A stretch of DNA of 64,000 bases. Origin: Mugil cephalus. Taxonomy: Eukaryota > Chordata > Actinopteri > Mugiliformes > Mugilidae. The DNA lies in the NCBI RefSeq assembly GCF_022458985.1, contig NC_061781.1:21105001-21169000 (forward strand). Reading direction: 5' to 3'. This document shows, in pieces, positions 1 to 64,000 of the stretch (its first letter is position 1; each line of letters starts with the position of its first letter). Both the position numbers and the translations under genes were made by a program. Below the pieces are notes generated by a model, which did no database searches, was not told the DNA's origin, and saw only the letters and a list, made by a program, of their open reading frames with translations.

Positions 1-1082
1 TAGTTATAGTTACATATCAAACGTGCAGTTTGATCGGGATCGGTGTGCTATTACTTTTCTCTACAAAATCTGAAAAACTGTGGGAAAAAAAGAGCGAAAA
101 AGGAAAATCAACAGAGTTTTTCAAGCGTCTACTGCTCAGGCATACTTTCACCTAGAGACGTTTAAAATTAAAACTTTAAACTATAGACACGAGTCTTGCA
201 TATTGGTGTATTAATTCACGTTTTGATAGGTCATATAGTTTTTCAATCTCTGTTCAATGACCATGATCATTTTTGTTTTTTTCCACAGTTGTAGACAAAC
301 TTGTTTCTGTCTCACAATGTGCTCAGCAAATCAGTGAGATGTACAGAATTTAAACTGTGAGCCTCTGAGTGCCGTCACGTCTCTCTCTGCTCTCCATTGA
401 CTATAATGCAAAGATTTTCTCAAAGAAGCAGAAGGGACCCCGGTTCTAAACTCACACGTGTCTCCAAAATATTTACTATAGAAAGACAAAAAACATATCA
501 AAGTCTTCAGGAAGGTCTTACGCCATCCACGGTCTAGGTGTTTTCCTGATAGGAATACCGTTTTGTCACATTAAGCCCAAACGTGAGACCAGCGCAAAGG
601 GAGAAAATCAGACTTTTCTGTCCTGGCCCAGTGCGCTTCTGTCGTCATTGACAACCCACCTCAAGTTGCCATGGCAACCCTCAGACCAGAGCCACAGCTG
701 AGACCACACACACACGCACACTCACAACATAGGTAACTTTGTGATTACAGTTACACACTCACACACACAATCACACACACGGGCTACTATTCTCTCAGAC
801 TGGTTGCTATGGCAACATAATGCTGAGTCGCCCAAACCACCACAACATTATTAACATCTGAGACATTAGCAGCAATGGAGAGCAGATAGTGACTCCATGA
901 ACATCAGTGAAAGATGATCATATGTCTGTCTGATTAGCGCTGGTCGTGGATTTGATTCCCATGCTGACAGAGATGGTACCCCCGGCAGTAGTCCCCCCTG
1001 GCCCTTTCAAAACTTCCCAAGGGGAATTTTCTAGTTTACTGTTGTAGACTTTGTTGGTTTTTACTCTGTTTTCTCTCTTCAG
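1..1082. other. Left flank, no gene recognised
   Basis: No long open frame and no recognisable lectin first exon is seen here. In the sister genes exon 1 lies only about 100 bp from the membrane exon, so it would be expected near 900-1000, but no ATG there opens a tail like theirs. One ATG near 875 is followed almost at once by a stop. The stretch at 700-785 is rich in CA dinucleotides. Confidence 0.5.
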
Positions 1083-1268
1083 GTCCAAGGAGTTTATATT
1101 TGGGTGTTACTGTCTTTCTGTGTGTTTCCCTGTTTGCTGGGCTCATCATCCTTGCTGTTCTCTGTGAGTCTGGTTTTCATAAATTTACCTCTAACACTCA
1201 GTGCCTCCAATCTACAGTTTCACTCACTAACATGGACCAGTCACAGTCAGACTGTCATATCAGAAATA

Positions 1269-1331
<63 letters not shown>

Positions 1332-3463
1332 GAGAGAGAGAGGCTGAATTATTATGTGCTTTTAGTTATCTGTCATTCTGCCTTTTCTTTTTTCAGGTTT
1401 TCTTTTCATTTTTATCCTTTTCTTCTTATCTTTTAGCCACTCATTGGAATGCACACTGCACATACACAAGTCCACACTCACACCAATATACACACTAAGA
1501 GTTGGCAGCAAGATGTGGCAGGACACTGATAGAATAGATTATTTTAATGAAATAGATTATTTTAATGAAGTAGATTGTTTTAATAGAAAATGAAAAAAAA
1601 AATTGTAGCAGCTGTAATGAACATATTTTAATAATTTCTGGAAAGAAACAGATATTTGTGACTTAAGACTAAAAAAACTGTACGGATCTATGAGATCTTT
1701 TTTGTTTGTGATACATGCATCTTTATTTATTTCAGATGGTAATTCAGCTGCAGAGCTCTCTGATGTCAAACACAACCTGACTGTGTTTCTCCAGACGAGC
1801 AACAACATACTCTCCTCCGTGACTGAAGAGAGAGACCTGCTGAACAGCAAACTCACTAAAATGACTGAAGAGTTGGAAGAACTTCAGCATTTGTCTGAAC
1901 AAAGTGAGTCTTTGGACATGTTAAACTTTACTTGTTGTTTATTGATGAACATGTTTTACTAAAATGTTTAATGGTTAAGCATGTGAGACACTACTTCTGG
2001 TTTCATATTGTCAAATTAATTGTAAGAAACTAACAATTTCAATTGATTTCCATAATCTCCTTTCTGTGCTCGTACCCCTAATACGCTTAGAAATAAAATA
2101 AAAAAATATCAATCAAATCAACATTTTTACAAGTGCTTCAAATAGTCAAACTGCAAAAAGGAATTTCAACAAAGCAACAAATCCTTGTATCAAAGAATTA
2201 CGTCTTATATTTTGTGTTTTTGTACTTTGTGCTTATTTTAATAACTTTGTGCTTATTTTAAGAATTTTTGTCAAGCGAAAACAGCTTACCCATTGGCAGA
2301 TTTTTTTCGTAATACAAGATGATTTGATTGAATATAAGAATATTTTGCTTCTTTCTAATGCTCTTTTTGCAGTGCAGTGATAGTCTTTGCAACTAACTTC
2401 AACAAAAAACACAAATGGAGTGGTTGATTTGTAAAGTCTCTTGTTTGATGTTTTTCCAGATAAAGTGTGTCCTGCAAGTTGGAAAATGTTCAGTGGTTCC
2501 TGTTACTTCCTCTCTCAAGAGAAACGTTACTGGGTTGAAGGCAGACAGGACTGTAAAAGCAAAGGAGCAGATCTGGTGGTGATAGACAGCTCTGAAGAAC
2601 AGGTACTACAGTATTTGTTTGCTATTGCATTTATAAATGCAGTCATTTATACATAGCAAATGCTTAATGTACATTACTTTATATGTTGTGGTACAATACT
2701 AAAATATGTTGTTTTTTTTCCTGTCGAACAGATTTTTATCTCTAACATCACCAAAACATACACGTGGATCGGTTTGAATGACAGAGAAGAGGAAGGAACC
2801 TGGAAATGGGTTGATGGGACTCCATTGATTCTGGAGTAAGTCTTCATTTTGGTCCAATGTTAACAATACCATTTAACAGCATTGCTTAATAAAACTATCT
2901 TTTATTGAAACCTTCCAGAAGTAATTTCTCTGTCGCCTACAGACACTATCATGCAGAAATAACCTAATCATGGATCATTTAAAACTGATTTAACGTATTT
3001 TGTGGCTACATGGGGACAAAATAACTTATAATATATAATATAATGACAAGCTATTTCCTATTAACACACGGAGGAGAATTCAACTACCATTATGTTTCAT
3101 CTGGACTTGTGTGTGTGCCCTGTTTCATTCACCAGCATCTTCTGAGAAAAATTAATCTCAGTCTTTATCAGCAGTAGCACTGAAAGAAGAATGCCATGAA
3201 AACATTTTGATGTTGCTGTTGTAATCCTTACTTTCGTGTAGCTTGTAGAAGTGTTTCTAGTATATTCTTTTGTCAAAGATAAACAGTTTAGTGATTGTGT
3301 TGTTCACTGACCTTCCAGGTATTGGGGGGCAAAACAACCTGATAATGGAGGTCAAGGGTCTGATGGACAGAACTGTGTACATACCAGACAGACACACGCG
3401 ACTACCTGGAATGATGCTTCATGTGATATCCATCTTCAGTGGATTTGTGAAAAAATGCCATAA
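1083..3463 (+). CDS. C-type lectin receptor, gene 1 (exons 2-6; exon 1 not found)
   Basis: Predicted type II C-type lectin receptor of the CD209/ASGR-like group. Exons: 1083-1163 (membrane segment, from GPRSLYLGVTVF), 1736-1903 (stalk with one TEERDLLNSKLTKM heptad unit), 2460-2602, 2732-2835 and 3319-3463 (lectin domain). All junctions are GT-AG, with the phases used by the sister genes. The lectin domain has CPASWKMFSGSCYF, WIGLND, QPDNGG and WNDASC and ends in CEKMP-stop. Two oddities stand out. The membrane exon is 21 nt shorter than in the sisters. The calcium-site glutamate in the usual GEEDC is replaced (GQNC), so binding may be weak or calcium-independent. It lacks the extra cysteine of genes 2-7. 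Its stalk start (NSAAELSDVK) resembles gene 7, not genes 2-5. Exon 1 is either outside the window or lost, so the copy may be a pseudogene. Confidence 0.8.
1271..1330. repeat. CA/TA microsatellite
   Basis: About 23 CA units followed by a short TA run and GA units, inside intron 2 of gene 1. The open frames that cross it are artefacts of the repeat. Confidence 0.95.
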
Positions 3464-3563
3464 TGTTGTTGAACAATTTACTTGAAGATCTATGCTCACA
3501 AGATACAAAAATGAAGTGGTAATGGTTTATTTTCATCATTTAACAAAATGCAGTTCTCGGGGC

Positions 3564-4159
3564 TGTCACGACAGAGGTCGTATTATTTGTTTGGCAGGAG
3601 TGGGTGCTCCCTGTTTTTCTTTTCCTTCCCATCTCTTTTATGCAGATTGGTGTGTGCCGTAGCCGACGTGGGATTGGCTGCGGGTTCCTCAGTCAATTTC
3701 CTATTGGATAACCAGCAGAGAGGGAGCAATTTAAAAGTCCAAGATGGCGGCTGTCAGCGAGCTCCTCATCACCTCCCAACTGGCCACCACCCTGTTCATT
3801 TATTACCCTTGGCTTTTGGATTTACTTTCTGTCTCAAGATTAGTAGGAGTGAACCGGCATTTTTGTTATTCCCTTTTTCTCCTGTTTTTGGATAGGTGGA
3901 GGTAGGGAAGAGTTTAAAGTTTTATTTTGTCTTTGTTAGGTTAGATTTGGGTTGTTTCCAGTTAGAATCCTTTTGCTTGTTATTTTGGCCTGGGTTCACT
4001 CTGAAGTTGATTTATGGTTTATATATTTCTTTAATTTGTCAAATAAACCCCTTCCTTGGTTTACATTTAGTATCTTTTGTCCTTGTGGCTGCTTGGGACT
4101 TGGGGAAGGTGGGGGCCCTTTTTTATGCTACGTCCTAGAGCCCTAGATGAGGCGTAACA
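3564..4159 (+). mobile_element. Probable solo LTR
   Basis: A block of about 600 bp begins TGTCACGAC and ends GGCGTAACA, the TG...CA form of an LTR, with imperfectly inverted ends. Inside are CCAAT-box-like ATTGG motifs, an ATTTAAAAG TATA-like site followed by AAGATGGCGG, and an AATAAA at 4042-4047. This is the order of promoter and poly(A) signal expected of an LTR. No target-site duplication is evident, so the boundaries are tentative. It lies about 100 bp beyond the stop of gene 1 on the same strand and may supply that gene's poly(A) signal. Confidence 0.55.
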
Positions 4160-4162
4160 GTA

Positions 4163-4370
4163 CACTTGGACAGTTTTTGAAGGAACTTGGCTGGTAGCTT
4201 GTTCCAAACTTCTTGGAGAAGTAACCACAGATCTTCTGTGGATGTAGGCTTCCTCAAATCGTTCTGTCTCTTCATGTAATCTCAGTCACACTCGATGATG
4301 TCGAGATCAGGGCCGTGTGAAGGTCATGCCAACACTTCCAGGACTTCTTGTTCTTCTTTACACTGAAGAT
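4163..4370 (-). mobile_element. Tc1-like transposase fragment
   Basis: The reverse strand resembles the C-terminal part of fish Tc1-like transposase genes, with phrases such as 'cacagatcttctgtggatg' and 'cactcgatgatgtcgagatc'. It is truncated and has no open frame. It abuts the next Tc1-like element. Confidence 0.6.
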
Positions 4371-4371
4371 A

Positions 4372-5197
4372 CACTCACTTGCCACTTTGTTAGGTACACC
4401 TGTTCAATTGCTTGTTAGCTCAAATGGCCAATCAGCCAATCACTTGGCTGCAATTCAATGCATTTAGGCATGTAGAAGTGATCAAGACAACTTGCTGAAG
4501 TTCAAACCGAGCATCAGAATGGAGAAGAAAGGGGATTTAAGTGACTTTGGACGTGGTCTGGTTGTTGGTGCCAGATGGGCTGGTCTGAGTACTTCAGAAA
4601 CTGCTGATCTGCTGAGATTTTCATGTACAGCCATCTCTAGGGTTTACAGAGAATGGTTCAAAAAAGAGAAAATATCCAGCGAGCAGCAGTTATGTGCATG
4701 AATGGGGAGACTGGCTGGAGATCATAGAAAGGCAACGGTAACTCAAATGACCACTTATTACAACCAAGGAATGTAGAATACCATCTCTGAATGCACAACA
4801 CTTCCAACCTTAAAGAAGATGGGCTACAGCAGAAGAAGACAAGTCTGGTCTGACAAGTCTCGATTTCAGCCATTCAGATGGCAGGGTCAGAATCTGGTGT
4901 AAAAAGATGAAAGCATGGATCCATCCTGCCTTGTATCAACAGTTCAGGCTGGTGACATGACAATGATTACACTGTACTCCAATGGCCTCCACAGTCACCA
5001 GATCTCATTCTAATAGAGCACTTTTGGAATGTGGTGGAACGGGAGATTTTCATCACAGATGTGCAGCTGACCAAAATCTCTGTGGAATGTTTTCAACACC
5101 TTGTTGAAAGTATGCTACAAAGAATTAAGGCAGTTTTGAAGGCAACAGTGGGTCCAAACTTTTACTAGCAAGGTGTACCTAATAAAGTGGCTGAGTG
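4372..5197 (+). mobile_element. Tc1/mariner-like element, degenerate
   Basis: The terminal inverted repeats are CACTCACTTGCCACTTTGTT at the left and its near-complement at the right (AATAAAGTGGCTGAGTG), with flanking TA dinucleotides typical of Tc1/mariner targets. The plus strand encodes a helix-turn-helix fragment of transposase (4492-4701, containing GDLSDFGRGLVVGARW and ETADLLRFS), followed by frameshifts and stops. At about 826 bp it is far shorter than an autonomous copy of about 1.6 kb. A deleted sister lies at 32401-32760. Confidence 0.85.
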
Positions 5198-5214
5198 TAT
5201 ATAGATATATAAAT

Positions 5215-5430
5215 TAATGGTAGTTCCACTTGTAATTCAGAATACAGTGATTTAATAGAACTTGCAACTCAAATGCAGTCCTTGAAATATCTAAACTCAA
5301 AAGCAGAAGTGCAGATGTGTTTAGTTTTATAGCATCACGGACTGAAGCAGCACAGCTGTTAACGGCAGAAAAACATACTGAATCCAAACCATGTTGTGGT
5401 GTCTATAGGAAGATTCACTTCTGTTTTTTA
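5215..5430 (-). pseudogene. Relic of lectin-gene intron sequence
   Basis: This stretch shares long runs with sequence near the membrane/stalk intron of the sister genes, for example 'ttgaaatatctaaactcaaa' also near 15690 and 24230, and 'tttatagcatcac' with the following 'gcacagctgtt'. No exon survives. It is best read as a leftover of another minus-strand lectin copy. Confidence 0.5.
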
Positions 5431-6640
5431 AAAAAAGTGAAATAATTTGGTGGACAGTCTTGGTCACTGAAATCGAGTTGATAGAAAAAGTTTATGAAAA
5501 TATCTTGATCCTAATCAAAATCATCAACAGTGTTTTACTCAAATTCATGTTCTGTTGTCAGGGCTCTACTACTTTCCATCTCACTCCACACAGTGGAGTG
5601 AGATGCAAATTAGAATAGATAATAAAAATATATTTTTGATACTATTTATCTCAGGGAAGAAATTACCAATGATTTGGCAGTATTTAAATCAGACCCATGT
5701 TTGCCAATGAACACATTACTTATTGATTTAACGATTTCAGGTGAGTAGTTCAACAACATCTCGACTTCAAATCCTAACAACATCAGCAAATATTTCTCAA
5801 GAAAAATGGTTTAAGGCCACTAAACTAAGTAGGATACAGTTTAAAATCACAGAAAATGCTAATTAAGACAAAGAAAGTCTAATAAAAGAGTTTCTCCCTT
5901 TAAAGCAGAATGATGCTTGTGATTGTTAGTTTATGAAAATCAGACTCCAATAGTCTCCATTGCTCATAAGAATGCCACTGACTTCACAGGTGGTGAGCTC
6001 TGCAGCAGGACAAACTGATGAAGTGCATGTATTTCAAGTGTGAAAGTTATTTTCTCAACCCCTTGAGGACGTGACATGTTTCCACACTGAATACAGTCTG
6101 TACAAAGATAATCCAATGCTGTGTACAGGAAAGCCTTTGTCAATAATGGGTGTGTAATTTGTGTGTGCAGTGAGTGTCCCTATACTGATCCCCCATGGGT
6201 TATGTAACTGTTTTATTTTATAATAAGTTAATGCATTCTGGAGATTCTGGAGATTATTATTTCATTTGAATAGTCTTCCTGTAGTTTGCTCGGTTAAGTC
6301 TGGACAAGTCATTTATTTTCTGAAACCCACTGCCTAAGTGAGCACGAAAGACCCCAGGTCAATTCTTGATAATGAAAAAGGTTTTTTCCAAGTTCCTTTG
6401 AGCTACAGCCACCCTTTCTTCCATTTTATTCAATTTTCATTCCATTTTAGCCCTGTTCTTCACCTCTCATATGTTGTTAAATGATGCAGAAATTGAAGGG
6501 TTACCTATTTTTTATGTTTATGTATGTTGTATGTTTATGTCACGCTGTCAAAACAACTAAGTGTTGATTTACACTGTGGATTTCTTACAAAAATCTATAA
6601 CAGTACATATTATAATTAATAATCAGCAGTCATTTATTTT
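5431..6640. other. Intergenic, nothing recognised
   Basis: AT-rich sequence without a convincing open frame, splice-bounded exon or known repeat end on either strand. Confidence 0.5.
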
Positions 6641-6737
6641 TTAATCAAAATTTATTGAGCAGATAAGAAAAGACTTTGATGCAGACCCAGGACACACTAG
6701 CGGATTAGTGGGAGACAATGACATTAACCACTTGTGT

Positions 6738-6947
6738 TCATGTACAGTGGTACTCCAAAAAGCAGTTCCTTTGATTTGAAAAGCACTTCCTACAGAGGGT
6801 ATTGGTGTGGCCTTTATCACAGTATCTGTATCGCCTCTCTTTGTTTTTACAGGGACATGTGCGATCATGTCCTTGTGCACATCCACTGGTTGTACACATA
6901 ACCTCCTCAGGGCAGTCACAGGTTTTTATCCATGTACAACCACACAA
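6738..6947 (-). CDS. Cysteine-rich small ORF, unknown
   Basis: A 69-codon open stretch on the minus strand, with about a dozen cysteines in two halves. It begins after an in-frame TAA and opens on TTG, not ATG, so a standalone start is doubtful. Motifs include CGCTWIKTCDCPEE, CTTSGC, TCPCKN and LCRKCF...EYHCT. An AATAAA on the same strand lies about 80 nt after the stop (6651-6656), as in a terminal exon. I do not recognise the family. The C-rich end loosely recalls the zinc-binding tail of piggyBac transposases, and it could equally be a secreted Cys-rich domain, a decayed exon or chance. It lies downstream of gene 2 on the same strand. Confidence 0.25.
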   Translation of the reverse strand: MCGCTWIKTCDCPEEVMCTTSGCAQGHDRTCPCKNKERRYRYCDKGHTNTLCRKCFSNQRNCFLEYHCT

Positions 6948-7127
6948 TTATTTTCCCTTCCTTGGGAAAACAGGGTTTAATTGAAAGCAAAACAAAAAAA
7001 AAGACCAGTGGATAATTTATTTGAATGTAACACCTAAGTCAGTGATAGAAATACTGGTCGTGCAAAAGTTAAAAATGTAACTGATTTAGATGTAGTATAT
7101 AAACTTTAAACAACACTCAGAATAGAG

Positions 7128-10100
7128 TTATGGTATTCTTTCACAGACCCACGGCAGAGATGACGCACATGAAAGATCATTCCAAGCAGTGTTTTCATCA
7201 GGTCTGGTATGAACACAGTCTTCTTCACCAAACTTGGGGATTCCACCTCCGTTATCAGGTTGATTTGTATCCCAGTACCTGGAAAGTGAATAAATAACAG
7301 AATCACTGCACTGTTAATGTTTGACAAATGAATCATCTAGAAACTGTGTACACGGTCAAACACACACATCAGGGTAAACTGCTTGCCTAAAGGTTCCTCT
7401 ACCCCCAAATACCCAAAGTCTCCATTGTCCCGTTACAATGTTATTTTTCCTTGGCTCTATCTACGATTGAGAGAAATATCCTCTAGAAGTTAAATAAAAG
7501 ATAAAAATAATAGACTTACGTCAGAGTCAGTGGAGTCTCATCAACCCATTTCCAGATTCCTTCATCGTCTCTATCATTCAAACCAATCCAAGTTGGTCTC
7601 TTGGTGAAGCCTGAGAGGAACGTCTGTTCAACAAGAAGAAAAACATGTTTTACTTTTAAACCACAATCTACACTGCCTGGCTAAAAAAAAGTCACTACGT
7701 GGATTTAACTAAGCTGGAGATACGAGCATAATATTGGATAATCACTGCTGGGTGATTATCTTTTAACTGGCATCTAAGGAGATTGAAGCAGAAACGACTC
7801 AAATTAGGTTAAAACTGTCCAACACATAATGAAAAATCGGAATGATAGTGGGGAACCATCGTCTTCCAGGAAGAAATCTGGTCGGATTGATGGTGATCTG
7901 TGATCACTTAAACATTAAAGGGCTTTGTGCAACTGTGAAAGTAAGAGTTTCTCCACACGTACAATGTGAAGGCAACTCAAGGGACTGGGACTGAACAACT
8001 GTTTATCCATAAGAAAACCACTAATCAGTGAGGCTAACCAGAAAAAAGGGCTTCAGTTTTCTAGGGAGCATAAAGATTGGAAGGTCATGTGGTCTGATGA
8101 GTACGGATTTAACCTGTTCCAGATTGAGGGGGAATCAGATTAAGAAGAGAAGAAGAAGAGACTCATCGTGTCTATTGTCTACTGTACAAGCCTGTGGGTC
8201 AGTGCTATGATCTGGGGTTGCTGCAGTTGCTCAAGGTCAAGGTTTAGCAACATTATGTCACCAAAGAATGAGGTCAGCTGACTACCTGAGTGAACAAGTT
8301 ATTCCATCAAACGCTGGCAGAACTTTATAATTACCATCTTCTGCTGCCAGTGTTAGTCCAATAACTACGACGACAGCTGTACGTTTTATGTGACTTTACT
8401 TAAACTTCTCACGACCACCACAAACGACTGACTCCCGCCTCCCCATCCAGAACGTACGTCCATGCCCAGAAGGAAACATAGCACACAACAGAAGCTAAAG
8501 ACGGTCCAATGAAATATTAGAGTGTGTGACCTTTTTTTGGCAAGGCAGTGTAGTATGTAATTCCATTACAATCTCATCTCATCTCATCTCATCTCATCTC
8601 ATCTCATCTCATCTCATCTCATCTCATCTCCTTCTACTACTGCTTATTGTAACGTGGGGGTTGCTGTCATTGGGTGAGAGGCAGGGTACACGCTGGACAG
8701 GTCGTCAGTACCTGTTTTTCAGGGCTGTCGATCACCATCAGATCTGCTCCTCTGTCTCTACAGTCCTGTCTGCCTTCATCCCAGGAACCAGACTCTTCAG
8801 AGAGGAAATAACAGGAACAACTGAACATTTTCCATCCTGCAGGACATGGTTTTTCTGGAAGTAAAAAACAGAAAAGAAGAGACATTACAAATCAACCACT
8901 ATGGATGTGTGAAGTTAGCTGTACCTGTTAGTTGTATCTAATTTATGAACTATCTGTATAGCCACTAGACTAAACCTCCTGTATTTGTTCATGAAATCTT
9001 TTCGCAGTGTTCTTCAGTTGTTCAGCTGTGTGAAGGCGGTTTTGTTTAACATGGGAAGGACCTTTCTGATCCTCTCACCACTTCTCTATTCTGTGCACGT
9101 CCAAGCCTTTTTATGTTGCTGAGCTCCCCAGATTGTTTTTACTTAAACTTTTACTTTACAGTTTAGTTTTTTGTAGCCTCCAATTTCGAATACAAATGCC
9201 ACACTTCAACGTCCTTTCCATACTTGAATGATAAAGAATTCCTGAGTCCATGGACAGCTTAAAATTTCCTAAAATTTCCTTGAATTAGGTCTCAATGATA
9301 GCTTTGTTCAGGGTTGATTCTAGGGTCAGATCTTTAGCGGTGCTTTACTATCAAACTACCGTATCACACAGCTATCATTTGGTTTAAAAAATAAAGAAAA
9401 TTAAACTGCATTTAAATAAGAAGATGAGCCCTAAAAATGTGCTAGACATGCCTATGACTATGTCTATATTAAATTCAAGGGTTGGGTGATGTAATCTCCA
9501 GTTTATTAATAAAACACATGTGCATATGTGCACCATTGAGCAACCAGTGAATTATAAGATATTTAAAGACTCACTCTTTTTAGATGAACTCTGAAGCATT
9601 TGCATGTCTTCAGTCATTTTAGTCAGGTTGGTGTTCAGCAGGTCTCTTTCTTCAATCATTTTAGTCAGGTTGGTGTTCAGCAGGTCTATCTCTTCAATCA
9701 TTTTAGTCAGGTTGGTGTTCAGCAGGTCTCTCTCTTCAGTAATTTCATTGAGGTTGGTACTCAGCAGGTCTCTCTCTTCAGTCATGGAGGAAAGTTTGTC
9801 ATTGCTGGCCTGTAGGAGCTCAGTCAGATTGTCTTGTATTGCCCAGAGCTCTACAGCTGAATCATGGACTGAGTTATGGTCTAAAATAAAATAAATAAAT
9901 AAAAAAACACATACATCATGTAACTAAGTTCAATAAATCTGATTTAACTTAAGTCTGTTTCTATAAATTAATGTGAGCTCCTCTTTTAATTCAATTCATA
10001 TCGACTCATCAGAAAACACTTCAGTCTAAAAATATCTGAGCTCAAAAGCAGAAGTGTAACTGTGTTTAATTTTATAGCAGAGGTGGACGGAATCAATGCA

Positions 10101-10601
10101 GCCGATATTGGTAAAAAGAGAAAGGTCCAAATAATGTTGTCATGACAGTAAACCTGCATTTGATTCACTTAATTTTCTTCTGAAATTTTCTAAAAATTCA
10201 TCTTAAGTGGTTCATGATATTTACTGTAAATCTTGATACTATGTGCTTACAAAGGAGTTTTTCAATTCTGATACCATTAAAATATATTAGCAAACAAGTG
10301 TTAAGAGGGTTAATTTGTGGAAATACCAAACTCACAGAGGACTCCGACTATGATGAGGCTAACCAACAGGAAAACACTCAGCAGTCCCAGAGTGACAATG
10401 ACACCTGTACATGAACCCCTCTCAGAAATACTTGGAGCTAAACGGAAAAAAAAACAGTGAAACAGTACAAAAGTATAAAAGAAAATTATAATATGTACAT
10501 ATGTATATAAATATTAGCCTCTCTGTAAGTTTATACTTACCTGTGTGACTCGTTGCATGTTTTGGGCTGACTTGTTTAACGTCGACATCAATCTCCTCCA
10601 T
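7128..10601 (-). CDS. C-type lectin receptor, gene 2
   Basis: Six exons in transcript order: 10541-10601, 10336-10437, 9575-9880, 8712-8854, 7520-7623, 7128-7278. They total 867 nt, 288 aa, with GT-AG junctions. The tail MEEIDVDVKQVSPK has lost the tyrosine seen in the sisters. The membrane segment contains GVIVTLGLLSVFLLVSLII. The stalk exon is the longest of the family (306 nt), with four 14-residue units of the type TEERDLLNTNLTKM; three of them contain an NLT glycosylation sequon. The lectin domain has [33 protein letters not shown] and WNDLSC and ends CERIP-stop. QPD predicts galactose-type specificity. A possible AATAAA lies at 7017-7022. Intron 4 holds a Tc1-like element and a pentamer repeat. 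Confidence 0.9.
7671..8550. mobile_element. Tc1-like element in intron 4 of gene 2 (copy A)
   Basis: Bounded by inverted ends CACTGCCTGG and CAAGGCAGTG, each next to TA. The interior keeps decayed transposase sequence, including 'aaagaatgaggtcagctgac', which also occurs in copies B (18564-21752) and C (28053-30561). All three sit in the same intron of sister genes, so the insertion is older than the duplications. Confidence 0.85.
8571..8630. repeat. ATCTC pentamer tandem repeat
   Basis: Twelve perfect ATCTC units in a row, in intron 4 of gene 2 between the Tc1-like element and exon 4. The following 'ggtgagaggcagggtacacgc' type sequence belongs to a common fish dispersed repeat that is also seen near 52740. 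Confidence 0.95.
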
Positions 10602-10690
10602 GGCTCATGTGGATGCAGATTATTTCCTAAATGATCTCTGTGAACGACTGAAATCTCTGTGGTTTGTAGTTCTTGCTCCTTCTATCTTTT

Positions 10691-10716
10691 TTAAGGAAGT
10701 CACATGCTTGAGACGT
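10691..10716 (-). promoter_or_regulatory. Conserved promoter-proximal element, gene 2
   Basis: Read on the + strand it is TTAAGGAAGTCACATGCTT. It lies about 90 bp upstream of the ATG of gene 2 and recurs at the same place before genes 3, 4, 5 and, more loosely, 6. It combines an ETS-type GGAAGT core with an E-box (CACATG). Confidence 0.6.
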
Positions 10717-11106
10717 GACAAACGTAGTTGGCTGAACAACAAATCACACTGAAAATTATTTTTTCTTGTGATCAACTGTGCGATGGTTCCCTTGAGTTAA
10801 GAAACAGAAGTTGGAATTTCACACTTTTCTAAAAAAAATTCTTGATCTTGATACATGGTGTCCAGTCAAGTTGATGCAATAAGAAAACTCTCGACAACGT
10901 GACTGAGAGACAGAGATATTGTATTCAACGGCAGTAATAGCAGTTAGACACAAAGTGAAGTCAGATCTGGTGGTCTTTTAAAATGTGCAGCTCTTTCTTT
11001 TATATTGTACATACATGCACATACATATTTATGTATAACTACATCTCGTAATTGCTCATCCTGGAAGGCCATTGCCAGGTTTATTGTCAGATACCATACT
11101 CTGGTG

Positions 11107-11215
11107 TTAGGCTTGTTTCTCACAAATCCACTGCATAGAAGTTTGACACAGCAGGTTGTTCCACTCATTGGTGACAGCTTTGATATGAGCTGTCACCAGT
11201 ATCCCCCCAGTGTAT
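11107..11215 (-). pseudogene. Orphan lectin exon 6 relic (gene-6 type)
   Basis: The minus strand matches the terminal exon of gene 6 at both ends: an acceptor-like 'gttag' then an ACTGGGGGG run, and the tail 'cagtggatttgtgagaaac' with stop TAA. The middle, including the QPD region, is deleted. No exons 1-5 accompany it. It lies about 500 bp upstream of gene 2, the same spacing as the intact gene 6 exon 6 has to gene 5. Confidence 0.75.
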
Positions 11216-11698
11216 CTAACAATGAACAAGAGAATCATGAAAGCTGACGTAAACACTCAATACGTTTACATGTAGGTGAAAAAAAAATCTATTACTGAAT
11301 TACTTTTTTTGGGAATAATCACAAAATAAATAATTCAGGGATTTTACTTACTTAAGTGTTGAGATATCCACTTTAGTGAAAGAGGGAGATGTGCATCTAG
11401 AAAGATTTGCAAATTGTATGACTTCATGACCTGACCCATTTACACATTGACCATCCAATGGCATTGCAGGGCTAAACAATAAGACCTAATGACTATGTCC
11501 ATGTACAACTACACAAAGAATTCTCTTCCTTGGAAAAATAGGGTTTAATTTCAACTGAACGAAGAAAAAAAAAAGAAAAAATATGGATAATGAATTTGAA
11601 TGTAACACCTAAGTCATAGATAGAAATACTACTCACGCAGAAATAATAATTATAACTCATTTACATGCAGTAAGCTTTAAACAACATGTACAACAGAG
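11216..11698. other. 3' flank of gene 3
   Basis: Contains the flank signature shared by the minus-strand copies ('ttccttgg' then 'agggtttaattt', near 11530-11560), also present downstream of genes 2, 4 and 5. No gene is seen. Confidence 0.6.
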
Positions 11699-14600
11699 TT
11701 ACAGTATCTTTTCACAAATCCAAAGCAGAGATGACGCACATGGAAGATCATTCCAAGTAGGTTTGCCATCATTTTTGATATGTGCACAGTCTTCTTCACC
11801 ATACTTTGGGATTTCACCTCCGTTGTCAGGTTGATTTGTACTCCAGTAACTGGAAGGTGAGTGAATGACAGAATCACTGTTAATGTTTGACAAATGAATC
11901 ATATAGAAACAGTGTAAATAGTCAAACACATAAGCCAGGGCCGAGGGTGGTTGCTCAGATTGTTTTCTACTAGTTCATCTACATTTCAGTTTTGCAAGAA
12001 TGTTCATTTTTGTGTGGCAGATGAAATTAATAAAAGATTCTCATTGTGGAAAACAACAGACTTACTTCAGAGTCAGTGGAGTCCCATCAACCCATTCCCA
12101 GGTTCCTTCCACTTCTCTGTCATTCAAACCAATCCAATTTGTTTTTTTGATGATCTTAGAGACAAAACCCTGTTCATCATGCAAAAGTGAATTTAAGTGT
12201 AGCACCACAACATAAAAAGCAATGTTACGCATTTACCATGTATGAATGACTACATTTGCAAACACAATAACAAGCACACAGGACCTGTTCTTCATTGCTG
12301 TCTATCACCATCAGATCTGCTCCTCTGTTTCTACAGTCTTGTCTTGCTTCATCCCAGGAACCAGATGCTTCAGAGAGGAAATAACAGGAACAACTGAACA
12401 TTTTCCATCCTTCAGGACATGTTTTCTCTGGAAGAAATATCACACCAGTATTAATATACAGTAATTTCTCCTACTCATCTGTGTTCCTGATCTCATCAAC
12501 CTGCCAAAAAAACTGTTGTACTGGTGGTCATTTGAATATAATTCCATATGGATATAGATAGAAGGTCTCAAAGAAAGATATGTTAAATCACAATGCGGCA
12601 TCCAAAGACTCACTCTGTTTAGACAAACTCTTGCTGGTCTGGAGAAGCTCAGTCAGGTTGTCTCTGAGGGCAGAGAGCTCTGTAGCTGAATCTTGGACTG
12701 AGTTATGGTCTGAAATGAGTAAAGACAAACATCGACCATGTTGTGACAATTCAAATTTCTGCTGGGAAACTTTTGAACCTGTCATAGGTGTGGATGTTAC
12801 TTAGACATACAACAGGCACACACACAAAAACAGTCTAGGAACATGGTACCAGGAGAAAATACCTCGACCAAAACTGAACTTTGTACGTCAACCAGAGGAG
12901 TCGAAGTTGACAGGAAACGTTGATGAAAATTGGAAAGTACTGTATGTGCTGGCCATCGGACTGGACGGCAGCGACAAGTGGAAGATAGCACTGTTGCTAA
13001 CAGTGGCAGGCCGTAGTGCACTAGACATGTACAACACGTTTGTCTTCAGATGACCAAGAAGATAAGTTCAACGTGGTCATGGCAAAATTCGAGGAGTACG
13101 ACACGCCAAGAAAGAATAAGACATATCAGCGATATGTTTTCAGAAACCGTGTTCAGAAAGACTGAACGATGTCTGAAGAGACGATTGAATAGTATGTCAC
13201 AGACCTGAGGCTGAAAAGTCAGTCATGCAACTTCGGCATGTTTTTTTGATTCAGTGATACGTGACCAGATCGTGATTGGTGTACTGGACAATAGAGTGAG
13301 AATGCAACTCTGATGGAATACAGGGAGTGGGAGTTTTTATTTATGATGTTGTCGTCTGGGGCAAAACAAAAGAGGAGCATGATGCAAGGCTGCACAGAGT
13401 CGTCACTCAGGCGCAAAAGTCAGGTTGTCATGCCCTCTGTCCCTACTCCCTAGTGTGTGTGTGTGCGGACTTGATTACAGATGGGAGACTGGATTGGAGA
13501 TCCCTCAGCTGCTGCTAATTAACCCTGGGCATTTAAGTTCTGGAGCCACAGTCAGACTTCCCTGCTTTAGAGTCCACCAACCTGGTCCTGACACAGGTCT
13601 AAAACTTAACAAGAACAAATGCCAATTTGGGGTGAAATAAATAACCCATCTGGGAGAAACTGTCAGAGGCAGTGGTACAGCCAGATTCAGATAAGGTCAG
13701 GGCAATTGCTGAAATGCCTGTACCACAGGACAAAAATGATCTGCAGAGAGCCTTAGGCTTAGTTAAATACTTGGGAAAATTTGTCCCGAACGTCTCAGCT
13801 AACACTAAAGCATTGATAAGTCTGCTAGAGAATAATACAATGTGGCAGTGGATGCCAGAGCATAAGAATGGGAGTGGCTAAAGAACAGTTTAATCAATGA
13901 GCCAGTCCTGAAATTCTATGAGCAGGACAAACCGTTAAAGGTGTCCACAGATGCATCTAAAACCGGCCTAGGACCCGTGCTGCTTCAAAAGCATGACACA
14001 GAGTGGTATCCTGTCACATATGCGTCTCGCACAATGACTAGTGCAGAAAGAAATTACGCACAAATTGAGAAAGAGACATTGGGGGCTGTCTATGGCTGTG
14101 AGACGTTCCATAATTATGTTTATGGTCGACCAGTGACACTGGAAACTGATCATAAACCACTAATAGCAATCTCACAGAAGCCACTGGGTGATGCACCACC
14201 ACGTATTCCACCAACGCTTAATGCTAAGCCTTCAGAAATGTGATGTTAACTTTGACTTCACTTTAAACGCAAGGACTATCGGTTAGTCATGGACTGTCAT
14301 TCCAACTACCCAGAATTCACATGTCTTAGTGACACAACTGCAGAGAAAGTTGTGACACACACAAAAGCAATCTTTGCACGCCATGGGATTCCTGTGACTG
14401 TGATAAGTGACAATGGTCCACAATTCTCGAGCCAATGCTTTGAGGACTTTGCAGGAAAGTATGGTTTTGAGCATGTGACCTTGAGCCCTCTCTATCCGTA
14501 ATCGAATGCATTAGCAGAGAAGGGAGTGCAGATAGTCAAGTGTATTCTGAAAAAAAAAAAGCTGCAGAAAATGCAGAAGATCCACACCTTGCCATCCTGA

Positions 14601-16275
14601 ACTACAGGGCATCACCACTTGAAAATGGGCTTTCACCAGCCGAAATGCTCATGAAAAGAAAGCTCAGGACCAGGCTTCCAGCAGCCACATACCAGAAGGA
14701 AAAGTATGTGACAACGCGTCCAGATGTGAGACAGATTGAACTGTACAACAGAGCAACTAAGGCTCTGGGCCCACTCTCACAGGAGGACATTGTGAGGGTG
14801 AGGTGTGATGGACAGCGGGGACCACTAGCTAAGGTGGTCAAGGAGACAACACCTAGATCATATGAAGTCATCACAGAGCATGGGACACAAATGAGGCGGA
14901 ACAGAAGGCATCTGCTCAAAGTGCCTCAGAGAGAAATCATGGACAATTACACAAATGACATGTCAGACATCTCAGACCAAGCCTGTTCTGAGACAGACAA
15001 ACACACACCAACTGATGTCACACAGGGTTATAGGCCGAAAAGACAGATTGTGAAACCAAAGAGACTGAAGAGAAATAAAAAAATAAATTAATAAAATAAA
15101 CAAAAGCGGAAGAGAAACAGAGTGTAAACAGCACACACATGTTAAGGGTGTTATGTTCTAAACAGTTAAAGTGCCAGAAAGGAAATTGTGTTAAGATGAA
15201 GCAATTGAATGTTAGTATATTGTGAATTTGATTTAAAAGGAATTTATTTCTCTTGTATGTACAAGAAGACTTTGAAAAAAAGGAAGATGTATTGAGATGT
15301 AATGATCAGTGTTACCACTAGTTAGCACTAGGCACTTACCTGAAGTGTATGCAACACGGAAGTGTGGTTGTTTGCAGTATACATTGATGTTGAACTACAT
15401 GCGTGAGTACGTCTTGTCAGTACAGGAACAACTCAAAAAACACGAAGTGGTCTCCAAATGCACTAGATCCTAAACTGATAAAGTATCTGTGGGATGATCC
15501 ACACAGCCCCCTCCCCTGAACCCATAGGAACCAAAGTCCCCCACTAACAACATTCTGAGCCACATCAGAGGGATAGTAGAATAACATGAAATGATTTCAT
15601 TTATCTCCATAAATTAATGTTATCTCCTCCTGTAAGTCAATGTACACTGATTCAACAGAACTCGTAAACTGGTTTATGTAGCCTTTGAAATATCTAAACT
15701 CAAAGGCAGAATTATAACTGTGTTTAACTTTATAGCATCACTGGATTCAGTTAGCACAGCTGTTTTCAATAGAAACCCAAGGTAAATTCAAACGGAGTTG
15801 TGGTGTGTTTAGAAGAGTATTCACTTCTATTTGTTTTCAGAGTGCAGAGGAGTTAGGCTTCTACAAATGACAACAAAAAACTTTTCAGCCTAAAAGACTG
15901 AGACTTTTTGTTCGATGAACTCTGTGCAGCACACAACGCCTGTACCGCGTCATGTCCCTATAGGAAACAATAAACCAAAAATGTGGTGATGCCATTAAAA
16001 ATCTATTACCAAATAACTTGTGTAAACCAAACTCACAGAAGACACCAAAGACGATGAGTCCAACCAATAGGAAAACATTCAGCAGTCCCAGAAAGATACT
16101 AACACCTAAACATGAACTCCTCTTGGAGCCCCTTGGACCTGAACAGAGAAAACAACAACAATAATGAAAAATGATAATATGCACCTATTCATCTCTCAGT
16201 CAGTTTATTCTTACCTGAGTGATTTGTTGAATGTTTTGGGTTGACAGATCTGACATTGACATAAATACCATCCAT
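11699..16275 (-). CDS. C-type lectin receptor, gene 3 (short stalk)
   Basis: Six exons in transcript order: 16215-16275, 16037-16138, 12614-12709, 12285-12427, 12066-12169, 11699-11849. They total 657 nt, 218 aa. The tail MDGIYVNVRSVNPK has the YxN motif. The membrane segment is [20 protein letters not shown]. The stalk exon is only 96 nt: it reads DHNSVQDSATEL...LLQTSK then jumps to SLSKQ, so all heptad units are gone in frame. The lectin domain has KTCPEGWKMFSCSCYF, WIGLND, QPDNGG, GEEDC and WNDLPC and ends CEKIL-stop. Intron 2 is more than 3 kb and carries a Gypsy element nested in a Tc1-like remnant. The frame is intact, so a short-necked receptor is possible. Pairing of the distal exons 1-2 with exons 3-6 rests on phase and order. 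Confidence 0.85.
12752..12812 (-). mobile_element. Tc1-like remnant, left piece split by Gypsy
   Basis: The phrase 'ctgctgggaaacttttg' followed by 'gtggatgttacttagacat' is the reverse complement of sequence in the Tc1-derived repeats at 17342-17753 and 26917-27394. The matching remainder resumes at about 15435, after the Gypsy element. Confidence 0.65.
12813..15434 (+). mobile_element. Degenerate Ty3/Gypsy retrotransposon in intron 2 of gene 3
   Basis: Plus-strand decayed gag-pol order: a gag-like region (about 12850-13320), a reverse-transcriptase remnant (about 13590-13830), RNase H (13930-14245), integrase core (14289-14530) and integrase C-terminus (14540-15091). It has stops, frameshifts and deletions and cannot be functional as read. 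A possible 3' LTR starts near 15149 (TGTTATGTTC) after a purine-rich stretch. No matching 5' LTR is seen, so the element is truncated. It lies antisense to gene 3. Confidence 0.85.
13930..15091 (+). pseudogene. Gypsy pol remnant (RNase H and integrase)
   Basis: The RNase H segment shows STDASKTGLG, a YASRTMTSAERNY-type motif and ETDHKPL. The integrase core segment shows ISDNGPQFSS, consistent with the second catalytic aspartate region. The C-terminal part has NYRASPLENGLSPAEMLM, typical of Gypsy integrases. Several frames and stop codons separate the parts, including a stop just before the region that would hold the last acidic residue. Confidence 0.85.
15435..15570 (-). mobile_element. Tc1-like remnant, right piece
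   Basis: Reverse complement of the block near 17440-17540 and 27060-27160 (for example 'ctcccctgaacccatagga' against 'tcctatgggttgaggggag'). With the piece at 12752-12812 it shows that the Gypsy element landed inside an older Tc1 derivative. Confidence 0.65.
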
Positions 16276-16362
16276 TGCTCGCAAGGACGCAGGTGATTTC
16301 CTAGATGCTAATGTCTGTGAACTGAAACTTCTGTGGGTTTCAGTTGTTCTCTTTCTTTCTTT

Positions 16363-16389
16363 TTTTAAGGAAGTCACATGCTTCAGAGG
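16363..16389 (-). promoter_or_regulatory. Conserved promoter-proximal element, gene 3
   Basis: TTTTAAGGAAGTCACATGCT, as read on the + strand, lies about 90 bp upstream of the ATG of gene 3. It is the same ETS-core plus E-box arrangement as in genes 2, 4 and 5. Confidence 0.6.
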
Positions 16390-16429
16390 TAATGAATGTA
16401 GGTGGCTGACATTACCACTGAATTTGGTT

Positions 16430-16740
16430 ATTTATTTATTTTAGCCTTTATTTTACCAGCTCGAAGCCTGGCCAAGACAGCAGCTTAGGAAAGTTGTGAC
16501 AATTAGGAACAAACAGGAACTCACACAACAACAGAAATGCAATACATAGAAGATACAAAACAGGAATGGGACTCAGGATTTACATTAAAACAAGAAGAAG
16601 TGTTATATATAGGTGCTCCAAGGTCTCTCACACAGGTTCTCCAAGATGCAAGGGTGATGAGTTCCTTTAATCTTTAAGTTTTCTGCAGTGAGTTCCAAGC
16701 AGTAGATGGACTTTACTTAAAAAAAAGTGTTAACCAAATT
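16430..16740. repeat. Dispersed repeat upstream of gene 3
   Basis: Starts in a TTTATT-rich stretch followed by 'agcctttattttaccag' and 'agcctggccaagacagcag', a form common to fish dispersed repeats. A short reverse copy of its end is near 52970-53010. It accounts for the extra distance between gene 3 and its upstream exon-6 relic. Confidence 0.45.
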
Positions 16741-17104
16741 CAGAGTGGTATAAGTACAAATTGTTGGAAACTAAACAGTTGCTTTGGGTCTTAGAATGAA
16801 ATGGTTATCTTGAGAAAAGTAACAAAAGTCAGAAGTTAGCACTTTTCTGAAAAATATTCTTGATCTTGATAGACTGTGTACAGTCTATAGATGTTTATCT
16901 CAAGATCTGTTAAATGCTACCATGCTAACAAAACAAACAAGCAGGAATAATGCAGCTACACGTAAAGTGACGTCACATCTTCTGGTCGTTAGCCACTATA
17001 GTCTGTTACATCTGTTTAAAATGTGTTACTGCACACTTTCCAATTTCATTTATATCCATACAATGCATGTACAAACATATTTGTGTATAATTACAACTGC
17101 TTAG

Positions 17105-17225
17105 ACTGGAAAGGCATGTCCAAGTTTATTGTCTGATCACATACACCGGTGTTGGACTTTTTTACTCACAAATCCATTGGATAAAAGTTTCTCATGTCAA
17201 ATGTCATGAAAACCTGCAATGGGCA
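17105..17225 (-). pseudogene. Orphan lectin exon 6 relic upstream of gene 3
   Basis: The reverse strand keeps the end of a gene-6-type terminal exon ('caatggatttgtgag' followed by the diverged stop region), then drifts. No accompanying exons are seen. After subtracting the inserted repeat at 16430-16740 it lies about 0.5 kb upstream of gene 3. Confidence 0.6.
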
Positions 17226-17341
17226 CAAGTGGAGATAAGAGCAGCCTGAATAAAGATTCCTCTCCCCTTAAGTCTAAATAGAACAGACAAAAGACCAGTG
17301 AAAGTATTTTAATGGCAGATGATAAAACACATTTACTGCAT

Positions 17342-17753
17342 ATACACCAACCTAGCATAACATTACGACCACCTTCCTAATATTGTGTGAGTCTCCCTTG
17401 TGGATCCAAAACAGTTGTGACTCATCAGAGAATGAACATGGGCCTTTGGGTCCTATGGGTTGAGGGGAGGGGCCTCTGTGGATCATCTCCCAGATAGTTG
17501 ATAAGTTTGGGATACAGTGAATTTGGAGGCCAGGTCAACACCTTGTGCTGTTCCACATATTTTTTGAGTTGGGATGGCTGCTGCCATCAGGGAGTGTCAT
17601 TTCTATGGGGTGGGCGCTGGGGGGTGCTAACATCCACATGAATGAATGCCAGGTCCAAAAGTTTCCCAGCAGAACACTGAATTGTCATCAGACGCTCAAC
17701 GTTATTTACTTCTCCTGTCAGTGGTCATAATATTATGGCTGGACAGTGTTTGT
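17342..17753. mobile_element. Internally deleted Tc1-like element, 3' of gene 4
   Basis: The left end has 'gcataacattacgaccacc' and the right end 'gtggtcataatattatggc', which are inverted versions of each other and match the TIRs of a common fish Tc1-like family. The interior keeps pieces of transposase coding sequence ('aggccaggtcaacacctt'), but no open frame. Sister copies lie at 26917-27394, 41730-41996 and 56793-57330. This one is about 195 bp beyond the stop of gene 4, the same place as the copy beyond gene 5. Confidence 0.8.
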
Positions 17754-17948
17754 ACACATACAGCCAAAGAATTAATTATCTTCCTTGGGAAAACAGGGTT
17801 TAATTACAAAGAAAGAAAGAAAAGAGCAGCGGATAATTCATTTAAATGCAACACTTAAGTCGTAGATAGAAATACCAGTCATGCAGAAGTTAAAAATGTA
17901 ACTGATTTACATGCAGTATATAAACTTTAAACAACGCGTACAACAGAG

Positions 17949-20900
17949 TTATGGTATTCTTTCACAGACCCACTGCAGAGATGATGTACATGAAAGATCA
18001 TTCCAAGAAGTGCTGTCATCACTTCTGATATGAACGCAGTTTTCTTCACCATACTTTGGGATTCCACCTCCATTATCAGGTTGATTTGTTCTCCAGTATC
18101 TAGAGGGTGAGTAAACGACGGAATCACTGCACTGTTTATCTTTGACAAATGAATCATCTGGAAACAATGTAAACAGTCAAACACACACATCAGTGTGAAA
18201 TGCTTGTTGAAAAGTTTCTCTAACCCCAGATACCCAAAGTCTTCATTGTCCAGCTACAATGTTGTTTTTCCTTGGCTCTATCTACAATTGAGAGAAATAT
18301 CCTCTGGAAAAAAAGTTCTTCTGTCTCTATGTGCCCAAAATCTCTGTTGTTGAGCTACAATGTTATTTATCCTTTGACGAAACTGAATAAAAGATAAAAA
18401 CAATAGACTTACTTCAGAGTCAGTGGAGTCCCATCAACCCATTTCCAGATTCCTTCATTATCTCTGTCATTCAAACCAATCCAAGTTGGTCTCTTGGTAA
18501 AGTCCACGAGGAATTTCTGTTCAAAAGGAAGAAAAACATGTTTAACTTTTAAACCACAATCTACACTGCCTGGTCAAAAAAAAAAAAAAAAAAAAAAAGT
18601 CTCCACCTGGATTTTACTAAGTAAATAGGTACGAGCATCATATTGGATAATTACTCCATGGGTGATTATTTTTCAACTGGCAACATGTTATTTAACCCCA
18701 ACTGATGCAATGAGAAGCTTGTGAATCTGTTTAAGAAGGGTCAAATCATTGGCATGATCAGGCAGAGAAAACATCTAAGGAGATTGAAGCAGAAAGTTGT
18801 CAAATTAGGTTAAAAACTGTACAACACTCTATCCATCCATCCATCCATCCATCCATCCATCTAAGGACCATGTTCGATTGTGAAAGCAAGAGCTTCTGCA
18901 CATGTACAATGTGAAGGGAACTCAAAGGACTGGGACCGAACTGATGTTTAGCCATAAGAAAACCATTAATCAGTGAGGCTAACCAGATAAAAAGGTTTCA
19001 ATTTGCTAGGGAAGATTGGACTCTGGAGAAATGGAAGAAGGTCATGTGGTCTGATAAGTCCACATTCACCCTGTTCCAGACTGATCCTGCAGCTGCTCAG
19101 CTCTGGGTTCAGCAACATTATGTGACCAAAGAATGAGGTCAGCAGACAACCTGAATATACTGAATGACCTGGTTATTCCATCAGTGGATTTTTTTTCTTC
19201 TCTGATGCCACAGGCATATTCCAAAATGACAATGCCAGGATTCCTCTGGCTCAAAGAGTGGTTCAGGGAGCATGGATGGATTGGCCACCCCAAAGCCCAG
19301 ACCTGAACCCCATTGAGAATCTTTGGGATGTACTGGAGAACGCTTTGAACGGTGGTCAGACTCCCCCATCATCAGTACAAGATCTTGGTGAAAAATGAAT
19401 GCAACACTGTCTCATCTTCGTCATTTATCCGGGTCCAGGTAGCGGGGGCAGCAGCTTCAGGAGGGAGGTCCAGATGGCCCTCTCCCTGGCCACTTCCACC
19501 AGCTCCTCTGGAGGAATCCCAGGCGCTCCCAAGCCAGACGGGAGATGTAATCCCTCCATGCGACCCTGATTCCTCTTGTCCGAACCACCTCAACTGACTC
19601 CTCTCGACGTGGAGGAGCAGCGGTTCTACTCTGAGCTCTTCCCGAGAGTCCGAGCTCCTTAACCTGTCTCTAAGTCTGAGGCCAGCCACCCTACGGAGGA
19701 AACTCATTTCGGCCGCTTGTATCCGTGATCTTGTTCTTTCACCCAAAGTTGATGACCATACGTGAGGGTTGGAACATAGATTGACCGGTAAATTGAGAGC
19801 TTTGCCTTTCTGATTCGCTCTCTTCACCACGACAGACTGGTTAAGCGCCCGTAACTCCGTAACTACTTGAACTCCACTTGAGGCAGGAATTCCTCCTCGA
19901 CCTGGAGCAAGCAATCCACCCTTTTCTGACTGAGAACCATGGCCTCAGACTTGAAAGTGCTGATCTTCATTCCAGTCGCTTCACACTCGGCTACAAACCG
20001 CCCCAGCAAGAGCTGGAAGTCGCAGTTCGATGAAGCTAAGAGGACCGCATCATCTGCAAAAAGCAGCGATGAGATCCTCTGATCACCGAACTCGACACCC
20101 TCCACCTCCACCAATTCTGTCCATTAAGGTTATGAACAGAACCGGTGACAAAGGCCCACATTGTTTCTCTTTGATCTGAGGTTCCACTATTGATCAGAAC
20201 CTCTTTTTTTCAGCACCCTTGCATAGACTTTCCCAGGGAGGCTGAGGAGTGTGATGCCCCTATAGTTGGAACACAGCCTCTAGTCCCCTTTCTTAAAGAT
20301 GGGAACCACCATCCCACTCTGCCACTCCAGAGGCACTGCCCCAGATGTCCATGCAATGTTGCAGAGGCATGTCAACTAAGACAGCCTTACCACATCCGGA
20401 GCCTTGAGATGCCCAGGGCAGATGTCATCCTCTCATGGGGCTCTACCGTCGGGTCGTTACTTCACCACATCAGCGACTTCTGCCCCAGAGATAGGATGGC
20501 CCAACCCCAGGCCCGCCGGCTCTGTTTCCCCTAAGGAATACATGTTAGTGGGATTGAGGAGCTGCTCAAAGTATTTCTTCCCAGCAGACCCTCACTATTC
20601 GTTTGGGCCTACCAGGTCCGCATGGCAAAATCCCCTGCCATCTGATCCAACTCACCACCAGGTGGTGATCAGATGACAGCTCTGCTCCCCTCTTCACCCG
20701 AGTGTCCAGATCATACGTTCGCAGGTCAGATGATATGACGACAAAGTCAGTCATCGACCTACGACATAGGCCGTCATGGTGCCAAGAGTACCAGTGATCA
20801 ACCTTATGTTCAAACATGGTGTTAGTTATAGACAGACTGTAACTTGCACAGAAGTCCAATAACTGAACACCACTCGGGTCCAGATCAGGCAAGCCGTTCC

Positions 20901-23900
20901 TCCCAATCACGCCCGTCCAAGTCACGCTGTCATTGCCTCCAGAAGGACAATGGAGTCCCCAGTCAGGACACAGTCCAGTGCCCAATCTAAGGTCTCAAAA
21001 AGGGCGGGTACTCTGAACTGCTGTTCAGCACATAAGCGCAAACAACAGTCAGGACCTGTTCCCCGACCCGAAGGTGCAGGGAAGCAACTCTTTTGTCCAT
21101 CCGGGAAAACCCCAGCATACTGGCAAAGAGTCTTGGGGCAACCAAAAAGCACACCCTGGCCCTCCGTCTCTCACCCGCAGCAATTCCAGCAAAGAAGAGA
21201 GTCGAACACCTTTCAAGGACTTGGGTTCCTGTGCCGACACTGTGTCGAGGTGAGGTCGACTATATCAAGTCGATAACGCTCAACCTCTTCCACAAGCTCT
21301 GGCTCCTTCCCCGCCAGGAAGGTGGCGTTCCATGTTCCAAAAGCCAGTTTCCATACCCGAGGATCCGCCCGCCAAGGCCCCCGCCTTGGTCCACCGCCTT
21401 GGTCCGCCGCCCAATCTGCACTGCACCGGCCCCTTCCTGGACCTCCTGCGGGTGGTGGGCCCACAGGGTCCATGTCATCGGTTCGGGCCAGGCCCGGCCG
21501 GACCCCATGGACAAAGGCCCAACCACCAACCACCCGCCTCAACCCCCAGGGTGTGGCTCTGGTAGCCCTCTGGGCCGGGGACACTGACTTTCGCTTGTAC
21601 TTATCATTCAGGATGTTATGAACCGTACTTTGTCTGACCCTTCACCTGGGACCAATCTGCCTTGGAAGACCAGGGCAGAAGCTTCTGATCGAAAGAATGA
21701 AACTAAAGGTTGTCTAATGAAATATTTTGACCTTATTTTTGCCAGGCAGTGTAGTATGTCATGCCAATACAATCATAAAATATTTATAATGACATTTTAT
21801 TTAAATGGAAAATGTGTTAAATATGGTACTCTATGTCTGTAGTGAGACAGGGTTCTAGTTATTCAGTACCTGTTCTTCAGGGCTGTCTATCACCACCAGA
21901 TCTGCTCCTCTGTCTCTACAGTCCTGTCTGCCTTTGTCCCAGGAACCAGACTCTTCATGTAGGAAATAACAGGAACAATTGAACATTTTCCATCCTGCAG
22001 GACATATTTTGTCTGGAAGTAAAAAAAAATATAAAAAAGGGAGACATTATAAATCAACCACTATATGGACTTGTGAAGTTACCCGTACCTTGCCACACTT
22101 CAACGTCCTTTCCGTGCTTGAATGATAAAAAAAAATCCTAAATCCATGGACAAAATTTAAAACAATGCCTGTACATTCTCTATACATGCTCTGTAAAGAA
22201 ACGGTATATAGTATATATTGTATTCAGTATATGTCATTAACTTGAATATGAGCTGGAAAGCAACTGGTGTCCCTATATCCAGTATGGAACTAACAGTTTG
22301 AATTTAATGATTTTTTAAGTTTATTTTTTGACTTTAGTAGTTGTACCTACTTTATGAGCAGTCTCTATAGCCGCTACACATGAAGCCTTCTCATAGTAGA
22401 CTTGAATATTGACATCTCGTTTAGATGTGTGAGTGTGGTTTTGTTTAACATAGGGAGGGCCTTTGTGATCCTCTCACCACTTCTCTATTCTGTGCATGTC
22501 CAAGCCTCTTTATATTGCTGAGCTCAGCAGTTTGGTTTTACTTAAAATGAACCAAACCGTTTTGCAGTTTTTTTCAGCCTCCAATTTCAAACACAAATGC
22601 CACACTTCAACATCCTTTCCATGCTTGAATGATAAAGAATTCCTGAATCCATGGACAGCTATAACTAAATTAAAACTGAGTCTGTACATTAAGTCTATAT
22701 TCAGAATATAGCATTTACTTGAATAAGGACTGGAAAGTCACTGAAATAAAAAATATCTGTTGGTGTCCCAATAGAGGGTATGCAGTGGCATCACTTCCTC
22801 CTGGGGCCACGCCCCTTGAGTGGCAAAAACACAGTGAAACGTATCAGTAAATACAGCGAGACCAGGAAAAATGTTGATTATCAGATAAAATTAAGGACAA
22901 CCATCCATACAGATATGGATTTGCAAAAGTGGATTAGCCTCAGTTTCATTTAGTTTAAGTTAGTTTTAGGTCATTTCAATTATGATAAATGTAGCTAAAT
23001 AAAAGGTGCTGACGCTAAGAGCTTTACTGAGAAGTAACTTTCGCCATCCAATACTGTAGCGTCCGACCGGTTGTTAAAAGGATGACGAGGAGTGATGGCA
23101 AATGTTCTGTTTATTGTTATTTATTGTTGTAACTGAAATAGTTACTGTCGGCTATAACTACACCAAAAAAAAACAACATCCACAAACTTATCTGACAGCC
23201 CTCCAGAACGTAACTTAAGAAGTAACTTAAGGTATGACTTCATCAAAAAATACAGCATGAATTAATATTACCTGACACTAAATGTGAACCACAACACCAG
23301 GTTTCTGTGCCTGGATTCCAGTTGTTTGTTTGTAATGCAGTGATCCATTTACATTGGCAGATATCTGTAAAAATAAATCTCTGACTGCTTTTAAAATCTG
23401 TTGGTACAGTCAGTTGCATATAGTAACCACAGAGCCTTCGCTTGCTGTGACATCATGTGCATACCCTTTATGCAGTATGGACCTAACTGTTGTTCAAATA
23501 TAGTGATTTTTTTTTGTTGATTTTTCAACTTTTTCTTCCATTATCATTGCCATTTCACCAGGACACAAGAGTTTAAAATGATCTTAAACTACAAGCTCAC
23601 TTGTCTTTTGTTTGAAACCAATGACTGTCATTTGACCAGCCCTTGCTGCATTGAGTGATCAAAGGATTTAGAAACCCATTACAATAAATTGTTCCTATGA
23701 TTCTAGGGTCAGAGCTTGTTAAATTACAAGGCCAGGTGACGTAATCACTTCTTCAGTTTCTTAGTGAAAACATGTGCACCATTGAGCAACCAATGAATCA
23801 TATTAAAGACTCACTCTGTTTGGATGAAGTCTGAAGCCTTTCCATTTTTTCAGTCATTTTACTGAGGCTGGCATTCAGCAGGTCTCTCTCTTCAATTATT

Positions 23901-24577
23901 TTAGACAGGTTGATGTGCAGCAGGTCTCTCTCTTCAGTCATGGAGGAGAGTTTGTCATTGCTGGTCTGTAGGAGCTCAGTCAGGTTGTCTTTTATGGCTG
24001 AGAGCTCTACAGCTGAATCATGGACTGAGTTATGGTCTAAAATAAAATAATAATAAAAAGATACAGGTTTCAGAAACACAGATGGAATGACCCACAGAAA
24101 AATACATTCTGTAACTAAGTTCAGTAAATTTGATTTAACTTACTCTGTTTCCGTAAACTAATGTGAGCTCTCCTTTTAATTCAATTTATACTAAACAGAA
24201 AAACGCTTTATGACTGGTTCATGCAGTGTTTGAAATATCTAAACTCAACGATGTTTAAATCCTGAGGCTATGTGCTTTCAAATGAGTTTTTCAATTCTAC
24301 CCATTAATGCTGATACGATTAAAAGGCATAACTGTAACTGTGCTTGATTTTATAGCATCACTAGATGGGACCCAATACAATCAAAATATATCATTGAGGG
24401 TTAATTTGTGAAAAACAAACTCACAGAGGACTCCGACTACGATGAGGCCAACCAACAGGAAAACAGTCAACAGTCCCAAAAAGACAGTGACAGCTAAACA
24501 TAAACTCCTCTCAGAGTTTCTTGGAGCTAAATAGAATAAAAAAGTTAAACAGTACGAAAGTAGAAATTAAAATGATT

Positions 24578-24629
<52 letters not shown>

Positions 24630-24723
24630 CTAAGCCTCTCTATTTATTCTTACCTGCTTGATTGGTTGAATGTCTTGTGTTGACAGCCTTGACTTGTTTA
24701 ACGTTGACATAAACCTCCTCCAT
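17949..24723 (-). CDS. C-type lectin receptor, gene 4
   Basis: Six exons in transcript order: 24654-24723, 24425-24526, 23815-24036, 21870-22012, 18413-18516, 17949-18099. They total 792 nt, 263 aa. The tail [17 protein letters not shown] has a YVNV motif. The membrane segment is [20 protein letters not shown]. The stalk has two heptad units ([28 protein letters not shown]) with NLS and NAS sequons. The lectin domain has [33 protein letters not shown] and WNDLSC and ends CERIP-stop. The calcium-site glutamate is kept. Intron 4 (3.35 kb) is swollen by a Tc1-like element that itself carries a LINE. Intron 3 carries a repeat shared with 42.9-43.7 kb. The frame is open and all splice sites are canonical. 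Confidence 0.9.
18564..21752. mobile_element. Tc1-like element in intron 4 of gene 4 (copy B), interrupted by a LINE
   Basis: Ends CACTGCCTGG and CCAGGCAGTG next to TA, as in copies A and C. A poly(A) run follows the left end, and an (ATCC)n stretch lies at 18833-18861. Transposase remnants on the + strand run up to about 19410 ('tttgggatgtactggagaac'), break, and resume near 21690 ('tctgatcgaaagaatg'). Confidence 0.85.
19412..21690 (-). mobile_element. Non-LTR retrotransposon inserted in copy B
   Basis: On the minus strand, going down in coordinate, there is an endonuclease start (near 21340, [20 protein letters not shown]), endonuclease middle and end (20566-20985, with TNTMFEHKV and [10 protein letters not shown]), a reverse-transcriptase part (19863-20114, [15 protein letters not shown]) and the C-terminal region (19372-19914, [20 protein letters not shown]). 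Many frameshifts and a large internal deletion in RT make it inactive. It belongs to an endonuclease-plus-RT LINE clade common in fish, but I cannot fix the clade by eye. Related fragments lie at 39940-40550 and 51360-52505. Confidence 0.85.
22790..23470. repeat. Dispersed repeat in intron 3 of gene 4, sister of 42960-43703
   Basis: Shares colinear runs with 42960-43703, such as 'gagaccaggaaaaatgt', 'agcctcagtttca' and 'ctaagagctttactgag', and ends near 'tgcataccct'. No open frame. Probably a non-autonomous DNA element, since the second copy sits inside a larger hAT-like block. Confidence 0.6.
24580..24629. repeat. CA/TA microsatellite
   Basis: About 18 CA units followed by TA units in intron 1 of gene 4. 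A CA/TA tract lies at the same position in intron 1 of gene 5 (33091-33136). Confidence 0.95.
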
Positions 24724-24803
24724 GGCTCATTCGAGTGCAGATTATTTCCTAAATGATCTCTGAACAACTGAAACCCCTGTGGTTTGTAGTTCTTGCACGT
24801 TCT

Positions 24804-24830
24804 TTTTTAAGGAAGTCACGTGCTTCAGAC
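24804..24830 (-). promoter_or_regulatory. Conserved promoter-proximal element, gene 4
   Basis: TTAAGGAAGTCACGTGCTTC on the + strand, about 85 bp upstream of the ATG of gene 4. Here the E-box is the perfect palindrome CACGTG; the sisters have CACATG. Confidence 0.6.
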
Positions 24831-25084
24831 AAGACGAACGTGGTTGGCTGAGCAACAAATCACACTTGATGGTTACGCTGATGGTTACCTTACATACAAC
24901 ACTTTTACTTTAATACATTTTCAAAAGAAAACAGAGACTTTTACTCCCATACATTTCTCATCAGCATTTTCATTACATGTTATTTTTTGTTATGTTTCGG
25001 TAGCCAATAATGTTGGATCACAGAAATCAAAAGTCGTGGTCATTGGTTAATCGTGTTAGAGTGCAAGTGCAAACAGGAGGCTGC

Positions 25085-26100
25085 GTTAACTTTACACTGC
25101 ATCATCGTCCACTCCACACTTGAACCTTAGTTCACCTAGCTGTACACACTTAACCCATCTGCTTGAACTGAGGACAATGATGGAGTCTGATGACTGGACT
25201 GCCAACGACAGCACCAGCAAATCTCAAGAAACACAATCAAGCTACAACATTCAGGTAACATTTTCTACAACTATGTCTATAACATTATTATCATTAGCAT
25301 GAGATTAGCCTGGCTGTTTAAAGAGCAGCTCCCACAAGAAGGTGTAGCTAATGTTAGCTAGCTATCAGTGGATGTAGCAGGGGGAACAAGGTAAAGTGAA
25401 GACAAGAACAGCCTAAATGAAGATTTTTCTCCCCTTAAATCTGAAGAGAACAGAAAAAGACCAGTGAAAGTATTTTATTGTAATGGCAGATGACAAAAAA
25501 CACATTTACTATAAACTTGAATGAGCTATCACTGGATGTAGCAGGGGGCACATAAGGCTAAAGTAGCACAATTTTGTGTTTGACTAATGTTCGTCAACTT
25601 AGGTAGCAAATATCACAAATTAAACATGCGGTGCAGAGTTGACAAAGTGGGGCTAATGAGACAGGCTAGTATAGTGGAAGGGGACAAATTGTTGGGTAAA
25701 CAGACCCGTTCACAGTCTGTAAACAGTGTGATGTTACTTGAGGGGTGGGGCTTAACTGGAGGCAAAACATCTCAAACACTATAACTTGTAAACACCAGTT
25801 AGCATATTTCAACAGACTGTTTTTGGCAAGTATGGATGAGGAAAATGCATATTCTGGCTGATGGGACTATATTCACTGACCCCTACACTCTCACTCGCCG
25901 GATGGGTGATTTGACCAAAGGAGGACACAGAGGGACGAAGTCTGGTCTGTCTTTATCAAGTGAAGCCTCTCCAACAAAGATATTACAAGAGGTAAGTGGA
26001 GCCACTGTAGAGAGTAACATAGTAAATGCAACTTCACCTTGGACACCTATGAAACATGCAACTAACGTTGCATTAACTAGCAGTTAGCATTAGCTTTGAC
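25085..26100. other. Unexplained insertion between gene 4 and its exon-6 relic
   Basis: Two plus-strand exon-like stretches end in donor-like sites: one near 25180-25254 (MESDDWTANDSTSKSQE, then CAG|GTAACA) and one near 25832-25990 (containing ADGTIFTDPYTLTRRMGD, then GAG|GTAAGT). Copies of 'tggatgtagcagggggcac'-type sequence recur at 25370 and 25536. I do not recognise a family. It may be a decayed DNA transposon with introns, or chance. A segment near 25435-25515 is shared with 17268-17345 and 26762-26850. Confidence 0.3.
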
Positions 26101-26359
26101 ATGTAACAAGAATCCCCCAAATAATGATCCTAAAGTCCTGAAGTCACCTCAAACACAAGACAAGCTCAAAACAGCTGGATGAATACTTATTCTTTCCAGC
26201 AGATCACATGGAGTCACTAAGTCCTTAAGACTTTTACTCATGTAATAGTTGAAGCGATAACTTTCACTTTTACCAAAGTCATCTTTGTAAGATATCTTCA
26301 CTTACTCAAGTATGGCTTTGACTTTTGAGTACTTTATACAAGAGTGAAATCGAAAAGCA

Positions 26360-26600
26360 TTGCCTGACCACATACGCTGGTGTTGGGCTATTTTATCACA
26401 AATCTACTGAATAGAAGTTACTCATGTGAGGTAGTTCCACTCATGTTTTTTAATTTTGGGCTGTTTTCTGTTTTCTGCGACAAAAGTGACAGAAATTATT
26501 TGAGCAAAGCCAACAGTGCGAACCCACTCATTAGTCTATGTTCTGTCTTGTTCACATTAACTTGACACTGATAAAGCTATCAGTCAGACTATTGCTGCGT
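26360..26600 (-). pseudogene. Orphan lectin exon 6 relic upstream of gene 4
   Basis: The minus strand keeps a worn gene-6-type exon-6 end ('agtagatttgtgataaaa' replacing the usual Trp-Ile-Cys-Glu region) and then a flank that is matched in reverse by 51062-51290 ('ctatgttctgtcttg' and 'agtgacagaaat'). There is no open frame. Confidence 0.6.
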
Positions 26601-26916
26601 TCACATACACACTATTATTAATTTCAGTGACAATCAGAATAACAATCAGTCAGCCAGTTGCTATGGGGTGGGGGGTGTCTGGTCTGGTCTTGGCAGGTGC
26701 TGCATGTCTACGTAACATCCACAGTTAGTGGAGATAAGAACGGCCTAAATAAAGATTCTTTCCCCTTAAATCTAAATAGAACAGAAAAAAGACCAGTGAA
26801 AGTATGTTATTGCAATGGCAGATGATACAACACATTTACTATAAACAACAGCTACATAAAGATATTCAGGGACTTGACAAAATTCTTTGCTAGATCTCAA
26901 ATACACAGAGCTGCAT

Positions 26917-27394
26917 ATACACCAATCTAGCATAACATTACGACCACCTTCCTAATATTGTGTGAGTCTCCCTTGTGGATCCAAAACAGTTGTGACTCAT
27001 CAGAGAATGAATGGGCCTTCTGAAGGTGCCCTGTGGTGTCTGGAAATAGTATGTTGTTAGTGGGGGCCTTTGGGTCCTATGGGTTGAGGGGAGGGGCCTC
27101 TGTGGATCATCTTCTAGATACTTGATCAGTTTGGGATCCAGTAAATTTGGAAGCCAGGTCAACACCTTGTGCTTTACTACGTGTTTTTTGAGTTGGGATG
27201 GCTGCTGCCATCAGGGGGTGTCATTGCTATTGGGTGGGAGATGGGGGTGTCTGGTCTAGTCTAGATGGGTGCTAACATCCACATGAATGAATGCCAGGTC
27301 CAAAAGTTTCCCAGCAGAGCAGTGAACTATCACAAGATGCTCAATGTTATTTACTTCTCCTGTCAGTGGTCATAATGTTATGGCTGGTCGGTGT
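26917..27394. mobile_element. Internally deleted Tc1-like element, 3' of gene 5
   Basis: Same family and same relative site (about 195 bp past the stop codon) as the element at 17342-17753, with 'gcataacattacgaccacc' and 'gtggtcataatgttatggc' ends. The shared position implies insertion before genes 4 and 5 separated. It is slightly longer than its sister because it keeps the part around 27015-27060. Confidence 0.8.
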
Positions 27395-27588
27395 TTGTCC
27401 ACGTACTACCAGACAATTAATTATCTTCCTTGGGAAAACAGGGTTTAATTTCAAAGAAAAAAAGAGCTGTGGATAATTCATTTGAATGTGACACTTAAGT
27501 CACAGATAGAAATACCAGTCATGCAGAAATAAAAAATGTAACAGATTTACATGCAGTATATAAACTTTAAACAATGTGTACAACAAAG

Positions 27589-30500
27589 TTATGGTATCTT
27601 TTCACAGACCCACAGCAGAGATGACGCACATGAAAGATCATTCCAAGAAGTGCTGTCATCACTTCTGATATGAACACAATCTTCTTTACCCAACTCTGGG
27701 ATGCCACCTCCATTATCAGGTTGTTTTGTATTCCAGTATCTGTAAGGTGAGTGAACAACAAAATCACGGCACGGTCTATCTATCATACATATCAGGGTGA
27801 AATGCTCGTTGAAAAGCTACAATGTTATTTTTCTTGGCTGTATCTGCGATTGAGAGAAATATCCTCTGGAAGTTGAATAAAAGATAAAAACAGTAGACTC
27901 ACTTCAGAGTCAGTGGAGTCCCATCAACCCATTTCCAGATTCCTTCATTGTCTTTGTCATTCAAACCAATCCAAGTTGGTCTCTTGGTAAAGTCCTCGAG
28001 GAACCTCTGTTCAAAAGGAAGAAAAACATGTTTACTTTCAAACCACAATCTACACTGCCTGGTCAAAAAAAAAAAGTCTGCTCTGCATCAAATACTCAAT
28101 GTCTTCACACAGTTTAGTCTATTTTCTGGTTATAAAATTAACTGGGATAAATCCCACCTCATTCCAAAAAATGCCCCTGCAAAATCTTTTACCTTACCAG
28201 TCATTCAACATATTCAGTGGCATCACTCAACATTTGCATACCTGGGCATAATTGTAACCAATTTCCCTGATATATCACATGCAAATTACAATAAGATTTA
28301 AACAGAAATTGAATTGGACATTCAGAGGTGGTCTAATCTGATATAATATAACTGCAGGGCAGAATTGCGATACTGAAAATGAATGTTCTCGGCCGATGGA
28401 ATTTTCTGTTTTCTATGATGCCTATGCCCCCACCACCTATTTCGATGATCTACAATCCCTCACCACTAAATTCATATGGAGTGATAAAACAGCTCGCATT
28501 CGCCTATGCATGTTACAACGACCAAAACACTCTGGAGGCTTGACAGTACCTGACTTTAAACTATACTACTGGTCATTTTAAATAAAGCAATTGACAATTT
28601 GGTACAATGAGAATGTTGTCACACCCTGGACCCTAGATCTGTGTGTAGAAAGTTTGGACCAATCATAGGCAACTCCTTGAAAATCTGGTCCAGAAATACA
28701 TGGGATGTAATGTAAATCTTTGTGACCGCTCCCTTGTTTGGTACAGCTACAATTTATTGCAGCATACTGGTCCATGTTTTAATGATAGTTGGGCTTCTGG
28801 AGGAATTAATACTCTCAAAGACCTGTATGACAGAAATGGTTTGATTTCACTCCAAGAGCTTAAAGAATGCTATTCTTTCCCTGGGTTTCCTTGGTTCTTG
28901 TATTTCTAGCTGAGGTCGGCAATCCGTGCCCATGGAGTTCCATGGGATTCACCTTTACTATTCTCATCCGCTGGACACTTGGATTTCCTCTTAAACACCT
29001 TCTACTGGATTATTATCCATTATTTACAATGACCTACTTTCTAAAAATGGCAAACCTCTGGGAGTGATCAGTTCCTGGAATCGTGAACTTGGGGGTCTTG
29101 GTTGTAATCTCGTCAAAGAAACCAGCACATCAACTTATCCATTGTAAGTTTGTACATAAATTTTATGCCACACCATAGAGACGTTTACAATGAAACTGAC
29201 AGATGATCCCAACTGTACAAAATGTGATCAGAACAATGTTTGCGCATGTCTTCATGTTTTCTGGGAATGTCCCTCTGCGTGTAGCCTTTGGTTTAAAGTG
29301 CATAGGTGCCTTGAAAATATTTTAGGGGTCCCTATCCCGATGCCTCCCCCTCTATTTCTATTCAATGATGACTCCATTCTTAGTGGCAATACCAGATTGG
29401 AACAGAGGAAAATTATATTTGCAGGACTGACTGCTGCTAAGAAAACCATAATACACTCATGGTTTTCCCCAGACACCCCATCAGCAAAAGAATGGCTAAA
29501 ACGCTTTAGAAAGGTCACTGGCTGTCATACACAAAGCACGAGCATCTACAGTGCAGGCCTGGGACGCCCTTATTGGTTGTCTTTCTGACATAGCTTTACT
29601 CGCTCGCATATAAGGTGTTACTGTGAATTATACTGTCTTTGGGTATCTGTATTGTCTACATTCCCCCTTTTTTTCTTACTAAAATCTTTAATGGCAAGGC
29701 AATGGCATTCTGTTTGTAATGTAATATTCAACTAAGCAAAAAAAAAATTAAAAATCCTGATTGATGCTGATCTGTGATCACTTAAATATTAAAGGACTAT
29801 GTTCAGTCATGAAAGTAAAAGCATTTCCTTACGTGCAATGTGAGGGAAACGCAAGGGACTGGGACTTAACAGCTTTGTAGCCTTAAGAACACCACTAGTC
29901 AGTGAGGCTAACCAGAAAAAAGGCTTCAGTTTTCTAGGGTCATAGTGATTGGACTCTGGAGCAATGGAAGAAGGTCATGTGGTCTAATGAGTCGAGAATG
30001 ACCCTGTTCCAGATTGAGAGGGAATCAAGGTAAAAAGAGAGGCAGATGAAATGATGCCCTCATCATGTCTAGTGTCTACTGTACAAGCCTATGGGTCAGT
30101 GCTATGATCTGGGGTTGCTGAGTTGTTCAAGGTCAAGGTTCAGCAACATTATGTGACCAAAGAATGAGGTCAGCTGACTACCTGAATATACTGAATGACC
30201 TGGTTATTCCATCAATTGATTTTTTTCTTCTCTGATGCCATGGACATATTCTAAGATGACAATGCCAGGATTCATCTGGCTCAAATTATGAAAGAGTGGT
30301 TCAGTTAGCATGGATGGATTAGCCACCACAGAGCCCAGACCTGAACCCCACTGAGAACCTTTGGGATGTACTGGAGAACACTTTGAACAGTGGTCAGACT
30401 CCCCCATCATCAGTACAAGATGTTGGTGAAAAAACAATGCAACACTGGATGGAAATAAATCTCGCAACATTGCAGAAATTTCTCATCGAAAGAATGATGC

Positions 30501-31324
30501 AACAAAAGAAGCTAAAGGTTGTCTAATGAAATATTGTGACCTTATTTTCAGCTAGGCAGTGTAGTATGTATTTCAATACAATCATAAAATATTTATAATT
30601 ACATTTTATTTCAATTAATGTGTTAAATATGGTACTCTATGTCTGTAGTCAGACAGGCTTCTAGCTATTCAGTACCTGTTCTTTAGGACTGTCTATTACC
30701 ACCAGATCTGCTCCTCTGTTTCTACAGTCCTGTCTGCCTTCAACCCAGGAACCAAACTCTTCAGAGAGGAAATAACAGGAACAACGGAACATTTTCCATC
30801 CTGCTGGACATGTTTTCTCTAGAAGTAAAAAAACATAAAAGAGGAGACATTATAAATCAACCATTATGGACCTGTGAAGTTACCTGTACCTTGCCACACT
30901 TCAATGTCCTTTCCATGCTTGAATGATAAAGAATTCCTAAATCCATGGACAGCTACAACAAAATTTAAAACAATGTCTGTACATCATCTGTACAGAAATG
31001 GTATGCAGTACAAATTTGTATTCAGTATATAGCATTAACTTGAATAAGGACTGGAAAGCAACTGAAATATCTGTTGGTGTCAATATATGCCGTACTGTAA
31101 CTGTACTAACTGTAGTTTGAATCTAATGATTTTTCAAGTTGATATTTTGACTTTTCCTTCCATTGACAAATTATTTCACCAGAAGGAAACAAGATTTTAA
31201 AATTACCTTAAATTACAAGCTCACTTGTCTTTTGAAGGTTTGAAACCAATGGCCGCCCATTTGACCATCTGTTGCTTCCTTGAGCGATCAAGGGATTTAG
31301 AAACCTGATACAGTAAATTTGTGT

Positions 31325-31361
<37 letters not shown>

Positions 31362-33235
31362 CTTTATTTATATAGCACATTTAAAAACCACAGAGGAAGC
31401 CAAAGTGCTTTACATTGGGACATAAAATAGGTTTAAGATTAAGATAAAAGGCATAAAAAACACAAACACAGAATCACTTCAAAAACAGACAAACAAAACA
31501 AGCAAAGAAAACAGAATAAAGGAACAAACAAGCTCACTGCATGTGCTTTTTAGCCAATGACAGACAAACATTAAGGTAAGCTAAAGGAGAGGGAGTAAAA
31601 GTGCTTTTTTTAGAAGAGATTTAAAAACAGGAAGCGAGGAGGCCTGTGTGACGTTTAAAGGGAGGTCATTCCAAAGTTTGGGTGCAGCAACTGCGAATGC
31701 TCTGTCACCTCTGAGCTTCAGCCTTGTTTTAGGGATTGTCATCACACAAAGCTATCATTTGGTTTAAAAAATAATGAAAATAAAATTAATTTAAATGAGA
31801 AGATGAGGTGGGAACAAAGTGCAAAATAAACATTAAAAATAGGCAACCCTGCCGAAGAGATGACATCAATCTATTGGTGTCTCCTTTTAGACTGAACAGA
31901 CCCTACAGGCGCTTTAGGCGGCCCCTAAAAATGGACTACACACTCCTATGGCTATGTTAAATTACAAGGGTGATGTAATCACTTCTTCAGTTTCTTAGTA
32001 AAACACATGTGCACCATTGAACAACCAGTGAATCACGAGATATTTAAAGACTCACTCCGATTAAGTGAAGCCTGAAGCTTTTCCATCTTTTCAGTCATTT
32101 CATTGAGGGTGGCGTTCAGCAGGTCTCTCTCTTTAGTCATGGTGGAAAGTTTGCCGTTGTTGGTCTGTAGGAGCTCAGTCAGGTTGTCTTTTATGGCCGA
32201 GAGCTCTGCAGCTGAATCATGGACTGAGTTATGGTCTAAAATAAAATATTAAAAAAAGATACAGATTTCAGAAACACAGATGGAATGACCTGCAGAAAAA
32301 AAAAAAAAAAAAAAAACATTCCGTAACCAAGTTCAGTAAATTTGATTTAACTTACTCTGTTGCCATAAGCCTATGTGAGCTCCTATTTTAATTCTGTTTA
32401 CACCCATCGGCCACTTTATAAAGTACACCTTGCTGGACCCCCTTTTGCCTTCAGAACTCCTTTAATTCTTCAGAGATTTTGGTGGATGGATCCATGCTTT
32501 CATGTTGTTGAAAATCCCAGTATATCAGCAGTTTCTGAAATACTCAGACCAGCCCGTCTGGCACCAACAACCAGACCACGTCCAAAGTCACTAAAATCCT
32601 CTTTCTTCTCCATTCTGATGCTCGGTTTGAACTTCAGCAAGTTGTCATTATCACCTCTACATGCCTAAATGCATTGAATTGCAGCAAAGTGATTGGCTGG
32701 TTAGCTATTCGTGTTAACAAGCAATTGAGCAGGTGTACCTAATAAAGTGGCAAGTGAGTGTATCGACTTGACAGAAAACGCTTTGGGACTGGCTTAGGTA
32801 GTCCAAAAATATCTAAACTCAAAAGCAGAAGTGTAACTGGGTTTGATTTCATAGCATCACTGGACTGAAACAATGAAAAATTAAAATATATTAGCAAACA
32901 GGTGTTAGAAGGTTAATTTGTGAAAAAAAAAAAACTCACAGAGGACTCCGACTACGATGAGACCAACCAACAGGAAAAGACTCAACAGTCCCAGAAAGAC
33001 AGTGACACCTGAACATGAACTCCTTTCAGAAATCCTTGGAGCTGAACAGAAAAAAACTGAAACAGTACAAAAGTAGAAAACGATAGCATGTACACACACA
33101 CGCACACACACGCGCACACACACATATATATATATACATTAGCCTCTCTGTAAATTTATTCTTACCTGTGTGATTCGTTGCATGTTTTGGTTTGACAGAT
33201 CTGACTTGTTTAACGTTGACATAGATCTCCTCCAT
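27589..33235 (-). CDS. C-type lectin receptor, gene 5
   Basis: Six exons in transcript order: 33166-33235, 32940-33041, 32056-32235, 30676-30818, 27903-28006, 27589-27739. They total 750 nt, 249 aa. The tail MEEIYVNVKQVRSVKPK has YVNV. The membrane segment is [20 protein letters not shown]. The stalk exon (180 nt) has one unit, TKERDLLNATLNEM, with an NAT sequon. The lectin domain has [33 protein letters not shown] and WNDLSC and ends CEKIP-stop. The calcium-ligand Glu is kept, while the residue before it is Lys in place of the usual Glu. Intron 4 holds a Tc1-like element with a nested L1-like LINE; intron 3 holds a repeat starting with (ATCA)n. Its upstream neighbour on the same strand is gene 6, whose stop is about 490 bp away. 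Confidence 0.9.
28053..30561. mobile_element. Tc1-like element in intron 4 of gene 5 (copy C), interrupted by an L1-like LINE
   Basis: Ends CACTGCCTGG and CTAGGCAGTG beside TA. The interior after the LINE (from about 29756) follows copies A and B ('gatgctgatctgtgatcac', 'tcagtacaagatgttgg'). It keeps a decayed transposase end in the + direction. Confidence 0.85.
28079..29755 (+). mobile_element. 5'-truncated L1-like LINE inserted in copy C
   Basis: Plus-strand remnants in order: the end of RT (near 28110-28300, with FSGYKINWDKSHLIP and FAYLGIIVTN), a segment at 28396-28581 (TTKFIWSDKTARIRL, QRPKHSGGLTVPDF) and the C-terminal region at 29190-29588 (CTKCDQNNVCACLHVFWECP, the CCHC-like motif of L1 ORF2). 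It ends in an A-rich tail before the Tc1 sequence resumes. 5' truncation and A-rich tail fit target-primed reverse transcription. Confidence 0.85.
31320..31740. repeat. Dispersed repeat starting with (ATCA)n
   Basis: About nine ATCA units, then 'ctttatttatatagcacat' and 'ccaaagtgctttacattgg', a very common fish dispersed sequence, ending near 'agccttgttttagggatt'. It lies in intron 3 of gene 5. A shorter piece of the same type starts near 63925. Confidence 0.7.
32401..32760 (-). mobile_element. Deleted Tc1-like element (sister of 4372-5197)
   Basis: The right end 'aataaagtggcaagtgagtg' and the left 'ggccactttataaagtacac' are inverted and match the ends of the element at 4372-5197. The minus strand retains the first part of transposase sequence; most of the rest is deleted. 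It lies in intron 2 of gene 5 and is flanked by TA. Confidence 0.8.
33091..33136. repeat. CA/TA microsatellite
   Basis: Imperfect CA run with CG interruptions, then TA units, in intron 1 of gene 5. Confidence 0.9.
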
Positions 33236-33313
33236 GGCTCATTCAGATGCAGATTATTTTCTAAATGATCTCTGTGAACTGAAACCTCTGTGGCTTACAG
33301 TTCTTGCTCTTTC

Positions 33314-33340
33314 TTTTTTTAAGGAAGTCACATGCTTCAG
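33314..33340 (-). promoter_or_regulatory. Conserved promoter-proximal element, gene 5
   Basis: TTTTAAGGAAGTCACATGCT on the + strand, about 80 bp upstream of the ATG of gene 5. It is nearly identical to the elements of genes 2 and 3. Confidence 0.6.
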
Positions 33341-33723
33341 ACGTGACAAAAGCACTTGTTTGAACATCAAATCACACTGACGATGATTTTTAATTTTTTT
33401 TTGATCAACTGGTTCCCTTGATTTAAGAAACAGAAGTCGAAAGTTCACACTTTTACATGTGTACATGTACAGTCAAGTCGATGCAATAAGAAAACTCTTC
33501 ACAACATGACTGAGAGACAGAGATATTGTATTCAACGGCAGAAATAGCAGTTACACACAAAGTGAAGAAGTCAGATCTGGTGGTCTTTTAAAATGTGTAA
33601 CTCTTTCTTTTATTCATACAATACGTGTACATACATGTTTATGCATAACTACATACAAATTCTCATAACTGCTTACACTGGAAGGGCACTGCCAGGTTTA
33701 TTGTCAGATACCATACTTTGGTG

Positions 33724-36700
33724 TTAGGCTTGTTTCTCACAAATCCACTGCACAGAAGTTTGACACGGCAGGTCGTTCCACTCACTGGTGACAGCTCTGA
33801 TATGAGCGCAGTCCTCTTCGGTCAAGGGGGCATCTTTACCTCCGTTATCAGGCTGGTCTTCCCCCCAGTACCTAACAATGAACAAGTGAATCATGAAAGC
33901 TGATGTAAATGCTCAGTAGTACGTCGTTTACATGCACGTAAAAAAAATTAATTATCCAATTAAGACGTATAGATAATGTAAATGGAATTTTGGGCAAATT
34001 CAACGGTTTGAAGCCACTTTTTAATCTCTACTCTGTCCGGCTCACATAAACACCAATAAAGCTTATTTTATTATCTGTGTGTCTGTAATCACACAGGACA
34101 GAAACATGTCTGCAACGTTTTTTAGTTGTAGAGAGTTGACAGTCGCTTCGTTTTAAAAGATAAATGAAACCAGACTCGATGTGGGCAGCACAACTGAAAA
34201 CATGGGTCAGTGTATATTCATTGGTGTCAAGAAAGTTTAAGGGGTATTTTTTTAATACATGGAGGCCCACTGTGGTCCATATTTATCTGTCATGATTGAT
34301 GTTTTGGGACACGTAAACACATATGTCATATTTTATTTATTTTTATTTTTTTAAATTAACACCCATGTAAAATGCAGCTAGTAATAAGTGTAGAATTAAT
34401 ACTGGGTGTGGGTCGACCCTAAGAAAAAACTCTAATCCATTGGCATTACTTATAAATACACTTAGACGCTCTAAAAGGCAGATATTTAGTTTTGTATCTT
34501 GCAGCAGAATTTATTTTTTACCATTGATACTATTTTTTTTTCTTTACAGGAAGCTGAGGGCTTGTGGTTGGTTGCCTTGACATTTGTGGGGTGGTTTATT
34601 TTTATCTTTTATTTTTTTGGTCTATCTCCTAATCAAACGACAGTTCAACCACCCCTCTGTTTTAGATGAGTTGCTAATCACAGGCAGCGTTAATTGCTAG
34701 AATCCTCTTTCATGGATGAATAATTTTTATTTAAACCAATTTAAAGGATTTGTTCATACCTTAGAGATAATGGAGTTCCATCAACCCATTTCCAGGTATC
34801 TTCTCCTCCTCTGTCATTCAAACCAATCCAAGCTGCTGCCTTGGTTAATGTAGAGACAGAGGTCTGTTCAAAATGAAGAAAAACATAATTGAGTTCTGAA
34901 ACATAATCTCATACCTATTAAAATAATCTACAGGGAAAAACTATACCTGTTCTTCAGGGCTGTCTATCACCACCAGATCTGCTCCTCTGTTTCTGCAGTC
35001 CTGTCTGGCTTCATCCCAGGAACCAGATGCTTCAGAGAGGAAGTAACAGGTGCAATTGAACATTTTCCATCCTGCAGGACACGTTTTCTCTGGAAGAAAC
35101 GTCAAAGAAGAGACATTACAGGAAAGCTGGCCTGGAGTCACTCTGTTGGGAAGTGGATACGCTCCAGCAAAGACCTGCCGGGCCACTCGAAAAAAAGGAA
35201 ATCCAAGTGACTCACATCCTAATAGATTTTTTTTTTTTTTTTACTTTATTCAGACCATGTGGGAAGTTCGAGTGTGCAGTAGCTTGTACACAAACATACA
35301 CATCAGCATAACACACCAACACGTAAGGAAATATGTAGGAGACTGTACTAACATGTATTTGAGTGTAAAACTATGTACAGTTGACCAATTTACGAGTGAG
35401 TATTTAAGCGTTTAAACAGTGGCGTTGTACAGTCTGTTGACTGTGGGAACAAAGGAGCTCCTGAACCTCTCAGTGCTGCAGCGTAGTCATGGATTAAGAC
35501 CGGTCGCCCAACCTTGGGAACGAGAACCAGACATGATGTTTTCCTCAGTGCTAGATGCAGTCGCTTCAGTTCACCTTCCAACCCCTCTGTTGTGAGGGAG
35601 AGGGGGTGGTGAGGTGTGAAAAGCTAAGTCATTGCACCTTCTGCAAGAGACGTGGGGGGGGGGGGGGGGGGGGGGGGGGGGTGAAATGGGGAGCGGCACC
35701 GGCGTTGGGGGTGTGGAGGTGTGAGACGGAAGACATGGTGATGAGCTGGAGGAGGGGGAGGTAATGGTGGTAATGGACGTTAATAGCTAGAAATTAATAG
35801 CGCCATGTTTACTCTGGTTTTGTTGAACCTTTCTGGTCATTTACTAATTACCGTCGTTCAATTTCCAAAAAACAAGAGATTTTAGTAATAGTTGCAAATG
35901 TTCACGCACTCCACTTTTCATCTCATGGCGGTGGTATTCTTTGCAGACCTAAACCAGTGCGTACAGTGGTCAACTACTCAGCCAAAAAAGATTTTGCAAG
36001 CCAGCTCAAGATCGAATTATAAAAGCTGGTCTTAGTCACCCACCTACACCCACCCACAGCTCCTTCCTGCCTGCCTGTGGCTTGTAACCAAGTAGTGGGG
36101 GATTGCCAAAGAAAACAATGAGAACCTGCCGACTGACAAATTTTGAAAGCTAGCAAGTATTCTGTAGCTGCTCACATCAGTTTGAAGTGATGTCATCTGA
36201 GATCTTGAGTTAATTATGTCATTTCTTTGCCGTCTACTAAAGGTTGGGCCCTCAGCCTCAGATGAAGAAGTATAAAGCGCTACAACGTCCACATGAGGTC
36301 GTGCTGGTTGAATATTGCACCACATGGACTCTCACTCAGAAGAAACGAGAACTGCAGAGTGCCTTTCATTTTCTGTATTTTCAGAAAGTCTTGTCCGTCA
36401 CATAAAAGGCAAAGTGTAAGATTAATTTAAGAATAAGACAAGCCGGGCCGCAATGTCCCAGTCGAGAGCAGTTCAGGGTTTCAGTTGTTCAGTTATGAAT
36501 CCCCCCTTATGTTCATAGATCTTGAGACAAATATCTTCCAAACTTTCTACAACCATCCTTGATTTCTGGCTTGTTTTCTTGAGGAACCACACCTTTTCTT
36601 AAGATAATGACATAAATAAAGCTGAAGACAAGCTAAGCGTATTGAGCAAATAAACTAAATTTCAGAAGGTGACGTTATGTGGCGTTTGTTGTAGTTATTG

Positions 36701-38836
36701 GATTTCATTCAAGTGTTGAGGCAAAAAACGGCCAAATCAAGGCTAAACACACACTGGAAATTTATCTTCTTCTCCGGGAGCTGAAACATCCTTTGACAGT
36801 GTTACCGCCCTCTGCACTTCCCTTTCGGTGCACTTTCACATCGGCAGCAGTCCCGGGTCAGACATCCCACCGTGAGAATGTACTTTGCAGATAAACAATC
36901 GGTGGCATGGTCTTGTTGGTGCGCTGCCATGATCATTAAAAAAACGTGGGATATCGCTATACCAACTGTATGTAAACAAAGTCACACATGTATTCCCCGA
37001 TCGGTGCAATTACCCAAACATGACGTAGCCTATGGATAATTCACCTATGCGCTTTCATAGGATCGTGTAACAACACATTTGATTTGTTTTCTTGAAAAAA
37101 ATGAACCAAAATCTCTGCCCTTCATAGATCGGTCTTTATGGGAGTAGACCAAAACTTGTTTTTAAGCTGAAGCTTCTACAAATCCGACAGGCCGTCGATG
37201 AGAATGTACCATGCAGATTCATCAACATCAGAGTGAAAAACCCGGGTCGATGCGACATTCCTGTTCACATCAAAGCCGCGTCTAGCCGAGCCAATAAAAT
37301 CCTGGATCCACCTGGGATTTTCGCTCGATGTGAAAGGCTCAAGTGTCTTTGGCCTGTGCTTAATCACCTTAACCAGTCACACCTGAGAAGACTGAATAAA
37401 GGGCCTTGTTGTAAAGGCCTAGGGGGATCACTTGTCAGCTGCAGAAGCTTACCACGTGAAATAAACAATAATTTTTTGTAACTCCCCCATGTGTCTTCAC
37501 TTTGACTTGACTGTCTTCACTTGAGCCGGGTCGTTACACAGAGCCACAAGGTAAGTCTGGTTAAAGTGTGACATGTCATGTAACGACCAAATTTACCACA
37601 GCCTCGTGTGAACTGTTATGATGTTCTGATGTCAGAGCTGACCTGCTGCAACCATAGGTGAGAATTAACGCTGAGAACACAATTTTCTGTTGTGTCACTT
37701 CGTCTCTTCCTTATTTCTCTTATTGAAGATTTTAAGATGTGTGAAACAGCACCCATCTACACATTACATAGCCAAACACAGTATTGCACTGTTGTCTGAA
37801 GAGAAGCCAGGCAGAGTTAGCGTCCCATGGTGAGAAAACAACAAGAATGATGAACCAATCAGATGACGGTGCCACCCAATAAAAAAAAAATTAAAAAAAA
37901 TTCACACGCTACACTACTGGTTGCAGGCCTTCATTATTTTTTCTCTTTTTTAGCTCTAGATTCTCTTTTTATGCTTTGGTGGATTACTCCTTTTTTTGGA
38001 ACTTTTGGCTGAGTGTTACCGATCAGACATACAGATCAAATGTTTGTCAGAAGACATAGAATGCATTAATTCTTGAAAAATGCAACTTTGCAACCAGTGT
38101 TTATATTGCATGATTTTGACTTTTTGAACCTAATTTCTGTAGAACATCTTCATGGACAAGCAACAAATACATCTCATGGAATACAAAGACTCACTCTGTT
38201 TGGACAGACTCTGAAGCCTTTCAAGCTCTTTGTTTTTTTCAGTCAGGTTGGCTTTCAGCAGGTCTCTCTCCTCAGTCATGGAGGAGAGTTTGTCGTTACT
38301 GGTCTGGAGAAGCTTAGTCAGGTTCTCCTTGTTGGCAGAGAGCTCTGCAGCCACATCATGAACAGAGGTATGACCTGAAAGGAATCAAAACAGATGTTTC
38401 AGAAACACTAAAGGTCACGTGGAACCATGCTTTTCTGGCTTTTAATATCAAGTCAGTTTCACACCCATGGGTTAATGCAGGTTCCTCTGAGGGTCACTGA
38501 CCCTCTGCAGAGGATCAACAGAGGAACTAAGCTGAATTAAGTCAAATTCAGTCTTAGCTCTTTTAATATTATAAATATAATTTATAAATAATATATTATC
38601 AATAATATATATTATAATATATATGATATTTTATATATATTTTTGATATATATACAGATTAACTTTTTTAGCATTCAAAGAATCAACTTGACAGGAAACA
38701 TGAGAGCTTCAAAACTGGTTTATGCAGACTACGAAAAAATCGGAACTCAAAAGCAGAAGTGTAACAATGTTAAACTTAATATCAGTGACCTTGGCCTGGG
38801 AAATTATTTGAAAGTCAAAAAGGTGTGTTAAAACTG

Positions 38837-38868
<32 letters not shown>

Positions 38869-39474
38869 ATTTGTCATCTACTAAATGTAACACACAAATA
38901 TCATCCAACCTTAACATTCCCCTCTGTTTTTATTTAAATGCCTGAAAGGATTTATTATTATTTTTTTGAACTCTTAGAGTGATGATAGTGTGCCGCCACT
39001 ATTGACAACAGAGAAGTAGGAAAGGTTTTTACACTCGATAAAGAACTACTGTGACTTAAATGCAGCAATTCTTGAGCCATTTGGTTTTTTGACTAACAAA
39101 AAACAAAGAAAGCAAAGTGAGTAGTGACTGAATATCCACAGCCCCTAATTTGGGCTGGGGAGTATTAGAGGTTTACACTTATGAAAACCATACTCACAGC
39201 GGACACCAAGGATGATGAGCCCAACCAACAGGGAAACACTCAGCAGTATCAGAAAGAAGTTAAGGCCTACATATAAAGACCACTTAGAGGTCCTTGGACC
39301 TGAACAGAGAAAACATGAAACACAAGAAGTACTATTACACTTTGTATATTAAAATGGCTGACAATAATACACATAAATTCACCTCTCTTTCCGTTCATCC
39401 CTACCTGAGAAATTTGCCGAATATTTCAGTTTGACAGATTGGCCAGATTCGAAGTTTTCATAGATTTCATCCAT
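33724..39474 (-). CDS. C-type lectin receptor, gene 6 (divergent)
   Basis: Six exons in transcript order: 39405-39474, 39198-39299, 38195-38374, 34947-35089, 34760-34863, 33724-33871. They total 747 nt, 248 aa. The tail MDEIYENFESGQSVKLK keeps a YxN motif (YENF). The membrane segment is GLNFFLILLSVSLLVGLIIL followed by GVRC, with an unusual arginine at its end. The stalk has one unit, TEERDLLKANLTEK, with an NLT sequon. The lectin domain has [33 protein letters not shown] and WNDLPC and ends CEKQA-stop. Exon 6 is 3 nt shorter than in genes 2-5 and 7. Intron 3 (3.1 kb) contains a G28 tract and a region duplicated at 53.3 kb. It is the most diverged minus-strand copy, and its exon 6 is the likely parent of the orphan relics upstream of genes 2-4. 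Confidence 0.88.
35654..35681 (+). repeat. G28 homopolymer
   Basis: Twenty-eight consecutive G, in a purine- and G-rich stretch of intron 3 of gene 6. The C-rich side is the transcript strand of gene 6. Length may be unstable in cloning or assembly. Confidence 0.9.
35800..36700. repeat. Segment of gene 6 intron 3 duplicated at 53.3-54.1 kb
   Basis: Shares colinear runs with 53380-54085, for example 'agaagtataaagcgctacaa' and 'gactctcactcagaagaaac' in both. No open frame. A tail (36600-37500) has no clear relative; it includes 'gagccgggtcgttacac' near 37530 and a nearby 'tgtaacgacc'. Confidence 0.7.
38558..38867. repeat. AT-rich tract and poly(A) run in intron 2 of gene 6
   Basis: Nearly pure A/T from 38558 to about 38655, then ordinary sequence, then a run of about 29 A at 38839-38867. 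Confidence 0.9.
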
Positions 39475-39587
39475 TGCTCGCAAAACATGCAGGTTTCTAT
39501 TTCTGAGATACTCTCTGCCTTGCAGCACATGTGAAATGTAAAACTCTGTTCTGCTTTAACGTCTTCGCTTTTTTTTCATCAGCTTGG

Positions 39588-39610
39588 CAGGAAGTCATGT
39601 GTTTCACAGA
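39588..39610 (-). promoter_or_regulatory. Diverged promoter-proximal element, gene 6
   Basis: GGCAGGAAGTCATGTGTTTC on the + strand, about 115 bp upstream of the ATG. It keeps the GGAAGTCA core and a CATGTG E-box, but not the upstream TTTTAA stretch. Confidence 0.45.
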
Positions 39611-39939
39611 TAAATTTTGCAGAACAACAATTTTCTTGTTTTTTTTTTTTTTTTTTTTTTTTGTTCCGTAGTTGTGCAAGACCTCTCTGGAGTGGCCTTT
39701 TTAATGTGATTCATAATGTGTGAATTGAATAGCTTTATAACTCTCTTTTTTTTTTCATACTTTTTATCCACATACATATTTGATTGTTTTATCCTTACTG
39801 TCTCTACTCTTACATGGAGCAAAGCAACAGCAGCAGCTGGAATCTGATCTGCTGACCACTGTCTTCTGGTAGTTCCTAGAACAAGGCTGAAGCACAGGGT
39901 TTTTTTCTCGAGTGCAGCCTCCAAACTCTGGAACAGCTC

Positions 39940-40550
39940 ATCTTTGTATATTAGGCAGACGGAGATATTCCACCAGCTCCTCCGGAGGAATCTCCAGGCG
40001 CTCCCTGGCCAGACGGGATATATAATATCTCTAACAGCAGACATCCGGGTATTATCATTACCAGATGCCCAAACCAACTTAACTGACTCCTCCCAACGTG
40101 GAAGAGCAGCAGTTCTACTCTGAGCTCCTCCCGTGTGACCCTCCTAATCCTATCTATAAGCCCCTCTGCATTGCGTCCACTTTTATCAACAATCTTGTTC
40201 TTTCGGTCATTACCCAAATGACCATAACCACTGCAGATGCCGATTCAATCCATCTGTCCATCTCCTACTCCATCCTACCCTCACTTGTGAGCAAGGTCCC
40301 GGAGGTGCTGCCCCCAATGTCCATGCAATGTTGCAGAGGTGTGTCAGCCAGGACAGCCCTACAACATCCAGAGCCTTAAGATGCCCAGAGTGGATCTTAT
40401 CCTCTACTGGAGTTCCTCCGCCAGGGAGTTGTCTCACAACCTCAGCGACTTGTGACCTAGAGATCGGATGGCCCAACCCCAGGCTCTCTGGCTCTGTTTC
40501 CACTGTGGAATATGTGCTGGTGGGATTGAGGAGCTTGTAAACCGAACCTC
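39940..40550 (-). mobile_element. LINE fragment (same family as 19412-21690)
   Basis: The minus strand carries EELRVELLLFHVGRSQLSWF and the downstream C-terminal region, plus an upstream RT-linker piece (40210-40503, RSQVAEVVRQLPGGGTPVED). Frames are broken and the RT centre is deleted. Confidence 0.8.
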
Positions 40551-40739
40551 AAAACCGTATTTGTAATAATCTTGGACATCATTTTTGTCACATCTAAGTT
40601 ACTATAAGAAGTATTCATGCCCTTGGATGTTTACCCTTTTTGTTGTTCATATAACGTAATAGTCATAGTTGATTTATTTTTGGCTTTTGACAAGAATTTA
40701 TGAGGGAAAAAAACTTTCACACTGAAAGCAGATTTCTAC

Positions 40740-40960
40740 AAACCAGCATCACCACAAACACAACTTCCCCACCATGAAGCACGGTGGTGGCAGTGTCATG
40801 CTGTGGGGATTCTTCTCGTAGTAAAATAAATGCGGCAAACTATCAGGAAATCCTGTACTATGACTTGGGAGGATGTTTTCTAACAAAGCTTACAGTGAAA
40901 TCTACACATAGTTTCAAACCAAAAGCCCAGACTTCAAACCAGAGGAGAATGTTGCTTTGC
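40740..40960 (+). mobile_element. Tc1-like transposase fragment
   Basis: The phrase 'catgaagcacggtggtggca' followed by 'gtgtcatgctgtggggatt' is the KHGGGSVMLWG region of Tc1-like transposases. The flanks are decayed and no frame is open. Confidence 0.7.
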
Positions 40961-40969
40961 AGCTTATTT

Positions 40970-41728
40970 TTTTTTTTTTTTTTTTACCATAGTAAACTGT
41001 GTATATATGAAAACACTCAATATGAGAAATGTCTGTTCAAAAGTATCAGCTCATTTTGAATTTGATGTCTGGAAAAATATAATTATAAGGTGAGGTCTCT
41101 GTGCATCTGATTCACGGGTGTTAATAATAAACTGCCCACATGGGAGGAAGGAAGACTATGTTAAGTCAGCAGAAACAAAGCTGTCATTTAAATGGTTGTT
41201 TTAAAATGCAAATGAGACATAACATGGGCAGTTTGAACTGAATCCATTTTTGAGAGCTGCATCTTTAATACGCACAAAATATTCACACCAGACATCTGCT
41301 ATGACATAAATGTTGCCATGTCACCTATAATGTTATGTTTCAGTGGAAACAAGAAAGGGGGAAGTGATATTTTCCTAGTTGCATGTAAATAGTTAAACTT
41401 AGATCATAAGTCACAAAGAGGCAGATAACAATCTCTTTCACTTTAATATAGCAGCCTCAGCAGGAGCCTGTGCTTTTTGTATATTTGCATGTTCAGTGAA
41501 AAGTAAAACAAAATAAGCACGATTTGGAAAACAAATCAGCAGGGTGGAGACACTGTATAATATATATTTTTATTCTGCCATTACTTTATTTATTCTCTCA
41601 TATAAACTAGACAGCTTGAAAGAAATTAAATCTAGACCTAGTCTGTATGACCTTTGTCTCTTGACAAAACAAACTCAATGTTTAAGGCATATATTTACAT
41701 TTCGTGTTTGGATACGCTCGGCTTTACT
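40970..41728. other. Intergenic, nothing recognised
   Basis: Begins with a poly(T) run of about 19, then AT-rich unique-looking sequence without a supported gene. Confidence 0.5.
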
Positions 41729-41729
41729 A

Positions 41730-42030
41730 TACACTGATCAGGCATAATATTATGACCACTTTCCTAATCATGTAGGTCTCTCTTGTGCCTCCAAAACAGT
41801 TGTTAGTGGGGGAGCTTTGAGTCCTGTGGGTCGAGGGGAGGGGCCTCTATGGTCTAGGTGGGTGCTACATGTCTAAGTAAGATCCACGTGAGTGACAGCT
41901 TGAAAAGTTTCCCAGCAGAACATTGAATTATCACAAGATGCCCATATTTATTTACTTCTTCTGTTAGTGGTCATAATGTTGTGGCTGATAGGTGTTTGCC
42001 CACATACAACCTTGGGAGAACGATTTGATT
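41730..42030. mobile_element. Deleted Tc1-like element plus lectin 3'-flank scar
   Basis: Ends 'gcataatattatgaccact' and 'gtggtcataatgttgtggc' show the same family as 17342-17753. Directly after it comes 'cacatacaaccttgggaga', a worn form of the 3'-flank signature found downstream of genes 2-5. No lectin exon follows, so this looks like the edge of a lost duplication unit. Confidence 0.7.
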
Positions 42031-42044
42031 TCAGTGGCATGGGG

Positions 42045-42076
<32 letters not shown>

Positions 42077-42800
42077 CGGGGTGGGGGAGCATGTGATGCA
42101 AAATGGAAAAAAAGTTCGTTGCAGTATGTCGTCGTTTCGTGTAATGGGATTTTTTGTTTTTGCATTATGTCAGTGATTGCTGTAAACATAAAGGTATGCA
42201 TACCGTGTAAACATGGCAAAAAATAAATGAATACATTAGCGGTGGAGTTAATGTTGTTCAGTATCCCGGATATGGTTTTTAGCAAACGAAACCGAAACCG
42301 AGTGCCACAGAGATGCGACACATTTATTTTTAAAAGAATAAATATAAACCTGACCAACTTCGTTCTGCTCTGGTTGCCAGGGGGTTCTGTCAACTGCAAA
42401 GACAGAGACAGTGACAGTCCTTGGGAATTAGCCACGAATATGTAAATAGAAATGTTATTTATTGATTGTTAATAAAACACGAGTTGAGTTTCATTACTGC
42501 CCATGTTTGTCATAATTATGATAATAATTATATTCATTTTTATTTTTTAATTTTTTTGTCAGTTTAATATGACAAAATAAATAAATAACAGATAATCATC
42601 GTTACTCGGTATTGAAAGTAAAGTTGCAAGGGAAACAGAACGGAGTCACGGTGCAACCCAACGATCTTATTCATTTCTTATCTTTCCTTTCTCGCTTTAC
42701 ATAAATCCTCGATAAACTTCGCCAGGAAAGCGCACAGGGCGCCAGCGCCACAGGAGGGATCCTGGCAAGGAATCAGAGGCGCCGGTGTGCGCCACACCCG
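42031..42800. other. Intergenic with (TTTA)n
   Basis: A short (TTTA)n run at about 42048-42075. The rest is AT-rich with no supported gene; the open frames overlapping here have no family features. Confidence 0.5.
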
Positions 42801-42812
42801 GCAGTCACTAAG

Positions 42813-44265
42813 GGTGGGTGATACTGGGAGTTTTGGTATCGACCCGATACTGGGAAAGTACTGCGCTAGTATCGCCGATACCGGTACTACAATACCGATA
42901 CCTTTTATTTTAATTTTTTATTTTTTTTACTTGAAATGAATGTCATAATCATTCAGTAGGTCTGCACTGACGTCACTGTCAAAAAAAACAGTGAAATGTA
43001 GCAGTAAATACAAGGAGACCAGGAAAAATGTGGATTATTAGTTCAAATTAAAGACAATTGGACTCGACAATGATCCATATGGACTAGTATGGATTTGTAA
43101 AAGTGGACTAGCCTCAGTTTCAGTTATTTTAAGTTAGTTTAAGTTCATTTCAGTTATGATAAATTTAGCTAAATAAAAGATGCTAATGCTAAGAGCTTTA
43201 CTGAGAGCAACACAATACTGTAGAATCCGACTGGACATTAAAATGATGATGAGGAGCGATGGCAAATACTTATTGTTTTATTTTTATTTATAAAAATAAA
43301 TAATGTAATATAAAATCGACAAGTTTATCTAACAGCCCTCCAGAACATAACTTAAGAAGTAACGTAAGGTAACTTAAAGTATGAAAAAAAAAAACTAAAT
43401 GTGATCCACAACACCAGGGTTAAGTGCCTGGATTCCACTTGTTTCTTCTAATGCAGAGATATATTTATTTCTCTTTTCTTTGGCAGTTTGAGATATTTGT
43501 AAAAAATATTCTGCGACTGCTTTTTTAATCTGCTGGTTCAGTCAATTGCACAACAGCTCTTCCACATTTTTTAAATTAATTTTGACCTTATTAAACTCTG
43601 TGATTCTGTGAATGCTGCTAATCCCCATGTTCAACTGACACGTTTTGTCACTCAGTAACCACGGAGACGTTGGCTTGCTGTGACGTCACGTGCATACCCT
43701 CTTTAACTTTGTAATTCTGCCTTTATTTTGTTGATTGTGATTATGATACAACACACTGTTTTTATTGACTAATTACAACATAAACTAATTTAACAGTATA
43801 AAGATGAGACAATTCCACTTTCACTACACATAATTGTCATTAATGTAATATAAGAAATCTGGAAAAAAAAAGAAACAATAATAATATTATTATATTGCTC
43901 AGAGAGAGAAATGCTGGCTTACTCATCTTTCATCAGTGGGTCTGCATCCTGTGCAATTGTCCTCTCTTCCGAGTACCAATGCATTTCAATAACAGCATTG
44001 ATACCAGCTGTGTGATGCTTCTGTGATTCCAAGATTTTATTGTCAAAATCTGTTCTTTTACTACAGGTGGAGATGGATAAACTCCTGACCTGCACAGACT
44101 CGGACAGAAGCCGCGTTTGCATGAACTGTGTGATGAGTGATTTGCTGGAAGCATAGAAGAGAAACTGAAACAAAATGATCGATCATCACACTAGTATCGA
44201 TCTTACATCGATACTGACACGGTATCGATATTTGGATCGTTACGATACTGAGCGTCACTGAGAGA
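42813..44265. mobile_element. Probable non-autonomous hAT-like block
   Basis: The left edge is dense in 'gatac/gtatc' words ('gggtgatactgggag', 'tatcgccgatacc'), and the right edge has the same words inverted ('acggtatcgat', 'cgttacgatactgagcg'). This is typical of fish hAT-like ends. Its core (42960-43703) is the sister of 22790-23470. No transposase frame was found. Confidence 0.45.
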
Positions 44266-45282
44266 ATCCAGGCCTCACTGGAGAAAGACGTGCTCGAATT
44301 TACCATACACAAGACGAGAGGCAGCCAGAAGAAAGAAAGGATTACCACTAACAATATTGCATACAAGGTAAGAATTTCTGGTCAACAAATGTCGTTGACT
44401 AACTTTATGAATTATAATACCAGTCTGCCAGACCAGGTGTTAATAAAAGCATGTTGACTGCATGCTTCTGACTAAAATTAGTTAACTTTACGACAAAAGT
44501 ACCCTATTATAATAAATGTTATTTATATACTTGTTGAGTTGTTGAAGTGTTGTGTATTCCCCATTACTGCTTTTTGTCTATAGTTCAAAATGAAGAGGAA
44601 AAAAAGGGACATTGTATCCTATTTCTGCACCAAAAAGATGAATAATGAGGCAATGTACTTATACAATGTATTTATATAATTCTGCACTGAGAAACTGAAC
44701 CAAGGCTGCATCTAACAGTTATTTTCATTATCAGTCTATAAGATGTCATAATATATGTATCTATACTTGTGTCTCATGTGATATTTTGAATCATTCACCT
44801 TGGTTACAAGGTTAATCACTAGTTTTATAAAAATTAAAATAAGATCCAGATCTTTGTCTTTTTTTGGTTGAATGTACAACTCTGACAAACTCAGTAAAAT
44901 TGGTCTAGAACCACCACTGGTCCCGCCAGGGGAAGGTGCTGTCCAAGAAGACAGGTAAGCTTGTCCAGAAAAAAGCAGTGAATTCACACATGGACACCCT
45001 CTTTAAGAAGTTATTTTTACTCATTGAGTGCATCATGTAGCCCATAACACATCTCCACACAGAACCTACCTTTCACAAAGGAATACAGCAGTCAGATTAT
45101 AATTTTGAGGTAACGTGAAAAAAAGTGCACATGATCAAAAAATAATAATTTTAAAAAATAGTGATTTATCTATTTTTATGTTATTTTTTTTACTAAAATG
45201 CTTGAATGTTTGAAAATGTTTGACTTTAATAAATGACAAATGTTGGAAGGCCATCTAGATATTGCAGCAGGAACTGTAAAAT
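44266..45282. other. Intergenic 5' of gene 7
   Basis: No gene is supported. A short run near 44590 (KRKKRDIVSYFC in the + frame) recalls the start of hAT transposases but does not extend. Confidence 0.45.
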
Positions 45283-45484
45283 AACAGTAACACATTCCCT
45301 GTTAAATTACGGTAAACTACTGGCAGCTACAGTTTTATTTCACAGTGTACCCACTGTAATATTTTTTACAGAAATAAACTTGTTGTAGATCACAGTAGGT
45401 ACACTGTATAATAACAATTTCAAGCTGGTAAATGTAGCTGCCAGTAATTTACTGTAATTTAACAAAGAAATTTGTTACAGTGTA
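45283..45484. mobile_element. Palindromic MITE at the promoter of gene 7
   Basis: The arms are inverted copies: 'ttaaattacggtaaactact' followed by 'ggcagctac' on the left, and 'gtagctgccagtaatttact' followed by 'gtaatttaac' on the right. They enclose about 100 bp in which 'cacagtgtacc' and 'tacactgt' are also partly inverted. It ends about 16 bp before the ATG of gene 7. Confidence 0.8.
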
Positions 45485-45500
45485 AGAAATAGTGCGAACA

Positions 45501-48211
45501 ATGGAGGAAAATTATGCCAATGTTGAACCAAAACCTTCAACAAATCACACAGGTAAGCATGAATTTATAGAGACGTATGTTATGCTTTTCCATTATCGCT
45601 GTTGTAGACGTTATTGGTTTCATTGGTGTTTTCTCTGTTCAGGTCCAACAAGCTCTGAGGAGAGTTCATATTTAGGTGTTACTATCTTTCTGGGACTGCT
45701 CAGTATTTTCCTGTTGCTTGGACTCGTCACTCTTGTTGTCTTTTGTGAGTCTGTTTTTTTTCTGAGTTAATAATTCTGAGTTAATAATTCATTAACCCTT
45801 TTCTGTAGAGACATACACAGGCATCGCGTGGTGACACAACTTTTACTGAACTAGTTCAACGAACCAAATGCTTCCAAACTCTCAGTCTTTTCAGTTAAAA
45901 GGTGGATGAATGGTTATTTCCTAACTCTGCTCTGAAAAGGGAAAATGTTTTACCAGAGTATTTAATTGACATTCTGTCTTTTCATCAGTTGTCTTCTGTA
46001 ATAATGTTTTGTCTTTTGTTCACATCTCACGTCTTTGGAACATTCAAAATAATGCTGTTTTCAGGTCATTATTTCACTTTGAAAAAAATCACTGTACATT
46101 AATAGAACAATGGAATGATGGAACAATGGCTTCAGTTTTTATGTTTCTACTGTTCATCTGAAGTTGATGCTCAGTTGGTCGGCTTTGGGAATAGTCTTGC
46201 CTTCATTAATGAACACGTTTCATTATTTTCAGAAAATAAAAACCTAAATATATGTATATATCTAAGCCATCTCTTTATTCATTACAGATGGTCACTCAGC
46301 TGCAGAGCTCTCTGACATCAAAGGCAACATGACTGTGTTTCTCCAGACCAGCAAAGACAAACTCTCCTCCATGACTGAGGAGAGAGACCTGCTGAAAGCC
46401 AACCTGATTAAAATGACTGAGGAGAGAGACCTTCTGAACGCCAACCTGACTGAAATGACTGAGGAGAGAGACCTGCTGAACATCAGCCTGACTAAAATAA
46501 CTAAAGAGATGGAAAGACTTCAGAATTTGCCTAAACAGAGTGAGTCTTTGGATGTCTTATGATTTACGAACTGTTCATCAGTCTAACTGTTTTACTCATA
46601 AATGGAAGAAGTGGCATCTGGCATGACAGGTTTCTAAATCACTTGATAACTTGATTGATTATGTTACACTTAAGTGGGCAAATTGTTGGCATTAGTTTCA
46701 AATCAATGTAAACGTGCAACTTTATGTTTTGTTTTGTGGTTGTCAGTTCTTCCAAGGAAAACATGTCCTGAAGGATGGAAAATGTTCAGTTGTACCTGTC
46801 ATTTCCTCTCTGAAGCGTCTGGTTCCTGGGATGAAGGCAGACAGGACTGTAGAAACAGAGGAGCAGATCTGGTGGTGATAGACAGCCCTGAAGAACAGGT
46901 CCTGAATAACTAGAAGCCTGTCTGACTACAGACATGTTCATGATAGTTTACAGTATTAAACACTTGTTCCCTCTGGATATAGTTACTTTATATTTATGAT
47001 ATAATTAGGTTACGGTTCTAGTTGTTAATTTAGAATTATTTTGAATGGCAATCAAAACTAAAACATGTTTTTCTACCTGCTGAACAGACGTCAATCTCTG
47101 GCTTCATCAAGAAAGACACTTGGATTGGTTTGAATGACACAGAAAAGGAAGGGACCTGGAAATGGATTGATGGGACTCCAATGACTCTGAAGTAAGTCTT
47201 CATTTCAGTTGAGAATTGTAATCAAAATGTACATTTGTACATTTGTCTCAATGGCAAATATAACCATGCAGAAATAATATGGTTGCTGGACGTATACATC
47301 AGTGAACAAGTTAAAAAAAATCAACCAGAGCAACATTTTTAAAATGTTCAGTCACATGGGGGCAGAAGAACTTTCTGTGTTTGACCCATAGATTTTATAA
47401 AGATGGAGGTGGAACTGCTCCTCAAAAGTCAAGCTAAAGCAAGTAGAGCTCCCCCTGGTGACTGGCTGCAGTAAAGGTCATAAGCTCCACCTCCTACATG
47501 TTAGTGGATGAGAATTGGAAATTAAACTAAAATACACGCCAAATAAATTTCTGTCTAGGATAGTTTTTGTAATTTTAGGTAGTTAATATAATGTTGATGC
47601 ATGTTCAAGTGTAATTTTTTTTGTATCTTTTCATCTTAGTTGTTTGACGCCATAGAAACAGGATGTTACATAATATCAACCACCAGTTGCCATGTCAACT
47701 GCTCTGTAAAGTGGTCCTGTGGGACCGTGAGAATTGTAAAAACGACTTGTATAATCCAACATTACCTTGTAACTGGTGGAGGTGGACCAGAGACTAGTAT
47801 TAATTAAACAAAACGTGAGTGAATTTGGAGGGAGTGTTGCTGGATCATCAATACAACAGCTCTGTTTGGCTCCACTTTCGGATCGTACTGATCAGACTCT
47901 GGCTCCAAAGTTGCAAGATGTTGCTGCCCATATCCCCAGGAAAATAGCATCAGTGTGGCCAATGAGAAGAAGTGGGAACATGCCATCCTTATTTATAAAG
48001 TCTATGGTTTGACCACTGAATGATAAATAGTGATGATTCTTGTGTTCCCTGACCTTCCAGCTACTGGGGCCCAAATCAACCTGATAATGGAGGTGCAAGT
48101 GGCAGGTGGGGGGAAGAAGACTGTGCACACATCTCAGCCGGCGGCAACTTTCCTTGGAATGATGCTTCATGTTCAAAATCTCTGCCATGGATGTGTGAAA
48201 AAATACCATAA
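45501..48211 (+). CDS. C-type lectin receptor, gene 7
   Basis: Six exons: 45501-45552, 45643-45744, 46288-46539, 46747-46898, 47088-47191, 48061-48211. They total 813 nt, 270 aa. The tail is MEENYANVEPKPSTNHT (YxN kept). The membrane segment is GVTIFLGLLSIFLLLGLVTL. The stalk has three units ([42 protein letters not shown]) and a YGHSAAELSDIK start like gene 1. Exon 4 uses an acceptor upstream of the usual place (GTCAG before TTCTTCC), adding three residues before RKTCPEGW. The lectin domain has MFSCTCHF, WIGLND, QPDNGG, WGEEDC and WNDASC and ends CEKIP-stop. The donor of exon 4 (GTCCTG) is weak. An AATAAA lies at 48392-48397. With canonical QPD, Glu and WND residues it is the most convincing intact galactose-type receptor on the plus strand. 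Confidence 0.9.
47386..48010. mobile_element. Non-autonomous DNA element in intron 5 of gene 7
   Basis: The left end 'cccatagattttataaagat' and the right end 'ttatttataaagtctatggt' are imperfect inverted repeats. The inside holds 'ctccacctcctacatg' type sequence common in fish dispersed repeats. It fills most of the 870-bp intron. Confidence 0.6.
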
Positions 48212-48391
48212 CATTGTTAAATTTGTAAATGTTTTACCAATTCAGCTATTGAATTATTCATATTTTTCAGCTTGGGTATTATTTAACTTGTGTGACTGCA
48301 AAATGCAACTTTTTGTACATAACAACAAATGATTATGAAGACATCTCTTAAAAAGACAAACTTTACATTTGTGAGATTGCAGCTTTCTGAA

Positions 48392-48397
48392 AATAAA
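48392..48397 (+). terminator. Poly(A) signal of gene 7
   Basis: AATAAA about 180 nt after the stop codon, within 'gaaaataaataataaaa'. Confidence 0.6.
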
Positions 48398-48439
48398 TAA
48401 TAAAAAATATATTCTCTATTTTCAAATAAATTATAGTGA

Positions 48440-49540
48440 TACTTTTGTTTGCTCTAAATTAAAGCATGTGTCTGTTAACAAGGGAAATAGATTGGGGGTG
48501 GTACCCAAGGAGCCCTAGGTCTCTGACAAGGAATAAATTGGGCAGACATGGAAAAGTTCATAAACAGAGGAAATACCAGTGTTATAGACACAAAGAAACG
48601 GGTGTGACCAACGGCGATAAGGTACATGCAAAGGTTAGAGAATGGCCACTGTGCTTTAATTGTGTTTCTAAAAATTGTAAGATCTTAGCTTTTCGGTTTT
48701 TTTTTCTTTTTTTTTTTCGGTAATAATAAATAAATTGCCCTAAATTAATTGTCCACAGTTTTCATTTGGTGAACGCAGATCCCTCTGTAGACACTTTTTG
48801 TAGTGTAGTTGTGTGTGAATAGTTTGTTGTGCCTGATGCTGCGTCTCTGTCATGTGTACAGTGTACACTTCAGTTTGAGTAGTGGGACATGAGGTTTAGG
48901 CTTCTTATTGGCTAATTTGAAGCAAGGGGCAGGGATTGCACAGGACTCATTAATTTGGCTAACGTCATTGACTGTATATACTAGTGGCTAACCGGAGGTA
49001 ATTCACGTTTCATTCATTAATAGCGTGATGAATTGAGTTGACTACCCAAATAGTGTGCGATTTAGGAGTTTACCGTCTGAGCAAAAGTTGGAGATGAATG
49101 GTTTGGGACCACATTGGCCAGAGGATGTAACCATTTCTCAAGAGGGAAAAGACAAAACTAGGTCATTCAACCAGGAGTATTTTAAGCAGACAACTTGGTT
49201 AAGCAGACATGACTAATTTACTTTTTATCTAAATGGAATTGATAATCTAATTAACATATTGATTGATTTATGGCGGAACTTGTGTAATGCGTAACTGGCG
49301 ATACGTGTGTGTGTGTGTGTGCTTCACGGAGCTATTTAATCATTTGTCATTTGGCTACGGTATATTATATGTTTTGACTTTGTATATTGATTGCTGTGTA
49401 TTGGGTGTGCCTTTCACACCATGAGTTAACTGTATTTTTTATTTTTATCATTGTCGCCTTATTATTTCAATCTTGAATGTGCGATATAGTGAGATCTTGA
49501 ACACTTCTGTTTGGTGGTGCTATTGATATGAGGACATGTC
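48440..49540. other. Intergenic, nothing recognised
   Basis: AT-rich, with a short GT run near 49303-49321 and no supported gene. Confidence 0.5.
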
Positions 49541-49544
49541 ATCA

Positions 49545-49700
49545 CTGGCACAGTGGTATGGTGGTTAGATAGAGCCAATGCCTTCCAGCAAGAAGGTCCA
49601 GGTTTGAGTCCAGTTCAGGCCTTTCCGGTTTCTGGCCCTTCTGTTTTTGTTGTGCGGGCATTGATTATGGTATTTCTGGACTGTATCATAAGGTTTTTCC
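49545..49700 (+). repeat. tRNA-like SINE or related repeat
   Basis: 'cacagtggtatggtggttag' followed by 'gcaagaaggtccaggtttga' and 'gtccagttcaggcctttcc'. A-box-like (TGGTTAGATAG) and B-box-like (GGTTTGAGTCC) words are spaced as in tRNA-derived repeats. Confidence 0.55.
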
Positions 49701-50149
49701 TGCATGGCCACACCAGACTTTTCTAAACAAAGTCGCCACTGCATTACAATAAAATACTTTAACAGCTCTTTTTTTTATATTCTATTCCGATTCAAGGGGC
49801 TCTGAGAAAAATCTTTATTTGGGCTGTTTTCATCGCCACTTGTCCCTATTGCTGGTTTTTGACTTTGACTTGTTTTTGTTTAATAACCTCTGAGAAATAT
49901 TTTTGAATTGAGACAGAAAAACTGTCAACAAAAAACAACAACAAAAAAGGTGCAGGTCAACAGATAATCAAATGGTTTACTTCACCTCTCACAATCTGAT
50001 TGAAAATTCCTTGCAGTTGGGCCAATCGATTCTGACTGAAATAGTAACATAAGGCATTTTATTATGCTTTTTTAATGTTTTTTATTCTGACTGGGTTGTT
50101 ATTGTGATTATCACTGAAATAACAGTGAAACAATACTGTTTATAACTAA

Positions 50150-51061
50150 ATAGTGTTTATGTGAACGCAACAATAGGTACTGGACTTCCTGTCAAACAGG
50201 CCGCAGATTGTAAGGATCAACAACATCTCCTCCTCTTCCATCACCCTCAGCATTGGCTCCCCCAAGGGCTGTGTGCTGAGTCCTTTTCTGCTCAGCTGCT
50301 TTGCAGACAACACAGCAGTGGTCGGATGCATCAGCAACAGCGATGAGTCCTGCTACTTACAAGAGGTAGAACGCCTGGAAGATTGGTGCAGAGAAAACAA
50401 CCTCTGCATCAGCGTGAAGAAGACGAAGGAGATGATTGCGGACTTCCGACAGGGCAGTCACCTCCCCCTCCGCCTGCATATCGGAGGGTCTGTGGTGAAA
50501 GTGGTCTCCAGCTACAAGTACTTAGGCGTCCGAGTACTTGCTCAGTGATGACTTGAGCCTGAGAAACATTACTTCTAGGTTATACCTCCAGGAAGAGGGC
50601 AACCTGCATCAGGAAGGACCCCACCCAGCACACATTCTCTTTGTCCCCCTCCCCTTTGGCAAGAGGCTGCGGAGTATAAAGAACAGGACCACCAGACTGA
50701 GGAACAGCTTCTTCTCCAACTCAAGCGTTGTTGCACATTTAACATTTTGCATGTTTAAAGTTTTGAAGTATACAACTGAATAATCTGAATAATCCATGTG
50801 CACTACTACCATCATATAGCTTTTTCTTATTTTTATTCCTATGTATATATATTTTTTTATATCTTATCTTATTTTATTTATCTTGTAAGACACAGCTACT
50901 TGTATTATATACTGTTTACTGTGTCTATATTATAGTTACTCAGTATCCATATATTATAGTTACTATGGGTAACAACCAGGGACCTGAGTGCATAATTTGG
51001 TTCCAGATCATGCTTCTGTATGGTTGTGAATGACAAATAAAAATCCTTGAATCCTTGAATA
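50150..51061 (+). mobile_element. L2/Rex-like LINE 3' fragment
   Basis: The plus strand encodes an RT end: GSPKGCVLSPFLLSCFADN (the catalytic FADD-type motif appears as FADN), then EDWCRENNLCISVKKTKEM and SSYKYLGV, then frameshifts. The 3' end terminates in tandem 'atccttga' units, as in L2-type LINEs. It is truncated at the 5' side. Confidence 0.8.
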
Positions 51062-51290
51062 GTCTGACTGAGAGCTTTATCGTTATGAAGTTAATGTGCA
51101 CAAGACAGAACATAGATTAATAAGTGAGTTCACACGGTCAGCTTTGCCCAGATCATTTCTGTCACTTATGTTGCAGAGAAAAAAAAAATGACCCAAAACT
51201 AAACAGAATGAGTGAAACGACCTGACATGAAAAACTTCTATCCTATGGATTTGTGAGAAAATAGGCCAACACCATTGTATGTTATAACAA
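51062..51290 (+). pseudogene. Orphan lectin exon 6 relic, inverted
   Basis: Plus-strand 'gaaacgacctgacatg' and 'tatggatttgtgagaaaata' match the end of the gene 6 terminal exon. The preceding 150 bp is the reverse complement of the flank at 26440-26600. The QPD part is missing. Confidence 0.6.
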
Positions 51291-51359
51291 CGAACTTGGC
51301 AAAGCTTTTCCAGTCTGAGCAGTAGTTCCGTTCGGTTCCTTTGTTGTCTTCTGCTTTTC

Positions 51360-52505
51360 CGTGTCTGGGTCATGGGGTAGCAGCTTCAGCAGGGAGGTCC
51401 AGACCACCCTCTCCCCAGCCACTTCCTCTGGAGGAAACCCCAGGCGCTCCCAGGCCGGATGGAAGATAATCCCTCCATCATGTCCTGGGCCGACCCTGAG
51501 GCCTCCTTCCTGTGGGACATGCTCAAAACACCTCTAACTGGAGGCGTCCGGGAGGCATCCTTACCAAATACCCGTACCACCTCAACTGACATGGAGGAGC
51601 AGTGTTTTTGAGCTCCTTCCTCGTGTCCGAGCTCCTAACCCTATCAGTAAGGCTGAGCCCAGCCACCCTGAGAACGAAACTCAATTCGGCCGCTTATATC
51701 CACGATCTTGTTTTTTCTGTCACTACCCAAACTTCATGGCCATAGGTGAGGGTTGGAACTTAGATCAACTGGTAAATTGAGAGCTTTGACTTTCAGCTTA
51801 GCTCTCTCTTCACCATGACAGACCAGTTAAGTGCCGCATCGCGGCAGATGCTGCCCTGATCCATCCGTCGATCTCCCACTCCATCCTACCCTCACTCATG
51901 AACAAGCTACCGAGAAATTTTAGCTCCTACACAGGAGGCAGGAGTAGGCAATCCACCGTTTTCTGACTGAGGACCCAGACCTAAGACTTGCTGATCTTCA
52001 TCCCAGCCACTTTGCACTCGGTTGCAAACCACTCCAGAAAGACCTGGAGTTTGATGAAGCTAGGACGACCACATCGTCTGCCAACAGCAGAGACCAGATC
52101 CTCCAATCACCAAACTCGACACCTTCCACCACTAGGCTGCACCTTTTTCTGCAGAAATTCCCCGAAATGTGTTGCACTTGTAGGGTTCTTTGCTTACGTT
52201 CTACTGTCGGTCATTATTTTGCTGTAGGATGAAGCCCTGACCAACTATACACTATACAACGATACTAAATTTTTGACTGGTAGTGTACAGGTGTGTGCAG
52301 GTCAGATGATGCAACTATGAAGTCAATCATGTTTGAACATGGTGTTAGTTATGGGCAGACTGTGACTTGCACAGAAGTCCAGTAACTGAACACCACTTGG
52401 GTTCAGATCAGGCAGGCCGCTCCTCCCAATCATGCCCCTCCAGGTCACGCTGTCATTGCCCACATGAGCGCTGAAGTCCCCCAGCAGGACAATGGAGTCT
52501 CCAAA
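51360..52505 (-). mobile_element. LINE fragments (same family as 19412-21690)
   Basis: 'gcagcttcagcagggaggtc' at the left and 'cagcaggacaatggagtct' at the right match the C-terminal and endonuclease parts of the family in reverse orientation. An unrelated piece (about 52110-52290) sits between. All frames are broken. Confidence 0.75.
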
Positions 52506-52669
52506 ACCATTGCAACCATTTCAATCACATACTGTATGTAATCTGTGTGATTTCAGAGTATTTGAGGGCAAACAATTATTATGTTGTGAGTGAAAGTGAT
52601 GGCATTAGCCTCTATGTTGATCAGTTATTACCATTGGAACCTGTGTTTTTTGTTGCAACGTGAAACGAT

Positions 52670-53010
52670 CTCATCATCTACCACTGCTTAACCTCACAAG
52701 TGTCGTGGGGGTTGCTGGAGCCTATCCCAGCTGTCATCAGGCGAGAGGAGGGGTACACGCTGGCCAGTCTATTGCAGGCTAACACATAGACAAACAGTAA
52801 TTCACACTCACGCCAATATCGGAGAAATCGGAGAAAACCCATGTTCGCTTACATCCTGTGTATCTCCTGGAGGCTAACCCTCCCCTGTCCTTAAAACCCA
52901 GTGACGCCCCTGCTCTCAGCTCTGTGCTTTCTTTGTGTGTGTTTTATTATGATTTGTCCTTTAATGCTGCCTTCTTGGCCAGGCTGCCTGATAAAATAAA
53001 GGTAAAATAA
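52670..53010. repeat. Dispersed fish repeats
   Basis: Contains 'gtcatcaggcgagaggagg' and 'cacgctggccagtctattgc', matching the repeat next to the ATCTC array near 8660. It is followed near 52970 by a reverse piece of the repeat at 16430. Confidence 0.6.
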
Positions 53011-53299
53011 AATAAAAATGCACTGATGTGTAGTAGTGGTCTCTGATGGGAAGAAATGCTCTCTTTCTGTGTATGTGTTCTCATCTGTGTTAAGCTTCAG
53101 AAGGCATGGGCTGTTTACACAAGGGACAGAAACATGCCTGCAGCTTCTTACTATTGTGCAACTGCTTTTTCTTTGTTTTACTAACCACCCTGGGGTTAAA
53201 TTAGTTTAGAATGAAAATGATCTGCAGTTATGTTCAGATATGCTTTCTCTGTGTGTTGGCCCAACTTACCCCATAAGGAAATCCAAATTACTCATATCC

Positions 53300-54540
53300 T
53301 GATAATGTTTGTCAGGATATGAATGCTTTGAAAGCACTGAGTGTGGCCTTATCATGCATGGCACCCTGTTTAGTCTGCTGTGGTTTTGTAAGGCTTTCTG
53401 GTCATTTAGTAATTACTATTCTTCAAGAGGAGATTTTAAAATATTCACAAAAAAGTCATCACCTCACTTTTCATCTCACGGCTGCAGTTTTTTTTTTGCA
53501 GACGTGAAACCTGTTGCTGTTTCTGTAGCTGCTCACATCACTTTGAAGTGATTTCATCTGAGTTCATCTTACGTTCATTATGTTATCAGCTGGAGGAACA
53601 ACACTTGCTTCCTCTTCATGAAATTTCTTTGCCATCTGGGAGAAACTAAAGGTTGATTCCTCAGTCAGATGAAGAAGTATAAAGCGCTACAACCTCCGAA
53701 TGAGGTTGTGCTGATTGAATGATGCAACAAATAGGACTCTCACTCAGAAGAAACAAGCACTGAAGAGTGCCTTTAAATTTCTGTATTTTTAGAAAATCTT
53801 TTTGTTACACAAAAGGCAAACTGTAAGGTTAATTGAAGAATAAGACGAGCCCGGCCATAATGTCCCAGTTGGGAGCAGTTCAGGATTTGAGCTGTTTTGG
53901 ATCCACCCTTACAGTTAAAGATCTTGAGGCAGATATCTTCTGATCTTTCTACAAGAAACACTTTTTCTGAGGACAATGATGAAAATGAAGCTGATGACAA
54001 GCTAAGCGTATTAGAAATGACTGCAAACATGATCCCTCTTGCAATTTCGGGAGCAAATACACTGAAGGTCAGAAGGTGACGTTATGTGACATTTGTTGGA
54101 CAAGTTGTAATTACTGTTTATTCCAAGTGTTGGCTAAATATTCAAAGGCGAAAGAAACTGGAAACGCAAGGCCAAACACAAAAGTTGAAACAGTCGTTCA
54201 GACATGAAGATTAAATGTTAAATGTGAAAAATGTAATGTAAATGCCCAAATTGTTTCTGTTGCATGCTTTGGACTTTTTTGAGCCTCTGTGCTCTTGTAA
54301 AGATTAGTTTTTTTCATCCAGTTAAACGTTTTTCATTTGTTCATGTGATTTCTCAGGCAATAAAGCATAAAGCTAGGAAGGATCTGATCACATGCAGACT
54401 AATTTCTGTAAAACATCTTCATGGACGAGCAACAAAAACATCTCATTGAATGCAAAGACTCACTCTATTTTGACAGACTCTGAATCCTTTCAAGCTCTTC
54501 AGTTATTTCAGTGAGGTTGGTGTTGTATGTACTGTATAAC
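53300..54540 (-). pseudogene. Partial copy of gene 6 (intron 3 and start of exon 3)
   Basis: 53380-54085 follows intron 3 of gene 6 (35800-36700), and 54395-54530 follows its exon 3 with the downstream intron edge. The exon remnant reads as the stalk end, but the Gln codon before the donor is TAG, so the frame is closed. The upstream half of the exon is lost where the sequence turns into unrelated DNA near 54530. No lectin-domain exons are present. Confidence 0.8.
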
Positions 54541-54544
54541 CAAA

Positions 54545-55560
54545 TATTATAGAACATAAGAAAAAAAACACAGGAAGTGCATGTTAAATGGAGAAGGGGT
54601 AGGATATGCGTAAAGCTTCTTTCTGCTCCTTTTTGAACATGTAAAAATTGTTCAAATGTTGTTTTCTTTGTTTGGTCGTTTGTATTAAATGATTAAAATA
54701 AAGCTTTCATTAATTCATTGAAAAACACTAAAGACCACGTGGAACCATGCTGTTCATAAACGTGTATTTAAATCTAGTCAATTTTACATCTATGGGTTTC
54801 AAATAGTTGTACAGGCCACTCTGGAGGAGAGCAACCTTTGATCACAACATATTCTCCTCCTGAACTCGAAGGCATAGGTCTTCAACAGGGGTTCTGGGAC
54901 CCCTAGGGTGTCCACAGAGGTACTGCAGGGGGGTCGCACATTTTTAAATATATTTTTTATATATATATTTTCTCCCACAACTTTAAATTTCTTTATATCC
55001 TAATATTTATTTCATAATATTCTGATTTTTCTGGCAGAAGGCCTGCCATTGCACACAATATGCTTCTATTGTATTTTTCCTCAAGCTCTTTAATTTTAGG
55101 TACCGCTCTTTGGCTTCCTAATTGCTGCTCGGGGACAAATAAAGATTTTTCTGATTCTGATTCTGTGACTCACTGACCCTCTGCAGAGGGTCATGCATGA
55201 ACAAGGAGGAAACAATATACAGGGGAACTAAGCTGAATGAAAATTATTTCTCCAGAGAATATGAAAATCTACTACATGCCACACACAAATATTATCCAAC
55301 CTTCAATCCAAACCAGTCCAACTTTAACTATAAAGCACTTTAAAAACACCCAACTTTTTTTCAAAAACTCTTTAGGCGAGAAACACATGGCTCCAATGAA
55401 TCAGTGAGTCTTAGCTCTTTTTATGTTTTGTACTTATTGTCATTTTTTGTGTACAGAGATTATACACAGAGTTTTTACTTTTTCTTTCTTTGATTGCAAA
55501 CGCACTTTATATACCACACCAGGTGAGGCCGTGAGGCAGCAGTTGTCATAATAATAATAA
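54545..55560. other. Intergenic with decayed repeats
   Basis: 'ggggttctgggacccctagg' and 'ctctgcagagggtcatgcat' recall dispersed repeats. No gene is supported. Confidence 0.4.
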
Positions 55561-55564
55561 TAAT

Positions 55565-55765
55565 TTTTTCTTCGACATCAACAGTTGTGACTTTGGGTCC
55601 TATGGGTTGAGGGGAGGGTTCTGATCTGGTCTAGGTGGAGGCTATATGTCCAAGTAACATCCACATTATTGTCAGATCCAAAGGTTCCTCAGCAAAACAT
55701 TTTATTGTCTCAAGATAAGTCAGCCTTATTTATTTGTCCCGTCAGTGGTTTTAATGTTGTGAAAT
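55565..55765. mobile_element. Partial Tc1-like repeat
   Basis: 'gggtcctatgggttgagggg' and 'aagtaacatccacatt' match the inside of the 17342-17753 family, ending near 'gtcagtggttttaatgttgt'. The left end is lost. Confidence 0.65.
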
Positions 55766-56060
55766 GTTTATGCCACTAGATGGAGCCATTGTAATGCTTT
55801 AAAAATTATTTGTGTTTCCCAGAGAGATTATCATTAGGTAAATATTGAGTCCAGTGAGTTGCGCAGGAAGCAATATTGAGGGCTCACTGTGTTAACATTG
55901 CTTACTGTGTTTATGCATATGACTTTTCTTTGATTGTTAAAATGCTGCTTGTGTTATATATGTGTGTGTGTGTGTGGTCTGTGTTTTTTTCTCCAATGCA
56001 CATTTTACTTTTGCATTTGATACATGTTTGCGTTTGTATTTCTAGTTTCATCTGTGTATG

Positions 56061-56063
<3 letters not shown>

Positions 56064-56091
<28 letters not shown>
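56064..56091. repeat. GT microsatellite
   Basis: About 14 GT units. The open frames crossing it on both strands are repeat-driven. Confidence 0.9.
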
Positions 56092-56792
56092 ACATACAGG
56101 TGTTCTCTGTGGCCCTTGTGGACCCTTAACATGATTAGGGGTCCAGCAGGAGTCTCGGAGCAGCAGCACAGAGGAGCTGATGGAGTCCTGAGCCGGGAGC
56201 TGGTTTCTATTGTCCCCAGTAATTGGATTTGGTCCGGGAGGAGAGATGGCTGCCACTGAGAGGCCGCGATCATTAGGTGTGAATGAAACATGTGGTGCCA
56301 GGGCTGAACACACACACACACTCACACACACCGGGGTATTGTCCTGTTGAATGGACGAATACATACACGCACGTGTCCATGCTAATCCACATAGATTTGA
56401 AATTGCTGTTTTCATGTAAAAAAAAAAAAAAAAAGAGAGAGAGAGAGAAAAGAAAAAACATAAAAAAGACATTCTGCACGTGCATCCACAGAGCATTTTG
56501 TAAAACATCTGCACCCTTAAATTATCATATCTTTTAGTTTTTATTAGCTTGATGATGATTCCCAGTTCAAATAAGCAGTCCAGAATCGAAAAGTTGACAA
56601 TTTATGTGACTCGGAAAGGTGCATGACGAACCTCACAGAGTGAATGAGTGAATAATATTCAACTTTGTGTTTCAGTTGTTGCCCCAACGAAGCCTCTTAC
56701 TCTAAATAGAAGTGATGCTGCAGCAGGACATCGGTCCATCAACTGGACATTTCGTAAAGCCTCTTAAATTCTGGCTCACAGCTGTGTTTAGA

Positions 56793-57330
56793 TTAACTGA
56801 TCAGGCATAACATTATGACCACCTCCCTAATATTGTGTAGGTCTCCCCTGTGCCTCCAAAACAGTTGTGACTCATCAGAGAATGGACCTGGATCTTCTGA
56901 GGATGTGGTGTCTGGTAACACAGTATTGTTAATGGTGGGGGGGGGGGCTTTGGGTCCTATGGGTTGAGGGGAGGGGTCCCTACTGATCTTCCCACAGATA
57001 CTTGATCAGTTTGGGATTTAGTGAATTTGGAGGCCAGGTCAACGCATTTGTGCTATTTTTCATGTTTTTTGAGTTGTTCCTAAAGCGTTTTTGCATTAGA
57101 TGTCTGCTGCCATCAAGGAGTGTCATTGCTATGGGCTGGGGGGTGTCTGGTCTGGTCTAGGTGGGTGCTACATGTCTAAGTAACATCCACATGAATGAAT
57201 GTCAGGTCCAAAAGTTCCTCAGCACAACTCTGACTAGTGTCAGTCAAATACTAGTGCCAATGGTTCTATCTATCTATGGTTAATGTTATTTACTGCTCCT
57301 GTGGTCATAATGTTTTGGCTGATTGGTGTA
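56793..57330. mobile_element. Internally deleted Tc1-like element
   Basis: Ends 'gcataacattatgaccacc' and 'gtggtcataatgttttggc'. This is the fullest copy of the family here, with a G-run near 56940 and no open frame. Confidence 0.8.
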
Positions 57331-57339
57331 TAAGAAGTG

Positions 57340-60080
57340 ATTTTTACTTTTTGGTGATTTTTTTTTTTTTTTTTTTGATTTTGTGCTGCCTTTCTACTTA
57401 AATTAACATTTTCTCCCCTTAAACTGCACCACAGACAGCATAAATATTTAAAAAAAAAAAACAAACAACAAAATTTATTGTTGAATAAAAACTTAACAAA
57501 AGAGGTTCAAATGTAAGAATAGGAGAGGTTGCATCTTTATCCTCTAAGCTGGTCCTTACCTTTTGTCACCTTTTCCCTGAACATCAGGAAGCGCTGCGCT
57601 CTTTCTCAAACACATACGTTTGCAAAACTTCGACAAAGTGTCTCAGTTTCTCCACGAATGAAACCTCTCATTCAGTATAGGAAGGACAAAGCAGCGGGAC
57701 ACAGGTTGCACTGGATCAGAGACGATTATTTACACATAAAAATTAGTCCTTGTTTTCTTTTTTGTTTTTTGAGTCCATGTTCAGGTTAATCTCAGCGAGG
57801 GAGAAACATTTACTCAACACACACACACACGCAGCGTTTCCATGGGGACCAAGCAGCCACTCTGCTCTTCAATAGCGGGTGAGTGAGTCGAGGTAGGCGG
57901 CTATTGTGCTGTGTGTGTTTGGGGGGTCAGGGTGGCGGTTCGAGAGGGGTTAGGGGGAGCAGTATTAAACAACGCACTAGACAGATGAAAGCGCTGCACA
58001 TCCTTAAATCTAATCATAATTTAGTCATCAGCAGGAGATGGTTTGATCAAAATAAAGGAGGAGATATGCAACGCTGACAGGACGGAGAGAGACCTGAGTG
58101 CATGAGTCAAGGGAAGGGGGATGCGAGATTGCTCTTAGATGGAAAATGATGTCGTCTCGTGGACAGAGATAGTCTTATTCCTAAAGCTGATGCTTGTTTG
58201 TTGCCTCAGTCGCTATAGGCACTTAGTCTAAAAGGATTCCAAATGCTCAGATGCAGCTGAGCCTCTGAGCCGTGGACTTCATGCAGCATAAAAATATGAT
58301 GAATGAAACTGCAAAAGCTAAATAGTGAGCAGCAGGGACAAAACATTATAAAAATTTCTCAGAAAATGTTCTTTTCATGAAGAAATGATTATAAGAAAAG
58401 AGGAAAAACATGCTCTTCTCTTCTCTTTGTAAATTTTCTTTCCATAACTTCTGACAAAGAGGAATAACATCTAAGCATTTCTCAAATCTCCCTCTTTATT
58501 TTGCAGCCATGTGGGACTATTGTCCTGTTCTGCAGAGAGAGTAACATAGTGGAGCCAATTAGTGCGGCCTGGCCCTCCTCTTCTTTACTTTTTGAACAAA
58601 TTCAGACAAAGAGCATTCACAGAAGGATGAGGAGGAGGGATCCAACAGAGACGTTTTACTCAAATGGGCTTTTTTAAATGTATTTTTTATAGCTTTTTTT
58701 GTAGTATTTCTTGGACTGAAAGTCAGTGATTTGCGCTGATATTTGTAATGAAATAATTTACCGTTCGCTTTGCAAAAAATCCAGACACACTGAGAAAGAG
58801 GATTCGTCCAAAACATAATTACTCAGTTTATATTGAAAGATTGTAAATATTATAGCTATAGAGGTAAAATATAGCAAAGTATATTAATGACTTATCCATA
58901 ACATAAGCTCATTTGCAATTATAAGAAAAGATGAGTACAATGCAACAATAAATTGTTTTTCATGAACGCATAAAATCCAGCTTGAATCTGTGATTTTATC
59001 CTGATAACATCGAGTTAGACGGGGAATCATGACTGAGGTGGAGCAAAAATAAACCAAGCTCGTCCTCAGTATTCAACGGTAAAAGGCCGTTCTGTCTCTT
59101 ATGACTAATTACAAGCAGGTTTTGGAGAATCTTGTGCTAAGTGAGCTTTGAACCATGACATTAAAGTTATAACATGTGACCAAACCGATTCCAGTTAGTT
59201 TCATTTCTGATTTTCGTCTCTATAAACTGAAGGCATCCTGCACATCAAACCTGTTTCTTTGTCTTTAAAGAAGCTGCATCAATTAGATTCTTTGGACAGC
59301 TGCATGTTTAATTAAACACGTACAATGATGCAGTACATACCGTTACTTTCCTCAGATATGCCTGCATGTCTATGATTTTGGAGTTCGATTCAGATTTAGT
59401 GCGAAGCCCTTCATTGTTGTCCCCGTGTATATCTATTCAGGCCACGCAGGAGAATAACTGTGTTTCTCTCTGTGCTGGACTGACACTTTGGATGCAGGGT
59501 CAGCTTCAAGCAGCCCATTAGCTCCAAACTATTCTCCACCTCTGCTTTGTCCTCCTCTCTCCAGCCCTCTTCCCAGATTTGTCTGTGTAGCCGTATGTCG
59601 CGACCTTTCTTTGTGAGTCTAAGTAAATGCACTACCTCCTGCTACCAGCCCCTGTATTGATCATGGCTTTTAGAGATTTTTATCCCATTTCATGATAATG
59701 AAAATAATGGAAATGCCCCAGTGTGTGAAACAGAATTGGTTTAATGCAGAAAACATCAGTAAATGGGGCCCGGGAAGTGTTGAAGGAGTGACCTAAAAAG
59801 CTCATAAGATTTGTCAAAACTTCTTTGATCCTTGTACATGAAATAAAGAATTACAAATAACTGAAATGGATGAGAAAATTTCCAGCATTTCATGCCACCA
59901 TGAAACAAAATGTTTTTAAAACTGCTTTCTGCAGCAATATAAACCATCTTCAGTGTGTTTATGCGTTAATAAATCTTCTTATTGATTGAGTTTATTGATT
60001 CATTCATTGTTTTGTCTTGTAAGTACTAGATTATATATGTATTTTTGTTTAATGAGGGACTAACGCAGCTCTCTCTGTTT
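57340..60080. other. Intergenic, nothing recognised
   Basis: Mostly unique-looking sequence with poly(T) near 57358 and few repeats. No ORF has family features. The fall in repeat density marks the end of the lectin cluster. Confidence 0.5.
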
Positions 60081-60084
60081 TTAC

Positions 60085-60181
60085 AAATGGTACGCGGAAC
60101 CTTTCTCCTGCGGCCTCGGTTTCCGTCGGAGGAATTTACCGCTGACGGACTTTCAAATGACATAATGGTAAACACAGTAAG
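60085..60181 (+). promoter_or_regulatory. Probable first non-coding exon of the right-end gene
   Basis: A CpG-richer stretch ('ggtacgcggaacc', 'gcggcctcggtttccgtcgg') ends in a consensus donor AAG|GTGAGT at 60181/60182. It opens no long frame. Position and strand suit a 5' UTR exon for the coding exon at 62843-63907. The start is a guess. Confidence 0.35.
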
Positions 60182-62842
60182 GTGAGTCTCGATTTACACT
60201 TTACAGCTTGTCCCTGGTGCCGATTTAACCACCAGAAAACACCGATACAGCTGCAACTAAACGAGATTTTTTCAGATTTTAACGAGCGAACAGTTTTATC
60301 TCAAATTAAAACGTCATTGTTCAAAGATGGAGAGAGGCTAATGTTAGCCGCAAGCTAACTACTAGTAGCCGGGGATAAACACGGGCCTTATTCTGGCATA
60401 TTTCCTAGTAGTTAAATCGATTTGTGTACATTTATTTATTAAATGTTTGGTTCCGTGATCGTCGGGACGTGTTGGAGGGTTAGTTTTACGTTGTCAGTGA
60501 CTGTAGCTCATCCGTGAGGCTGACCGTGGCTTCACCTCTGACTGTGTTTACTGATGCTGATGCTGAATGTGTGGTTAGGAAGGAAGAGCAGAGACAAACA
60601 ACAGGAATCAAAACATTACTGTTTATCAGCTCCTATCATTATCAAACTTGAGGCAATACATTTGTGGAGAGCTATTTTATTTTATTTATTTATTTATTTT
60701 ATTTAAATAATAAAAGCTAATCTAGGTGAGAAAGAGGAGGTAGTGATGCATTTAAAGTCTCTGTTATGTTTAATTGTGTGCTTTGCCGAGGTTTTTTTTA
60801 AAAGGTGCTTTTAATTTGCGGCTGAATTAAAGAAGCATGAAGTGGCAACAAAATGATGTTGTGTAAAGAAAGTTAACTGGACGACTTTTAAGAGATAATG
60901 CATGTGTAGTTCATCACATTTTTTGCTTGTTTTGTGAGCTAAGTTTATCTTCTCTGAATGGACAGACTTCACTGAGCGTCTGTGTTTAGACTTATTATAT
61001 CAAGAAATATGTGACTCTCACACTTCTTATTGAGCTCGTGTTTTCTTGCTGTGGAATTTCAAGATTGCTACGGTAAATGGTCAGTTCAAATTAAAACATC
61101 CATCTGCAACCAATAAGATCGTGATTAACGCTGGTGAAATGTTTGTTGACTGTAAATTGCGTGTGCTGCTTCTTTTTACAATTTGTTGTAATAAGAAACA
61201 AAAACTCAAAACCTCCAAAGAGCTGTCGGATCTCACGCCTCTGAATTGTTTCCACATCTCAGACTCACTTGGTTAAAAACTGTAATAATTCTGACAAAGT
61301 AAAACATAAATTCTGTCTGTAGTTACGTGAGCAAATAAAATCTATAATCTATGTTTTAGATATCTGACTGAGTGCCATCAGTTTTCTACCATCTCCAATA
61401 TCTCAACCAGCTTTGTTGCTTTCTAAACTGTCTCAGCTGGAGTTAGATCATGTGATTGTGGAGGTCAGACCAAGTCATCTGATGCAGCACTATCCCCGGT
61501 CACATAGACCTTAAAAAGCCCAGAGGTGTGTTTTGGCTCGTTGTCCTGCTGAATAACAAATGATGCTCACAGTACAAGCCATGCCAAGGTTTGTGCTCTT
61601 TAGTTTATTGGGCTTATTTTTGGTTCTTGGCTGGTTAATCGTGACGTGGTCTCTGTGAGGCATCTCAAATACTAAACATAGGGGAAAAAAATTCACATGA
61701 GAACTTGTGTTCAGATATTTTTATGGTGCGGCATCAAACACACACGGTGGTGGTGAGAGTGAAAAGTGTTTCACTCATTTTATGATCGCCACAAACAACG
61801 AAAATGATCTTCTCAAGCAGAATCGGCCCGGAGGTGTTATGATCTGCATTGTTGCGCTGAGTCGACTGTGTGAGCTCGACAGCATGTGTGAGTCAACAGG
61901 AGTTCAGCTCGGTGAGCAACTAACCCCGATGACGAAGCACCTTTAGCTGAGAGCTGCATCTGCAGGCGGATGATGTCATGGGAAAAATGTCATGGAATAA
62001 AATGAGATCATATCAGGTGATAAAATAAAAGTGAAACATGGACGGGTTGGCAAAACCGAATGAGAACAGATTAGATGATGATTTTATTTATTTTTTTGTG
62101 ATTAATTGTAGGATCAGGCAGTTTTTAGAAAGAAATTATATAGACATGAAGTGACTTTTACATAATAATTTTAAAAAAATAAATAAAATTACAATAATGT
62201 CCAACAAATCCTCATAGATAGAATTGTTAATATTCTCTATATTGCGTCTAGACTTTGCATTGCACTGATGTAATGTCCATAAATAATTCATATGTGGGGA
62301 AACGTAAAAGAGGCTGAGCTGTGGAGGAGGAGAAAATCACTAAGAGCACAGATGAGAAAGAAAGAACTGTATAGACTGTATGCATATATGTATATGTATA
62401 TATATATATATGTATGAGAGAGAGAGAGAGAGAGAAACAGAAAGAGGAGTGGAAACAGAAGAGACATGTGGTCGGGCAGATGATGGCAACCCCACCCAGG
62501 CCTGCTTCCTCTCAGTCTGCTCAGACCAGTGATAAGCAACTGAGGAGGAAGTCGAGCTTTATTTCATCAGGACATGTGAAGAACGATGATTGTTTCTATT
62601 TGCCAAGGAGCGATTTGTGAAGCTTTGGTGTCATTGTCAGGATGATACAGTATGTCGGTAGGTACTCAGATCCTTAAAGTTAATTTAGAAGCATCGTTTT
62701 CTTCTTATCCAACTTTTCTTTCTGCGGAGGCTTTGGTTAAATTTTACAAGAGCGGCCGAGAAGCGTTTGTATGCGTAAACTAATCAGAATATTCTTTCAT
62801 TTCCTCTTTCTCTCTTCCCTTTTTTTGTTTTTTTTTTTACAG
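60182..62842 (+). other. Probable first intron of the right-end gene
   Basis: Bounded by the donor at 60182 and a strong poly-pyrimidine acceptor ending at 62842 (a long T run then ACAG). It contains a decayed Tc1-like fragment in reverse at about 61390-61640 ('gtggaggtcagaccaagtca', 'gtcctgctgaataacaaat') and a TA/GA microsatellite at 62395-62434. Confidence 0.4.
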
Positions 62843-63384
62843 CGAAGATGACTTTACGTCCCCCTGATAGGACATGACAGTACATAGAGTCGATGGTTCG
62901 TTTTGAGCGGACAGGGCGGAGGGATTTTTCATCTTTTTTTTTTTTTTTTTTTTCACTCAAACTGAATAAATCTGGCTACGCAACACAGTTCGTCGCCCAA
63001 ATTGGATCGTATCAGAGAGTCCCAGGATGCTTCCAGTCCTGTTAAGCTCTGGCATGAAGCCGCAGTAGCTCCCCCTCCCCCCCCTGACAGATATCCAACT
63101 TTCCTTAAGAGCTAGAGGAGGAAGACTGGAAACCTGGATGGGCGCCCTGTCTTGAGGCGGGAAGCAGGACTAGACTTCAGACGGCAGATTGTGAAGCCTG
63201 CAGCCTGCTTGGATGTTCTCCTCCTCTTAGCTGATTAGCGTTACTGAACGACTTATTTGTCCAGCTGACTGCTAGTTTTGTTTGTTGGACGTGTGGATGC
63301 TGCTTACAGGGATTTTGTGGAAAACTATCTAGTTGTCTTTCCAGCTCTGGGGGCGGGGGGGGAAAAGCCCACCCTGGTACGACC
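62843..63384 (+). other. 5' UTR part of the right-end exon
   Basis: It follows the acceptor and precedes the ATG at 63385. It contains a small upstream ORF of nine codons at 62848-62877 and a T-run near 62935-62952. GC content rises toward the ATG. Confidence 0.45.
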
Positions 63385-63907
63385 ATGGAGGGTCTTGAGC
63401 AGCTTGATGTAGTGGGCGACATCAGCCCGGCTCTGGAGGCCACAGAGGACTTCATCCACTGCATGGACAGGATGCAGGGCCAAGGTCCGAGCCAAGCTCA
63501 AACGGTGAACCTCCAGCCGGCTCGGCAGCCCAAGCAGCTACAGGAAGTGTCCAGCGCAGCGCTGGGGAAGCTGAGCTCCAGCGGCGTGTGGAGCCTCCTG
63601 GCCGGAGAGCAGCCCGAGGTGGGACCCCTCGGCTTGGCCTGGGCCGACAACTTCAGCGTGCTGGGGCTGGGGATGGGCTTGAGGCACGGCAAGAGGAGCA
63701 GAGCTCGCTCCACCAATGACCTGGCGGCCCACAGCAAGGAGTGCACCACCAACACGGCCAACTCCTCCACCAGCTCGGTCTTCAAGAAGGGACACAACCG
63801 GTCCAGGTCGGACGTCAACTACAGGCCGTCCGCCTACACCGACAACGGTCTGCCGACGGTGGACTGCAACACCCTGAAGAACATGATTCTCAACCATCAG
63901 CGAGATG
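63385..63907 (+). CDS. Unrecognised protein, N-terminal 174 codons (runs off window)
   Basis: The ATG sits in a good initiation context (ACCATGG). The open frame uses GC-rich codons, unlike the surrounding AT-rich DNA, and ends at a consensus donor (GATG|GTAAGT, 63907/63908) in phase 1. The protein starts MEGLEQLDVVGDISPALEAT, has an acidic first part and then a Ser/Arg-rich part with HGKRSRARSTNDLAAH, FKKGHNRSRSDVNYR and NTLKNMILNHQRDG. No signal peptide or membrane segment is seen. The RSRS and RARSTND pieces look like phosphorylation or 14-3-3-type sites, so an intracellular signalling or scaffold protein is likely, but I do not recognise the family. It is not related to the lectins. Confidence 0.7.
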
Positions 63908-63919
63908 GTAAGTTTTAAC

Positions 63920-64000
63920 CTTAATTTATTTATATAGCACATTTAAACACAAGGGACTTCAATGTGGTTCACAATGAAACGAATAAATAAAAATCCAATA
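63920..64000. repeat. Dispersed repeat, start
   Basis: 'taatttatttatatagcaca' followed by 'gtggttcacaatgaaac' is the same repeat type as in 31320-31740. It begins just inside the intron after the last coding exon and runs off the window. Confidence 0.5.

Follow-up and report, generated by a model that had tools for sequence, protein, structure and literature searches.

Gene-6-type tail exon relics in a C-type lectin array of Mugil cephalus, probably carried along in tandem duplication

Results

Four decayed copies of one terminal lectin exon (R1, R2, R3 and R51) lie in the window, the whole 64,000-nucleotide stretch of Mugil cephalus DNA analysed here (NC_061781.1, 21,105,001–21,169,000). These relics are probably tail fragments without function that travelled with tandem duplications, an old, dead junction having been re-duplicated and R1 stemming from a later copy. 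At least two captures, with the older junctions re-duplicated whole, are most likely.

The lectin gene array

Exons 4, 5 and 6 are recognisable in each of the seven C-type lectin genes of the window, of which genes 1 and 7 lie on the plus strand and genes 2 to 6, arranged head to tail, on the minus strand (Table 1). The joined lectin domains of genes 5 and 6, the two scanned against Pfam, match Lectin_C (PF00059; E 4.6e-24 and 4.7e-23), and the best 60 of 236 gene 6 relatives with solved structure are led by the mannose-receptor type, with CLEC4 proteins and CD209/DC-SIGN among them. Exon 6 of gene 6 comprises 145 nt without and 148 nt with the stop codon. This stop lies ~490 bp from the gene 5 ATG, so that duplication of such a gene plus its promoter also copies the tail of the upstream gene. 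Rfam gave 0 matches at the gathering score over the window. Further dead gene pieces are found in the window, e.g. at 5192–6082 and 53358–54798.

Table 1 Relics, lectin gene landmarks and associated elements in the window.
Feature	Position	Strand	Basis or remarks
Gene 2 start codon	10601	-	
Gene 3 start codon	16275	-	
Gene 4 start codon	24723	-	
Gene 5 start codon	33235	-	
Gene 6 start codon	39474	-	
Gene 7 start codon	45501	+	
Gene 6 intact exon 6 with stop codon (living counterpart of the relics)	33724..33871	-	exon-6 profile
Gene 5 upstream region = gene 6 3′ flank	33236..33723	-	alignment
Upstream region of gene 2 (collinear with that of gene 5)	10602..11106	-	alignment
R1 relic exon 6	11107..11215	-	109 nt with stop codon; retains frame, acceptor AG and native stop; has lost the QPDNGG stretch
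R1 intron-5 stub	11216..11302	-	matches gene 6 from 33872 to ~33962
R1 profile match	11087–11240	-	E 5e-17, 56.5 bits
Insertion between gene 3 and R2	16418..16743	.	26-bp inverted repeats (16418–16443, 16718–16743), 81% complementary
R2, last part of gene-6-type exon 6, cut on 5′ side	17139..17201	-	profile, alignment
R2 profile match	17139–17201	-	E 9e-4, 13.2 bits
Transposon copy, left edge of unit 4	17336..17745	-	sequence comparison
R3 relic of gene-6-type exon 6, shortened	26369..26474	-	profile, alignment
R3 intron-5 stub	26475..26639	-	alignment; limits approximate
R3 profile match	26369–26479	-	E 5e-8, 26.9 bits
Transposon copy, left edge of unit 5	26911..27389	-	terminal inverted repeats
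R51 intron-5 stub	51021..51176	+	alignment; limits approximate
R51 relic exon 6	51177..51282	+	profile, alignment
R51 profile match	51208–51282	+	E 9e-9, 29.4 bits

Detection and type of the relics

A profile built from the seven intact exon 6 sequences of the window (nhmmer --max scan) recovered these exons and four weaker copies, R1, R2, R3 and R51. All four score above the best match in 100 order-2 Markov shuffles of the window (10.6 bits), and chance similarity was rejected as their source; the shuffles were run without --max and the window scan with it, so on score alone the margin of R2 is thin. The profile scores bear out the worn gene-6-type exon 6 copies that the first-pass annotation had placed upstream of genes 2, 3 and 4, but it had overlooked R51, and only its limits for R1 (11107–11215, 109 nt including the stop codon) stand. 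For R2 it gave 17105–17225, where the supported exon part stops at 17201 and the sequence from 17224 is a repeat shared with 26727–26841; for R3 it gave 26360–26600, where ~26475–26639 is intron.

Among the seven intact exons, gene 6 is nearest to each relic in alignments that are short (51–138 coding columns), with identity to its coding sequence of 88.4% over 138 columns for R1, 72.5% over 51 for R2, 66.2% over 80 for R3 and 68.4% over 79 for R51, against 50.6–60.0% for the six other intact exons. No relic aligns better to an unrelated lectin, and such a source was rejected, gene 6 being the best of the seven for four of four. R2 and R3 are nearer still to R51 than to gene 6. Each relic sits downstream of the own exon 6 of a same-strand gene (R1 of gene 3, R2 of gene 4, R3 of gene 5, R51 of gene 7), and R1, R2 and R3 are 3′ ends of the upstream neighbour’s gene type, oriented like the gene that they precede. 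A processed (retro-) pseudogene was rejected because three of the four (R1, R3 and R51) include intron 5 sequence.

R1 and the gene 5/gene 6 junction

A single alignment block (10276–11302 with 32880–33962; 985 columns, 88.9%) covers R1, its flanks and the corresponding part of the gene 5/gene 6 junction. Identity is 92.4% to gene 6 33727–33898 (exon plus 27 intron bases); the R1 side matches the gene 6 3′ flank at 90.6% and the gene 5 upstream region at 88.0%. The spacing proposed from the first reading, ~505 bp for R1 and gene 2 and ~490 bp for gene 6 exon 6 and gene 5, agrees with that measured: ~506 bp from the gene 2 ATG (10601) to the R1 stop, and ~490 bp. Over the 27 codons compared with gene 6, R1 has five amino-acid changes and 0 silent ones, and its 36-residue reading matched no Pfam family up to E 1.

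The intron-5 stub of R1 matches gene 6 significantly (0 of 300 shuffles reach its score) as far as ~33962–33975, with identity dropping to 71.8% across 33899–33975 (71 columns); a forced gapped alignment extends to 34020, and the intron-5 edge is not sharp. Beyond 11302, continuation into the gene 6 intron had no support (35 of 300 shuffles reach the score). The adjoining 11303–11495 is unmatched elsewhere in the window up to E 1, and a later indel may be concealed in it. As far as the alignments indicate, R1 is a later copy of the living tail of gene 6.

R2, R3 and R51

R2 carries a frameshift and is cut inside the exon at 17201, next to the repeat beginning at 17224; continuation into the gene 6 intron beyond it had no support (46 of 300 shuffles reach the score). 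It aligns to R51 at 83.7% (104 columns); together with the flank on its 3′ side it also matches R1 at 76.5% (507 columns), and it is collinear with the promoter side as far as the insertion at 16418–16743, removal of which leaves the proposed distance of ~0.5 kb to gene 3. R3 lies ~1.6 kb from the gene 4 ATG (24723), parted from the gene 4 flank by 1.5 kb of other sequence. The fourth relic, R51 (~51.0–51.3 kb, plus strand), lies downstream of gene 7 and aligns to R3 at 79.9% over 278 columns, stub included. It precedes no detectable gene: neither a promoter nor an exon 1 was detected after it, the plus-strand matches at 52361–52409 (E 0.64) and 56486–56518 (E 0.31) being weak.

Intron-5 ends and missing exons

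R1, R3 and R51 continue into gene 6 intron 5, with 0 of 300 shuffles reaching the score in each case. The stub common to R3 and R51 matches gene 6 33989–34063 (E 4.9e-9); R3 reaches 34063 and R51 is alignable to 34116. Three of the four relics end in intron 5, not at one point, and R2 ends in the exon, so that a single intron-5 breakpoint for all copies, as had been suggested, is not supported (~33962–33975 for R1, against 34063 and 34116). Exon 5 or 4 went undetected beside R1, R2, R3 and R51 (51, 50, 48 and 42 of 200 shuffles score as high), and exon-4 and exon-5 profiles run over the window gave the seven genes alone below E 0.1, with weak matches (E 0.16 or worse) at 6909–6995, 2391–2425, 30381–30426 and 19343–19388. 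By profiles and shuffle-tested alignment, the relics have no detectable exon 5 or 4 beside them, and a match running on through exons 5 and 4 was found beside none of them.

Lesions shared by R2, R3 and R51

At aligned positions, R2, R3 and R51 have TGA at the TGT cysteine codon of gene 6, R1 and six other genes, and CAA at the TAA stop of gene 6 and R1. In R3 as in R51, the interval from the splice acceptor to a TGAGTGG stretch is shortened to ~31–32 bases, against 87 in gene 6. Among the five gene-6-type sequences, eight sites split gene 6 and R1 from R2, R3 and R51, compared with 2, 2 and 1 for other two-three splits. Of 15 trees, the three shortest by parsimony (70, 70 and 71 steps) contain this split, the next requiring 77 steps; over the 104 sites without gaps its parsimony bootstrap reaches 99.8%. 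FastTree, with the six other exons set as the outgroup, gave 0.897 for R2, R3 and R51, 0.728 for gene 6 plus R1 and 0.698 for R3 plus R51, the rooting of the first two groups depending on few sites. The shared stop at a conserved cysteine, the lost stop codon and the separate grouping suggest that R2, R3 and R51 probably descend from one dead exon. As these lesions are absent from R1 and gene 6, the proposal that every copy took a fresh tail from its neighbour is not sustained.

Transposon copies and probably copied junctions

The similarity of genes 4 and 5 extends leftward beyond their 3′ flanks as far as 17228 and 26727, near R2 and R3 (90.5 and 91.6%), over a stretch that contains a transposon, a putative Tc1/mariner-like element, which ends at the left edge of the unit in both genes. 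Terminal inverted repeats are present in the 26.9 kb copy and in another at 56796–57321; for the copy at 17.3 kb, the inverted-repeat search reported none. A further copy at 41992–42050, which may likewise end at the left edge of a unit, is followed by bases resembling the same 3′ flank, the flank profile there reaching only E 0.27. Homology of genes 2 and 3 to other units ends at the same left-edge point, where gene 3, judged by eye, resembles an empty TA site. Towards the relic, the transposon is accompanied by a ~115 bp repeat (17224–17338 and 26727–26841), which recurs upstream of R51 (49740–49844); it is weaker evidence because of an additional copy at 25392–25511. The gene 2/gene 3 junction contains neither the transposon nor the repeat of the gene 3/gene 4 and gene 4/gene 5 junctions, and holds the single-copy segment 11303–11495.

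Because the same transposon occupies the same point in the gene 3/gene 4 and gene 4/gene 5 junctions, these look like copies of one junction. The relics had been put forward as a direct marker of the duplication boundary; R2 and R3 instead appear to mark an old boundary that was carried along, and not the edge of each later duplication.

Mosaic structure of the units

Ungapped identity over chained blocks is highest between genes 4 and 5 (89.1%), followed by 2 and 5 (88.1%), 2 and 4 (86.2%), 3 and 5 (83.7%), 3 and 4 (82.5%) and 2 and 3 (80.6%). In the 5′ block, gene 5 is closer to gene 2 (88.9%) than to gene 4 (84.7%), while from exon 5 to the left flank the values are 90.0–94.9% for genes 4 and 5 and 83.9–91.0% for genes 2 and 5. 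One intron block of genes 4 and 5 has only 81.4%, which makes the mosaic more complex than a division into two parts. That gene 2 is nearest to gene 5 at its 5′ end, though not at its 3′ end, would be explained by unequal exchange between units or by gene conversion.

Origin of the relics

An old capture would have set a gene-6-type tail at a unit boundary, and this tail would subsequently have gained the stop at the conserved cysteine and lost its own stop codon. Re-duplication of the dead junction would then have given rise to R2 and R3 and also to R51, which lies behind gene 7 on the opposite strand, with the transposon at the left edge of the unit copied along with the gene 3/gene 4 and gene 4/gene 5 junctions. 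A later copy with a different intron-5 end would have carried the living junction of genes 5 and 6 to gene 2, leaving R1. The block duplication with tail capture envisaged by the first-pass annotation was right in kind as to the tail exon, but its single breakpoint and its fresh tail per copy are not retained. An unlikely addition to this scheme is that the repeated duplications with their captured tail exons started from breaks left when a transposon was excised.

An unlikely variant keeps the single capture of the first-pass annotation, with one intron-5 breakpoint and all junctions its copies, and adds a later gene conversion in which the gene 5/gene 6 junction renewed R1. It would accommodate the gene-6 type of four of four relics, the ending of three in intron 5 and the signs of exchange between units; the intron-5 ends of R1 and of R3 and R51 nevertheless differ, and the gene 2/gene 3 junction, with its unmatched 11303–11495, lacks the transposon and repeat of the other two. 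Alternatively, complete genes of the gene-6 type could formerly have separated the present genes, each relic being what is left after deletion of the other exons; the isolation of R51, with no gene after it, and the other dead gene pieces (5192–6082, 53358–54798) would fit this. We regard this as distinctly improbable in view of the undetected exons 5 and 4 beside four of four relics, the 88.9% collinearity of R1 with the gene 5/gene 6 junction up to its end in intron 5, and the lesions common to R2, R3 and R51.

Retention of the acceptor AG, frame and native stop in R1 could indicate that a relic is still functional, serving the preceding gene as an alternative last exon (R1 after gene 3) or the next gene as promoter DNA. 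This is very hard to reconcile with the stops in R2, R3 and R51 and, in R1, with five amino-acid against 0 silent changes, loss of QPDNGG and the lack of a Pfam match up to E 1; moreover, the DNA upstream in R1 (88.0–90.6%) is not above other blocks of genes 2 and 5 (83.9–93.7%). Spread of the relics as transposon passengers, to which the repeats adjoining R2, R3 and R51 might point, has next to no credibility, as R1 and R2 run on into the promoter-side flank and the inverted repeats belong to elements beside the relics, not around them. Capture in tandem duplication, with re-duplication of the dead junction and a later origin of R1, is the reading that we prefer.

Discussion

From the relics, an order of events in the array would follow: tails were captured in two generations, units later exchanged sequence, and one copy came to lie on the opposite strand. 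They also advise caution: when a gene fragment is found at a tandem boundary, it need not mark where each duplication ended, for it may be an old junction that was copied. No mention of these relics was found among the titles and abstract beginnings searched.

The finding is ordinary birth-and-death in a tandem array, a well-known phenomenon for which STK19B of the human RCCX module offers a close precedent. The human opsin array, with its fragments of TEX28, may be another analogue. According to PMC8362596, STK19B consists of only 914 bases of the STK19 3′ end, directly upstream of C4B, and, as with the STK19B and TNXA fragments of RCCX, a tandem unit boundary here bears a fragment of a neighbouring gene. 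In RCCX, however, the gene carried along is no relative of those that are duplicated, and people differ in the number of units, whereas here donor and host are both lectins; and, unlike in RCCX, three of the four relics here look old. When a duplication takes in parts of two neighbouring genes, a fragment that breaks off within an intron is left behind (review, PMC3449122); in contrast to such partial or chimeric gene duplicates, no fusion gene is evident here, and the fragment seems to have died and been copied again. PMC514892, in whose text the term pseudogene occurs 0 times and in whose consulted passages relic exons between genes find no mention, describes four group II (DC-SIGN-like) lectin genes in one Fugu cluster, and the array described here, like such fish DC-SIGN-like clusters, appears to comprise expanded group II lectin genes.

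Other lectin-related segments and self-matches

At 41728-42050, upstream of gene 6, a copy of the transposon found at the left edge of units 4 and 5 is followed by ~50 bases similar to the 3′ flank of genes 2-5 (flank profile, only E 0.27), and this arrangement is perhaps the trace of another lost unit. Left of gene 2, the segment 5192-6082 is a possible minus-strand gene remnant, in which 5955-6082 resembles promoter/exon 1 (E 2e-4) and 5192-5429 resembles intron 2.

A decayed gene-6-type exon copy (R51) adjoins a large repeat with matches elsewhere in the window (Table). Four pieces within 53358-54798 are similar to the gene 6 interior (35797-38473; 68-89% identity, same orientation).

Table Relic R51, the adjoining repeat and its matches.
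Feature	Coordinates	Strand	Location
R51, fourth gene-6-type exon relic	51021-51282	plus	downstream of gene 7
Large repeat	51355-52130		immediately past R51
Counterpart of repeat	19425-20106		within gene 4
Part of repeat	39968-40303

Segments 4368-4623 and 32509-32764 match over 256 bases in inverted relative orientation, and their identity (92.6%) exceeds the average of every unit pair. Self-matches overlap at 9607-9860, and some pair this segment with 46296-46567 on the opposite strand, a pattern suggestive of a stalk exon repeated in tandem.
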